From assembly GCA_922989275.2 (NCBI GenBank), contig OV277866.1, forward strand, positions 76,048,328 to 76,112,327: a stretch of 64,000 bases of DNA. The letters run 5' to 3'. The translations under genes and the position numbers were made by a program. Shown here piece after piece: positions 1-64,000 of this stretch. Numbering within the stretch: position 1 is the stretch's first letter; every line of letters starts with the position of its first letter. Source of the stretch: Gari tellinella. Taxonomy: Eukaryota > Mollusca > Bivalvia > Cardiida > Psammobiidae. A model generated the notes under the pieces. It worked only from the letters and a program-made list of their open reading frames with translations, was not told where the DNA came from and did not search any database.

Positions 1-2238
1 TTATGACGTGCATTATTTTAATGCGCCTTACGGTTATTGACATGATATTATCTGATAAAGAATTTGCGTCTGTTTATATTTTTCAAATTTTGAATGTTAA
101 GGGTTTTTTTAAGTACAAAAACAATGATATAAATACGAGTATAAAAAAGTTTGGTTTCTTACCGGACGCCAGCGCGTTACTTGGCATCTAATCTAGAGCA
201 AGAATATTAGGATGTGGAAGAATTAGAGGGCTCATATAAAAACAAACTGTGCTAAATATCAAAATAAAGGATTTTCTAAATTTTAGTTTGTTTTGTTTGC
301 GTTTAAACGGGAAATAATAACGTGTTCGGCACTGTTTCATTGTAAAGCTAATTCTAGTCCGTATTTCCCCTCTCCCTAACTTGTCGTTGTCCGATAATAG
401 GAGTCCATAACTCGGGTATGTATTTAGATATATCGAAACGGAACCTTGACAGTAACTACACTTGACTTTGCTATAGTTGATATCCGTTTGTTTGTAGTGT
501 TACTTTGGTATTGCTGTATAACAAAATCCGTTTGCTTTTTGTTTTTGGTTGTTTTGTTGTTGTTGGGTTGATTACTTTTATCAACATTATCCAGTGCAAA
601 TGTATCAAATATCTACTTAAAATTATAAAATAAGAATAGAGTTTTGTTTTGATTTGATTTGATTTAATGAAAATGAATATCACCTTATCTACTGAAAACA
701 GATTTACTGGTGAAGACGTTATTCTTACCCGTTCAAACTGTCAAACAGTTCTGATCCTGATCAAACACCGTGTTTCGCCGTGTCTTATCTAGCTCTATAT
801 TGTTTACAGGGGACATATTACATTAGTTTAAGTGTAAACGCATGGAAAGGAAAGAGTAACATTTTCTCTACTATAATTAAATCACGTTTCGCATGACCAA
901 TCCCGAATGTCGCTTAAAAAATTAAACAATTTGTAAACTATGTCCATATCTGTACAATCTAAATAGGGTTACATGTACACATAACTCGTTGACCCATAAA
1001 ACTTCAAATGTAAACTTACAGGTTTAAATTGAGTCGTATACTTTTTTGACGATTTGATTAAAAGTGGTTACAATATACATGTATTGCAAACAGACAAACA
1101 GTGAAGACCGTGATCAGTGGTTGCGCTCCTGACAGGTACATAACGTTTACGTTTATCACCAAACTAGCCAAACTGATGTTATATAAAAAGAAAAGTAAAA
1201 TATGCCCTAATACATGTACCAGGATTCACTTATCATATATACATGTAGCATGCTCGTCATTTACAGGTAGTGTACGTACCCGTTACGAGTGCGCTTGTCC
1301 TATGCAAGAAGGTTGAGCTCCTGGGCTCTGAGCAGAGTCTGCACTGTTTGTCATATTGCAAAATATTAAAAACATCAACACTGAATGACTTTATTTTTAT
1401 ATGATAACCGAGTTTCTCATTTATTCTTCTAAAATGTGTAGCCTTTATAACTGGAAAACGCTACTCGAAATTTGATCATTCGCCAACGTGTTTGTTTTTG
1501 TTATATACTTTTTTTTTAAATCCACTTTTTCGTTTTCATTTTATTTTGTTCGGAGGTAAATATAAGGTACAAGTTGGCTTCTTTAAAAAAGAAGCCAGGG
1601 AAGCCGAGCAATTTTAATGAAGTGACATGTATATATGGTAGGAAACAAAACTGTAGGGTTGGGGAAAAGAGTAATATAGGTGAAAGGTATACTTGAGATT
1701 TTATGTAAAATGAACCTCTCTCTATATAGCGACCAGTAAATTGCGTTGACGTCAATTCTCGTATTCTCAGGGTTTCTCATAATCTCGTACCTAACAAAAT
1801 CAGATGAAATTAGCATTCCTGACAGCCAGAAATATATCATTTTTTTCCTCCGATAAATTTCTGTTGGAAAATGTTGCATGGACCCATAAATCATCAATTG
1901 GATATGAATTCTTTATTTTCGAAATTTCTCATGTAAAACCTGCTGCACATTGTCATTTATTTAATACTTGTGCATAGTTCAAATCTCTGTCATTTATTTC
2001 ATACCTGTGCATGGTTCAAAGCTCAATAAACAATAAAAAATGATGCCACAGATGCAAACAATTTCCCTATGATAGAATTAAAGTAACTTAAAATACTTAT
2101 CTGAACTGAAAGAGTTTACCCCCTCCTTAGCAAAAAACCTTGACAACCAATCAGAAGGCCCGAGAATATGGGGAAACATTTCACTGACTTAGATTATGCA
2201 GGGTGGTGTATTCAAACGTAGAAATGACCTAGATAAGA

Positions 2239-2264
2239 TTTTATTATTATTATTATTATTATTG
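2239..2264. repeat. (TTA)n microsatellite
   Basis: About eight uninterrupted TTA units. Confidence 0.9.
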
Positions 2265-2612
2265 ATGTTATACTTTATTCAGAGTTTCTACTGACTTTTA
2301 AGCCACAAAGAAGAATTATATATATTATAATAACAATTTATGTGCCGTCACACAAGCATTTTACATCTTATGTAGTGAAGGTATGAGTTTTATTCCTTAT
2401 CGAAGTGATAAGTTCCGGTACGGGTTTTATTCCTAACCACAATATTTGATTTTCGTAAAAATTGGTTTCTGCGAAAATGTATGCAACCTAGTTTCAGACA
2501 TGCGCAGACAATGCATGTTTGACTGGTTGTACAATATTGCGCAAATTATTTTCACCGTTTTGCAATAAGCGGAAGTTCCTTCCAGGAAAATGGCTACATT
2601 CAACTTAACACT

Positions 2613-2640
2613 GAGGAAGCCCCCCTGAAGGGGGGCTTCC
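2613..2640. repeat. GC-rich perfect hairpin
   Basis: GGAAGCCCCCC, loop TGAA, GGGGGGCTTCC: an 11 bp perfect stem with a tetraloop in AT-rich surroundings. A weaker relative (GGCTTC/GAAGCC) sits at about 1578-1600. Confidence 0.7.
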
Positions 2641-2780
2641 AATGATCCACTGCACTTGGCGATTATATTATGTAGTTCGTATCGCTACGGTCTACCGCCG
2701 AAAGATATTGTTAAGAACATTAAGGTGCATCAGATTAAGACTTAAACCTACATGTATATAAAATGTTTCGCTTTTAGCTA

Positions 2781-3337
2781 CAGTGGTAAATACGCTATTC
2801 CTACGCACTCTACGCGTTTCTTACGCGTTCGTTAACCGTTCACTATGCGTTTATTATCTGTTTCGTTAAACGGCTTTCCTAGCCGTTTCTTTACGCGTTT
2901 ATTTACGCGTTTAAAAGAGCCCGGATGAAAGGGTCATCACTTAGCCGACGGACCCCTAAGCTTCAGCGGTTTACACATCCACTTTATGACATGTGTATTA
3001 CAGAACATTAGGTGGTATCGCCGATAACATTGCTTTCTTTAATTGGCAATACACTGTTAATCCCCCGATATCTGAGTGGCATATATAGGCGGGTTACATA
3101 AATAGATTGGTTACAGGCGGGTGGTCAGTGCCTGTCGATAAGATCCGAAATCTCCGCGTGAAACGGATACCTGACGCACCAATCGCAGCATCTCTGGTAT
3201 AATCGTGCATTAACGCGTTTAAACGGGTTAAGGTCGTTAGGCGTTAACAGTTCGTTAAGCATTCGTTAACCGTTCACTATGCGTTTCTTACGCATAGATT
3301 AACGCGTAAATGGGTAGGAATAGCGTATTTACCACTG
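2781..3337. mobile_element. TA-type MITE with ACGCGTTT-rich subterminal repeats
   Basis: Perfect terminal inverted repeats of at least 20 bp starting CAGTGGTAAATACGCTATTC, flanked by TA on both sides, as in Tc1/mariner insertions. Inside each end are clustered ACGCGTTT / GTTCGTTAACCG motifs that are themselves inverted. 557 bp, no coding capacity seen. Confidence 0.88.
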
Positions 3338-3354
3338 TAGATGCATTGCATATA

Positions 3355-3574
3355 GAGGAAAAAAAGTTAACGTTTCCCAATAGATGCGTTTACATTCAAA
3401 CTATTGTTTCTATTGCAAACAATTAGAGTCAGATCAGGCTCCAAACTGTTTGCCGCCCAGCTTAAAAAATGGTCAGATTTGCGACAAGTTGTAGTTTCTA
3501 CGTTTTATTGCAATGTGTTTGCGTTTCGTTTGCTTTGCTTTTAAACGGGAAAGAATAACGTCTTCTCCGCTGTA
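3355..3574 (+). mobile_element. TA-hp1 MITE, degenerate
   Basis: Left end eroded; keeps GTTTGCGTTTCG and TTAAACGGGAAAGAATAACG, and CTTCTCCGCTGTA at the right. The left half of the hairpin is partly lost. Confidence 0.75.
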
Positions 3575-3638
3575 TAGAATAAATCTGAATTCAGCAATCT
3601 GTAAGTAAATCAGCACGGATAGGATCTACATATTGACA

Positions 3639-3867
3639 GTTGAGAATACCATATTCTTTCCCAATAAACACGTTTACGCTAACACATGATTGCCATTGCA
3701 AACAATGCGGAGCCTTATCAGACGCCGAGTAACTCGGCATAATATTTGGCTCCTACGATTGGCCACTTTGAAAAATGATCAGTATAAAAATGTTTTTTCT
3801 ACGTTTTATTGTGATGCGTTTGCGTTTCGTTTCCGTTTAGACGGGAAAAAGTAACGTCTTCTTTACT
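3639..3867 (+). mobile_element. TA-hp1 MITE, degenerate
   Basis: GAGAATACCATATTCTTTCC at left, AACGTCTTCTTTACTG at right; hairpin core ACGCCGAGTAACTCGGC remains. Confidence 0.75.
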
Positions 3868-3879
3868 GAATCTGAATAG

Positions 3880-4060
3880 TTACAATGAATAACTTAGCCC
3901 CTTCACTGACGTGACGCCATCCATTTAGGACAACTGTTGTCTGCCTGCTTTTCTCAAATTTGAAATTTAGGTATTTTGACCGAAGAAAAAGTGAAATGTG
4001 TGTCAAACCGTTTGGATCCTGATCAAACTCCGTGTATCCATTTGTTCATAACCATTGCAC
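3880..4060. mobile_element. TTAA-hp1 element relic
   Basis: CCCCTTCACTGACG at left and a decayed class I arm (GTTTGGATCCTGATCAAACTCC) without its partner. Truncated before the SINE. Confidence 0.5.
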
Positions 4061-4227
4061 TCGACGTAAGTGACAAGTAGACGTTGCAGACATTTAACAT
4101 GTTGAGTCACTATCATTGGGCTATTAAAAGTCTGCTTGTACATTGTACCAAACCGTGAGGCCTAGAGCTTTGATATTTGATGTGTAGGATTAAGTAGCAG
4201 CCCTCTACCAAAGTTGTTATAATGATT

Positions 4228-4690
4228 CAGGGGCCTCCGTGGCCTAGTGGTATAGTCACTGTGACTTACATCACTAAGCTCCTCACCGCTGTGAGTTCGA
4301 ATTCGGATTTTTCATGTGGGGAAGCCTTCCAGCTGGCTTGCGGAGGGTCGGTGGTTCTACCCAGTTGCCGATTTGTGTCTGAAACATTGCATTGCACCAG
4401 AGGCTTCTGGGGCCCGTTTCATAAAACTTCGTACGACAAAAACGATCGTAAGTCTAAACTTTAAAATTAATTTAATTTCTGATTTCTCCATCTAATCCAG
4501 TCTTGTGACATCCTTTTGTCACAAGACAGGATTAGATGGAGAAATAAATAATAATTGAGACTTTTATAATCTGACTTACGACAACTTTTGTCGTACGAAG
4601 TTATGAAACGGGCCCCTGAGGTCTTCCTCCATCTGTAATTAGCTGGACGTCGCGATATGACTTAAAGTCTGTTAAAAGTTACGTAAAATC
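4228..4690 (+). mobile_element. tRNA-derived SINE interrupted by a MITE
   Basis: A-box-like TGGCCTAGTGG (about 4241) and B-box-like GAGTTCGAATTC spaced as in tRNA genes, followed by a body ('gaagccttccagctggcttgc') and, after the inserted element, 'aggtcttcctccatctg'. The head-plus-body layout is that of mollusc tRNA SINEs. Confidence 0.8.
4410..4615. mobile_element. PIF/Harbinger-like foldback MITE inside the SINE
   Basis: Ends GGGCCCGTTTCATAA... and its inverse, flanked by CTG on both sides (4407-4409, 4616-4618), fitting a 3 bp target duplication. The interior is also palindromic (stem CTCCATCTAATCC / GGATTAGATGGAG), so most of the 206 bp can fold on itself. Confidence 0.82.
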
Positions 4691-4888
4691 ATATCAAATC
4701 AAATTTGAATGATGCAACTTGGGCCATGTGTACTGTGTCAGACATGTATTTCCAGTCGGTTAACCGGCGCCTGGACTAGCTCTGAACTTTCTCTTTGGAT
4801 AGAAAATATTGTATTAGTATAAACGCAGTTATTGGTAAGGAATAACGTCATCTCTGCTGTAGCTTACGAGGGGATATTCCATTTTCAG

Positions 4889-5117
4889 GTATAATCTTCA
4901 ACGACAACGGCCAATCATTGCGGCACATGCGTCGCTTTACTCTTCAGACTTTAAAGGACTTTGGCGTGGGCGAAACATCGCTTGAGGATAGAGTGGTTAC
5001 AGAAGTAGAAGATCTATCTTTGAGACTCGAACGAGAGACCGGTAAACCTATAGCCATAGGGAAACACCTCGACCACCTGTTGATCAATCTGCTATTTGGC
5101 ATTGTATTTGGAAAGAG
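4889..5117 (+). CDS. P450-A exon 2 (B'-C helix region)
   Basis: Acceptor attttcag, donor gtacag; 229 nt, enters in phase 1 (completing a split Gly) and leaves with a split Arg. Encodes GIIFNDNGQSLRHMRRF and onward to FGIVFGK. Same length and phases as exon 2 of P450-B. The residue where P450s have Trp of WxxxR is Leu. Confidence 0.92.
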
Positions 5118-8100
5118 GTACAGTTACTGCTTTATGTTATTACACAACTAATCGCATAAGCCATGCAATAAAATGTATAAAATGAAGGTTTGAAAAGTAT
5201 TAAAGGATGTATTAAAATCTAGTATGTAAACAGTTTCAGGCCCGGGTAGACGCCAAATTTCTCGACGTCTGATCTGGCCTTAATTGTTTGCAAATGGCAT
5301 GATTCGCAACATTCAAGTATTTTTGGAAAATATCACGTCTTTTAGAATAAATACGCCATGTGTTGAAACTATACAAGCAATTTCTAAAGGCAAACATACA
5401 CGCATGCAATGATACATGTAATAGATTCAAGATTCAAACATTTTATTACGTAACGTAAACATTAACATGTTTCTTGTTACATGATACAATGGATAATATA
5501 TTACATGTAAGAGGTTATTTAACAGTGTTGAGTACAATACTGAATTCTATTGGACGAGTACACAGCAGCCATAATTCATAATGGACGAGTATTTCTCAAA
5601 GTTACATATAAGTTGACGTTTAATATAATAATCAGATTACGCGGCGTCTGATCTGGATTCACGCTGTTTGCAAATGTAAGACAAATCTTATTTTCCCCCC
5701 ATATAACGACTCCCTGCGAGCAATACACACAATATGTGCCTCCCATTGGGTGTCGATGTAGAGAGGGAGAACTGTAGCAGACGCGTGAAATGCCAAGGGA
5801 AGTAACTCTGAACAGAGTGTCGGACGAGTTGTCCAGTCCAATACGAAAATGATATGGATTTTCTGGATCCGAGTCCAATATGAGAAAAATGTGGCCTTCT
5901 GGGATAGCATTTTTACATTCCGGTACAATATATGTTTCTCTTGTACCGTCACGTGGTAGAACGAGGGGCTTTCGATTGGTTTAATCTATGTAGGTGTGAA
6001 ATAAAAGGGTACATGTATATTGGACGACGACCTATGGGCATATTTGTCGGAAACAAAGCATTTGATACAGGTTTAGACTTTGTTACTTTCACGAAACAGT
6101 TGTGTTGGGTTATGCTATGCAATGATTATGCATTATAATAAGCTATGCTACATTTTGTATAAATATAGTGTCATAAATTTTAGGACAAATATAATTATAT
6201 GCAAAGTGTTTGGATATGTTATGAAATCACATCATTTATCTTTTTACCATCTTTCTAATTTTGAACATCTTAAACATCTACATTGAAAGAGAGACACGTT
6301 TGCATGGGCTTATTTGCTTAAGTGGTTACATGTAGTAACCGATGCTTGTAAAGTGACCATGTTGCAAATGTTATTTCGGTCGACATTTGCCTGCCAATGC
6401 AGAATTTGATTGGAGTCCGACAATAAAATAGTTACAGGATTTAATGTATTCTCTCTTCTCGTTTGATTAGATTCGACTTCGATAGCGTAGACAAAATCCA
6501 GAACATTACTAGGAGCAGTCTAGACGGAGGAGGACCGATAAGTCCTGGAAACTTCTTTCCAAGGTTTCTCGTCAAGCTGTTTAACAAACAGGTTCGATAT
6601 TTACAAAGTTGTATTTGACAAATCACAAAATGCATCATAAACAGCTTGTGGTGACAAAGCTGAAGAAATATCACTTTATACACAGTTGAGAATGCGTTAT
6701 TATTTCCCGTTTAAACAAAAGCGAACCGAAATAACTTAAATGCAGAAAAGTTCAGTTTTATAACCCTTATCTTGCTGCAATATAATCTGCATTGAATTTG
6801 TCGTAGGCAAAAGTTGATAACATTTAGATTCATATATTCTTTTTAAGTGAATATACCTAAAGATGAGCGTCAAACAGTTTGGATCTAGATCTGACGCGGC
6901 TTCTGATCTGGATACAAACAGTTTACAAAAATCACTAAAGTCGCGAGGCCAAAGGTTAATACTTTGACTATTCAGTTTATCTGAGTGGCAAACAGTTTAA
7001 CCTGGCGTCTGATCTGGCCCTAACTTATTTGCAATGGAAATAATTGTTTAGTGTAAATGCGTTTATTCGGACAAAAATAACGTTTTTCTAAATAATAAAA
7101 TATTTATAAATAATTCTGACTCATTTAAACAAATAAAAAAGCACACGTAATGCAAATAAATGTTTAAATACTTACGACGACTTTTAAAAGGGATACAGTA
7201 TTTATGCGGCAAAAACTGACCAAGATCAGATGCCGAAGCACCACGCGTCCGATCAGTTTCCCTACTTTTACCATTTACCTAATGTAATCGGCTTTTGTCA
7301 GTGAAGGACTTTTGAATATTTGTCATTCTTGCAGGAAGCCTTACGCAACGCCAATCAGATTGAAGGCTTTCGGCAAATGAGACTGTACACCAATGACGCA
7401 ATAGACGAGCACGAGGCGACATTTGACAACGACAACATCCGGGACTTCATTGACCTATATATCCGCACCGTCAACGAGTCGGACGAAAATGATGAAATCA
7501 AAATAGATCGTAAGATTTTATCTATAAAAGCTTTAATAAGGTTCCTCAGCCGACTTGCCCGATTGTCTACAAAATCACTTGTTTGTTTCGATCTCAGATA
7601 CATGTAGTTGCATTTCGCTGCCATGACATAATCGAGTGTATACAATTTCCGTCTGCTTATTTTCAAATTTAGAGGTTAGATAATTTGATATAAGCATTTT
7701 TAAATTTTGGATGCTGTTCATACGCCTTGTTAAGCTGTGTCTGATCAGGGTCCTTGCTGTTTGTACTAACAAGTGTACTCGGGAAAAGGACGTGAAGGAG
7801 TTTATTTTGTAATTTGATACTAGAAATAATGTACATTTAACCCTTTCACCGCCAGAATCGCCTAAAGTCGAATTTTCAAACAATTTTGATCCTGATCAGA
7901 CGCCGCGTGAAGCGGCGTCTGATCAGGATCAAAACTGTTTGACACCCGTTTCGATATTTTTTATGTCATACTCTCTGAATTCTAACTTTGAAATTATATT
8001 GCAGACAATAATATTGAAGCAGACGACACAATTACGGTGTAAAACACTCAAACATAATTTGGCGGTGAAAAGGTTAATGGGTTTGACATGTCCAATGGGC

Positions 8101-11100
8101 TACTCGTAAACTCACGCCAGTAGTATAATTGACTGAAAACTCAATGTGTGACTTACACAGTCTAAGTTATTTGCTACATGGATTATTGCAGGCAAAGATT
8201 TGTTTCGTGTAATTACGGACTTATTTTTGGCTGGATGGAAAAGCCCAGCAGAAAGTCTACAATGGGTGTTTTTGTATATGAGCCAGTACCCGGAAGTCCA
8301 GAAAAGATGCCAGAAAGAAATAGCTGAGGTAATATTTAAATTATGCACCATTTCGACACCATAGGCACTATCAGCAAACGTTACGTACAGGTTCTAATAT
8401 TTGGTATCCGACACGGTGTCAGAGCGTTTAGCATTCGTAAAGATATTTCTACACTTAATTTGCCTTTAATATACACCGTGGCCGAGGCGTTTGTTTTTAA
8501 ACAAACGCGTTAATATTAAAATTAGCCTTGATATTGCAAACAGTTTGAAGTCAGCTAGACGCCGAGTAACCCCGGGTATTACTGTGCTGATCATTTGTCT
8601 ACTCTGATAACACTTTTCATATGTCAAAGCTTGCCACAAACGGAGTAAAAGAGTTTAACGAAACAGAAACAAATGCCTATACATGTAGAAATACTGTACA
8701 TTTGCAAAATTACAGATTTATGAAAGCAAAATACAGTTTTTTTCTTTTATACGAGGACAATTGTGGTTGCTTTAGAACAGATACCCTTACTGTACACGAA
8801 GCCATCGAAAACAATTGTTGTTGAGACTTGATCTTATTTTACTTATTTTGTATGCGGTAATTAGCCTCGTTAGGCAGAAAGCACAGACTGACCATTGAAG
8901 GATGCTTACCGGTATTGTACACTTACAGAGTACATAGCTTGCCTAGATTAGCAAAATACTCTAACAATGTACTCGCGTTAGTTCGAATACACCCTTATTT
9001 CAAAGTTCAAACGTGATATGGCCAATATTTAATTTTGAAATACGGATATATTCGACATAAGCGAGATAGAATTATCGAAAATCAACGTTGGAAATAGTAG
9101 TAAGATCGATTTAATCGATTTCGAAGCATCGAGTTTGGTCTGTATTTATGGGAATGCGTTGATGTACAGCTGAATAGACGTTATTCTTTCATAATACATG
9201 TAACACGTTTATGCTCAAACTTTAACCCCATATGCAAACAGTTTGGAACCAGATCAGACATCGAGTAACCCAGCATCTGACCAGGCTCTTAGCTGTTCGC
9301 TACTCAGATTCAAATATATAGAATTGTCAAAACTGTGTCATCTTTTATATTTTAATGCAATTCATTTGCGTTTTGTTTACGTTTAAATGGGATAGAATAA
9401 CGTCTTCGTCACTGTAGACACAGTGGAGAAAATGTTATTCTAAAATGTTATTCTTTCCCGTTTAAACGCAAACGAAACGCAAACGCATCGCAATAAAACG
9501 TAGAAAAAGATGACTTTTCGACAATTCTGACTATTTATTTTAATCTGAGTGGCAAACAGTTTGGAGCTTGATCAGATGCCGGGATACCCGGCGTCTGATC
9601 TGGCTCCAAACTGTTTGCAGTGGAAATTATAGTTTTAGCGTAAACGCGTTTATTGGGAAAGTATAACGTTTTCTCCATTGTACTGGGTTGTTTGCTCCAG
9701 GTTGTCGGTGATCGAATAGTCAGTTATTCGGACAGAAAGAAGCTCGTCTATGTAGAAGCAACACTGCTGGAAATACAGAGGCTCTCTGCTGTGTGTAAGT
9801 TTGTATTTGATAAGGATGTATGTCTGCCATGTGCCTGGTATCAATTTACGTGTACTTTGGACGTTTTCCTAGCCTTTTCAAGGGCTACCATAAGTTGACA
9901 TAAAAGATCCTAAGCATTAACCACTTCACTGACTAACCCCGAGGACTATACTTATTTGCAAACAGTTTGGCCCCGATGACAATAGTAATTTGCAAACAGT
10001 TTGGCCCCGAGGACAATAGTATTTTGCAAACAGTTTGGATCCCGATAAGAAGGCTGCGCTACGCGCCGTCTGATTAGGACCCAAACTGTTTTTCGCTCAT
10101 TTGAATATATTTGTCCAAATACCTAAATTTGAACTTGATGAAAAAACAGGCGATTCTTTTTTTACAATTGATGACCTAATGGCAATGAATTAGTTAAATG
10201 TTACGTGCAATATCTTTGTTTCAGTGCCTATAGCTATTCCACACTGCACTTCGAAGTCCACGCGTTTGTACGGCTACAGCATTCCTAAAGGCGCCATCGT
10301 TGTTCCCAGTCTCTACTCAGTGTGCTACGATCCTAAACTATGGGATAACCCAGAGGAGTTTAGGCCTGAGCGTTTTATCAACGAGTCGGGCAACCTAATA
10401 AGCCATGACACGCTGCACACGTTTTCAGCAGGTACTTTGTTGAAAACTCAAGATGATGTTTATTCATGTTTAACCCGAACTTGTCTGAAAAGATCACCAC
10501 CGTTTATTTACATTTGCCCTGCAACGTCTTTACTTAACCGTATTAACAATATGGATTTAGATGTTCCATAAACCTTCAAATCGAAACTGTCTCCAGCCAG
10601 TTAGAGCATTTCCAAACACGCTAAAGAAGGCGGGGAGATACCGACCGAATTGGATTAACTCATGAAGCCTTAGTGACGCATATATGCGTCCTTTACCAAA
10701 TATGTACCTGTGAAGAGTACACTTGTCCTATGCAAACAGTGAAGTCCCTGATTAGAGGACTCCTGCAGGCGCCCTCTGATCAGGGACTTCGCTGTTTGTT
10801 ATTTTGCAATTTATTACAAAACAACCCTACAAAGGCTCAAATGAACTAGCCTTGCAAACTGGAATTGTCCATTGGAAGTTTCAGGGGATAATGAGTTAAG
10901 ATCTATTTTGAGAATTTCCACTGGAATCAATACAAGTTATGTGTGTAAACATTTACTAATTAAACGACGTCTAATTATGCCATACATTATTGGATTTTTA
11001 ACTTATGTATCAATTCTCAATGTACGCATGATAACGCTCTGTAGCACTTTCTCTGCGAATGTAAGATTCCATTCGTCCCCGATAGAATGGCGAGTTTAAA

Positions 11101-12470
11101 CAACTCGGCGGCTGAAAGATTTGTTGTCCACATACGCACATATATCTATATACATGTATGTCTCGGACATCGGTCTTTTCACAGGGAGTGCGTGCGGATC
11201 TAGCGTTATACAGTGGAATGTATGATTATTAGCGTGTTGCGTAAATATTTTACATACATGTAGGAGGCACTGTAAAGGTCATTTTTTTCGGTGAATATAT
11301 TCAAAACACACCGACGATCAGCCATTCAGAGAAAGTTTGCCTGAATCATGAATTTCACTAGTAAGAAACCTTTGTATAGCTTTTCATGTATCGATTGATT
11401 CCTCAATAGTGTTCAGTGTTCATATCGTAAACATAGAGCGATCAGCTGATTGAGATCAGATATGGTTGATATTGCGTTGCTAATTGTTAATGGGTCTTAA
11501 ATAAACACCGCGACCAATGATTTTAGAATGTACTTTGGTATCTATTTTCAGATTGCATTCTTTTAATGTCTTACAAGTCGTTCAAAGTACAAAGATAAAG
11601 ATTAGATCTACTGAGTTAAAGCCTGATTTTGTAATGCAACTCCAAAACATATCTTTGCGACTACCTTTCCTGTCACGTATAGAGACCGAATGCTGCTACA
11701 CCGTGAATCACAATAACATATTTTGCCGGTTTACTAAATGTCTATCAAAACAAATCTGGTCAAAACACATTTTAGTGGCAAGGAAGAAACAAATATATAC
11801 ATATAAGCAGTAAACGACATATGTATGTCCTTTATCTGAATATTAACCCCCTCATAACTTTATTGTTAACACACGCGAAGCTAAGGGGTCTATACTCCAA
11901 TGAACTGCAAAAGGATGTCGTTTATTCCTTAATTAAAACCACAATTCCAACTTTATATTGACGACTGTACAGTAAATAATGATTCATTTTTCCCCGTTCA
12001 ATGAACACGAAACCCAAACGGATTGCAATAAAATGTAAAAAATAGCAGTGTTGACAATGCTAACGATCAACACATATATTTTTACAGAAATCTGAGAATG
12101 GACTTTGGAGATTATATATTTTGCTCAAAATTAATTCAGAACGAAACGAATTTGAAACAGAAATTGAAAACATCATACATGTAGCGTGTAGGCCTGTTCT
12201 CATTGCTAAAATCTGTTATTGTTTAATTTTTGGTTTCATTCCATTTAAACCTGATGGTATATTGTATAACTATTTTTATCCTCAGGTCCTCGTCAGTGTT
12301 TGGGCAAACCATTGGCATTTCTTGAGATGTTCCTTGTCTTCACTATTCTCCTACAGAGGTTCATCTTTAAGCCTGAAGACAATAACGTGAAACACACTTT
12401 CCAGTCAGAGCCTCACAAGTTTACGAACAGTCCAATGCCGTATCGGCTTATTGTGTGCAAGAGAATATAG
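4889..12470 (+). CDS. P450-A: CYP2-clan cytochrome P450, exons 2-8 (5' partial)
   Basis: Seven exons join in frame: 4889-5117, 6471-6591, 7335-7509, 8192-8328, 9701-9794, 10225-10431, 12286-12470 (1148 nt, 381 residues plus TAG). All introns are GT-AG. Seen: K-helix EIQR (9770-9781), FRPERF, and the haem loop FSAGPRQCLG with Cys codon 12297-12299. Known of the family: microsomal haem-thiolate monooxygenases fed electrons by NADPH-P450 reductase; the substrate cannot be told. Odd: the C-helix Trp is Leu (TTG, 4918-4920), and the I-helix reads AGWKSP (8230-8247) where AGTETT is usual, so the acid is Lys and the following Thr-Thr is Ser-Pro. The frame is otherwise open with no decay, so it is either a divergent enzyme or a recent loss of function. 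Exon 1 (anchor and proline hinge) was not found in 1-4888. Tandem paralogue of P450-B. Confidence 0.9.
5118..6470. other. P450-A intron 2
   Basis: Holds a reversed LINE-type 3' tail (about 5421-5455, 'gattcaagattcaaaca'), the right half of a TA-hp2 element (5636-5774), and otherwise unrecognised AT-rich sequence. Confidence 0.6.
5636..5774 (+). mobile_element. TA-hp2 MITE, right half
   Basis: Starts inside the hairpin (TTACGCGGCGTCTGATCTGG), continues with CATATAACGACTCCC and ends TAGAGAGGGAGAACTG followed by TA. The left half is missing. Confidence 0.75.
6471..6591 (+). CDS. P450-A exon 3
   Basis: Acceptor gtttgattag, donor gttcga; 121 nt, completes Arg then FDFDSVDKIQNITRS and ends FNKQ on a codon boundary. 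Two codons shorter than exon 3 of P450-B and the most divergent exon of the pair. Confidence 0.85.
6683..7090 (-). mobile_element. TA-hp1 MITE, degenerate, with a second class I hairpin inside
   Basis: CAGTTGAGAATGCGTTATTA at left and TTTATTCGGACAAAAATAACG at right match TA-hp1 in reverse. Between them lie a TTAA-hp1-like arm pair (about 6870-6935) and the TA-hp1 right arm (about 6970-7030), suggesting an insertion of one hairpin element in the other. Confidence 0.6.
7335..7509 (+). CDS. P450-A exon 4
   Basis: Acceptor cttgcag, donor gtaaga; 175 nt starting in phase 0. Contains IDEHEATFDNDNIRDFIDLY, the helix F-G/H segment typical of CYP2-clan proteins. By hand alignment 36 of 58 residues match exon 4 of P450-B, which has the same length. 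Confidence 0.93.
7837..8077 (+). mobile_element. TTAA-hp1 element (piggyBac-like MITE with class I hairpin)
   Basis: TTAACCCTTTCACCGCCA at left and its inverse TGGCGGTGAAAAGGTTAA at right. TTAA at both borders fits piggyBac-type target use. The hairpin arms read TTTTGATCCTGATCAGACGC and inverse around CGTGAAGC. Confidence 0.88.
8192..8328 (+). CDS. P450-A exon 5 (I-helix, atypical)
   Basis: Acceptor attgcag, donor gtaata; 137 nt. Encodes DLFLAGWKSPAESLQW then LYMSQYPEVQKRC. The flanking I-helix residues and the J-helix segment after it are normal, so the AGWKSP change is local, not a frameshift. Confidence 0.93.
8341..9175. other. P450-A intron 5, left part
   Basis: One class I arm relic at about 8545-8575 (GCAAACAGTTTGAAGTCAGC) and a sequence related to the 23.75 kb TA element at about 9005-9110; nothing else recognised. 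Confidence 0.5.
9176..9416 (+). mobile_element. TA-hp1 MITE, degenerate
   Basis: GACGTTATTCTTTC at left without the CAGTGGA tip; hairpin ACCAGATCAGACATCGAGTA and partner; right end AACGTCTTCGTCACTG then TA. Lies head to tail, in opposite orientation, against the next copy. Confidence 0.8.
9421..9680 (-). mobile_element. TA-hp1 MITE abutting P450-A exon 6
   Basis: CAGTGGAGAAAATGTTATTC to AACGTTTTCTCCATTG, with hairpin GCCGGGATACCCGGC. A short duplication of ATGTTATTCT sits at the left end. The right tip is 20 bp from the exon, so the element supplies the branch-point region of this intron. Confidence 0.9.
9701..9794 (+). CDS. P450-A exon 6 (K-helix ExxR)
   Basis: Acceptor ttgctccag, donor gtaagt; 94 nt. 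Encodes VVGDRIVSYSDRKKL and LLEIQRLSAV with the conserved ExxR pair. Only 20 bp separate this exon from the right end of a TA-hp1 element (9421-9680). Confidence 0.93.
9917..10197 (+). mobile_element. TTAA-hp1 element with triplicated hairpin arm
   Basis: TTAACCACTTCACTG to CAATGAATTAGTTAA. The unit TTTGCAAACAGTTTGGCCCC plus ~15 bp occurs twice in tandem before the true left arm (GTTTGGATCCCGATAAGAAG), so the left arm exists in three copies and the right in one. Confidence 0.8.
10225..10431 (+). CDS. P450-A exon 7 (PERF region)
   Basis: Acceptor tgtttcag, donor gtactt; 207 nt. Encodes LPIAIPHCTSKSTRLYGY, the strand-1 region, and EEFRPERFINESG, ending in the split Gly of FSAG. A TTAA-flanked element ends 27 bp upstream, at 10197. 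Confidence 0.94.
10655..10899 (+). mobile_element. TTAA-hp4 element
   Basis: TTAACTCAT at left, ATGAGTTAA at right. Hairpin: CAAACAGTGAAGTCCCTGAT... with AGGACTCCTGCAGGCGCCCT at the apex and GGGACTTCGCTGTTTG. Subterminal self-complementary GACGCATATATGCGTC. Confidence 0.85.
10900..12285. other. P450-A intron 7, right part
   Basis: Apart from a few TACATGTA words and a TA-hp1 left-end fragment near 11985-12060 I recognise nothing here. Confidence 0.5.
12286..12470 (+). CDS. P450-A exon 8 (haem cysteine, stop)
   Basis: Acceptor tcctcag; 185 nt to TAG. Encodes GPRQCLGKPLAFLEMFL with the haem-ligand Cys and ends YRLIVCKRI. I saw no AATAAA in the following 350 bp, so the polyadenylation site is unknown. 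Confidence 0.95.
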
Positions 12471-12589
12471 ATATGTTAATTTATGCATACAATTTGCCAT
12501 ATGTACAACATATACAACAATATATAAGGTCAAGGACAAGTAGTTCGGTATGCTATATTATACAGCAATGAATCTGCACCAAAAGAAAT

Positions 12590-12790
12590 ATTCTCTGTAC
12601 CCTAGCAGATTGTAACTTAAAACTGGCTTAGAGTAAAGCAGACTGCACTGTAGGACACTTTCTGTTTTACTTCTAACCTGCTTTAAAATGACACCTGTCT
12701 TCAAAGCTAGAAACAGCGTATATGGTGTAAAGGTTTACGTGAGACAAGGTCATATCTAACAAATACAGCAGTTCAGTGTTTGATCTGAAT
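12590..12790. mobile_element. TTAA-hp2 relic
   Basis: AGAGTAAAGCAGACTG, GTTTTACTTCTAACCTGCTT and GACACCTGTCTTCAAA match the class II hairpin flanks, but the arms have diverged and the TTAA ends are gone. Confidence 0.55.
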
Positions 12791-13205
12791 CCACACCAGT
12801 TTATACTAGTGCCAAATTTAACTTATTTTAATCATAAAGTCTGGTCGTAAATTGAATTGCATACTCATTATTGAGGCGGGCGACGCTTACCATGTAACAC
12901 AGAGTGGATTTAAAATTCAACCTAGCGATATTTCCAGCGAAGTGGAAATATTGCGTACTTATGAAATTCCATTTAAACACGATTTACAAGTGCATGTAAT
13001 CAATTACCATATTTCACCGAATAGAGAGATAAGCAGTTTTAAATACCATTACTTATTTTGAAATATGATTAACATTTACAGAGTATACAAATTGCCTTTG
13101 TATAATACAAGCTATGTATAGGTTAGACCATGGTTGCAAGCGAATAAACGATATAGTTCGAGGGGGCGTAGTCCCCGAGAACTATGTCGTTTATTCGCGC
13201 GCAAC

Positions 13206-14823
13206 CAGGGGCGTAGCCAGCGATACGCACGTACGCACGTGCGTAACATCAGTTTGAAAAATGAAAAATCAAACATGGCCAAAAATGGCATAAAAACCGA
13301 AGGCTAAGGGGGTTAGACCTTAAAGTCTAAAATGAAGATTTCAAACACACTTCAGAGCTCACCATTTCAGTTCTAATTTCCTTTTTTTCCCGGGGGAGAA
13401 CCCCCGGACCCCCCTCCAGCATTGATAAATTTCAAGTTTTAGAAAACCAATAACTTAGTAACTACAAAGATGGCAGCTCAAACCTACGGTGCTACATGTA
13501 GCCTAATCTGCTACATGTACCTCTCGTGCGTCTAAACATTGAGTCAAATAGTTATATAATGTTATGTCTTATATAACGAACCTTTGAAGAAAATTGTATG
13601 GATCACATAGTTCGTATTTAGTGCCCATAATCCCCCACCAACAATTTTTCATAGTTCATATACATGTGGATCCAACGTACAATGTATACCTAAATCGTCT
13701 AAAAGTCGAAAGTTCTTGGAAATATATAGGTTAGTCACATTGATCGTATTCAGTGTCCAAAATCCCTACAAACACACTTCAGAACTCACAATTTCAGTTC
13801 CTATTTCGATTTTTTCTCCAGGGGGATGACCCCCGGACCCCCACTTTCATCTGTCAAGTTCAAATTTCAGAAAATAAAGAACTTAGTTAATACAAAGTTG
13901 GCAGCCTGAAAAACTTCTACAGTGTTTCGTGTACTTCTCGTGAGTCTTAAAGTCAAATAGTTCTAGCAGTGGAAAAATTAGTCACAAAATAAGGTTGTGT
14001 CTAATAAAACAGAGCCTTCAAAGCAATTGTATGGTTCACGTTGATCGTATTCAGTGTCCCTATTCCCTCCAACAACACTTCAGAGCTCACCATTTCAGTT
14101 CTTGTTTCCATTTTCCTCCCCGGGGGAGGACCCCCGGACCCCTACTTGCATTTTTCAAGTTCGAGTTTTGGAAACTCAGGATCTTAACGACTACAAATTT
14201 AAATCAGCATCATGAAAAAAATACGGTGCTTCATGCACCTCTGGTGCGGCAAAGTCAAATTATTATAGCGGAAAAAATGTTAATCACTAAATTTATTGTT
14301 ATGTTATAACGGAGCTTTGAACACAATTGTATGGTTCACGTTGATCGTATTCAGTGCTCCAGATCCCTCTAAACACACTTCAGAGATCACCTTTTCAGTT
14401 CTTATTTCCATTTTTCTCCCGGCGGAGGACCCCCGAACCCCCACTTGCATTTTTCAAGTTCGAGTTTCGGTAACTCAGGATCTCAACAACTACAATTTTA
14501 AGTCGACATCATAAAAGACTACAGTGCTTCTTGTATATACCTCTCGTGCAGCTAAAAGTCAAATTATTTTAGCAGAAAAAAACGCTAATCACAAAATTTA
14601 ATTATATGTTTGACACATTTGTATAGTTCTCATAGGTCGTATTCAGTGCTCCAAATACCTCTAAACACACTTCAGAGCTCACCATTTTACTTCTAATTTA
14701 CTTTTTTCTCCCGGGGGAGGCCCCCCTGACCCCCACCAGCAGGAGGGGGTACCCCCCTCCCGCACCCTCCCCCTGATGTGCGTAACATTCGTTCAAGCCT
14801 GGCTACGCCGCTGGCACTCGTGG
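13206..14823. mobile_element. hAT-like non-autonomous element with ~300 bp tandem units
   Basis: CAGGGGCGTAGCCAGCG at left and CTGGCTACGCCGCTG at right are inverted, the CAGNGGCGTAGCCAG form common in hAT elements. Next to the tips GTGCGTAACAT occurs at both sides. No clear 8 bp target duplication is visible (cgcgcaac against gcactcgt). Confidence 0.7.
13345..14760 (+). repeat. Five tandem units, ~290-430 bp, with CCCGGGGGAG core
   Basis: The phrase ACACTTCAGAGCTCACCATT followed by a pyrimidine run and CCCGGGGGAGGACCCCCGGA recurs at about 13345, 13771, 14072, 14370 and 14660. Each unit also has TATGGTTCACGTTGATCGTA-like and TTTTCAAGTTCGAGTTT-like segments. Confidence 0.88.
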
Positions 14824-15277
14824 TCTAACCTATTTAGCACTGGCTTGGGCTCGAGGGAAACAAGAAGACCCTACGTTTCTACTTTTTGTTTTAGACGAAA
14901 AAGTCATTTTATTTGTAATACTTTACTTAAATTGAAAGGTTATTTCAATGTGCAGTTTGAGACATTAAGCATGCTTTAACACCAATATAAATAACGCTTA
15001 TTGAAGCTCTATATGTAAGCACAATTCATTATTAATTGCCTTTAAAGTTTAGGTCTCACTGTACATAATATGACGTCATCAAGCGAGTGCAGTTCCCCTC
15101 CGATCTAGGGCTGTGACGTCAAATTGCCTTGATATGACGGAAGCTTGGAATAAGTGAACAGTGTGTTAGTTATTTCATGGTTTTGTAAAATAAACGTTAT
15201 ATTCACAGGTTTTTGAGGCCTTTAATTGGCCGAGAGCTCCAAGCCATGTGCTAATTCCAAATGTAATTTGATTATTA

Positions 15278-15560
15278 AACCTCATTCACTGCCATAGCGT
15301 CTTCACTGTTAAACAGTCGGCGTCTGCTTCCATTTCTTAAATTGAATGTTTTGGTGTTTTGATTTAGGATATATTGAAATAAGTGTCACGCAGTTTGGAC
15401 ATGGGGATCCAAACTGTTTGAAAATAACTATCACTGTCTTACCCAGAGAACAATTGTTATTTGCAAACAGATTTGGTCCAGATCAGACGCTATGTACAGC
15501 GGTGTCTGATCGAGATTCAGACTTTTTGACACTCATTTCAATATAAATTTTCTAAAGTGA
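15278..15560. mobile_element. TTAA-hp1 relic with two decayed hairpins
   Basis: CATTCACTGCCATAGCG at left; one short stem (GTTTGGACATGGGGATCCAAAC) at about 15390 and a second, longer class I hairpin at about 15463-15530 (GGTCCAGATCAGACGCTATG). Confidence 0.55.
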
Positions 15561-15645
15561 AAATTCCTAAAAAATGAATTTCATACAAAAACGCAGACGA
15601 AGTGATGGTGTTAAATGAAATAATGTTTCCAGTGTATTGTACATT

Positions 15646-15785
15646 GGAGAAGACGTTATTCTTTCCCGTTTGAACGCAAACGCAATGCACTAAAATGGAG
15701 AAAAAAACAGCTATTAGACAAGTCCGACTTTCCATTTCAATATGAGTGGAAACTATTTCTGGCGTGTAATACTGATCGTGCATTT
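15646..15785 (-). mobile_element. TA-hp1 left fragment
   Basis: CATTGGAGAAGACGTTATTC then TTTCCCGTTTGAACGCAAAC; broken off where the reverse-transcriptase sequence starts. Confidence 0.7.
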
Positions 15786-15789
15786 TTTA

Positions 15790-16710
15790 CAAATGACACG
15801 GTTAAGCATTACACTATGTGGTCTTGCACCGATGTCTGTAAAGCACTTTCATTTCTTCTGGATAATATTTATGTACGCTTCGGGAGTACCATATACCGCC
15901 AAGTGATTGGTATCCCTATGGGTACAAACTGCGCGCCCCTTGTCGCTGACCTATTTTTGTACTGTTATGAGAGAGACTTTATTCTCAGTATAAAACCTGA
16001 TACACTGGCAGATATGATCGAAGCCTTTAACAAGACATCGCGTTATCTAGATGATATTTTAAATATAGACAACCCAATTTTTGATACGTTGTTTCCTTTT
16101 ATTTACCCAAAAGAACTACACCTTAATAAGACAAACGAGTCTAATTTGTCGGCACCATTTTTAGATTTGGATCTTTTAATAAATAACGGAATTGTTTCTT
16201 CTAAGATTTACGGTAAATGAGATGGTTTTGATTTTAGTATTGTAAATTATCCTCATCTAGATGGCGATGTTCCCCGTTCTACATCTTACGGGGTTTATAT
16301 TTCACAACTTATTCGTTTTGCTAGGGCCTGTACATCTGTTGAGGACTTCCACATTCGTAATAAAACAATTACTGAAAAGCTTCTTAAACAGGGGTACAGA
16401 TTTTATAATCTTCGTAAAGCATTTTCTAAATTCCTTTATAGAAATCTTCCTCTCATTAACAAGTATAAATGTAACTTATATTCTTTTCTGCGGCAAGGTA
16501 TTTCACATCAGGAGTTTTATGGTGATGTAATTTACAGACTTCGTAGGATTCCTGGACATATACATTTTCAAAACCTGTTTGTGAAACGTATTAGATCTTT
16601 CCTCAAAAAAGATTCTGATCCAATATATTGCTGCGCACTTCACGTTTGGTTATCGATCAATCTACAATTGATAACTATGCGTTCCTCTTTGGTTGTGCGA
16701 CGACAGACAG
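15790..16710 (+). pseudogene. Reverse-transcriptase pseudogene (possibly Penelope-like)
   Basis: In one frame from about 15790: FLLDNIYVRFGSTIYRQ, VIGIPMGTNCAPLVADLF (RT motif with Gly-Ile-Pro-Met-Gly), TSRYLDDILNIDNP (the catalytic YLDD box) and FLDLDLLINNGIVSSKIYGK. A TGA at 16218-16220 interrupts; the same frame goes on with DGFDFSIVNYPHLDGDVPRS, YGVYISQLIRFARAC and LLKQGYRFYNLRKAFSKF. A later frameshift precedes STIDNYAFLFGCATTDR (about 16660). This is a family repeatedly found in lancelet, coral and mollusc genomes; I am not certain it is Penelope rather than another RT class. The 5' part is missing and joined to MITE debris. Confidence 0.85.
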
Positions 16711-17118
16711 GGCTTAGCATTACATGATGATGTATCTCTAAAGCCGTCCTTAACCGGGAGAGTTACGTCGGATTTTCGTGCTTTGTTTTTTCTCTCCCTC
16801 TCTGTCGTACCCTGAACCCATCCATGTCTTACAGTTACTCGTGACTACCGACTAGTCGCTTGAGTACAATTTGACCGTTGCCATAGTGGGTTATTTTTAG
16901 CACGGGCTTGAATATTTAATTCTTTCCCGTGTTACTCATAATCTTCTTGTCATAGAACTTTTGTTAGATGTTTTACATGTATGTACCTACTGTGTTGGTG
17001 GTCCTTTTGGTTGTAGGGTTGTGGAACAGGGTTTATATTTTATGTACACTGTTCGTCTTTATAGGTGAATATAGGAGATACGAGTGAGATTGGGCTCCCC
17101 TAAACCCAGGTTTAACCC
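16711..17118 (+). mobile_element. 3' untranslated end of the RT element
   Basis: Non-coding, T-rich sequence ending GGGCTCCCCTAAACCCAGGT plus TTAACCCCC, which I take as the 3' terminus because unrelated sequence with a TG microsatellite follows. Confidence 0.55.
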
Positions 17119-17263
17119 CCAGTGGTTGTTAATAATTTATTTATAATTATTGATTGCTACTGATCGTACCAAGGCGGGCTCCTATGTTCACTTTGCTTTA
17201 CGTTTGTCTTGCGTGTTGTTTTCTATTTAGTGTATAGATGAAGGAATGGTATTGCGCGTGTGT

Positions 17264-17291
17264 GAATGTGTGTGTGTGTGTGTGTGTGTGT
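17264..17291. repeat. (TG)n microsatellite
   Basis: Interrupted then pure TG run of about 12 units. Confidence 0.9.
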
Positions 17292-18190
17292 TTGTTATGG
17301 TATGACAGTGTGTGTGTTCTGCTTCAGAGGTGGGTGTATTGTTTGTGTTGCGTTTCCTGCTTGAGTCTTTTGTATTAATTTATCAAAACAGTCAGGGGAA
17401 ATTCCCGACTTTATCGACGAAAGATGACGGAAAGTGATGAGTGTCAGTTCAAAAAGCATCGACAATACATGACTTTGTATCAATACCAAGTGATAACAAA
17501 TTGTTTCTGTACATAACGATAATGCCTGTTTTGGTGCATTTTACAATAATAAACTATATTATATCTGACTGTGTGTATGTCTATATGCCTTGTTTAAGAA
17601 TTAAAGAAGTAACCCCTTTTAATATATATGGTCAATGTCGGTCAACATTTACACTTGACATATAACAATCAGCGATTGTCGTACCAGTCAATATTTCCAG
17701 AGAGTTATCATTTTCTACAATATGTTCCATAGAGTTTAATTTCATTTAAGCGGAAAATAATACTGTCTTCTCTATTGTAGGCTTAAATGTGTACACTACT
17801 GGTCGATTTTGTATTGTTTCAAAATCATTTCAGCAGTACAAGGAGAAAACGATATTTAGTACATAACACCTTGTGCAGACAATGACCCACATCAGGGAGA
17901 AAAGTGTGTCTTTTTTACTGTCTATGTGTTTGAAGTTGCTTTTAATTTTAACAGATAAAGGATAATAGCAAGAAATGTCACATACGTCATACATGTACAT
18001 GTGTACTTGTTTCCTGTGAAATAAATAACCATTCTCCATCGGGTCAGCTCATAAGGCAGAATGTAGTATATCATTACAGTTCTTCGGAGTATTCAAAGAT
18101 GATTTAAATTAAATGTCAACATATTATATATAGGACAAAATATTATGATATAATCAACTGTATTCTAATGTCAGAATTGAGAATAGCGAC
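17292..18190. other. No gene seen
   Basis: AT-rich sequence without recognisable exon or element apart from an ATACTGTCTTCTCTATTGTA fragment (about 17760) that resembles a TA-hp1 right end. Confidence 0.5.
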
Positions 18191-18194
18191 GAGT

Positions 18195-18376
18195 ATACTC
18201 GTCATTTAAAAGCATATACCTGTCAAAAGTACACTTGCCCTATGCTAAAGTACACTTGCCCTATGCAAACAGTGTAGACCGTGATCAAAAACAACCCTTC
18301 AATGTAACATTTGGACTAGACTTTATTCAAAACTGGAGTTGTCTATTGAATGTGTTGGGGTGAATGAGTTTATATA
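18195..18376 (+). mobile_element. TTAA-hp4 element lacking one hairpin arm
   Basis: TACACTTGCCCTATGC is duplicated in tandem, then CAAACAGTGTAGACCGTGAT is followed directly by the post-hairpin segment (AAAACAACCCTTCAATG). The apex and right arm are gone; right end GGGGTGAATGAGTTTA. Confidence 0.65.
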
Positions 18377-18573
18377 GCAATACAATGCACTGAGGCAAAC
18401 GGTATTTCGGAATAGTTTGCTTTAGTGTGAAATTAGAATTGTTTGGAAGATCTGATCGGATTTACAAAATGATTTCACTGGACCTATTTGTTTCAGAACA
18501 AACATCTTTATTAAGAGTATAGCCGGTGCACCTAATGTGTAATACATGTAACATCTTCCCTATTCCAATGATA

Positions 18574-18819
18574 CAGTGGAGAATATGTTATTCTTTCCCA
18601 ATAAACGCGTTTACGCTAAGACTATAATGTCCATTGCAAACAGTTTGGAGCCAGATCAGACGCCGGGTAACCCGGCGTCTGATCAGGCTCCAAACTGTTT
18701 GCCACCAAGATAAACATGAATTATCAGAATTGTCCAAAAGTTGTTCTTTTCTACGTTTTAGCGCTTTGCGTTTGCGTACGTTTGCGTTTAAACGGGAAAG
18801 AATAACAGATTCTCCACTG
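18574..18819 (+). mobile_element. TA-hp1 MITE, full copy (246 bp)
   Basis: CAGTGGAGAATATGTTATTC to AACAGATTCTCCACTG, TA on both sides. Hairpin arms of 33 bp: CAAACAGTTTGGAGCCAGAT... and inverse, apex CGGGTAACCCG. Right half carries GCGTTTGCGTACGTTTGCG. Confidence 0.95.
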
Positions 18820-19319
18820 TAATAAATCGAGTCTAGACTATAATCTGCAAGCATTTGTAGTACAGTAGAACCCCTCTATCACGACTACTTAACAGAGGAG
18901 TATTTAATTGCATGAAAGACAAGCGACAGCCTAACGTTATGTATAGATACATAGAGAAAGTGTAGATAGAAACAATAGGGATAGTTTACTGTATCTTCAT
19001 AAAGATACAGTGGAGATGAAGTGAATGTGTTCCAGTTTAAACATAAAACGGAGCAAAATATTTTTATTTTCAAGCTTTCTATAGATATACTGATTAAGTT
19101 CGAGTTTTGGCGTCTGCTGGCGACTATGCTAAACCACATGAGACTTCTATGTGCAATAGAGAATATGACATTGCTATTATTTCCAAAAAAAAAGCTCGTT
19201 CATTCTAATTCTAATTTTCTAGTGCTTGCAGCCTGATCAGACACGACGTCTAAGCAGTTCCAAACACTTTGCACATCATATTAAAAAAGATTTGTCAACA
19301 AGTCAAATTTAGATAATTA

Positions 19320-19470
19320 CCGTATGCTTTAGTTTCTCAATCTTAAATATTTTGACTTAATTAATTTTGAAATGAATGTCAAACAGTTTGGATCCTGATC
19401 AGACGCCGCGTTACGCGGCGTTTGATCAGAAGCTTAAGTGTTTGTACATAACCATACATATACATATAGC
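19320..19470 (+). mobile_element. TTAA-hp1 fragment
   Basis: GAATGTCAAACAGTTTGGAT with GACGCCGCGTTACGCGGCGT apex; outer ends lost and abutting the next TTAA element. Confidence 0.65.
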
Positions 19471-19473
19471 ACG

Positions 19474-19726
19474 TTAACCCTTTACCTGATAGCCTATTTC
19501 TAGAATTGAAAATAGGTTACTACTTAAAGCAGGTTGAAAGTAAAGCAGAATGCGCTTAAGGCGCATTCTGCTTTACTTTCAGCCTGCTTTAAGCTATCCT
19601 GTGCTAGAATATATTGAAAAAATTCCCTATAATATATATTCATGACTGATTAAATTGGAACTATTTTCTTCAGCGGAGGAATAAATCAGATTCGCTAAAA
19701 GTCGCTTCTATGGGGTAAAGGGTTAA
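19474..19726 (+). mobile_element. TTAA-hp2 element (class II hairpin)
   Basis: TTAACCCTTTACC to GGTAAAGGGTTAA. Hairpin: AAAGCAGGTTGAAAGTAAAG / inverse, apex GCGCTTAAGGCGC. Target TTAA at both borders. Confidence 0.92.
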
Positions 19727-20089
19727 GGCCGTGAATGGTTTTAACGTCATGACATATCTCATCTTGAATGAAGATTACATCATTATGAATCCATAACTGC
19801 TGTTAATAAAACTGCTCTTGGGACACTAAAAATTCAGGGAAGTTTAAGTTCCGAATAAATAATATCTTTTTGGAAATAGGGAGAGTTTATTTTGGTTTCA
19901 GTGGCATACAGTTTGGAGGCTAGAAACTGGTTGGAAGAAAATGATGGATTTTGCCAAAATGCGTTAATAGGGATAAAAATATATATCACGTTTTCTCCAC
20001 TGAGACATATCGTCTCTCTTGTTTCAACATTACTAATGACATTATAACGACTACACCAATAAGGCTTCACCGAGAGAATTCCTGTTAAC

Positions 20090-20195
20090 CTTTTACAATG
20101 AGGAAATACCATATTATTTTCCAATAAACGCATTTTTACTTAAAATCGTATGGCCATTGCAAAACACTGGAACCTGATCTGGCTCAAAACTGTTT
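20090..20195 (+). mobile_element. TA-hp1 fragment
   Basis: CCATATTATTTTCCAATAAA and ATGGCCATTGC, with a collapsed hairpin (GGAACCTGATCTGGCTCAAA). Confidence 0.55.
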
Positions 20196-20435
20196 GCAGT
20201 TTAGGTAAAAATATATAGTTTAAAATACTTTTTATACACATGTACTGCACGTGCATAGCATTGCTTTTAGTTTGCGAAAGAAGATAAAAGAAGAACATCG
20301 TAGTTACTATAATAAAATAGCGTCGCGATTACATGTAACAGCACTAGGATTATTGTTGTGCATTGGGAAATGCATTGTAATAAAATATATATTTTTATTT
20401 CTTCTAACCACTTTCACTTCATTCCCCCAAGTACA

Positions 20436-20619
20436 ATAGCTTTTTGCAAACAGTTTTGATCGAGATCAGACTCCGGGTTACGTGGCGTCTAATTCGGATC
20501 TTAACTGTGTGTCTCTAATTTCAACAGTTTTAATTCAAAATATATAAAATGTATGCAAATAAATAAAAGCATAAAATATATCTGTTTAATTCATGACGTC
20601 ATGGAAGTGAAAGGTTAAT
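20436..20619 (+). mobile_element. TTAA-hp1 fragment, right part
   Basis: Hairpin GATCGAGATCAGACTCCGGG with decayed partner, right end GAAGTGAAAGGTTAA. Confidence 0.6.
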
Positions 20620-20664
20620 CTGAATGTCAAATAGTTTGAGACATAATAGTAGGCGGCGATCTTA

Positions 20665-20911
20665 CAGTGGAGAATGTGTTATTCTTTCCCAATAAACGCG
20701 TTTACGCTAAAACTAATATTTGCAGTGCAAACAGTTTGGAGCCAGATCAGACGCCGGGTAACCCGGCGTCTGATCAGGCTTCAAACTGTTTGCCACCAAG
20801 ATAAACATGAAATATCAGAATTGTCCAAAAGTTGTTCTTTTTCTACGTTTTAGTGCTTTGCGTTTGCGTACGTTTGCGTTTAAACGGGAAAGAATAACAG
20901 ATTCTCCACTG
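20665..20911 (+). mobile_element. TA-hp1 MITE, full copy
   Basis: CAGTGGAGAATGTGTTATTC to CAGATTCTCCACTG, flanked by TA; hairpin as in the 18.57 kb copy with one extra change in the right arm (GGCTTC). Confidence 0.95.
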
Positions 20912-20991
20912 TATCAGTGCCTGAAACGTGTTCAGTTACCACTGTTTGCTGTTAAGGTTAGCAATATGTGTCCCGTGTGCAGCGTGCAAAG

Positions 20992-21192
20992 TATAGTAGA
21001 GAGAACGTGTTCTTTTAAAAAAAAACGCGTTTACGCTTAAACATTTTTTTTCATTGCAAACAATTTGGAGTCAAATCTGTTTGCCACTCAGATTAAAGCT
21101 GGTAGGCTGACTTGTCAACATCTTGTCATTTTTTATATTTCATTGCAATTCGTTTGCATTTGAACAAAAGATTTACGTTTTCGCCACTGTAT
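20992..21192 (+). mobile_element. TA-hp1 MITE, hairpin deleted
   Basis: AGTAGAGAGAACGTGTTCTT at left, ACGTTTTCGCCACTGTA at right; only CAATTTGGAGTCAAATCTGT remains of the hairpin. Confidence 0.65.
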
Positions 21193-21332
21193 TTCAGAAC
21201 GGCAGCCAACATGAACTCGATGACCATCGGCGGCCATAGATTTATTTACTGAACTCATGACTGCGTTTGCAATGGACACCATTGTTCCGGCACAAACGCA
21301 TTTATTTAGAATGAAAACTTATTTTCTAAATA

Positions 21333-21537
21333 CAGTAGAACCTCTCTATTACGACCACTAAAAAGAAGGCTAATTGTCCGTATAAAGGACAGGTGATAGC
21401 TTAAAGCAATGTGAAAGGGAACCAGAAAGCTCCTATAGGAGCTTTCTGTTTCACTTTCACATTGCTTTAAGCAGTCACCTGTCTCTAACGACAAATATAA
21501 GACACAATGTAGTGGTCGTAATAAAAAGGTTCTACTG
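21333..21537. mobile_element. TA-hp3 MITE (class II hairpin in a TA element)
   Basis: CAGTAGAACCTCTCTATTAC and inverse GTAATAAAAAGGTTCTACTG with TA on both sides. Centre: GACAGGTGATAGCTTAAAGC and inverse around CTCCTATAGGAG, the same layout as the TTAA-hp2 hairpin. A lone end of this family (CAGTAGAACCCCTCTATCAC) lies at 18863. Confidence 0.9.
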
Positions 21538-21653
21538 TATGTTCAAACATAAAACAAGGAGCTGTGTTCACGCGCTGTTTCAATATTTCATCCTGGAAAC
21601 AAGTTGGAGCTTCTTATTCGAATCCTTCACAAAACCTGTTGGGGAGATATTTA

Positions 21654-22000
21654 CAGCGTTCCCTCTCTACAACGGCCCTCCGAACAACGACTCCCTCCTA
21701 ACAACGACATTCGCCGCTGTTCCCAAGAAAATTATGTTTTATGCTTACACTGATGCACCATCGTCTACTTAAAATTGTTGTCTGCTGTTTTTCTTACAAA
21801 AATGACATTTTGACAAAAAAAAACATAATGACAAATGACAAACAGCTTGAATCCAGATCAGGCGCCGCGTTACGCGGCGTCTGATCTGGATTCAAGCTGT
21901 TTGCAAATGAAAGCCAATGTCCCTCCCTATAACGACTCTCTCCGAACAACGCACATAATTTGTGTCTCCCATTGGGTGTTGTTGTAGAGAGGAAGTACTG
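21654..22000. mobile_element. TA-hp2 MITE, full copy (347 bp)
   Basis: CAGCGTTCCCTCTCTACAAC at left, GTTGTAGAGAGGAAGTACTG at right, TA flanks. Hairpin CAAACAGCTTGAATCCAGAT... apex CGCGTTACGCG, perfect pairing of the arms apart from one base. Confidence 0.88.
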
Positions 22001-22345
22001 TACTATTTTTTCAACGGTGTTTATAGGTCTAACAGAAAATAGAGATGTATTTTGAAGAACAAAATATCTGAAGTCAGACATACTGGTATCATATAATGTT
22101 AACATGCATGACAGTATTTTCCTTCCAACAAAACAATAGGTAAAACTTTACCATTCTCTGGTAAAAGAGACGAAACGTAAATGCAATGCAAAACAATGCA
22201 ATGATACATGTAGAAATGTTTTGAAAACTCTTAAATTTATTTTAATTTGAATGGCAAAATAAGGGTTTCACGAGTTCTGATCTAACTTCGAATTGTTCGC
22301 ATCAGACATATAACTATTTTAGCTTGACTGCATATGTAACAACTA

Positions 22346-22591
22346 CTGTGGAGAATGTGTTATTATTTCCTAATAAACGCGTTTACGCTAAAACTATTAT
22401 TTACAATACAAACAGTTTGGAGCCAGATCAGACGCCGAGTAACCCGGCGTCTGATCAGGCTCCAAACTGTTTGCAACCAAGATAAACATGAATTATCAGA
22501 ATTGTCCAAAAGTTGTTCTTTTCTACGTTTTAGTGCTTTGCATTTGCGTACGTTTGCGTTTAAACGGGAAAGAATAACAGATTCTCCACTG
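22346..22591 (+). mobile_element. TA-hp1 MITE, full copy
   Basis: CTGTGGAGAATGTGTTATTA to CAGATTCTCCACTG, TA flanks, apex CGAGTAACCCG (one mismatch). Confidence 0.94.
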
Positions 22592-23750
22592 TATTAACGT
22601 ACTTGAAATTGCATACCGATGGTCGCTCTTTTAACAGACGCGTGTGACTGTCTGCTTCGTGCATTTAGGATTACATCATTTGATGTATAAACTGTTAGTC
22701 ACATGGACTGCATCGTTTTAAAATGTACACGAACGAACTAATATTTAATTTAAGAATTTGCAAGAGACGACCATTTAGAACTATTCATCATTTACATAGT
22801 TTCATAATAAAACTTGTGGTGCCGATCTTAATGTTTCCCAACGAATCTTACTCGGTGGTGATTACTTTTTTTCTGCCCCGTTTAGCAAATCATTACAATA
22901 AAATGTTAAAAATAATATCTTTTTGAAAATCCTCCTCATGTTTTCTTTTTATCTGAGTAGCAAAAAGGCTGCAAGAAACTGCTAAACGACGAATTGTGCA
23001 TACTCTGATCGGAGGGCTCTTTCAAAACCTCTCTGATCTGGGTATTCACTGCTTGCATCAGACCTGTGTACTCTTAATATATACGTGTACACTTTTTGTA
23101 AAATACTAAAATATTGATACTAGGGTTCAGTGTTTTAATATCATGTGTTGATAGTTCTTGTTTTGTCTATACAACGATGTAGACGACAATGAAACGGTAA
23201 TTGGGCAAACATTCACGACACATTTGGCAGGGAAAGGGTTAAATGTGGCTTTCGACTATCCAATAAAAAGCATACGTACATGTATACGGATATATCTCAC
23301 CGTTTCTTAGCTCAAATGTCGCGTTCATGTCGTATGCTTTTAAGTTGCCGACTGTTCTTATTATCAACAAGTGTGACTGATGAAATATTGACATTTAACA
23401 GTTTGGATCCTGATATGATTTCGATCCACACTGTTTGTGAATGCCGATGATTTCGCACTAAGGCTATTAAAGAAGCCAGTCCGTGTCAAACTTGATTGTA
23501 CTGTCAACATCTGCAAACAGTTTTGGTCCAGACCAGACGCCGCAGCAAGATCAGGATCGACACTGCTGAACCTTTATAGACATGTTTTAAACTGCCTTGT
23601 TTTACGAGCATGCGATATTATAGCTTTCTGTATTTAGTTTTGTTCCGCATTAACGTAGAAAACTACACATCATCCTCTTGACTGGTAAATGAAAACAAGT
23701 TTTCAAATAACAGGGATTTGTTTACTGGGTACAGTGTCTACCTTTATTTA
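22592..23750. other. Intergenic, scattered hairpin-element debris
   Basis: Relics: about 22960-23060 (GATCGGAGGGCTC, TTAA-hp4-like), right end of a TTAA-hp1 element near 23225-23244 (TTTGGCAGGGAAAGGGTTAA), class I arms near 23398-23435 and 23510-23570. No gene seen. Confidence 0.5.
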
Positions 23751-23922
23751 CAGTCGAAACTCGTTACTACGAACTCGCTAAAATCGATATTTCCAGTATT
23801 TCATCAGTTGAATTTTGATGAGTCGATCTCGTTTAAGTCGGACATACCCGTATTTCAACGTTAAAATGTGGCTAATGGGCATGTTCGAAGTAACGCGAGT
23901 TCGTAGAATCGAGTTTTTATTG
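23751..23922. mobile_element. TA-type MITE without hairpin cassette
   Basis: CAGTCGAAACTCGTTACTAC at left, GTAGAATCGAGTTTTTATTG at right, TA flanks. Relatives without one end occur at about 9005-9110 and 40540-40632. Confidence 0.8.
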
Positions 23923-23924
23923 TA

Positions 23925-24115
23925 TATGTAAGTTTTTCAATTCAATTCAAATACTCTTTATTTTCTCAGTTTGTACATTTCTACAAATACATGAGAACTA
24001 TCCTAACACACATTCAAAACATTAGGTCAGGTACATATTTTATAATAGAAACATCAGTTATAGTTTCTTAACCGTTAGCTTACTTCCAACGGAAGAGAAC
24101 AGCATTCATTTGTTT
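23925..24115. repeat. Probable LINE 3' tail, reversed
   Basis: TTCAATTCAATTCAAATACT then TTTATTTTCTCAG, the form of reversed A-rich retroelement ends in molluscs. No coding remains seen. Confidence 0.35.
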
Positions 24116-24517
24116 TAAAATTGCTATTTCTAGTGGGTACTAGGGTGGTCCAGGGTATATCCCGCAATTTAGCCGGGTTTTAGCCATGTCCACTTTAGCC
24201 ACGTCATTTAGTTGAAGGTTAATTCACCTGGTGTTACGAGAATGTTTTTCATATTAAATGGAATTATTGTGTTCTTTTCTATTGGAAATTGGATAAAACA
24301 CCGTTAAAGGTCAGTATGGTATTCAGTTTTACCGTCAAAATGTTTCACGCATGCATTATTTCATTCTAGAGCTATCTCGCCCTTGGTCATTTACCGTAAG
24401 CCTCAATTCAATGCACGTGTTAGTTGGTTATTTCAGGTGGCTAACAGGTATTCATGATTGTTCAACTGGATATCGTATATATGTACAAGTATCATCACAG
24501 AATTTAAAAGACATTTC

Positions 24518-24579
24518 TCCCTCTCTCTCTCTCTCTCTCTTTCTCTCCCTCATCTCTTTCTCCCTCTCTTTATCCTTCA

Positions 24580-24623
<44 letters not shown>
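24518..24623. repeat. (CT)n microsatellite, ~105 bp
   Basis: Two CT runs separated by a variant block (CCTCATCTCTTTCTCC); gives meaningless Ser-Leu and Arg-Glu frames on the two strands. Confidence 0.95.
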
Positions 24624-24627
<4 letters not shown>

Positions 24628-24914
24628 GTCTTTCTCTCAAAACGAATCATGGGCAAAAAATATAGTAGTATTTTCTCTGATTCAAATGTGATTTCATAAC
24701 AGTTGGACTCAGTTCAACCCCAACACCTGTTGTTATTGATCTGAGGGTCAATCAGGTATGACATTTTTCAGCATATCTATTTTTACTTGGTACCTGTACA
24801 AAGGTGTGATTTGATTATAGTTGGGCTCTATAGATGTAAATAAATATATCAGGGCTCCAGATAAGAGGTAGTTATTTCAACAAGTCTAACATTTTCCCAC
24901 TCATTTTAGTACCA

Positions 24915-24988
24915 AATCCTATGGTGTTACTACTCATTAGAATCGTCTCGAAGAGACGATCCCAATGAGTAGTGACTCCATAGGGCTT
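24915..24988. repeat. Free-standing palindrome
   Basis: CTATGGTGTTACTACTCATT, then CGTCTCGAAGAGACG at the apex, then AATGAGTAGTGACTCCATAG. Stem of about 30 bp with two mismatches and a minimal loop; no terminal repeats recognised around it. Confidence 0.8.
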
Positions 24989-25263
24989 AATTCAGAAATA
25001 AAGTTTTGAAAAGCTACCCTTATCTGTTGCTCTGTATATATTTTCTTACCATGAGACTCTATACAAGAGGGTTGACTTGTAAATTAAACATTGAAACCTT
25101 ATAGTCTACATGACTCACTCTGAGAAGAATTACTCAAGGTAATTCTTTTTTATACAATATACAATATAAGTGGCGTGTTACATGAACAAGAATAGAAATG
25201 GACAATTTCAGTGACTCATTCTCCTCCTGAAAGAGTTCATGAACACTTAGGGTTTCGATTTGG

Positions 25264-25492
25264 TTAACCCATTTATACCCACTGGATTCTTCTATGTTAA
25301 TATATTGGATTAGTCCATTTTTTATCAAAGAGATGCCTGATCAAACTTTTCAATTTCATTTTGTTTTATATTGAAATTCCTATCCGCAAACATTGTAGAC
25401 TCTAATCAGACGCCGCATAATGCGGCGTCTGATCAGAGTCTACACTGTTTTCTTATGTCCCATATATGGGATTGTGGACACAAATGGGTTAA
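25264..25492 (+). mobile_element. TTAA-hp5 element
   Basis: TTAACCCATTTATACCCACTGG... at left, GGACACAAATGGGTTAA at right. Class I variant hairpin: CAAACATTGTAGACTCTAAT / inverse, apex GCCGCATAATGCGGC. Confidence 0.85.
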
Positions 25493-25611
25493 GTCCATTG
25501 TTGGCTATTTAGGATTGTATTTAGCAATATATGACAAACATTACAAACGTGAGAGGAGTCGACTACTGTAGGAGCCCTCTGATCAGAATCTACACTAGTT
25601 TACATAGGATA

Positions 25612-25857
25612 CAGTGGAGAATCTGTTATTCTTTCCCGTTTAAACGCAAACGTACGCAAACGCAAAACACTAAAACGTAGAAAAGAACAACTTTTGGACA
25701 ATTCTGATAATTCTTGTTTATCTTGGTGGCAAACAGTTTGGAGCCTGATCAGACGCCGGGTTACCCGGCGTCTGATCTAGCTCCAAACTGTTTGCACTGC
25801 AAATAATAGTTTTAGCGTAAACGCGTTTATTGGGAAAGAATAACAGATTCTCCACTG
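25612..25857 (-). mobile_element. TA-hp1 MITE, full copy (246 bp)
   Basis: CAGTGGAGAATCTGTTATTC with TTTAAACGCAAACGTACGC at left, AACAGATTCTCCACTG at right, TA flanks. Just left, at 25567-25600, GGAGCCCTCTGATCAGAATC is a TTAA-hp4 arm relic. Confidence 0.95.
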
Positions 25858-25994
25858 TAAGTGTTGTCATCATAGATACACTGTTTAAGAAAGACGAGTA
25901 TCCTCGTCACTAGGGTTGAATGAGTCAACATACTATTCCAATAGCTACTGCTGTGGGTTATTTAGAATTGTTACATTCCACATTTCACAACAAT

Positions 25995-26165
25995 CGTGCC
26001 CTAGGGCACCGGGCATACGCCTCGGAAGGCGGAAATCGAGGGTTCGAATCCCGAAGCCGAATGTTGGGTTGAAACTGATGCTGAACCTCCAGGTTAGTGG
26101 CATAGCGAAAAAGGGAGATACTATATGTCGGTCAGTTTCCCCCTATTCAGAACTTATTCTTTATG
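25995..26165 (+). mobile_element. tRNA-like SINE fragment
   Basis: B-box GGTTCGAATCCC preceded by ATACGCCTCGGAAGGCGGA, a tRNA-like arm; body follows to about 26165. A-box not clear. Confidence 0.5.
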
Positions 26166-26578
26166 TCAGCTAATGTTGTTATAGATCGTTTTCTACCAGG
26201 GTTTTTTTGAAAAACTTAATCAACTTCATTTTGTCCACATCAACGTGTTACACAATTTGTTTCAACCTACCATTTCGCAGATGTGTGGATGCTGAATAAA
26301 TGTCATCTGCTGAAATTTTCATCATAAAAACGTTCTTTTGTGAACTATAAGTTTTCATTTCTGCAAGTATAAAAGAAGAAAAGTAAGACGGTTAGTGTCT
26401 GAGTTTATATCTGACGGAGGAACAGTTCTTTTAGCCAGATCACTCATCGAGTTAATCTTATTACTCGAATGTGTGTCAGCTATCGTGCAGGCATAAACGC
26501 GTAGATGTTACTGTATCTTAAGTTAACTTATAAGTGATAAATGCGTTTACAAAAGCGTTTATAAAGTTTAACACCTTA

Positions 26579-26824
26579 CAGTGGCGAATCTGTTATTCTT
26601 TCCCAATAAACGCGTTTACGCTAAAACTATTAATTGCAGTGCAAACAGTTTGGAGCCAGATCAGACGCCGGGTAACCCGGCGTCTGATCAGGCTCCAAAC
26701 TGTTTGCCACCAAGATAAACAAGAATTATCAGAATTGTCCAAAAGTTGTTCTTTTCTACGTTTTAGTGCTTTGCGTTTGCGTACGTTCGCGTTTAAACGG
26801 GAAAGAATAACAGATTCTCCACTG
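26579..26824 (+). mobile_element. TA-hp1 MITE, full copy (246 bp)
   Basis: CAGTGGCGAATCTGTTATTC to CAGATTCTCCACTG, TA flanks, hairpin apex CGGGTAACCCG. Confidence 0.95.
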
Positions 26825-27000
26825 TAACATCGCGCTTCGTTTGCCTTTGCATTTCGCACGCGCAGGCATTCATGTAAACTTTACAGTAATATTCAATATT
26901 ACAAGTTACACGTACATGTACATTATGTAGCTGTATATATAACCAGAGTCAAGTCATACTATCAAACATATTTCAAAAGAAATATTGTTTTTATAAGTTT

Positions 27001-27322
27001 AAAGACATTTTTCCTGACCTACTTTCGGTGATAATCTCTATGCAGGCAGTTCCCTTGCGAAAAGCATGATTTTCATGCATAACTGTATTACTGTGAACCG
27101 TTGAAGCGTTTCATGTGAGGCCCGCACTTTATATTTGATAGTTTGGTTAGTAAAAGCCATTGAAAGCCCCATTGAGTGTGAGTATGTAAGGGCCTCTCTA
27201 GACAACTTGAGATTGGTGACATTGGCTGTGCACACTTTGCTACTGCTTTACAATTACATGTACTTTCATGCCTATCGAGACCAATGAGGGGTAGTCTATC
27301 AAAGGACTGAGGAAATGTCTTT
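27001..27322. mobile_element. AAAGAC-end MITE, copy 1
   Basis: AAAGACATTTTTCCTGACCT at left, GACTGAGGAAATGTCTTT at right, inverted. Internal AAGCGTTTCATGTGAGGCCC and CTATCGAGACCAATGAGG recur in the copies at 45.6 and 52.6 kb. Confidence 0.8.
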
Positions 27323-28163
27323 TTCTATTAATCTCCTGGTTTTCTTTTCATTCCGTACCTCTTTATGTCAGTTAGAAACATTTCACCAGCTATATGTTCA
27401 GTTTCCACTGTTTGCGGCTTAGGATAGCAGCTTGTGCCAGGTAGTAAACTTGCAGTTGATGACAATCGACGGCCATCGATTTATTTACTGAATTCATTGC
27501 AGCTATGTGTTTTGTTGCCACTGTTTGCAGCTTAGGTTAGCGGTGTTTGTTCTGTGTGCATCGTGCAGACCAGTTCATACCCGAAGCGTGTTCAGTTACA
27601 GAATCAAGCCCATCGATGGCCTCCAATCGTGACAATATACACAGAAACGACCTGTTTGCATGATATCGTTGACCAGCTACACAATCAACACCAAGGGGCG
27701 TTTGCCAAAGCGAAAATGACTTCCAAAATGGCGTCCAATTGAGTACACGAACCACAGCGAACTGTACCGAGTGCATTTTTCTTCAATAAACCAACCTTTT
27801 CCGAAACTTAATGTATCAAACAAAGCAGTTAACAATATTATATCTAAATGCGGTAAAATTGATGATTTTCAGTTGATTAGTACACTTTTGTGTGTGTTAT
27901 TCCGATTCGTAAATAATTCGTTTGTACCTTTGAAAAGTAAATAAACATGAGGGTGCAAAGAATTATTATTGGAGAGTATTGCAGAACGTTAGATGTCGTA
28001 CTATAAGGGTTGTTTGCATGCTAAAGGACGTTGGACTCCGATACAATTACCTGAACACGCTACATCAACTTGCAATTGATAGCCATCGACTGTCATCGAT
28101 TTCTTCACTGAATTAATGGATGAACTTTCAATAGTCTTGATTACCTGTCCCATCACTACTTTT
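27323..28163. repeat. Dispersed repeat segments, no gene
   Basis: TGACAATCGACGGCCATCGA (27460) and TAGCCATCGACTGTCATCGA (28080) resemble each other and 21216-21250; CTGTTTGC(A)GCTTAGG-like pieces recur near 27410, 27520 and 20940. Element borders not found. Confidence 0.5.
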
Positions 28164-28299
28164 AGTCCGGTGGCAGAGACCGATAAGCGTGTTTTGCCGT
28201 CCGTACAAAGTTTTTTTGCTGTTTCTATACCTCTGAGGTGTGCTCTTTAAGAATCTGAATGATGCCACTCTGGCATCATTGGGCAATCCGCACAATATG

Positions 28300-29060
28300 C
28301 AAATTAAGGCCGCCATTACTGAAAATCTTGTTTTCGTCAATATCTCAGAAACTATGCATGGTATCAACATAATTTTGGTGTTTATCCCAATGTTTTGAGG
28401 GGTAAATAATCAGATAAAGCCATTTTAGTAAAGATCACAGTGATATTTTGTGCTGAATAGGCATATTTAGGCAGCCATTACTGAAAAACTCGTTTTCGTC
28501 AATATCTCAGTACCTGTGCATGGTATCAAAATCATGTTGGTGTCTATCTCCATGTTTTGAGGGGTAAAGAATATGATTAAACCATTTTAGTAAAGGTCAC
28601 ACCAATACTTTGTGCTGAATGGGCATATTAAGGCAGCCATTACTGAAAATATCGTTTTCGTCAATATCACAGTAACTACATATGGTTTCAGAATAATTTG
28701 GGTGTTTATCCCCATATTTTGAAGGGTAGAAAATCAGATAAAACCATTTTAGTATTGATCCCACACATATATTTATAAGGTTGTGATGAATATCCATATT
28801 TCGGCAGCCATTACCGAAAATCTTGTTTTCGTCAATATATCAGCATCTACGACACATCCTATCAAAGTAATTCTGGCGTATAAACACATGTTTTAGGGGT
28901 AAATAATCAGTTAAAGCCATTTCACTAAAGATCACACAAATAGTTTTTCTGAATAGGCATATTTAGTCAGCCAGTACTGAAAATCTCATTTTCGGCAATA
29001 CCTCAGGAACTATGATACATGCATTAACATAATTCTGGCTTCTGTACTCATGTTTGTAAA
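28300..29060 (+). repeat. Left arm: five ~165 bp tandem units
   Basis: CCATTACTGAAAA-type starts at about 28309, 28471, 28633, 28804 and 28968 (162, 162, 171, 164 bp apart). Units contain TTTTCGTCAATATCTCAG and GTTTTGAGGGGTAAA. Confidence 0.92.
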
Positions 29061-29317
29061 AGTAAAATAAAGTATCAATTTAAAGTCTACTTTCAGTCCG
29101 AATGACCGCTCAGCCGACTGTACATTTACTCCCCTGATCATTGAGCCATCTTGCCTACAATATTGAGCACTGCTAACATATGGCGAATAAGCAGCCGCAG
29201 TACCGGTTCAGACCCTTCGCAGGTACCTATTCTAACCCCTGGGTAGAGAGGAGTTATTCGCGGTACATATCTTGCTCAAGCATATTCCTGTACATCATCG
29301 GGGATTCGGAAAAAATC

Positions 29318-29412
29318 CCCTAGTCAGGCCGCTGGTCCGGCGGGGGATCGAACTCACGAACCCTGGTACCGTAGTCCAACGCGTTACCACTGGATTACTA
29401 CCTCCGGTAGGG
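29318..29412 (-). mobile_element. tRNA-like SINE head
   Basis: Read on the minus strand: TAATCCAGTGGTAACGCGTT (A-box region) and GAGTTCGATCCCC (B-box). Closely similar head at 31497-31600. Confidence 0.65.
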
Positions 29413-29599
29413 AAAAGAAGCAGATTAAACCATTTCAGTATTGATCACACCAACATGTTTTGCAAAATAGACAACAATCCACTTCACTGTACATCCAAGT
29501 TACAAATCATTCCTTTTACTCATAATGATGTAGATTGCCATTACTGAACTGATTCAGTCCTCAAACAAGTCATTTTTAACAACATTGTCACTGTCATCG

Positions 29600-30880
29600 A
29601 CCCGTCGGGCGTGTTTTTTCTGGCAGGGTGCTTTTCCGTGGCAGCCACAAAATATTGCGCATGGCAAGCGAGTCGTATATCACAGACACATTGCTGTCGG
29701 ACAGAGTGTATACGTAGCACAACCACACCTTATCATTTCCAGCACCTCCTGTGGAGCAATAGTAACGTTTGCTTGCAATACAACTGGTATAAATTATCTA
29801 GTGCGGTCATCAAGTTTCCACCCAAACTCGACAAGATCTAATGATGCAGGTTCTGATTTGGAAGCTGATTTCCAAATGGCAGTCTGAACGTTTTACGTTC
29901 TCTTTAAATGCCTCTATAGAAGGTGAAAGTGACTTAAGCTGTGGGGTGTTTGTAACATATTTTCTACCAATTCTTTGCAACCAGACTTCTCTTTTAAACT
30001 TCAGACATGTTTGATGTCACCAAGCTTGTGACCCTGTAACAGGCAGCCATGAATCCTGTCGCTTCTCAAACGATGTCGCCTATAGCATAAGATAATTCGC
30101 CCACTTTGTCCAGTGCCACACCGATCTTTAGGACTTTGATGACAATGCCTTTTTCTACTCTGAAGCACTGACCTACAGTGACACAGCCTGAGAGGACATT
30201 GGCGACTGGCAGATGTGAAAACAAGTGTTCTGTGCCGCAACTGCAAGTGAACATGAACTGTTCATGTTCACTTGCAGTTGCGGCAATGTCTATAGTAGTT
30301 TGTTAAGCATGTGGTCCTTCCAAGGTTAAACGACAGGCCAGATTCAACTTTGCGTAGAAGTGCAGCAGGAGGTCGAAAACGTCAATGTCCTCACAAACAA
30401 TGTTTGATTCTTTTTACGCCACTTTCAGCTGCCTTAACCATCTACTGTATGATAATTACACCCACTTCTTCATGGCGGGTCATGGTATCTTTCTTGCGGA
30501 AGACAATGTCATCCTGAAATACTAGTACAGTGTTAGTAGAGGTAATGGCCAGACAATGTCCATTCGGCTTTCTGGATCAAACTCTGACACATCAGAACTA
30601 TGACCTGTACCGTATTCTCAGTTGCTGTAAGGAAAACCTTCTGGAGCGGCATTGGAGTATGTAACTGCAGTTTTTGTCGTCGTTTGGCCTCGTCACCAGC
30701 TCGAGCTGCCCACATTCAACTTTTAATCCTGAAGTTGGAGTAGCGATTGAATGGGTCATAGTTTGCCACCCTCTTCATAACATCCATCATGAAGCCATTT
30801 ACAGTTCCTTGATTAGACTTGCTTATAACCCAAATGATAGCACAGCCATCCAGTATTTCTATCATCTCTGAATTCTTAAC
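29600..30880 (-). pseudogene. Decayed transposon gene with CXC-type cysteine-rich C-terminus
   Basis: Minus-strand pieces in the expected order: LQLHTPMPLQKVFLTATEN (about 30670-30600), RHEEVGVIII and MVKAAESGVKRIK (about 30480-30390), EDIDVFDLLLHFYAKLNLAC (about 30380-30320), a broken middle, EFGWKLDDRTR (about 29830), then APQEVLEMIRCGCATYTLC and LPCAIFCGCHGKAPCQK (about 29750-29610). The last part is one frame with two stops (TAA about 29804, TGA about 29685). This matches a family of mobile-element proteins in corals and molluscs that end in a tesmin/TSO1-like Cys pattern. Multiple stops and frameshifts: not functional. It is probably the remnant of the gene once carried by the surrounding element. 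Confidence 0.7.
30232..30285. repeat. Perfect ~25 bp palindrome inside the decayed gene
   Basis: GCCGCAACTGCAAGTGAACA continuing to TGAAC, then its inverse, with almost no loop. The adjacent gene frame breaks here, so it is likely an inverted duplication of gene sequence. Confidence 0.85.
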
Positions 30881-31496
30881 CTGAGGAGTTGTGCAGCGTG
30901 TGTTCCTGCCTGTATGGATCAGGTATGGGTCGTCGATCCCCTCACTTAACTACCAACTGCCATAGGTGCCCAGCTACTGTTGTTGATGAGATATACTCAA
31001 ATTGCTCAGCTCTTATGACGATCAACGGCTGATCATCAACATTTTGATAATTGACTATTGATGGACTTTCCTGAGTGTATGATGCTCAGTGCCTTCTTTG
31101 CCTATGGTCCGGCAATTCAGGCGAGCACGGGCGATGTGTATGACCTACAAGTGCCCAGTCACGGTTTGGAGGTTTCACTTTTCGGAATCAGCTAAGCTAC
31201 ACTAACAGAACTATATATATTTCTGACTTTCACCTTGGTACTCTGCACTACTTCAAAGTACAAGTATACTGTCTAAACCAACCGCCTAAAATCTAGAGCT
31301 ATATTTCTGTGTGCCTCCTTTGACCGCAAAGCAACAACTGCCCGAATTTTTGTTTATTTGTTTGTAAAAATCCTTTTCTGCAATATATGGGCTAATTGGA
31401 CATCCAAAAGAGAGGGCAGCGGATACAGAAATCTGGGCGCGATGTCTTACTCTTACTTTCGACAGGGTTCTCTGGTTTTTTATATGCCTAGTGTAA

Positions 31497-31600
31497 AGTC
31501 TCATCCGAAGGACCTGGTCCAGCGGGGGATCAAACTCACGACCCTTGGTATCGTAGTCGAGTGTGCTACTACTGGACCACGTCTGCCGCGGTGTTTGTGC
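31497..31600 (-). mobile_element. tRNA-like SINE head
   Basis: Minus strand: TGGTCCAGTAGTAGCACACT and GAGTTTGATCCCCCGCTGG; sister of the copy at 29318. Confidence 0.6.
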
Positions 31601-32049
31601 GTGTATCAGTCTTTTATTATGTTCGGTTAGGGATAAAGTACGACTTTACATTGTTGTCGGCTACCGTAAGGACTTATTAAATTCAAGAGTAAATATCACT
31701 GTCAGCATCATCCTAATTTTGCGGTCGTTAAACTATTGAAAAGGAACTTAGAATGTATATATATTGTCAAAAAAATGAACCTAAGAATTCTTAAGCTAGC
31801 TGAGGTATGACCATTCTTTTAATGCTCTTATATAAATGATGAACACACACCAGACAGACGACACAAAGAGAACGTAGACTCGACCGTCGCATCAATAATG
31901 GTGGTCCTTCTTTTGCATATTTTGCAGAAAAGCTTCACCAATTTTGAGCGACTTTGAAGAAGTTTGAAAATTGAAGCAGACGAAAACTTTAGCAGACAAC
32001 AATTTCTTTCATCAGTAAGGAGTTAATCTGATTCTTAACCTCTCGCAAA

Positions 32050-32610
32050 ATGGGGATTGAAACTTTAATAATTTTGAGATACTGACAAAAATGAGATGTT
32101 CAGTAATGGCTGCCTAAATATGCCTATTAAGCACACATTGTTGGTGTGATCTTTACTAAAATGGCTTAATCTGATTGTTTACCCCTCAAAACATGGAGAT
32201 AGAAACCAACATTAGTTTGCTACCATGCACGGGCACTGAGATAATAACGAAAACGAGATTTTCAGTAATGGCTGCCTCAATATGCCCTTTCAGCACAAAA
32301 TATTGGTGTGATCTTTACTAAAATGGCTTAATCCGATTCTTTACCCCTCAAAACATGGAGATAGACACCAACATTAGTTTGCTACCATGCACGGGCACTG
32401 AGATAATAACGAAAACGAGATTTTCAGTAATGGCTGCCTTATTATGCCTATTCAGCACAAAATATCGCTGTGATCGTTACTAAAATGGCTTTATCTGATT
32501 CTTTACCCCTCAAAACATTGGGATAGACACCACAATTATGTTGATACCATGCATAGTTTCTGAGATATTGACGAAAACAATATTTTCAGTAATGGCGGCC
32601 TTAATTTGCA
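32050..32610 (-). repeat. Right arm: four ~165 bp tandem units, inverted
   Basis: TTTTCAGTAATGGCTGCC-type segments at about 32097, 32262, 32426 and 32585. Unit number differs from the left arm, showing expansion or loss after formation. Confidence 0.92.
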
Positions 32611-32967
32611 TATTGTGCGGATTGCCCAAAGGTGCCAGAGTGGCATCATTCAGATTCTTAAAGAGCACACCTCAGAGGTATAGAAACAGCAAAAAAACTT
32701 TGTACGGACGGCAAAACACACTTATCGAAAAATCAGGGGGTTGGCAACCGGACTATTTCTAAGTGCGACAAACGCGTGTTCAACAATGCGTCCGCTTATT
32801 ACCGAACGGACGGTCGCTCGGTCTCGGCGAGCGAGTTGAAGGAATATCTCGGAAAAGTTGCTAGCTGCGTTACTGTACATTCGGTTTGTTCCGCTAGATA
32901 GTAAGCTGAACATCTTGAACAGAGGCCATAGTATACTCAAGTACTTTGAGTAAGTCAAGGAGCAAAA

Positions 32968-33161
32968 TCACGTGGAACTATAGTCCAGTCTATAGTCGTC
33001 TATAGTGACTATTGCTCCAGCAGAATACCGATGGTTCGACCCACAGACGGCCCATTCTAAGTTTTCATTGGTTCGACAAATGGTGTTATGTTATGGACCT
33101 TAATACGCATGCGCCGGCCTCACGTTCGATGGAATAAAGACCGGACTATAGTTCCACGTGA
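32968..33161. mobile_element. Short element with 19 bp perfect inverted ends
   Basis: TCACGTGGAACTATAGTCC and its exact inverse GGACTATAGTTCCACGTGA bound 194 bp. No target duplication seen. The AGTCC/GGACT words also occur at the tips of the 4.6 kb element just left. Confidence 0.75.
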
Positions 33162-33256
33162 AGTTGTTCAAGAATGCTTAGAGTACACAGATTTTCGTAG
33201 GGTCACAAAAACAGCTTTACAGTATATACATGTACCAGTCTTAAAAGAGCTACTAG

Positions 33257-33468
33257 TTAACCCTTAGCCTGCCAGTCACGACTAGCTCCATATGCAAACA
33301 GTTTGGATCCGGATGAGACGCCGAGTAACTCGGCGTCTCATCCGGATCCAAGCTGTTTGACACTCAGACAACATTTTCAGCAATTTTGAGCAACTTTGAA
33401 GCACTTTGAAACTTGAAGCAGACGAGAAATATAGCAGACGACAATTTATTTGGCGGGCTAAGGGTTAA
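33257..33468 (+). mobile_element. TTAA-hp3 element (212 bp)
   Basis: TTAACCCTTAGCCTGCCA to TGGCGGGCTAAGGGTTAA. Hairpin CAAACAGTTTGGATCCGGAT..., apex CCGAGTAACTCGG, partner with AAGCTGTTTG. Same family, inverted, at 62676. Confidence 0.92.
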
Positions 33469-33655
33469 TCCGCCCCAATACTCACTACACTTACCAAATT
33501 GCTGCGCCCATCGATTTCTGGATCAACGCGATTGCCAATATATTTTCTGAAAATAAATGGGATAAGTTATTTGATTCGATGTGGCACTTATATTTCAGGG
33601 TGTTCCGGTATTAAATTATTTATCGGCCGGTACATTTTACTATCGCGGAAATCAG

Positions 33656-33867
33656 TTAATTGACGATACCTATGAAGGGTGCTCTTTTCCTAACCAGCAG
33701 TGCATAACTGATCAGAGAGCATCTACTGGAGCTGTCTGATCAGGGTACGCTCTGTTTGTCATAGTGCAATATGTTTACAAGATACCCCTGAAAAGTAAAA
33801 CAAGAAACGATTACACTTAATTTAAAATTGAAATTGTCCATTTGAAGTTTCAGGGTGAATTTGTTAA
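33656..33867 (+). mobile_element. TTAA-hp4 element, diverged
   Basis: TTAA at both borders; hairpin GATCAGAGAGCATCTACTGG with GGGTACGCTCTGTTTG; right part GTCCATTTGAAGTTTCAGGG is family-typical. Confidence 0.75.
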
Positions 33868-33929
33868 ACAGAAATGGTGGATAAATCTCTTCTATTTGCA
33901 GAGAGGAAACATTCGCAGTTAGCGTTAAG

Positions 33930-34170
33930 CCTTTCCATGCTAATCGTGGCTAGATCTATTCTAGAATTTGAGCACACTTTGGAATCAGATCATATACTAC
34001 GAAACACGACGTCTGATCAGGATCAAAGCTGTATGATCCTCGGGTTAAAGTTTCGCTACGTTACAATGACTTTAGATTCAAGTTTAAAGACAATCGTAGT
34101 CTACAACCATGAAACAGATGATAACAGGCAAAATGTGAGTTCAGTTCGCATTAATGGATGTAAAACCTAC
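33930..34170 (+). mobile_element. TTAA-hp1 relic
   Basis: GCGTTAAGCCTTTCCATGCT at left; decayed hairpin CTTTGGAATCAGATCATAT with ACGTCTGATCAGGATCAAAG. Confidence 0.55.
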
Positions 34171-34234
34171 TAATGTGCATCTAAACTGGTTTCAAATACC
34201 TATTAGTATATAACCTTGAGTTAAAACATCTATA

Positions 34235-34480
34235 CAGTGAAGAAAACGTTATTCTTTCCCAATAAACGCGTTTACGCTAAAACTATTATTTGCAGTGCAA
34301 ACAGTTTGGAGCCAGATCAGACGCCGGGTAACCCGGCGTCTGATCAGGCTCCAAACTGTTTGCCACCAAGATAAACATGTATTATCAGAATTGTCCAAAA
34401 GTTATACTTTTCTACGTGTTAGTGCTTTACGTTTGCGTATGTTTGCGTTTAAACGGGAAAGAATTACAGATTCTCCACTG
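34235..34480 (+). mobile_element. TA-hp1 MITE, full copy (246 bp)
   Basis: CAGTGAAGAAAACGTTATTC to CAGATTCTCCACTG, TA flanks, hairpin intact. Confidence 0.94.
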
Positions 34481-34589
34481 TATACGTGTTTCCAAATAAT
34501 CAGCTTCGGGATGAAACACAATACTAATGTTATGTCGTTGTCATTAACTATTTTACTGCCAAGGGCGCCATAAGGCGACCTAGACAATA

Positions 34590-34740
34590 CTAGTAGTTTG
34601 ACGCGGCGTCTGATCAGGATGTAAACTGTGCGATACTCGTATCGATATTTAGTCAGTCAAAGGAACCTTAAATCTGATTTGAATAAATATTACAGATGAA
34701 ACTTTTAATGCATAAATTATTTTGGCGGTGAGAAGTTAAA
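34590..34740 (+). mobile_element. TTAA-hp1, right half only
   Basis: Begins in the right hairpin arm (GACGCGGCGTCTGATCAGGA) and ends TTTTGGCGGTGAGAAGTTAA. Confidence 0.65.
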
Positions 34741-35118
34741 AGCAGACAATAAAACTTGAAAGTTAAAGACAAAATAGCGCATATTTTAAACCTGAATATT
34801 CAGGCAGATACGTAATCTAAACATATAAAAAGAAGTAATCCGCGATGATTATGGAGGCAATAAATCTGACAAACACATGAATTTGGTGGAAAAAAGTCGA
34901 CATTTAAATCGGTTTGTTGACATCCGATCAACGACGGAGATTTGTCGAGTTCGTTCGGCTTGCGCCCGGTCAAGATGTTTTCATAGCTCATTATTAGTGT
35001 TTTCTTCTGACTTGACATAGTTATTTTTAGATTGGAACATTCTAAAACTTTAAAAGGGATGAGTATTCCCAATATCCAGCAAGAAACATTGATAGCTGTA
35101 TTTATTGTGCACAGTATA

Positions 35119-35346
35119 CAGTAGAGAATACATTTTTCTTTCCCGTTTAAACGCAAACGCAATGCACGTAACTGTGGAAATTTACTTTTAGAAGTTTTAA
35201 CTATTATTTTTAATCTGAGTAGCAAATAGGTTGGAGCCTGATCAAACGCCGGGTTACACGGCGTCTGACCTGACTCCAATCTGTTTGCAATGGAAATAAT
35301 AGTTTTGTATACAAATGCTTTTATTGGGAAATAATAAAATATCAGT
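35119..35346 (-). mobile_element. TA-hp1 MITE, degenerate
   Basis: CAGTAGAGAATACATTTTTC at left, TTATTGGGAAATAATAAAAT at right; hairpin GCCGGGTTACACGGC. Confidence 0.8.
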
Positions 35347-35437
35347 AAAGTTAGCGCAGCGGTCTCGTGCTGCACGGGAACCATACTTATCTCAAGTTGG
35401 AAAGTGTACGATGATGTAGTCGATGTTACCTTGCTTA

Positions 35438-35600
35438 CAGTGGAGAAAATGTTATTCTTTCCCAATAAACGCGTTAACGCTAAAACCATGATTTAAATTG
35501 CAAACAGTTTGGAGCAGATCAGACGCCGGGTAACCCGGCGTCTGATCAGGCACCAAACTGTTTGCCGCTCAGACTAACATGAATGGTCAGAATTGTATTC
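35438..35600 (+). mobile_element. TA-hp1 MITE, right end missing
   Basis: CAGTGGAGAAAATGTTATTC through a complete hairpin (GGAGCAGATCAGACGCCGGG, two bases short in one arm) to GACTAACATGAATGGTCAG, then unrelated sequence. Confidence 0.85.
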
Positions 35601-35824
35601 AGTATTATGTTGATATTGCCTTTACATTGTACATACTTTTAATGAGACCAGGTCATCGCAACTGTTTGGTCTCTAAGAGCTTGTGTATTATCCATAAGGT
35701 TGACCTGTCGGTCATCACTTTCCGTCAACTTTCGTTGGCACCATCGGAAGTTTCCGTATACTTTATTTATAGATCAATGAAAACTTCAGGTAGTATACTT
35801 CAGTCGATTATCTAACGCCACTGT

Positions 35825-35890
35825 CGCAATAGCTCATTGACTCGTAGTGCTAGGGTCGTTGGTTCGATTCAAGGCACTGTTTTGTTAACG
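35825..35890 (+). mobile_element. tRNA-like SINE head
   Basis: AATAGCTCATTGACTCGTAG (A-box region) and TTGGTTCGATTCAAGGCAC (B-box). Confidence 0.5.
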
Positions 35891-36614
35891 TCAGCTTCAG
35901 GTTTTTTTTTCTATAATTATATATTTTACTTAAAGGCACAATCCCGCTCAAATTGGTGTTTAAAACGCGCAATTTCTTATATGTGTGCATTTTCTATGTA
36001 TTAAAACTAAGTGAAATCGAGTGTAAGAAGCCTGACATATGCACCCACTTCGTAAAGAATCCTACCTAAATGTGTCGAATTCTTATCGTGGTGGTTTACA
36101 TTATAAGCGGGTTTGTTTACAAATAAGATTACGGGCTGGTTCCGAGAACTTTCGATCATTCGCATAAAGGTCACGTGATTGATTCGGCCGCGACAATGTG
36201 TAAACATTACATCAGTTTAACGGCCAAACTTAAAGGAGTTGTCTCTCTTTGGTTGTAAAGCACTCGACTTGTTGTATAGAATTATGCAAATGAGCTTTAC
36301 CGAGTATGTCCGTAAATTTTCGTCGCTATTCAAAAATAAACAAACTTGATTACTTGTTTCCACAAATTTCACTGTTCGTTAGCAATATTGCTTCAAATAT
36401 CACCACGTATTACTTCTTTTTATATGGAACGCTTACGATTGTGACATAAATTTCATGTAAGAAAAATGTTTGATTCTGATTATGTGGGAGTAATATAGTG
36501 GCTTTAAAGTAAAACAGTTAACGTTTGGGTAAAGAAAAACTTGCTGCTTAACGAAATACAGAAGTAACAAAGAGTGTTTTTGCCAGAGAGAGCTTTGCAT
36601 AACGTAATGTTGCT
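35890..36614. other. No gene seen
   Basis: Includes phrases common in bivalve repeats (ACTTAAAGGCACAATCCCGC; AAGGAGTTGTCTCTCTTTGG) but no clear borders. Confidence 0.4.
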
Positions 36615-36816
36615 ACAGTGGAAAAAAACGTTTTTCTTTTCCAATAAACGCATTTACGCTAAACTAACCCGGCGTCTGATCAGGCTCCAAACTGTTTGCC
36701 ACTCAGATTAACATGAATAGCAAACATTGTCGAAAATTGTCATGCTCTATGATTTATTGTTTTACGTTTGCGTTTCGTTTGCGTTTAAACGGGATAGAAT
36801 AACAATTTCTCCACTG
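36615..36816 (+). mobile_element. TA-hp1 MITE with left hairpin arm deleted
   Basis: CAGTGGAAAAAAACGTTTTT, ...TTTACGCTAAACT joins directly to AACCCGGCGTCTGATCAGGC; right end CAATTTCTCCACTG. The deletion starts upstream and ends exactly at the apex. Confidence 0.9.
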
Positions 36817-36959
36817 TATACGCACTTATCTATCCAAGTTTCCTAAGGCAAGTTCACTGCACTTTATTTTATACAATTGCATGAATATCATGGTTTGTAT
36901 GTGTCTACCATAAAAAAAAGTTATAAAAAAGACACATTAAGAAATATTACAAAATTAAC

Positions 36960-37030
36960 TCTATCCGGTATCGAACCTATAACCCTTACGTAGGTAGCGC
37001 AGACACATAACCACTGAGCCATTACCGACT
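36960..37030 (-). mobile_element. tRNA-like SINE head
   Basis: Minus strand: TAATGGCTCAGTGGTTATGT and GGTTCGATACCGG. Confidence 0.55.
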
Positions 37031-37269
37031 GTAGATATCTTTATCAGATAATATAATCAAATTTGCGTCATCCTTGAATGGTTTATTTACAATACACTGT
37101 TTTGTTGTTTCAGGAAGATAAAGACAGCTTATGGAAAAAGACGGAATATTCAACAACCGTGTCATAAATAACATAATTATACAACACTTCTTGTTTTGGA
37201 CAACATTCAAAATATGCCTCAATATCGGCATAATGAACGTTTGTCGGCTTACCCCTTTCATTCTCAATA

Positions 37270-37460
37270 ACGCTTAAAAGCGCGTTTGCAAATAGTTTGG
37301 ATTCTGCGGCGTCTGACCAGGATCCAAACTGTTTGACAATCGTATCGAAATTGTGTCAGTCATACTGCCTTAAAATTGACTTTGAAACAATTGAAGCAGA
37401 CGACAATGAAACGGCGAAGGGATAAAAACTTCACGAAATATTTGGCAGTGAAAGGGTTAA
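37270..37460 (+). mobile_element. TTAA-hp1, left part and most of one arm lost
   Basis: GCAAATAGTTTGGATTCTG joins GCGGCGTCTGACCAGGATCC; right end TTTGGCAGTGAAAGGGTTAA. Confidence 0.75.
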
Positions 37461-37524
37461 TACAGAACAAAAGTAACAACGAAAACTGATCAAAGATGTT
37501 TGTAGTACGTGCATCGTGCATTTA

Positions 37525-37769
37525 CAGTGGATATAACGTTATTCTTTCCCTATAAACGCGTTTACGTTAAAACTATTATTTCCAATGCAAACAGTTTGGA
37601 GCAAGATCAGACGCCGGGTAACCCGGCGTCTGATCAGGCTCCAAACTGTTTGCCACTCAAATTAAAATGAATAGTTAAAATGATCAAAATGTTGTCATTT
37701 TCTCCATTTTAGTGCGTCGCGTTTGCGCTTCGTTTGCGTTTAAACGGGAAAGAATGACGTTAGCCACTT
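37525..37769 (+). mobile_element. TA-hp1 MITE
   Basis: CAGTGGATATAACGTTATTC; full hairpin with GGAGCAAGATCAGACGCC; right tip changed (TGACGTTAGCCACTTACA). Confidence 0.9.
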
Positions 37770-37833
37770 ACATGTACACTCAAGCATCTCATTTCGTCAT
37801 TAGTGGTCGTGGCTCTAACGAGGAAGCACTGTA

Positions 37834-38070
37834 CAGTGGAGAAGATGTTATTCTCTCCAGATTAACGCGTTTATGCTAAAACTATTTTCCCATTGCAAGT
37901 TTGCAGCCAGGTGAGACGCTGGGTAACCCGGCGTCTGATCAGACTCTAAACTGTTTGCTATTCAGCTTACAATAAATTGTGAGAAATGTCAAAACGTTGT
38001 AATGTTCTACATTTTACTGCTTCGCGTTTCGTGTGTGTTTAAACGGGAAAGAATAACGTTTTCTCCACTG
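37834..38070 (+). mobile_element. TA-hp1 MITE
   Basis: CAGTGGAGAAGATGTTATTC to AACGTTTTCTCCACTG, TA flanks; left arm of the hairpin shortened by about 9 bp. Confidence 0.9.
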
Positions 38071-38280
38071 TAGCTGATGTAGTATTTTACTTATTACTCT
38101 CGTGTGTACATGTAGATGTACCAGCCGTTATCCATCCCTGACGAACTACACACACATATTTATACACATATGTTTAATGCAGATAAAATATCTTTTCTTG
38201 GTCCAAAATGTTTAGGATAGGAGCTTTTATTTAACTTCTGCAATATACATACATGTAATTCATTTTCAAAGCAGCTGGCA

Positions 38281-39231
38281 CTTAAGGGTGTTTCAATGTC
38301 ATGACTTTAAGAATTTTTCAAAGTATATGAAAACACTTTATGATGGTTTTGTATTGAAGAGCTATTTAAGATGAATGAAAAAATAAAAAAGTGTACATTT
38401 TGGTGAACAACAGTTGGCTCCATGGCCATGTAAAATTTACCCCACCCACTTCCTCTTATTTTGTCCTTTTCAAACAGCCCGCTTCAATAAAATCTATTTT
38501 AAATGAAAACAAATACGATAATTTGGTTTTGTGTTATTTATTTCCTGTCTATGGTAGTATTTCTTCATACAAAAACCAATTTAAGCAAAAAAAGGCACCA
38601 AATGTGAAATTTATAAAGCTCTAAATATCATCGATATGGTACTTTTTTGTAAATTTTGTAAGGGGAGATAACTCTTCTTACTTTAATAACTCAAAATTTT
38701 CAACACTGACCTTTCAATTTCTTTTCATATTTTGAACTGCCTTAGCATTGGCTTTCATTTGGTAGAATATAAGAAATAGTTTAATACTAGAACTATTTCA
38801 TTTTCAAACTTTTTTACTTTTTTTTCATACAATAAAAAATCTAATTAAATCATGCCCTATAAAAAGCATATTTGTGATATTCGAGGATCCATATTGTTCA
38901 AACCTAGTGCCTGCTTTGTCTAATTTTGGTTTCTATTTGTGAAAATACCACCATAGACATGAAATAATTAATGAAAACCCAAATTACCATGTTTGTTTTG
39001 TTTTGAAATAGATTTTACTGAAGCTTGTACTCTGAACGGGTAAAATTTGAGAGAAAAAGTCCAAATTTGACATACCTTTTTCAAATCGCTGTAGCACAAA
39101 AAAAAGGACACCACCATATATATTTTTTTCCATTTTTTCATTCATCATAAATAGCTCTTCGAAAATAACAATGATAGAAAAAAAGTTTAATACTTTGAAA
39201 AAATCGCTTATGACATTGATACACCCTTAAG
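38281..39231. mobile_element. 950 bp foldback element in a TTAA site
   Basis: CTTAAGGGTGTTTCAATGTC at left is inverted at right (GACATTGATACACCCTTAAG). Pairing continues inward: AGAGCTATTTAAGATGAATG / CATTCATCATAAATAGCTCT and AAAATCTATTTTAAATGAAA with CTGTCTATGGTAGTATTTC / inverse. TTAA with GGGTGT tips fits a piggyBac-like target, but the almost complete palindrome is unusual. Confidence 0.85.
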
Positions 39232-39588
39232 CACACGATCATTGAGCTTGATAAGCGTTAGCCGAAAATGGCATAGGTAATGTACATGTAGTATAAACTC
39301 AGCCTTCAAAGTTATACATACACTGCAGTACGTTATCGGTTGGGATATGTTATACGCTGATGTACATTGCAACAGTTAGGATCCAGACCAGACGGCGAGT
39401 AACTCGATGTTTCATCACGCTCAAAACTGTTTTCCGCTCAGATTAAAATTACTCGTAAGCAGTTTGACGGAACTGTGGTTTGCTATGGTTTTTGTATTGT
39501 GTGTCTTTAGTTTCCATTGAATTGGACATCATACATGTATACATACATGTGTATTACTCACCATGGTGTAGTACCCAACCCATCAACG
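39232..39588. promoter_or_regulatory. 5' flank of P450-B with a class I hairpin relic
   Basis: A decayed hairpin (about 39370-39440: GTTAGGATCCAGACCAGACG and CTCAAAACTGTTTTCCGCTC) and the TA-hp1 phrase CAGATTAAAATTA lie 120-220 bp before the ATG. No convincing TATA box; GTATACATACATG is at 39537. Promoter role is inferred from position only. Confidence 0.35.
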
Positions 39589-39937
39589 ATGGATCTTACA
39601 CTTGGGATTATTTGTGTGGCTGTTTTTCTGATTTCATTCTTTGTGTTGAGGAGGCCAAGAAATCTACCACCTGGTCCATTCAGCTTACCGCTTTTAGGTA
39701 GTATATTTTTCATGCAAAAGTTTCCGTACAACCGTCCTCACCTTATTTTGGCTGAAGCTGCTAAGAAGCATGGGAATGTGATGTCTTTCTGGGTGGGGCC
39801 AATGCCCGTGGTTGTAATCAGCGGATATGACATGGTGCACGAGGCGCTTGTCAAGCATTCAGATAGCTTTAGTGGTAGACCTCAAAACGTCAAGCTGCTA
39901 TTGAGGGCGTTCCGTGAGGATGAAGGGAACGGTAGAG
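39589..39937 (+). CDS. P450-B exon 1 (membrane anchor, proline hinge)
   Basis: ATG to donor gtgagt; 349 nt. MDLTLGIICVAVFLISFFVL is the anchor; NLPPGPFSLPLLGS is the hinge. Ends in a split Gly codon (phase 1). Confidence 0.95.
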
Positions 39938-42900
39938 GTGAGTACAATGCTTATAACACCATCGCGCCTATTCTCTCGTTGTATATATGTTTACGCGTCA
40001 CCGTCTTGTAGTACAGTGTATGTACAATTCAACAAAGCAGATTATTTACAACGCTTAAAACCGTTCTTGTGAGATTTTATGATAATGAATACAAATACCC
40101 TGTCTCTGACTAATTAGGAGTACTACAAAAGCAAACCGATAAGAAAAATACAGTTCGAGGACCCTAATTTTAATTTTATATCTTTGCATAATTTAGTACA
40201 TACTACCAACCACAGGTACTTGACACATACTTTATTATCAATTAAAACCCCACCCCCTTTTTAAACTGATGCTAAAATAGACTCGATCCGCCGATATTCT
40301 CTTGTGGTACCCTCGGGTAATGATTAATTTATCAATATCTACTTTTTATTTCATCAAATTCCGTCAAATAACGCCGCAGTTCGTGAATTATAACGAAAAT
40401 GTGCATAATAGAAGTATAGTAAAAGTACCTGTGCTACCAACACACAGCATCTTTTCAAAACATCTGCTTGTTATTTAACAAACAAAGAAACAGATTCGAA
40501 TTTGTCTTATTTCAAGCTTGGTTTAGGTGCACATACTCGTGTGTCAAAATTAAAACGTGGCTTAGCCGCGTTTTAACTTTGAAATACGGGTATTTTCCAC
40601 TTAACCGAGTTCGAGATATCGAAGTTCGACTGTAAATTTATTTTCAGGTATTTTATTCAACGATTATTGTCACTCATGGCGGTCTATGAGGAAATTCACG
40701 CTTCAGATTCTAAGGGACTTTGGTGTTGGCAAGACATCCATAGAAGAGAAGGTGTGTACAGAGATAGATGCTGTAGGACAAACCCTAGAGAAGCTGCAGG
40801 GACAAACAGTCAACATCCAGATGTACATGCACAATGTGACCAGTAATGTCATCTTTGGACTTGTATTTGGAAAGAGGTTGGTACAATGAACCTCCACACT
40901 GCTCAGTACAGTGAAGAAGACGTTATTATTTCCCGGTTACGCTAAAACCACATTATCCAATGCAAACAGTTTGGAGCCTGATCAGTCTCCGAACCATTTG
41001 TCATTCAGATTAACATGACTGTTTAGAATTGCCGAAAATGTGTCACTTTTTCTCTTTTTGTTATTATGCGTTTGCGTTTCGGTTCTGTCATATAATTGTG
41101 ATCCTGATTAGACGTCAAACAGTTTGGAGAGGCCACGTTACGCAGTGTGTGATTTTGGCTCCAAACTGTTTCCCATTCTGATTAAATTAAATCGTCAGAC
41201 ACTTTAAAACGCTTTCGTCATTACAAAACGTATGCGTTTCGTTCCGTTTGAGTTTAAGCGGAGAAAAATAACGTCTTCTACACTCTAAGTATACAGCCCA
41301 ATGGAGTTCTAAAGTGAGCATGTTACGGTATATACTCGACATAGGTGACGAAAATGCACACATTAAGGATAATTGCACATGTCTAATTCTAATCAAGCTC
41401 ATTTGTGCACGCGAAAAGAAAATATGCCAGTGCACGTAGAAAGTGATTAGCGGAAACTGTGTTCCTGCAATTAGTGTTTTACATGTTTAAACTATATTAT
41501 CTTTCAAATATTTCAGCTGTAAAAACAAAAGCTGTGGTGGAAGAAGTTTGATGGAGTCGTAATGCAGTGAAAAAAAAGTTATTCTTCCCAGATACACGCG
41601 TTTTTACTGAAACTTCATGTCCATGGCACACCGCTTGGAGCCAATTCCAGACGCCGAGAAACTCAGCGTCCGATCAGGTTCCAATCAGTTTGCCATTCAG
41701 ATAGAAGGTAGATAGCAAGAACTTCAACACAGCTGTCATACATGTATGCTATATATTATTCAACAGTGTTTGAAATACTCTCATTATTTGGAATGTGGTT
41801 ATTTTAGTGTTAGCTTTACTTTCCACTGACCCAGTTTAGTGTACATATAGTCATATATAGTGAAGAAAGAACTAATATTTCTCGATATACGAATGTGTGT
41901 ACATTCTATAAATGACGCCACGTTTAATCAAATACGGGGTCGGGGCAAAGTTACAGACTCTTGTATATCACTGTACAGATACACGCGGGAAAGCGAAATT
42001 GCTTGGCACTAGAATCAAATGTTTCTGAAGTTGAATTTCCTAAAGTCTTAAGATGAGAAACAATCAAGTCGGCAATTTCCATTGAACGATGGCTGCGAAT
42101 GACAGACGCCAAGATTAAACATCACAACTGTTTTTTTAGACTTAAAAAGTAAACATTAAGCCTTTACATGCTAGTTTTACTCCCTAATTTCTGTCACTCT
42201 TGCAGGATTCTAATTGCAAATCTAGAGTGTTAAAGAATAATTCTGGCAGATAAAGTGAGAACAATCCAAGATAACAATGATTAGCTCGTGTTTAACCATT
42301 TCAATTTCAATGACATCATAAAGAACATTTGCCAACTGTGTTGATCCTGGTCAGACCTGTTCGTCACTTGTTTTAAAACCAGTCAGTTATACTGCCTTTA
42401 ATCTAACTATTAAAAGATATTGCAGACACTTGTATTAAAGCAGTAGACAATATGGCTGTGAAAGGGTAAACGCCTCACTATAAAATCGATCATGAAAGGG
42501 TTAAAGATGTGTGCCAAAAAATGAGACATCGAGTCTCAAACGTATGGTTGGGTTTGGGAATTTGTGTCAAGAGAATCATAGAAAATAATGTCTTCAAACC
42601 GGCATGCATAAAACAAAGTCAGCCACTGAAAACCTCCAGATCTGAGCAGGAGTTTTACTGGTTAAATTATCACCACTGCTTCTTCAGAATAAACTATGTA
42701 TCTTTGCTGTTTGAACACAAACGAAACTTAATCTCATTGTAAACCAATGTAGAACATGCCAATTTGTATGACTGTTTTTTATTTGTGTTTAGGATTATTG
42801 TAGCTGGTATGCAGACATACAGTGGAGAACACGTTATTCTTTCCCAATAAAACGCGTTTGCGTTAAACCTAATATTTCAATTACAAACAATTTGGAGCCA

Positions 42901-45900
42901 GATCAGACGCCGGATAACCCGGCGACTGATCTGGCTTCAAACTGTTTGTCACTCAGATTAAAACTAGTAGTCATAATTGTCAAAAAGTTGTCATTTTTCT
43001 CCATTTTATTGCAATGCGTTTGCTTAGCGTTTAAACGAGAAGAAATAACGTTTTCTCCACTGAAGAATGGGAAGAGCGTCCATGAGTACAGTGCATGAAT
43101 AAAAGAATAACCCCTATCACTACTATAATGCCATCTGCCTAACACTTTCGGGTTTTATTTTTTAAATCCCATGCTGTGAGTTTGATTTAATCGTCGATAT
43201 TACAACTATCTAAATACACAGTATATACAGCATACATGTATATGTATACTAGTTATCAACAGATTATAGAATATTTCAAAAGAATTTGGCCACACATTAT
43301 ACCAACATTAGATAATGTATTTCCCTTGACGACTAACGTAAGTACAGGTATTAACGTTATGCTGTTATACAGAAGACAATAGTTCATCATAACAAACAAA
43401 CTTAATTAAAATATAAAGATAACAAAACAATCCACATGTCCTCCCCACATGTGTCCACCCCGCCAAGATCCAACTCAGTGTTATCTACATAATTTAGGCA
43501 TATCGGAAAAAGGAAATATGAAGTGTCATGTTCCAAAACGTTTGGTTCTGTTACTAAATTTCGCAAACGTCCATGCTGTATACTGATCTAAACCATAAAA
43601 TTCCAACAGTTTTCTGACCAGATTATATGCCGCTTAACCCTTTACCCCATAGCCTGATTCTAGTTTTGAAGACAGGTGGCCATTTAAAGCAGGTTGAAAG
43701 TAAAGCAGAATGTGCCTTAAGGCACATTCTGCTTTACTTTTAGCCTGCTTTAACCTATCATCTGCTAAGATTTATACTTTTTTCTTATGGTTCATTTTCA
43801 AGACTGTATAAATTGGAACTATTTTCTTCAGTGGATGAATAAATCAAATGTGCTAAAAGGCGCTTCTATGAGGGAAAGGGTTAAACAAAAGGAACTATAT
43901 ACTCGTATTAGCTTAATTATTATATAGAGATTTGCATTTTGGGATGTTTTAATTTTTCATTTGTCAGATTATTTTGATCAGAAACATACTGTCTATTGTT
44001 ATTGTTCGGATACATGTACCTATAAGGTGGGCTTTTTTCCTCAAAAGGTGAAGTATTTGTGTTCAATGGGGTGTTGCTTAGAAATTGCATACGGCAAGCA
44101 CCTGAGCATGTACTGTCGTTATCACTTCTGTATGCACTTCTTTTAGGTATGAGTATGGGGACCCTCAGTTTGAGTCAGTCAGTCAGATGACAAAACTAGC
44201 TGTTGAAGGTAGAGGACCACTCAGTCTTATTCAATTTCTTCCGGAATCTTTGGTCAAACTCATCAACAGAGAAGTATGTTTTCTTAGTAATATAATTCTC
44301 CTTAATATTATTGTGTAACTGTTTCATTTTCTTTATCCTACATTAATCTATAAATACATGTACGTCTCTTGACGCTTTCAAATTACGCTTAATATTACTA
44401 CATCTATTGAAGAAAATAGTTCTACTTAACACAATGAAGAATATACACCTCGAGAAATAATTTATATATCCAAGCAAATGGTATTTCACTTAATTTGAAA
44501 CTACAAATACTAGAATGGTCAAGGCGTCGACGGTGAAGGTGTTAAGTTACATGTCTGTACATGTACCAAGGATAGAGGGTGTTATGTCGGGTTTTAGTTA
44601 TTGTATTTAGTGGCAAATACGTTATTTCTGCTAATAAACGTATTTAAGCTGAAACTATTATTTCTATGGCAAAACAGTTTGGAGAAAGGTAACACTCCAG
44701 ATAACCTGTCGTCTGATTAAACAAAACGGACAGGAATAAACACACCTCCACGTGGCACGAAATGCCAAGGTGAGCTTTTAGGATCGCTGGATGTCCGTCG
44801 TCCGTCTGTCCGTCGTATGTCCGTCCGTCCGTTCACAATTGGTTCGTTAACACTCTAGCGGCTACAAATTTCAATCGATCTTCATGAAACTTGATGACAA
44901 TGTGTGTCTTGATGAAATCAAGGTTAAGTTCGAATGTGGGTTAGGTTGGGTCAAACACTATGTCACTTGGTCAAATCATAGAAAAACCTTGTTAACACTC
45001 TAGAGGGTGCACATCTCATTGGATCTTAATGATCCTTTGTCAAAATGTTTGCCTCATTGATATCTAGGTCAAGTTTGAATGTGGGTCATGTCCGGTCAAA
45101 AACTAGGTCACCAGGTCAAATAATAAAAAGCCTTGTTAACACACTAGAGGCTACAAATCTCACTGGATGTTAATGCAACTTAGTCAGAATGTTTGCCTAA
45201 TTGATATCTAGGACAAGTTTGAATGCGGGTCATGTCAGTTTAAAAACTAGGTCACTAGGTCAAATTTTAGGAAAATCTAGAGCAAACAAATCTCGTTGGA
45301 ATTTTATGAATCTTGCTCAACATGTTTGCTTTATTCATATCTAGCTCAGGTTAGAATGTGAGTTATGTCAGGTAAAAAACTAGCTCACTAGGTCAAATCA
45401 AGGAAAAACAATGTTAACCCTCTAGAGGTTACAAATCTCATTAGATCTCAGAATATTTGCCTACATCAAATCTAGGTCAAAATCAAATGTAGATTGTGTC
45501 CGGTCAAAACCTAGGTCACTAGGTTAAATCATAGACATATCTTGTTATAGACATCTCTTGACACCCATTCGATCTTAACGCCTTGCCAGACAATTTCCTT
45601 GCAAAAAGCATGGGCCTTGTGCACATTGAACCAATGAAGCGTCTAATGTGAGACCCGACCTTTATATTTGATAGTTTGATTAGAAATAACCATTGAAAAG
45701 CCTCTAGAACATGAGTTTATCTGGGCCTCACCAGGTAAACTTAGATTGGTATACCCGCACGCAGCATAAGCTGCATGCTTTTTCTCGCCTATCGAGAACA
45801 ATGGGGGTAGTCCATCAATAGACTGAGGAAAAGTATTTAACACCAGAGATTGATTGTGGGTCATGTCCATTCATAATGGTCAAGTTTTACATGGTGTACG

Positions 45901-48900
45901 AGGTGAGCGATTTAGGGCCATAGTGGCCCTTGTTCAGTTTACCCATTCACTGCAATGACGTCGTCAACTTTAGACATTTGTCGTCTGCTTTTGTTTCTGA
46001 TATATATTTAGGTAGTTTGACTAAAGAATGTTGAAATGAGTGTGACAATCAGCTCGGATCCAGATCACACGCCGAGTTATGCGGTGTCTGATTTGGATCC
46101 AACCTTTTTTTTTTAAATAAACATTGTACTTAAATCGAAAGGGTTACGTGGCACTGCGCTGAATAATGGTTAAAATATACAATATTTATACTAGGAGTAT
46201 GCTATGCCTAATGGTATGTAATTTTCGCCCAGACAGTCTGTACTTATTTTGGCATTGTAATAGCTATTTGTCAGACATAAATGAACGCTGTGACAAAATG
46301 TCAGGTTAACCTATACAACACAAACATGACTTATTTGAAATGTTTGAACAGTTTAGGTCAATATCAGGGCAATATCAGACATAACAAATGTCGACGTCTG
46401 ATCAAGATACAGCCCTATGTTGTGTGTTATTGTCAAGGTGAAATTTGTTAAACAGACGATAATACCGCGTTTTAATTGACCCATTACCTTAAAGCCTGTT
46501 TTTAGGTTTGAAGACAGGCGACCACTTAAAGCAGCTTAAAAGTGAAGCTGTTTAACTCTTTGAACCCTAGTCCCGCATATAGGCGTGCTTTTCAAACAGT
46601 GTACATGTGAATAGTACACATGTCCTATGCAAACAGTGAAGTCCCAGATCAGAGGGCTCCGAAGCCCTCTGATCCACAGGTTTTCGGCGCGTAAGCTATG
46701 ACACCCCCCCCCCCCCCCATAAATCTTTCAAAATGAGTCAAAATACATCCATATGTTCAACAAACATTCTTAACAAATGTTTCAAAAAGTTTCAAGAAGT
46801 TTAAAAAAAATATATTTTTTTTCGTATCATGTATATGTATACAATGAAAAGGTGGGTGTGTTTTCAGAGCCATCAACTTCCCAACCTTGTCACTTTGTCA
46901 TTTTTGGGCCGATTTTGACAAATGATGGCGTATATTTACATTTAACAGTTCTGTTCAAAGAAAGTTAGCTCACAGTCCAAGCAAGACACGAGCACAAGTG
47001 AAGAAATAAAAAGTTCGATAGGCACCTTATATCGGAATCCTTCGTTCACCTTTAATTTTGGACTTTTTCGTCATTCAGCGATTAACAGGTGCATTTGCGA
47101 CCATGCATTACACCATGGTACGGGTAATTAATAGAAAATGAAATATATAATAAATACCTTTTGAATTATCGGTAAATGAGCATTAATTTCTAGATAACTT
47201 TCGTTTTCAAGTTTTCTGTTGACAAACGTATATGATATCATTGGTCGTATTCGAATCATCGAGTTTCTTGTCAACGAAAACTGGGCGGAGCAAATGCGCG
47301 AAGATTTACTGATGACAACAGATTTGACCCGACTCGAATCGAAATTGTGGTCAAAGATTTGATGGTTTGACAAACATTTTGTCAACGGAAAACATCAAGT
47401 GATGATTCGAATAGAACTTGTTGTCAACTATTCCAACTAACGCGATAGTTGTCCTGATTCGAATACGACCAATCCATTTTGCGTTATTTCCTGCTTTGAA
47501 GCTGGTTCTCGGTTTCGCTAGAATGATAATAGTTTGACTGGGCAACCAGTCGTTTGTTTGGGAAATTTTTGCGTGACATATGGTTTCCGAGTAAGGGGTC
47601 TCCCCACCCTTCGAGTCCCCAGGCGCGTGTTCGCCGATTGCTTTGAATTTTTTACCAATTATCGTCAAAGAAAACTGTTTGCTGTAAACAATGAGCCATC
47701 ATCTGTCCAAATCGTCCAAGATTTGACAAAATGACAGGTTTGGGAACTTGAGGGTTGCTTCTGCAAGGCGCTTTTTCATGGCAGCCTTTACTATTTTACT
47801 TATAAATTAGCAAAAAAAGTTGTTTTTTTTTAAATTTCACGAAACTTCAGGAAATGTTCTTTTATGATGATTAGTGAATGTATGGATAGATTTTAGGGTA
47901 TTTTATCCACGTTTGGTGGTGGTGGAGGGGGGGGGGGGGTTATAGCAGCTAGGGGTAGTGTCATAGCCAACGGGCCGAATGCCTATGCTCTGATCAGGGT
48001 CTTCATTGTTTGTCGCAATGTCAAACATTGACTAAAACAACCCTTTAAAGTCAGAAATGGACTAGACTAAGATGGAAACTGGAATTGTCCATTTAAAGTT
48101 TCAGGGAGGAAAGAGCTAAGCTGTTTAAATATCAGCTATGACATAGTACATATTTCTTACGGCACATGCTCATTAGGAATAGATTGGAACTATTTCCTAC
48201 AGTGGTTGAAAAACTTAAATGCACTAAAATTCGATTTTATTGGAGAACATATTTACGCTTTCTCTGCCAAAACCGATAACGCTATTATTTGTAAACAATT
48301 CGGATTCTAATCAGGCGCCGGGTCGCGAAGAATTTGAACAGGATAAAAACTGTCAGACATTCACATTAATGTTTCCTTTGCAAAAACCAAATTGAGAATA
48401 TAACCTACATTTTAAACCAATCAAACTGCCTTTTGCTACCCATTAAGTACGGCACTTAATCATTAAGAATTTTGTTGTTTTTCGACTGCGCGCGCTATAA
48501 GATAGCTCCGGCTCGTAGCAACTACATGTAATTGTAAACACTGCCATATTTGGCGATCTCACAACCAGAATGTTTACTAGAAGCGTTTAAATGGGCCAAT
48601 CAAATGTAGGTTATATTCTTAGTTAGAACATATTAAGTGAAATCTTAATGGTTAAGAAGGGGCCACTCGCTAACGCTCGTTACGCCCCTTCTTAATCATT
48701 TTAGATCTCACTTAATATGTTCTAACTATAACATAAAGCTTAACATTTTTTATCAGTTAAAGGCAGACAAAATGTTTAAGCAGACGATGTGATGGCAATG
48801 ACTGTTAAATAGGTTACATGTACAGTGGATACACTTTGTAAAACGTTATTCTTTCCCAATAAACACGTTTACGCTAAAACTATTATTTCCATTTTTCAAA

Positions 48901-51900
48901 AAGTTTGGAGGAGGATCAGACGCCGGGTAACCCGTCTGACCAGGCTCCAAACTGTTTGCAACTCAGATTAAAATTAATAATAAGGATTGTCAATAATTTT
49001 TTCTCTATTTTAATGCGTTGCGTTTGCGTTTCGTTTGCGTTTAAACGGGAAATAATAACGTTTTATCCACTGTATAACGTTATTCTGTGATCCCTTTCAA
49101 ATGGAAACGAAATTAAACACAAACGCATTGCATTATACTGTAGAAAAATGTTTGACAAATCTGACTATTCATGTTAATTTGAGCAGGAACAAGTTTTGAG
49201 CCTGATCAGACGCAGGGTTGCCCGGCATCTTATCTTTCTCCAAACTATTTGCGATGGAAATAATAGTTTTAGCGTTTATTGGGAAAGAAAAACATCTGCT
49301 CCACAGTTATGGTAGTGAAAGGTTTAAGGTTTAATAGATAATGGCCATAACTTGTATGAGATCAAATTCGCTAGACGGATACTGTTTTGTATACATTTCC
49401 GCAAATATGAGAGAAAGGATAGATGCTTTTAATCTATTTGTATCTCTAATATGAGAGAAATGAGAGATGCTTTTAATCTATTTGTGCCCACGATTATATA
49501 TTGGACATAGACAAACAGTGTGCGCTCTGTTCAGATTCTACAATGTTTGCCGATAGGAATTTAAATAAATGAAAAAAGCAAAACAAATAAAAAAAATTAA
49601 GATCAGGCACCCATTAGATAAATATTGACTAACAAAATACCGTATATGAGCAAGGAAGAATCCACTGATCGCTAAAAACAAAATTAAGGGAAGTAGCTAC
49701 CACCTAGGAAATCCTGAACATTCAACACAGAACTCTTACCCAGTATACTTCCAGATTGTAGCATAAACCCGGTTGAAAGTCAAGCAGAATGTTCATTTAC
49801 TTTAAACTTACTGTAAATGATCATCTACTGAAATGGCCTTCAAAACTTACTACGGGATAAAAGGTATATGACTGGCTTAAATTACACGAAAGCGCTTTCA
49901 GCTGAATACATGTATGAGCTTTCCACGTCCCTAACATGTACACATAATGGACACGAAGTTATTCTTCCCCCCACCTAACGCTTGTGTTCCACTCCAACGT
50001 AAAATAGAGTATATTTATGTTTAAAGAAATTACACCAGTCCATTCATTGATTCCCCCATTGTTCTCACTAGTTGTGAAAATACAGGTAATGTATGAGAAA
50101 AATTGTTCAGGCAACGGCTCAGCCATCTGAAGCTTTGAATAGATGCCCTTACATAATAGATCTCAATAGGTTATTCAATGGGTTTTACTAACCAAGCTGA
50201 CGAATATTACATGAAGATGCGGGCCTCACATGAGACACCTGAATGATTTTTTACCTAGACGCTAGCCGAGTATGTGCATGGGTTCCATGCTTTGACTCAA
50301 ACTTTCTACGATGCTAGGTGTTACAGAAAAAAACAGAACAGAATATTTTATCTGGTTTAAGCATTACAGCTCATCACCATGGATACATACATATAAACAG
50401 TGCATGCGTTGAAAATAATCAACATATCATGTTTTACCACATGAAAAACAGTGAAAAACTGTGAGAGTGTTAATCTCGGACTATTTCATTACTTATTTCA
50501 TTACTTAATAGTATAAGTAAGTTTCGAGTAATTTCTTTTGTCCTAAGGATATTTCTTTTATGCTTTTTATCAAAATTGTTAGCAGAAGTACTACTAACAA
50601 TTTTGAAAAAAGGTGCATTTCGCAACACTACATAGTTTATCTCCATATGCAACAAACAACATAATGGCAGTTAAACATGTACTTTTTCCACTTCAAAAAT
50701 AAATAGTTGCTCCTATGCGTTTAATAAGTTGTCTCTTAATTTAAAAGTCTTAATACAGTATATTGCTAATTTGGTTAACAGGGCTTTCATGGAAGTGTTA
50801 AGAAGTTCAATGAATTTAAACATGTTCGGTCTTTGCCGGTAGTATCTAGGAATACGTGTACAGTATAATGTTTTCTCAAATTTTCATATCTCGGATAAAT
50901 TAAGGTAAAGTGATATACGTATTCTATGTCGTTTAATACACATACCGGACATATTCTTTCATTTCTTGCTATATTTTTATGTCGACATGTTTCAATTAAA
51001 AGCTTATGTAAATATACTCGTATTTGTGCTATTGTATTTCTATATTTGTCTTTTTCAAGTACACCTAGATAACTAGAGCGCTGGAAATTTATTTGCAGTT
51101 CTTTAAACATATACCTTGACGTACTACTATTTACAGACGTATGCCAATTCGTAATGTAAATGTCCTTTAGTCGTGATTTCAACACAGGTATGACTTTATT
51201 TAACCCTCATCCGGACCTTTGGGGTCCATTGGAATTTGGACCCCAACGGTTTAATTTTTGCTTGAAAAAAGTATTCAGCCTTATGACGCTTATCACGATT
51301 TTAGACATTGTTCCTATGACTGTTTTTGACACTTTTAGTGAAATACGTATTAAATAGGTCAATTCGCATACAGCCGGACCCCAGAATTCTAAAGGTTGGT
51401 AAAATGTATTTCAGGCCATTTTAAAACCGTTCCTTGTTGTTTACAACTACAATTATGGCATTTATTGAATACTAGATAACCCCGATAATACTTTTCCTCA
51501 GTTGCACATATAAATATATCTATCACGATCTTGTGATTGAGTTATTTCCCTTGGGTATTATAACCCCGGAGCGCTAACCGCGAGTCAAAGGGATTCACAC
51601 TGTATCGAACGAATACAATTCTATCTGACCTCAAATTATGCAAATGATTTCAAGATTCAAGTAAGTGTACTGTATTATATTTGGTTCTGGTCCTTTCTTG
51701 AAGTTTCCATAACAGTCATGGGTCAATATTGTTGACCTTGACATTTGACCTTGACCCTATTGTACAGTACGTTGGCCAACGAGGACTGGTCGGTCGGTAT
51801 TTAAGGCGTCTATTTCAGTGCTTTGTTTCCATTATTTAGTATATCAGATTCAACTATATAGCTACAGGGGAAGAAATACATACAACAGACACATATGCTC

Positions 51901-54900
51901 CCATTAGGATGTTTGGCAAACGCTTGTTCAGCAGTGGCTTAACCTAATGTTTGATACAATTTCTTGTTATTTCATTCATGAATCAAATTTAATGTAATAG
52001 ATGATGATCCCAGGAAACCTCAAAGCATAGTTCATTACAGTGATACAAAAATCTGTTTTAAACCATTGACCCAAACGAACCGTGGTTACACCTGTAACTG
52101 CGTCTAGGACACTATCATGCAGCTCATCAGACATATGATGAGGGGATGCAGACATAGTTATGAGAACGTACTCAAGACATGGTGTTAAGCAATTGATATT
52201 CAAAACTCTTATATCTTTACCACTTGAAGTTATGTTTGTGTTACTTTCATTACATAAGTTTACCATACTGAGGTTTAGAACATATATTTGACATACCACT
52301 GTCACAGTGTCAGCGTCATTAAGAAAGGCCCAGACATCTGCGAAGCCCGAATTGCATAACAAATCTCTTACTTTGCCAGACCAATCAATAATAACCATTC
52401 ATTTCTGTCTCAATTTCTCTTCTCTGACTGTCACTAATGTATTTAAGAATGCAGTTATCATATTTAATCGTATAAAACTTTAATCAGAATTGTATTATTC
52501 TGACATGTCTTCAAACATATAATGGAAAACGACCTAACTCAGCATATAATGGCATCCAAGCTTGGTCAACTAATGTATTTAAAGACATTTCCTGACCTAC
52601 TTTTGGTGATAATCCCACGGAGGCAGGCACTTTCCTAGCAATACTCATGATTTGTATGCATACATAACTGTATTACTGTGAGTCATTGAGGCGTTTCGTG
52701 TGAGGCCGGACTGCTAAATTTGAAAGTTTGGTTAGTAAAACCCATTGGAAAACCATTCAGTGTGAGTATGCCAGGGCTTCTCCAGACACCTTGAGGTTGA
52801 TGAAATTGATTGTGCACACTTTACTCCTGCTTTACAATTTTACAGTTACTTGCACGCCTATCGAGAACAATTGGGTTAGGGGGTGGTTTCATCAAAGGAC
52901 TAAGGAAAAGTCTTTAACTTCGCTACAAAAATGTACATACAATTCAAACATGATGCAATAGAACATCAGATAAGAAGTCCTATATAGTTGAGTGGGTAAA
53001 GGCAGTGGTACAAGTTACGTGTAAGCATATATCTTGTATTGGGTTTTATTTATCTTGTTCGCACTGGTTCGATCCCGATCGAACTCGTTACTTAATTCTT
53101 TCAAATGTTTTCCCTGAACTACTATTTACTCGTGTATGTAGGTATATGCCATCCATTTACAATAGAAAATTGTGTACGCCAAGTTTGGTGTTCAGTTTCT
53201 TTAAAAGCGGTTTAGCAAGTGAATACATTTTACAATGTACCTCTAGGAGGTTGAGAGGTTTCATAACCAAATAGACGGATTCAGGCAAATGAGGAAATAC
53301 GTCCTCGAGCAAATAGACGAACATGAAGCAACATTCGACAGGGACAACATCCGGGACTTCGTTGACTTATACTTGCGCACTGTACAAGACTCAGATGATG
53401 CAGAAACCAGAAGGCTTGATAGTAAGGACACAATTGCACCTATAGTTTAAACTACAGTGGAGAAGAGTTATTCTTTCCCAATAAACGCGTATACGCTTAA
53501 ACTATTGTTTCAACTGAAAACCGTCAGTGTGGAGCCAGATTAGACACCGGTACCCGGCGTCTGATCAGGCTCCAAACTTATTGACATTCAGAACAGAATA
53601 AATAGCCAGAGTTGTCATAAAGTTGTTGTTTTCTCGTTTTATTGCAAATTCGTTTTGTTTGCGCTAAACTGGAAAGAATAACGTCGTCTTCACTGTACCT
53701 TCCTACAAGTACAGTGGAGAAAACGTTATTCGTTCCCGTTTAAACGAAACGAAACGCAAACGCAAAACACTAAAACGTAGAAAAATGCAACTTTTGGACA
53801 ATTGTGATAATTCATGTTTATCTTGCTGGCAACCAGTTTGGAGCCTGATCAGACGCCGGGTTACCCGGCGTCTGATCAGGCTCTCTACTGTTTGCACTGG
53901 AAATAATAGTTTTAGCGTAAAAGCGTTTATTGGGAAAGAATAGCGTTTTCTCCACTGTACCTACATGTACATAATATTATCTATTTGGTTATCTGCCTGT
54001 CTGTCTGTCCATTGGCCTGTCTCTCTGCCTGTATGACTGTACATGTATGTATGCATTTCTTTTTTTATTGTAGTATGCATTTCCTTCCTAGTCGTCTGTT
54101 TGCCGGTTTACCTGTCTGACGAACGGACTGAGATTTGTTAAAGTTAGATTTACTTTCCCGCTGGTTTTAACCACTGAACTTTGTATTCTGTTTTATGAGA
54201 GTTTGCTGCTAAAACAGATGTTTCGTGTAAGAAAACTCTGCATATTTATTACCATCCTTTACAGTAAACAGTTGCTTATGACAGATTGATAGTTTTTGTC
54301 TATTGCATTGGTTGTTATGATAGTACTTTATTTTATTCAACCAGCTACTCTATATTTACTCCTTGTTTCAGCCTCGAATGTATTCATCTACCGACATAAG
54401 AAAACTGTTCCTCTTTAAACAGTCATGAATATGTACATGTACCATAATTTCCCTTTGATTTTATTTTAAATCCTAGAAGATGGTATATATAGCGTAAAGC
54501 AGGTTGACATTAAAGGAAAACTTACGGAGGCGCATTCCGCTTTGCATTCATCTGCTTTAAGTTATTACTTGTCTTCAGAATTGGAAACATACATGCTATG
54601 TAGTTAAGGCTTTTTACCATGAGTAATTGTCCCATACTTAAGATGCCGTCCAATTTGTTTTCCGTGTATTCTATACCTACACACAGTATCTGAGTGACAC
54701 GTATTTTGATAACTGACCAGGGGCCATTTTAGTAGGGTCTGATATGGATCCAAACTATTTGCTGAAATCTTCAAGACACGTCTACAGTTTTAAAGCTGAG
54801 AATTTGGTTTTAACCCATTACCCCAAACCATGTTTTAGTTATGAGGACAGGATGTCCACTTATACAGGGTGAAAGTAAATCAGTAAAAGCTTTCAGGCTT

Positions 54901-57900
54901 ATTGATGGCAATGATAAGACAATCATTTAAATGTACCTACGGGTAATCAAGTAAAAGACGGCTCCAAACCATTTGCCTCAAAAAGACATTATTAATGAAC
55001 GAATGAATGGTGTTTTACGGCCCATCGACACAAGAAGGTCATTTAGAGCCGAACAAATAATCAAATATCAAACTACCGGAATAAATTACGTCAATGTCAG
55101 TCCCGATCGAGATCGACGGGAAAGTAAACAAAATTTGGACAAACATAATCTACATACAACTAAATAGGTTGTTTCCAAGCTCAGGATTTGACATATTGAT
55201 GACCCGCCAAACTAGCTCATAGTGCTGACGAAGGAGGTGCGATACCTCCGAAAATTACAGGTAAAAACAAACTTTGCTCAGAGTCATGAAAAACTCATCA
55301 ATAATCTACATACTTATACTAACATTTTCAAAATATATTTTGTTCAAAGTTTATAATATAAATTAATGACTTTTAAAAATTCAAGTATTTGTATATATCT
55401 ACAAAAACAGGGAATCTGTCTGAAAAAATCTATCGCGAATTCAGTTTAAATCAGCACAGTCAATTAGAATGTGCTGATTTGTATAAGGTTCAAAACAAAA
55501 TAGATATTCTGGTTGAACCTCACGTTTTAATTAATATGAATGTGTCATATAAGAATGTCCAATTCTCAATCTAGCTAAAACTACCTCAATCTGTCGAATC
55601 GACCGTAATGAGTTAAATCTTTCACCAAACATTCGACTAAAACAGTTTTAATAGCATAGGCTTTGTTATGAGATTCCTCATTCCGAGACTCCTGCCATTT
55701 ACCTAAAATAAATATAGTAGTTTGTTGTTTGAAATCGGAATAAGGGAGATTCATATCAGATTCAGTCAATGCTAGGGCAGACTTACATTGTAGCTGCAAT
55801 GTCTGACCTCTCATTGTCCTTAATTCCATAATGACTAGATAAAAATTTACCCAAATTATTTTAACATCTTTAGAATAAGTCAGTCCATGATATTTAAAAA
55901 CAATATTTAAATAAGAACATTTTAAGCAGAACCTTACTCAATAACTGTCAAAGGGTAGAGAATCCGAAAACATTATATGTTTACTATATGAATCTTCAGC
56001 AATATAAACAAGAGCTAAGGAAAGACATTATTATTGCCATATAGATATATATCTTTATTTCCTCCAATACATGAAGATTGTGAATACAAGTATGAACAAA
56101 CATATACAGATTATAAACAAACACAAGAAAAACATGATATTACATACAATTAAGAAGAAATACTCCATCTTCTGAGCGTCACTTTTACATTTCAATAGAT
56201 GCGTCAGCACAACGCAGAAAAGATTAAAGCAGCAAACTCTTGCATGAGCTTTCTGCTTTACGCCGTCCTACCTCGAGCAGTTATATAATGCTGTTCTCAA
56301 AGAGCCTTACACAAACTAAATATCTATAAACTTAGACCAAAGATTGCCAATAAACGTAATGTTAGCTTTTACAAAGTCATGAGTATGGATGCCTAATTCA
56401 ACTGACAAATCAATGCCAGGTGAGCCAAGCAGAGCACCTAATTTAGCATCATCGTCCAACAAACTTAACCTAGCAGTAACAGAACGACCAAACCTGACCC
56501 CTATGTCGTACATGTGTTGCTGTCGATCTTGTTCGAAATAATCACATTCTAACATACATTATAATACTGTTGTTTCTGTTGCAAAAGGTTGGGATCTAGA
56601 TTATACGCCGCGTAACCCGGTGTTTGTTAAGGATCCACACGGTTTGTCATTCAGATTTCTTTCCCAAACTTGTTATTTTCTATATTCTATAATGATACGA
56701 AACAGAAACTGTGCACTTGTTTAGGAATTAAAATATCCATCATTTTTAAAGAAATATTGGCAAATGTGGTATCAAAATGAGTGTAAATATTTCATTTACA
56801 CAATGCTTTACTTTCTAATCGAATTCGTGTAATTATGAATACACTGTTAACGCTTGCTTGAATGCAATAGAGGTTAATGGTAAAAGTTGCAAATCCTAAA
56901 GTTTTGAAAAAGAAAATGGATTTAAATCGGTACGTATCATGCTCTCATCTTATACTGACCAATACAATACTTATTGAACGCATTGCCCTGACGTAACGTC
57001 TTGTGACGTAAATTCCTTAACGTCATGTATTTACCCTGACGTGATGGCTTGCTGAATTCTGACTTGTCTCTAGCGTTTCCATTTTGACCGTTAGGATGTC
57101 GAAGGGTCATGATGGTATTTCGGTAGCAATAAAACTACCTAGAGACGTCAGAGACGCTGACGTCGGATGCAAGTCGCTGAAGTGTCTGAATTCGTTCGTT
57201 TTCTTGAAGCCTTGACAGTTTGTTATTGTGATTTATTCAGATATACTATGATTTTATTTTTGCATAATCAGTAAAGATATCGGTCAGTGAAAATCTGTAC
57301 TTGTAAACATGTTGCACTGGCAGCCCGTGCATTATATTGCATAATAGCCGTTGGTATTTTTGAATGACATCCAGATGCTCTAATATTGTGTAAGTGAATG
57401 CAATGTGTGTATAATTATTTAATTACTCATTATGCTAAATTTTATAACTCTAAATTTATTTATGAAAAAGTTACACTCAATATAAAAGTGCACAGTTTCT
57501 TTTTCGTGTCAGTAAATATATCATTGCGTGTTTGTTTCCTATGAATGGGCTTACATGGGTGTTCACAATTTATTGAATTTGTAAAAATGAGTCTTGAAGA
57601 AAAGTATAAATACGAGGCTTACCGAGTTTTTATCGTTTTCTGAAAGACGAGTGTTATAAATCCAACAAATTATTAACAAGAATGTTAGATTCTATCTATA
57701 ACATAGACTGGTAATGTTGTTTTTGCCATATCGATTCTAACAATCCATGTCCCTCCCATCTAAAGCCACTCGATCGCCGACAGAAATGTCGCTTTATGCC
57801 ATATTTGTTTTAAAACAATTGACGGCGCGTATGAAAACACGTTTTAGTAAGACAACATCATTTGCATTGTTAAACCACTAGGTATATACGAGAAATAAAC

Positions 57901-60900
57901 AATCAGTATTATTAACCGGTGGCACCGTAGGGTATGTTACACATTTTATTATCCTCTGTACATGTATCTTAAAACGCCATTGTTTTTGCAGAGCAGGATA
58001 TGTTCCGAGTAACCATAGACCTGTTTCTAGCGGGCACGGAAACAACTTCCAGTGCACTTGACTGGGCCTTCCTCTATATGATACAGTATCCGGATATACA
58101 GAAGACATGTTACAACGAAATATCACATGTAAGTTAGGTTTATGCGGGCTTAACCTCACTGTAGATATCGTTGATTACGTTTGCAAACAGTGAAGACCCC
58201 CATCAGCAGGCTCCTTCAGAAGTCCTCTGATCTAGGCTAAACTATTGGTGTCTGTTGCCATTCAAACAGCAGCAAAAGGAGACTAGTTAGATTGTCTATG
58301 CTATAATAATCCAAAATAATTATAAATACCGATCATGTAGGTGATAGATATAAAGAGTTTCCATCATCAATGGTCAATCATAATACTGTATCGTCAGCGC
58401 ATTGGAAATGTAGAAAATGATAATTTGTTAAACATGTTAACGATTTAATATACACATTGATTTAAGCCCATTCAGACGCCGAGTGACTCAACGTCTGAAT
58501 TTGCCCAAACATGTCTGCCAATAAAAATATTAATTCAAGACAAATTCTTGTTTTTGTGTGTTTGTTTTTAAATAATAACGTTTGTTTCGCCTGTATATTT
58601 ATCCCGAGCCAGGTGTGCGGACATAAAGCCATTCAGTATTCAGACAGGAGCCAGCTCGTCTACATTGAATCCACATTATTGGAAGTTCTACGACATGCAA
58701 CAGTTCGTGAGTACTTGCTCAACTTTTCTACTACCTAAATATAGACCAGAATTTGGAAACGACAAACAGGAGCGGCCTAATTCAAAAGACTCTGTCAAAT
58801 ATCGGGGGATTACAGCAGGGAAGTCGTTATTATTTTTCTTAATAAACTCGTTCAACCAGTTACAGTGGATACGACGTTGTTCTTTCCTGTTTAAACGCAA
58901 ACGTAAAAAATATGAAAATGATAACTTTTTTACATCTCTATATTTGTTTTAATCTGTGTGGTAAACATTTTGGAGTCTGATCAGACGCCGGGTTACCCGA
59001 CATAAGATCTGGCTCCAACCTGTTTGCAATGGAAATAAAAGTTATATCGTACACGCGTTTTTTTTAAAAGAAAACGTTTTCTCCACTGTATTTACATTTC
59101 AAAAGATTGGAGTCTGGTCAATCGCCAGATAACGGAATAAATTAAGCGTCTAAAGTGCCAAGAAATTGCAATTTTTCATATTTCTTTTTTACATTTCTGG
59201 ATTCCGTTTGCGTTTACATGTAGTTTCGTTAAAATGTTACATGTTATATTTACATTACTTCAGAACGCCAACTTAATGCACACCGACTCTTTGTAGAGAA
59301 TGACTACATTATACATTTCAAATGCTCATAGACAAAACAAGAACATTGTAACCTATGGTTTTTGTTTACCATTGTACTAAGATATGTTAGAACAACCTAT
59401 GCAAATATTTTCATAGCGATCCTACGGAGATTTCGTTTGAGCGCGTATGTCCTTGAATACGCATTCTGCTTTACCATTAACCTGTTGTAAATGACCATAT
59501 GTCTCGATTACTAGAAACATGGTCTTTGGTAATGGATTAAACTAAAACTATTATGTTTCCCAATGTCATTAATACAGAGTGATATACATGCAGACCCATT
59601 ACCAACGACTGTGTTTCAGCTAGTCGACGTATTATGACATATTTTCAATGCGAGCATGAAACTTGTTAAATCATTCTCATATCAAAACGCTCTTTTAAAG
59701 AAATATGGATATATTCATTCAGAAATATATATTTTAGAAGTTTCTAGGTCTGTTTCCAAGATTATATATAACATCCATCACCCAACACGAGCACGCTAAA
59801 CTATGAATGTTGTGTTACCTTGGGATCAGACTTATAAGCTACGGTAGTTAGCAAATAATACGTGTATGAACTCCATACTCAAAATCGATTTGTGTGCGAT
59901 TAAACTATGGATCGTTTCTATCGTTTTAGTACCCCTAAATGTCATCCACTCTACGACTAGGGCTGTCACTTTCAAGGGATATGACATATCAAAGAATACC
60001 CTAATATTGCCCACAATGTATTCAGTAATGTACGATACTAAGTACTGGACAGACCCGCACATTTTCCGACCAGAGAGGTTCATTAACAACACGGGGAAAC
60101 TAATCAAACATGACGCAATGATTCCATTCTCTGCAGGTAAGTGAGTGTGTCATTATTCGAAGAGGTACTGCTCTCCCTAATAGCAGATAAACGCGCAACG
60201 CGGAAAAGTCTGATGTTACGTGTATTACATTTGGGATCAGATATGTTACCATTCATTAAGCATCCGTACATCTTTAATGATTGCGTTCATTATAGTACAT
60301 AGGCACAGTTTATTCGTATTTTAAACATTAAGTTACCCGTTACATATTCAATCATTTATCAACAGGTCTAATCAAAGCACGTGGCATGCAAATGTATAAT
60401 AATGAGATCAATATGTATGCTTAGTCCAATTCTCCCATTGCGACGCATATACATTGTATATGCGTCCTTTATAATTTTGTATGGTGAAAATTACTATTGT
60501 CTTATGCAATCAGTGCAGACTCCGATCGGAATACTCCTTACAGGTGTACTCCGATCAGTGCTGGACTTTTTGACAGTTTGATATACGCTTTTAAAAATCA
60601 ACCCTTGTTAATAACCATTTCAATCTGGGTGAATCAGTTAACCATATTATCGAAAGTACCAACATTTCTTGAATGAAATATGAGGGAAAGTATAAGGAGA
60701 GTTAACACTAGAGAGATCCGTACTTTATAATATAACCTGTAAGTGTTAGTATTTATATTCATTATTGCGGGCTTTTAAGAACAAAATAATATATTATATT
60801 GTCAATAAGATATCATTGCGCCTAGAATTTGCAAAACTTATAAATCTACATAAGTTAATAAGCGCTATATACAGTGGAATATCTGTTATTCTTTCCCTAT

Positions 60901-61668
60901 AAACGCGTTTACGCTAAAACTATTTTTTGCAGTGCAAACAGTTTGGAGCCAGATCAGACGCCGGGTAACCCGGCGTCTGATCAGGCTCCAAACTGTTTGC
61001 CACCAAGATAAACAGGAAATATCAGAATTGTCCAAAAGTTGTTCTTTTCTACGTGTTAGTGCTTTGCGTTTGCGTACGTTTGCGTTTAAACGGGAAAGAA
61101 TAACAGATTCTCCACTGTATCTCTACACACCATATTATGTGACGACTCATCACAGTCGGCTCGGGGAAGAACCTTGCAATGACAAGGACATTTCAGTGCA
61201 GTTTCCCCTTATAGTGGAGAAGACGTTATTTTCCCAATACACGCGTTAACACGAAAATCATTATGTTTGCTGCAAATATTTTAACTAGATCAGATAAACC
61301 GACATCTTATCAGGCTAAAATAATGTTCGCCAATCGGATAAAAATAGATCATCAAATATTTTCAGAAAATTGTCATTTACTACATTTTACTATTTTTCGA
61401 TATGCGTTTCGATTCATAACGAGACATATTAAAGTCTTCTCCGCTGCTGTTCGTTACAATTTTGCAATGTTTATATGTTTAAGGTCCTCGAATATGCCTA
61501 GGTGAGTCGCTGGCAAGAGTGCAGTTATTCCTGGTTTTTGCCAACCTGCTCCAGAAGTTTGAATTTCTACAAGAAGACCCGGCTGTGAAGCACACTTTTG
61601 AGTCCATCCCTGAAAGGTTCACCAATTCTCCTACACCCTACAATCTACGAGTATACAGACGAATATGA
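39589..61668 (+). CDS. P450-B: complete CYP2-clan cytochrome P450, 8 exons, 500 aa
   Basis: Exons 39589-39937, 40648-40876, 44147-44273, 53247-53421, 57992-58128, 58613-58706, 59930-60136, 61484-61668 join to 1503 nt (500 residues plus TGA); every intron is GT-AG. Seen: N-terminal hydrophobic anchor (residues 2-20), basic stop RRPR, hinge PPGP (27-30), WRSMR (127-131), I-helix AGTETT (307-312) with Glu310-Thr311, EVLR (363-366), PERF (418-421), haem loop FSAGPRICLG with Cys444. Length is normal for the family. Predicted endoplasmic-reticulum monooxygenase; substrate unknown. Start at 39589 is preferred over an in-frame ATG at 39517 because the anchor follows directly. Nearest vertebrate relatives would be CYP2 members such as CYP2U or CYP2J, but I cannot assign a subfamily. 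Intron 3 (9 kb) is almost wholly repeats. Confidence 0.96.
40540..40632. mobile_element. TA-type MITE right end next to P450-B exon 2
   Basis: TTTGAAATACGGGTATTTTC and GAGATATCGAAGTTCGACTG then TA; related to the 23.75 kb element. Ends 15 bp before the exon. Confidence 0.6.
40648..40876 (+). CDS. P450-B exon 2 (C-helix)
   Basis: Acceptor tattttcag, donor gttggt; 229 nt. Encodes GILFNDYCHSWRSMRKF with the conserved Trp and Arg, ending FGLVFGK plus split Arg. The end of a TA-type element relic lies at 40632, 15 bp before the exon. Confidence 0.95.
40909..41090 (+). mobile_element. TA-hp1 MITE, truncated
   Basis: CAGTGAAGAAGACGTTATTA, hairpin collapsed to GGAGCCTGATCAGTCTCCG, then TCAGATTAACATGACTGTTT and TTATGCGTTTGCGTTTCGG. 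Confidence 0.75.
41105..41287 (+). mobile_element. TA-hp1 MITE, right part
   Basis: CAAACAGTTTGGAGAGGCCA with a decayed partner arm, then TTTAAGCGGAGAAAAATAAC and GTCTTCTACACTC. Confidence 0.7.
41565..41760 (+). mobile_element. TA-hp1 MITE, truncated
   Basis: CAGTGAAAAAAAAGTTATTC; hairpin CAGACGCCGAGAAACTCAGC; no right end. Confidence 0.65.
42155..42475 (+). mobile_element. TTAA-hp1 relic
   Basis: TTAAGCCTTTACATGCTAG at left and TATGGCTGTGAAAGGGTAAA at right; hairpin reduced to GTTGATCCTGGTCAGACCTG. Confidence 0.5.
42820..43062 (+). mobile_element. TA-hp1 MITE, full copy
   Basis: CAGTGGAGAACACGTTATTC to AACGTTTTCTCCACTG. Here both arms read GCCAGATC / GATCTGGC, so the usual family mismatch is paired. 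Confidence 0.92.
43634..43884 (+). mobile_element. TTAA-hp2 element (class II hairpin)
   Basis: TTAACCCTTTACCCCATAGC to GGGAAAGGGTTAA; hairpin apex GTGCCTTAAGGCAC; flanked inside by GAAGACAGGTGGCC. Confidence 0.93.
44147..44273 (+). CDS. P450-B exon 3
   Basis: Acceptor cttcttttag, donor gtatgt; 127 nt. Completes Arg, then YEYGDPQFESVSQMTKL and ends KLINRE on a codon boundary. Confidence 0.93.
44610..44720 (+). mobile_element. TA-hp1 left fragment
   Basis: AGTGGCAAATACGTTATTTC, CTGAAACTATTATTTCTATG, first arm only. Confidence 0.6.
44755..45925 (+). repeat. Bivalve tandem-repeat element, ~125 bp units
   Basis: About seven units with GGTCAAGTTTGAATGTGGGT, AACTAGGTCACTAGGTCAAA and CCTTGTTAACACTCTAGAGG. 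Left lead-in CGTCCGTCTGTCCGTCG; right end GAGGTGAGCGATTTAGGGCC then GTGGCCCTTGTT. This layout is widespread in bivalve genomes (known to me as a class, not checked). Interrupted by an AAAGAC-end element at 45575-45840. Confidence 0.9.
45575..45840. mobile_element. AAAGAC-end MITE, copy 2, nested in the tandem repeat
   Basis: TGCCAGACAATTTCCTTGC at left (eroded), AGACTGAGGAAAAGTATTT at right; body AAGCGTCTAATGTGAGACCC matches copies 1 and 3. Confidence 0.7.
45940..46120 (+). mobile_element. TTAA-hp1 relic
   Basis: ACCCATTCACTGCAATGACG; hairpin CTCGGATCCAGATCACACGC and GTGTCTGATTTGGATCC; right part lost in a T run. Confidence 0.6.
46675..47987. mobile_element. hAT-like non-autonomous element, 8 bp target duplication
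   Basis: Left CACAGGTTTTCGGCGCGTAA and right-end inverse CATAGGCATTCGGCCCGTTG agree, continuing through GCTATGACAC in both (24 of 30 positions). CTCTGATC stands at 46667-46674 and again at 47988-47995. Subterminal C-run (46704-46718) and G-run face each other. No transposase seen; contains another MITE at 47240. Confidence 0.9.
47240..47473. mobile_element. MITE with ATTGGTCGTATTCGAATCA ends
   Basis: Perfect 19 bp inverted ends bound 234 bp; lies inside the hAT-like element. Interior has TTGTCAAC / GTTGACAA inversions. Confidence 0.85.
48395..48618. mobile_element. Inverted-end element (GAATATAACCTACATTT)
   Basis: GAATATAACCTACATTT and its inverse AAATGTAGGTTATATTC bound 224 bp; inside, CCAATCAAA is also inverted as TGGGCCAATCA-like sequence. 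Confidence 0.8.
48620..48729. repeat. Foldback with CGCTCGTTACG loop
   Basis: TAGTTAGAACATATTAAGTG ... TTAAGAAGGGGC, then a loop with CTCGCTAACGCTCGTTACG, then GCCCCTTCTTAA ... CACTTAATATGTTCTAACT. Confidence 0.85.
48823..49072 (+). mobile_element. TA-hp1 MITE
   Basis: CAGTGGATACACTTTGTAAA at left (small insertion), AACGTTTTATCCACTG at right; right arm lacks 6 bp at the apex. Confidence 0.9.
49073..49306 (-). mobile_element. TA-hp1 MITE, inverted, abutting the previous copy
   Basis: TAACGTTATTCTGTGATCCC at left (tip lost), GAAAAACATCTGCTCCACAG at right; decayed hairpin GAGCCTGATCAGACGCAGGG. Confidence 0.8.
49307..50690. other. P450-B intron 3, mixed repeat debris
   Basis: A tandem pair of TATGAGAGAAA...GATGCTTTTAATCTATTTGT (49406-49480), a TTAA-hp4-like arm near 49515-49560, a class II relic at 49755-49835, and a reversed AAAGAC-family-like segment near 50150-50300 (GGGCCTCACATGAGACACC). 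Confidence 0.5.
50690..51185 (-). pseudogene. LINE (non-LTR) ORF2 C-terminal fragment
   Basis: Minus strand: LKSRLKDIYITNWHTSVNSS, ELQINFQRSSYLGVLEKDKY, then the zinc-knuckle-like NERICPVCVLNDIEYVYHF and LIYPRYENLRKHY (51185 to 50787). A frameshift follows and TSMKALLTKLAIYCIKTFKL ends at TAG near 50700. This CxxC...H...C tail is typical of mollusc non-LTR elements of the jockey/CR1 side; no reverse-transcriptase core is left. Confidence 0.75.
52280..52398 (-). pseudogene. Possible upstream piece of the same LINE type
   Basis: IDWSGKVRDLLCNSGFADVW resembles the segment that normally precedes the LKSRLKD region in these LINEs. The frame stays open to 51976, but the rest matches nothing I recognise. 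Confidence 0.35.
52581..52915. mobile_element. AAAGAC-end MITE, copy 3
   Basis: AAAGACATTTCCTGACCTAC to GGACTAAGGAAAAGTCTTT; body GAGGCGTTTCGTGTGAGGCC and CCTATCGAGAACAATTGGG. Confidence 0.85.
53247..53421 (+). CDS. P450-B exon 4
   Basis: Acceptor acctctag, donor gtaagg; 175 nt. Encodes NQIDGFRQMRKYVLEQIDEH and DRDNIRDFVDLYLRTV. A TA-hp1 element begins at 53455, 33 bp after the donor. Confidence 0.95.
53455..53695 (+). mobile_element. TA-hp1 MITE 33 bp after the exon 4 donor of P450-B
   Basis: CAGTGGAGAAGAGTTATTCT to ACGTCGTCTTCACTG; hairpin apex shortened (CACCGGTACCCGGC). Confidence 0.9.
53712..53957 (-). mobile_element. TA-hp1 MITE, full copy, facing the previous one
   Basis: CAGTGGAGAAAACGTTATTC with TTTAAACGAAACGAAACGC; right GCGTTTTCTCCACTG, TA flanks; hairpin GGAGCCTGATCAGACGCC with its partner. 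Confidence 0.94.
53958..55395. other. P450-B intron 4, repeat debris
   Basis: Class II relics at 54495-54600 (GTAAAGCAGGTTGACATTAA) and 54810-54960, a class I arm at 54735-54760, and ATGAACGAATGAATGGTGTT with CCCATCGACACAAGAAGGTC (54990-55050), a phrase common in mollusc repeats. No exon seen. Confidence 0.5.
55395..55830 (-). pseudogene. LINE fragment: end of RNase H and C-terminal tail
   Basis: Minus strand: CKSALALTESDMNLPYSDFK, FILGKWQESRNEESHNKAYA and IKTVLVEC, then (frame broken near 55585) LRIGHSYMTHSY, REVQPEYLFCFEPYTNQHIL and IDCADLN. The order (RNase H end, tether, RxGHxxxTH, CxxC-H-C) is that of jockey-type LINEs. Several stops. Confidence 0.75.
56030..56560 (-). pseudogene. LINE 3' end: last codons, UTR and tail
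   Basis: Minus strand: LECDYFEQDRQQHMYDIGVR to NLWSKFIDI (56555-56316), then an AT-rich UTR and tail GGAGGAAATAAAGATATATA near 56070-56035. A class II-like hairpin arm (GATTAAAGCAGCAAACTC) sits in the UTR at 56222. Confidence 0.55.
56570..56690 (+). mobile_element. Class I hairpin relic
   Basis: GGTTGGGATCTAGATTATAC, apex GCCGCGTAACCCGG, and GGATCCACACGGTTTGTCAT. Confidence 0.6.
56691..57991. other. P450-B intron 4, last part
   Basis: AT-rich, no element borders or exon recognised; a GACGT-rich patch lies at 56985-57180. Confidence 0.5.
57992..58128 (+). CDS. P450-B exon 5 (I-helix)
   Basis: Acceptor tttttgcag, donor gtaagt; 137 nt. Encodes QDMFRVTIDLFLAGTETTSS, the canonical oxygen-activation motif, then LYMIQYPDIQKTC. 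Confidence 0.96.
58165..58260 (+). mobile_element. TTAA-hp4 relic
   Basis: GCAAACAGTGAAGACCCCCA, CAGGCTCCTTCAGAAGTCCT: one arm and a degraded apex. Confidence 0.5.
58613..58706 (+). CDS. P450-B exon 6 (ExxR)
   Basis: Acceptor gagccag, donor gtgagt; 94 nt. Encodes IQYSDRSQLVYIESTLLEVL and R366; the ExxR pair is intact. Confidence 0.94.
58863..59088 (-). mobile_element. TA-hp1 MITE
   Basis: CAGTGGATACGACGTTGTTC to AAACGTTTTCTCCACTG, TA flanks; hairpin right arm decayed (CCCGACATAAGATCTGG). Confidence 0.88.
59089..59929. other. P450-B intron 6, right part
   Basis: Contains a TA-hp1-like tail at 59095-59240 and a class II relic at 59460-59510 (GCATTCTGCTTTACCATTAA); no exon seen. Confidence 0.5.
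59930..60136 (+). CDS. P450-B exon 7 (PERF region)
   Basis: Acceptor tcgttttag, donor gtaagt; 207 nt. Encodes LPLNVIHSTTRAVTFKGYDI and HIFRPERFINNTG, ending at the split Gly of FSAG. Confidence 0.95.
60430..60642 (+). mobile_element. TTAA-hp4 element, diverged
   Basis: GCGACGCATATACATTGTAT, TCTTATGCAATCAGTGCAGA, hairpin GATCGGAATACTCC with GTGTACTCCGATC, right end GGGTGAATCAGTTAA. Confidence 0.75.
60872..61117 (+). mobile_element. TA-hp1 MITE, full copy (246 bp)
   Basis: CAGTGGAATATCTGTTATTC to CAGATTCTCCACTG, TA flanks, intact 33 bp arms. Confidence 0.95.
61214..61447 (+). mobile_element. TA-hp1 MITE, old copy before P450-B exon 8
   Basis: TAGTGGAGAAGACGTTATTT at left, AAAGTCTTCTCCGCTG at right; the hairpin is eroded (CTAGATCAGATAAACCGACA). 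Ends about 36 bp before the last exon. Confidence 0.75.
61484..61668 (+). CDS. P450-B exon 8 (haem cysteine, stop)
   Basis: Acceptor tgtttaag, 185 nt to TGA. Encodes GPRICLGESLARVQLFLVF and ends YNLRVYRRI. A TTAA-hp2 element starts 63 bp after the stop and carries an AATAAA (about 61934) that could serve as the polyadenylation signal. Confidence 0.95.
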
Positions 61669-61730
61669 GAAAACTTCATTTGAAGATACCTGTGCAATGT
61701 TACAAAGCTTGTGTCAATACTACTGCACGA

Positions 61731-61981
61731 TTAACCCTTTCCCACATAGCATATCTCTAGTATTAAATATAGGTGTCCACTTAAAGCAGGTTGAAAGTAA
61801 AGCAGAATGCGCTTTAAGCGCATTCTGCTTTACTTTCAGCCTGCTTTAAGCTATCATCTGCTAGAATATAGAAAATATTTTGTATTATACATATTTATGA
61901 ATGTGTAAATCGGAACTATTTTCTTCAGGGCAAGAATAAACTGAATGCGCTAAAAGGCGCTTATATGGGGGAAAGGATTAA
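61731..61981 (+). mobile_element. TTAA-hp2 element in the 3' flank of P450-B
   Basis: TTAACCCTTTCCCACATAGC to GGGGGAAAGGATTAA. Class II hairpin, apex GCGCTTTAAGCGC. Contains AATAAA near 61934. Confidence 0.93.
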
Positions 61982-62013
61982 TGGTGATAAACAAATCAGA
62001 TCGTTAACGAATT

Positions 62014-62371
62014 GCTGTATTACAATCTACAACGACATCCAATGGGAGACAAAGATAGAGTTTTTTGTTCGGAGGGAATCGTTTTAGGGAGGGAAATTGG
62101 CTAACATTTGCAAACAGCTTAAATCCAGATCATATGCCGCATTACGCGGCGTCTGATCTGGATTCAAGCTTTTTGTCACTCGTCATAATGTTGTTTTCTG
62201 TTCAAATGTCCAATATGTGACATTCGAGAAAAACAACAGACGACAATTTTAAGCAGACGATATTGCAGCCGACAAAAGCTTGGACATAATAGTATTGTTT
62301 TGGAATAACCACAATGGTCGTTGTAAAGAAGGAATCGTTGTTCGGAGGACCGTTGAAGGGAGAGAGTACTG
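62014..62371. mobile_element. TA-hp2 MITE, inverted relative to 21654
   Basis: CTGTATTACAATCTACAACG at left, GGGAGAGAGTACTG at right; hairpin CAAACAGCTTAAATCCAGAT, apex GCATTACGC. Confidence 0.8.
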
Positions 62372-62467
62372 TCACAGTATAAAAGTTAAATCACTGTGTA
62401 CCTTATGACTAGACGTTTAACGAAGCCAATTTGTGTCAATGACTTTCAATACGGGGTGCATGTATAA

Positions 62468-62621
62468 TGTTAAATGACGCGTAACGCGGAGTCTGATAAG
62501 GATCCAAACTGTTTAACACTTATCATCAATATTTCCTAGGTCAAAATACCTTATATTTAACTTTGAAATATGGCGTGAAAGGGTAAATAGCTTGCGATTA
62601 ATTTGGCACCGAAAGGGTTAA
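62468..62621 (+). mobile_element. TTAA-hp1, right half
   Basis: Starts at the apex (GACGCGTAACGCGGAGTCTG), ends TTGGCACCGAAAGGGTTAA; left arm lost. Confidence 0.7.
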
Positions 62622-62675
62622 ACAGAAAGAAATATTGCCTACCACACAGCATTACCAGTGCATTAAAAATGGTTG

Positions 62676-62889
62676 TTAACCCTTAGCCCGCCAAATAAAT
62701 TGTCGTCTGCTATATTTCTCGTCTGCTTCAAGTTTCAAAGTGCTTCAAAGTTGCTCAAAATTGCTGAAAATGTTGTCCGAGTGTCAAACAGCTTGGATCC
62801 GGATGAGACGCCGAGTTACTCGGCGTCTCATCCGGATCCAAGCTGTTTGCATATGGAGCTATGGTCGTGAGTGGCAGGCTAAGGATTAA
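62676..62889 (-). mobile_element. TTAA-hp3 element (214 bp)
   Basis: TTAACCCTTAGCCCGCCAAA to GTGGCAGGCTAAGGATTAA; inverted copy of the 33257 element with the same TCCGGATGAGACGCC stem. Confidence 0.92.
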
Positions 62890-63164
62890 TGATACTAGGT
62901 GTCTAGCATGTAACCCCTTGGCTGCCTTACCCCTAGGGCAATACTTGTTTGCACGAAACTTGATTCAAATACAACGCAATAAATTGTGAATAAAATAACT
63001 CTCATGAAATTGAAATTGATCTTTTTAAATCTGAGTGGCAACCAGCTTGACACCGATAAAATATGAAACTTTTTACTCTGATTTCTGATTTGGCTCCAGA
63101 CTTTTTGCAATGTATATCAGCTCTTGAACTGAAATGCACACTTCAAAATAAAACCTGAGTTTGA

Positions 63165-63393
63165 CAGTGGAGACTTCGTTATTATTTGCCGTTACAACGC
63201 ATTGCAATACGTAAACGCATTGCAATACAAAGTAGGAATGGACACATTTCCGAAACCTCTGAATGCTCATCTGAGTGATAAACAGTTTGTGATGGATTAC
63301 CCGGCGTCTGATCAGGCTCCAAACTTTGTGAGATGGAAATGAGAATTTTAACTTAAACGCATTTATTTGGAAAGAATAACATCTTCTCCGATG
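63165..63393 (-). mobile_element. TA-hp1 MITE, left hairpin arm mostly lost
   Basis: CAGTGGAGACTTCGTTATTA to CATCTTCTCCGATG; AACAGTTTGTGATGGATTAC joins CCGGCGTCTGATCAGGCTCC. Confidence 0.8.
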
Positions 63394-63594
63394 TACACGT
63401 ATATAGGGCACACGAAACTCTGGAGAGAAGTCTTAAAAGATTAAATTACAATTTAGCCAAACCAATCGAAGTAAAACCGGATTTCATTTACACTGTTTGT
63501 TGGTATAAAGTTGCGAATTGTTTTAGTACATTCACTAACCTTTTAGCTGGGATGACCTTGTTCGCAATATTGATTCAACTTCAGAACCGATACG

Positions 63595-63775
63595 AGACCA
63601 GGCATGGGGTAATGCAAAAATGTATTTGTAATGCACTGTAATTCATTCCATTTTCCAATGTAATTGAATGTAATGTGTAATGCAGGGATTTTTGCATTAC
63701 ATGTAATTGTAATTCAATGCATTACAGTGCTAAAAACATGTAATTATAAGCATTACATGGCATTACTTTTGTAAC
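63595..63775. repeat. Cryptically simple TAATGCA / ATTACA palindrome-rich stretch
   Basis: Repeated GTAATGCA, TGCATTACA, TGTAATT words in both orientations, e.g. GGATTTTTGCATTACATG with TAATGCAAAAATG. Looks like a slippage product or a subterminal region of an element. Confidence 0.6.
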
Positions 63776-63822
63776 AAAGATGTCAGAAAACACGGTAGAT
63801 CTACTAGATTAATTTGTATTAA

Positions 63823-64000
63823 TTGGTTGAAGACTGCGTGGGAGGCTCGTCGGGGGAACCTAGGGAACATGAAGTAAGTGACATTAACGCAAGCATAAGT
63901 GACGTTCTAAAGCAGAGTAACGATGTTCTTTATAACAATGTAAAGGAGTGTAGATCAGTAGAAGGCCAGGATCTAGATATTTCGACGGCGTCGGTTTTTG
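63823..64000 (+). CDS. Open frame running off the right edge (unidentified)
   Basis: From the TAA at 63820-63822 the frame stays open for 59 codons to the window end: EDCVGGSSGEPREHEVSDIN, SISDVLKQSNDVLYNNVKEC, SVEGQDLDISTASVF. No ATG inside and no splice site decided. Acidic, helix-prone; could be the start of a transposon-encoded protein or a gene exon. I do not recognise it. Confidence 0.25.
   Translation, partial: MVEDCVGGSSGEPREHEVSDINASISDVLKQSNDVLYNNVKECRSVEGQDLDISTASVF

What the first reader, a model, noticed from the sequence alone, without database searches (positions are those of the whole stretch)
3355..63393. One hairpin design (class I) sits in the middle of at least six element families with unrelated ends and two target types
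Seen: stems beginning CAAACAG and ending CTGTTTG, mostly with TGATCAGA-like inner sequence, are central in TA-hp1 (CAGTGGAGAA ends), TA-hp2 (CTCTCTACAAC ends), TTAA-hp1 (CCCTTTCACYGCC), TTAA-hp3 (CCCTTAGCC), TTAA-hp4 (CTCAT ends) and TTAA-hp5 (CCCATTTATACC). Stems are 28-33 bp, stay nearly perfect while the rest of each element diverges, and differ in register between families (GGAGCC, GGATCC, GAATCC, GAAGTCCC). Known: TA targets are typical of Tc1/mariner and TTAA of piggyBac, two unrelated transposases. Inference: the hairpin behaves as a cassette exchanged between families, or is selected for a common function (small-RNA precursor, replication or cruciform element, host-factor binding). I know of no named system that does this.
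Basis: partly seen in the sequence, partly recalled or inferred. Interest (0 to 1): 0.9.

Follow-up and report, generated by a model that had tools for sequence, protein, structure and literature searches.

The report
Shared hairpin core across transposon families
A 64-kb stretch of what looks like an animal genome holds dozens of tiny mobile DNA elements whose ends differ but whose centres carry closely similar hairpins, a core that was likely inherited and refitted with new ends over time and that would be kept because it helps the elements multiply.

Summary
A hairpin model finds 59 copies at 15 bits or more (best score in ten shuffles 6.4 bits). Similar 67-base stem-loops lie inside TTAA-ended and TA-ended miniature elements.

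The stronger claim, that only the hairpin is shared, fails. A one-sided flank goes with it. In one TA-hp2 copy nearly the whole long half of a TTAA element, out to the place of its old end, lies inside TA-type ends. So a core was inherited and its ends were replaced.

The hairpin is still special. Identity between families is 77% in the hairpin, 54% in the tail, 50% in the short flank; random DNA gives 48.5%. Paired changes exceed shuffles on three of five measures clearly. Within one family, copies show no pair repair, so constraint would act on propagating copies.

New here: a second, unrelated hairpin sits in both TTAA elements (3) and a TA element (1), the 4 of 8 examined copies with clear ends.

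Precedents exist: coral CMITEs, MER6, palindrome-centred MITE-like repeats in a clam. New variant of a known kind. Function is inferred; genome-wide tests could not be run.

The parts
18572..18821 (+). TA-hp1 element, TA target, CAGTGGAGAA ends, hairpin at 18636-18702
20663..20913 (+). TA-hp1 element, hairpin 20727-20793
22344..22593 (+). TA-hp1 element, hairpin 22408-22474
25610..25859 (-). TA-hp1 element, perfect 26-base end match, hairpin 25729-25795
26577..26826 (+). TA-hp1 element, hairpin 26641-26707
34233..34482 (+). TA-hp1 element, hairpin 34297-34363
53710..53959 (-). TA-hp1 element, hairpin 53829-53895
60870..61119 (+). TA-hp1 element, hairpin 60934-61000
42950..42989 (+). Example of the one-sided tail (begins CACTCAGATT) that follows the hairpin 42883-42949 in a TA-hp1 copy
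7837..8077 (+). TTAA-hp1 element, CCCTTTCACCGCCA ends, hairpin 7876-7942
   Evidence: p about 0.01
33257..33468 (+). TTAA-hp3 element, CCCTTAGCC ends, hairpin 33294-33360
   Evidence: p about 0.01
62676..62889 (-). TTAA-hp3 element, reverse orientation, hairpin 62784-62850
   Evidence: p about 0.03
21652..22002 (-). TA-hp2 element, ends with CCTCTCTACAAC (end match marginal); holds hairpin 21838-21904 plus a TTAA-type long half that ends near 21736
25264..25492 (-). TTAA-hp5 element, CCCATTT ends, hairpin 25386-25452; orientation inferred from side lengths
   Evidence: p about 0.05
10655..10899 (+). TTAA-hp4 element, CTCAT ends (weak), hairpin 10732-10799
19474..19726 (+). TTAA-hp2 element with class II hairpin (19523-19593)
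43634..43884 (+). TTAA-hp2 element with class II hairpin (43684-43753)
61731..61981 (+). TTAA-hp2 element with class II hairpin (61780-61850)
21331..21539 (+). TA-ended element (CAGTAGAACCTC ends) carrying a class II hairpin (21388-21483)

Best explanation
These are miniature DNA transposons built on a shared core, a 67-base hairpin plus a one-sided flank, which likely began in TTAA-ended elements and was likely refitted with new ends, including TA-type ends, while the hairpin would be kept because it helps the element multiply. Shown: the hairpin sits in TTAA- and TA-ended elements; several families also share flank sequence on one side of it; in one TA-hp2 copy the TTAA-type long half, out to the place of its old terminus, lies inside TA-type ends; the hairpin is far better conserved between families than its flanks and shows paired changes; TA-hp1 copies decay one arm at a time after insertion. 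Inferred: (1) TA families arose when a TTAA element sat inside, or was flanked by, TA-type ends and the composite was then mobilised by a mariner-like transposase; (2) since resident copies are not repaired, the hairpin is kept by selection on copies that transpose; (3) it acts as DNA, as a cruciform or as a dimeric-protein site that brings the ends together or aids gap repair. Step 3 is the least certain.
For: Hairpins in both target types. Both TA-hp2 tails match the TTAA-tail model at 12.0 and 10.7 bits, 0 of 2600 shuffles; with a longer model the 21838 copy matches positions 16-111, including the region of the CAGTGAAAGGGTAA terminus (19.0 bits), and the 62110 copy positions 15-97 (16.4 bits). 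TTAA-hp3 tail matches the same model at 9.0 bits. TA-hp1 tail, first 8 bases: p 0.0004 for the old consensus, 0.013 for the young one. TTAA-hp4 short side against TTAA-hp1-like short side: 14 of 2000. Inter-family identity: hairpin 76.9%, tail 54.1%, short 50.0%, random 48.5% (58 pairs among 13 chosen copies). Covariation on 20 copies: 34 cells changed on both sides against 17.0 in shuffles, cells paired 80.6% against 76.7%, score 0.197 against 0.135, each 0 of 500; score at most 0.074 when slid. Post-insertion decay in 22 TA-hp1 copies: 85 one-sided changes, 7 two-sided, 2 of them complementary. Class II hairpin repeats the pattern: 50.3 bits in the TA element, arm match 0 of 2000 shuffles, no match to class I. 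Internal sequences affect MITE mobility: mPing (PMC9921582, passages).
Against: No transposition, protein binding or cruciform was measured. TA-hp1 shares only about 8-14 bases of tail; over 60 bases it is not significant (459 of 2000), and the TTAA-tail model gave no hit on 23 of 24 TA-hp1 long halves. TTAA-hp5 against the TTAA hub is not significant (241 of 2000), and hp4 and hp5 flanks fail the anchored test (p 0.33-0.88). Two of five covariation measures are only suggestive: pairs with a change on both sides 13 against 9.6 (32 of 500), further pair types 39 against 34.2 (23 of 500). Nesting is shown for TA-hp2 only; by eye TA-hp1 keeps no TTAA-end remnant. Copies were found by searching for the hairpin, so families that lost it are invisible. 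Arms are not significantly more conserved than TIRs within TA-hp1 (p 0.17). The class II case rests on one TA copy.
Confidence: 0.5

Rival explanations
1. Palindrome reset at family birth: when a new family forms, repair synthesis snaps back and copies one arm onto the other, so each family starts with a perfect hairpin without any selection for it.
For: Young copies are near perfect while old copies decay independently; paired differences lie between families; the class II TA copy has arms 48 nt long against 33-35 nt in the three TTAA copies.
Against: The TA-hp1 consensus keeps one unpaired position, which a fresh copy would not. Hairpin sequence is held at 77% between families, which reset alone does not explain.
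Confidence: 0.2
2. Cassette exchange: hairpins move between resident families by gene conversion or recombination at the palindrome.
For: Hairpin identity is as high between families as within them (76.9% and 76.6%), while flanks are more family-specific.
Against: Flank sequence goes with the hairpin on one side in several families; paired family-specific differences persist rather than being homogenised.
Confidence: 0.15
3. Plain common descent of MITEs; the hairpin looks conserved because it was the search key and because decayed hairpins were missed.
For: All class I copies were found by the hairpin; chain-like flank sharing across families; arm decay close to TIR decay.
Against: Within copies already chosen, flanks fall to near-random identity between families while the hairpin does not; the covariation score far exceeds the slid controls, although a structure taken from these sequences is favoured in that control.
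Confidence: 0.12
4. RNA or host function: transcripts of the hairpin feed small-RNA pathways or act as host regulatory sites.
For: Stable stems of about 26-34 bp; rice MITEs yield many small RNAs (stated in a PMC4732748 passage).
Against: Resident TA-hp1 copies show no pair maintenance; 17 of 85 one-sided changes leave a G-U pair, with no baseline computed. No Rfam family reaches its gathering score in the window. No RNA data were available.
Confidence: 0.06

Closest known systems
CMITE elements of Acropora corals (PMC2872659; outline, first quarter of the text, and sections on families, CMITE-IN and discussion seen)
   Same: Several TTAA MITE families with different ends share an internal region that is better conserved between families than the ends; family VI left end CCCTTTCACTGCCA differs by one base from the TTAA-hp1 end here; CMITE-IN is a new element made by insertion. 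The authors call the origin of the core a mystery and suggest a role in transposition.
   Different: CMITEs are about 100 bp and all TTAA; their 60-base core has no long stem and does not match this core. Here the core holds a 67-base hairpin and also sits in TA-ended elements.
MITE-like repeats of the clam Lucina pectinata hemoglobin genes (PMC4732748; passages and the comparative results section seen)
   Same: A 210-bp repeat with 30-bp terminal repeats and a 77-bp central segment 96% self-complementary; a second repeat with a 68-bp self-complementary segment shares a stretch with it; similar fragments are reported in other molluscs.
   Different: No target duplication was found there, and in the parts seen the repeats were not compared across transposon types. 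The sequences are in a figure not held, so homology is untested.
MER6, a mariner MITE carrying a V-SINE core (PMC6887750; passages seen)
   Same: A conserved core from one kind of mobile element is carried inside TA-type ends of another by nested insertion, then amplified.
   Different: The core came from a SINE; the word hairpin does not occur in the main text.
Tc1/mariner and piggyBac non-autonomous elements
   Same: TA or TTAA target sites, with CAGT or CCC ends as recalled for these superfamilies.
   Different: No transposase domain was found in the 8 ORFs scanned; assignment rests on ends and target sites only.

Membership tests
MITE (miniature inverted-repeat transposable element) | Short element with matching terminal inverted repeats at a fixed target site | tested here: met
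   209-253 bp with matching ends at TA or TTAA for TA-hp1, TTAA-hp1 (one copy), TTAA-hp3, TTAA-hp2 and the 21331 element (one copy); marginal for TA-hp2, hp4 and hp5
CMITE | TTAA target and CC[C/T]T ends | tested here: inconclusive
   TTAA with CCCTT or CCCAT ends in TTAA-hp1, hp2, hp3 and hp5; not met by hp4 (CTCAT) or by the TA families
CMITE | The CMITE 60-base internal consensus | tested here: not met
   Best window match 7.5 bits, E 0.51; of 18 tail tests the best was 15 of 500 shuffles
CMITE | Internal region better conserved between families than the ends | tested here: met
   Hairpin 77% between families against 50-54% for flanks; ends differ by family
Lucina pectinata palindromic MITE-like repeat | Central, nearly self-complementary segment of about 70-80 bp with terminal inverted repeats of about 30 bp | tested here: met
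   Similar architecture, not identical: 67-base hairpin, 26-base end match in TA-hp1
Lucina pectinata palindromic MITE-like repeat | Sequence identity of the repeat | not testable with these tools
   Its sequence is in a figure and in records not held
Tc1/mariner superfamily (TA families) | TA target site and a matching autonomous transposase | tested here: inconclusive
   TA sites and CAGT ends seen; no transposase in the 8 ORFs scanned
piggyBac superfamily (TTAA families) | TTAA target site and a matching autonomous transposase | tested here: inconclusive
   TTAA sites and CCCTTT-like ends seen; no transposase in the 8 ORFs scanned. Kolobok also uses TTAA (recalled)

The most novel reading that the evidence does not exclude
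Central palindromes are portable amplification modules: at least two unrelated hairpins have each been taken up by elements of two different transposase systems, because a DNA hairpin at the middle of a miniature element raises its success whichever transposase moves it.
Probability: 0.25. Interest if true: 0.85.

Novelty: new variant of a known kind. Interest (0 to 1): 0.6.

Why it matters
Why some MITEs reach very high copy numbers is, as I understand the field, still open, and most work looks at the ends. A centre that outlives its ends, in two target-site types and with two unrelated hairpin sequences, points to a cis-acting feature of the interior that can be tested directly. It also warns that families filed by their ends may be one lineage. 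The CMITE authors left the origin of such a core open; a palindrome with paired changes gives a concrete hypothesis.

Tried and rejected
Hairpin in viral contigs: three pattern scans gave 0, 0 and 2 stretches; the two were not examined. Prokaryote genomes: 20 stretches with the core palindrome, judged chance palindromes from the record titles and not read. Phage records: no match to one 67-base query. Rfam: none at gathering score. Protein search with an ORF that runs through a hairpin: no homologue. Literature searches for the peptide words read from the left arm (ANSLDPDQTPR frame) found 0 papers, for DNA words of the hairpin 0 and 10 whose listed titles are unrelated; that this peptide is common in predicted proteins of marine invertebrates is recalled, not tested. 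Further literature searches.

Rejected: ongoing palindrome correction of resident TA-hp1 copies (7 double changes, 2 complementary, among 660 scored pairs; hand arithmetic with one uniform rate expects about 4 double changes, more when copies differ in age, a third of them complementary). Rejected: homology of the core with CMITE.

Results against a shared flank: hub against TA-hp1 over 60 bases 459 of 2000, hub against hp5 241, TTAA-hp3 against TA-hp1 142; short sides of the hub against TTAA-hp3 2000, TA-hp1 289, TA-hp2 374, hp5 2000, and TTAA-hp3 against hp4 71 (all of 2000). In one search, 23 of 24 TA-hp1 long halves gave no hit; one of 20 TA-hp1 short halves scored 3.5 bits (6 of 2600 shuffles). 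In one search the random-window nulls evidently held real family members (null maxima up to 84), so one search was run with shuffles. One TA-hp1 half copy (36665) was left out of the 22-copy alignment of 23 matches. By hand count 17 of the 59 hairpin copies were not assigned to a family. Of the class II copies, 8 were examined for ends; 12605, 54489, 49752 and 59446 showed none that I trust; weaker places at 46513, 54852 and 56220 were not tested for ends.
Full report
WHAT IS THERE. The request to search the window's own genome was sent 13 times and never answered, so all statistics are from this window.

The hairpin is real and abundant. CAAACAG occurs 84 times against 12.5 expected. A model from six copies finds 59 places at 15 bits or more; ten shuffled windows gave at best 6.4 bits. 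Of 37 strong palindromes, 25 are this class by hand count; ten shuffled windows held 0 or 1. As single DNA strands six class I copies fold at -26 to -40 kcal/mol, with 0 of 200 shuffles as good.

THE ELEMENTS. TA-hp1 has 23 matches above 110 bits, a 250-base consensus, and matching CAGTGGAGAA-type ends at TA in nine copies. TTAA-hp1 (7837-8077) and TTAA-hp3 (33257-33468 and 62676-62889) have 14-base end matches at TTAA. Ends of TA-hp2, hp4 and hp5 are weaker by the same test. I read copies with the longer side to the right. In that orientation the hairpin is followed, in TA-hp1, TA-hp2, TTAA-hp3 and the TTAA-hp1-like group, by a tail that begins CACTC or a near variant; hp4 and hp5 lack this start.

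THE CORE IS BIGGER THAN THE HAIRPIN. A profile of 12 TTAA-type tails hits both TA-hp2 tails (12.0 and 10.7 bits; 0 of 2600 shuffled sequences reach this), while 23 of 24 TA-hp1 long halves gave no hit and the other one -0.7 bits. With a longer profile of 10 tails (the 'hub') the match runs over 86 bases in the 21838 copy and 80 in the 62110 copy; in the former it takes in CATCAGTGTAAGCATAAAA, opposite the hub's GGCAGTGAAAGGGTAAAA, the region of the old TTAA end, and TA-type end sequence lies outside it. This is the evidence for a TTAA element housed inside TA ends. For TA-hp1, an anchored test of the first 8 bases gives p 0.0004 (old consensus) and 0.013 (young consensus); over 60 bases it is not significant (459 of 2000). 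Against the hub tail, TTAA-hp3 reaches 26 of 2000, hp4 41, TA-hp2 5 and hp5 241; hp4 against hp5 gives 6; the hp4 short side against the hub short side gives 14; the other short-side tests do not reach 5% except TTAA-hp3 against hp4 (71); eleven side-swapped controls were all non-significant. These values are not corrected for the 13 tests. The picture is a chain of related cores with different ends, firm for TA-hp2, moderate for TTAA-hp3 and hp4, thin for TA-hp1 and hp5.

THE HAIRPIN IS THE CONSERVED PART. Among 13 chosen copies of four groups, between-group identity is 76.9% for the hairpin, 54.1% for 60 bases of tail, 50.0% for the short side, and 48.5% for random pairs of 60-mers. In an alignment of 20 copies, 34 cells are changed on both sides against 17.0 in shuffles, 80.6% of cells are paired against 76.7%, and the covariation score is 0.197 against 0.135, each with 0 of 500 shuffles as high; 13 of 32 pairs have such a change against 9.6 (32 of 500) and further pair types number 39 against 34.2 (23 of 500). 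The score falls to 0.074 or less when partners are slid. Hairpin hp4 was not in that alignment.

RESIDENT COPIES ARE NOT MAINTAINED. In 22 TA-hp1 copies, 660 scored stem pairs hold 85 one-sided changes and 7 two-sided ones, of which 2 are complementary. In 14 old copies the arms diverge 97 of 849 against 260 of 1620 in flanks (p 0.0017) and 97 of 704 in TIRs (p 0.17); in 7 young copies 4 of 448 against 28 of 889 (p 0.012). So neither host selection on each copy nor a repair process at the palindrome is visible in this family. Paired changes would have arisen in lineages that went on transposing.

A SECOND HAIRPIN DOES THE SAME. A hairpin of different sequence (no match to class I) is central in three TTAA elements (19474-19726, 43634-43884, 61731-61981) and in one TA-ended element (21331-21539, 26 of 28 end bases matching). 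The TA copy scores 50.3 bits with the TTAA-derived model and its arm matches with 0 of 2000 shuffles as good. Four further class II copies of the eight examined showed no clear ends. With one TA copy this needs genome-wide confirmation.

HOW IT LIKELY WORKS. Ends change; the core persists. Nested insertion or flanking by new ends would make composites that another transposase can move; MER6 and CMITE-IN are published cases of such nesting (PMC6887750, PMC2872659). Among descendants, those with a good hairpin likely left more copies. Internal sequences are known to raise or lower mobility of MITEs (PMC9921582, passages). Whether the hairpin acts by cruciform, protein binding or gap repair is not shown. 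A selection-free rival, snap-back copying of an arm when a family is founded, fits nearly as well and is the main competitor.

WHAT IS KNOWN. Coral CMITEs share an internal region across TTAA families with different ends (PMC2872659); their core is another sequence without a long stem. A bivalve transposon survey (PMC10294476, passages) says MITEs take a considerable share of bivalve genomes and left them unclassified; the word hairpin does not occur in its main text. My ten literature searches listed no report that I recognised as one hairpin core in both TA and TTAA families; I opened seven papers, and the library holds open-licence papers only.

VERDICT. Observation largely right, independence of families overstated, interpretation half right. 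New variant of a known kind, of real interest because the hairpin's role is testable.

Noticed in passing
28294-29012 and 32075-32614: Two arrays of a 162-base tandem repeat whose consensus units look like reverse complements of each other, about 3 kb apart.
   Followed up: no
30231-30287: A near-perfect palindrome (26 of 28) that looks unrelated to classes I and II, lying between the two 162-base arrays.
   Followed up: no
10194-10571 and 39511-40011: ORF pieces matching profile positions 337-407 and 1-76 of cytochrome P450, as of intron-split genes.
   Followed up: partly
15624-16727: Two adjoining ORFs with a YLDD motif, reminiscent of a reverse transcriptase of Penelope type (recalled); no Pfam match.
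   Followed up: partly
9937-10038: Three tandem copies of a 34-base unit made of the short flank plus the first bases of the hairpin arm.
   Followed up: no
4425-4602: A pair of 86-base inverted arms (76% complementary) with a 6-base gap, a foldback-like element.
   Followed up: no
13735-14736: A 301-base tandem repeat, 3.4 copies.
   Followed up: no
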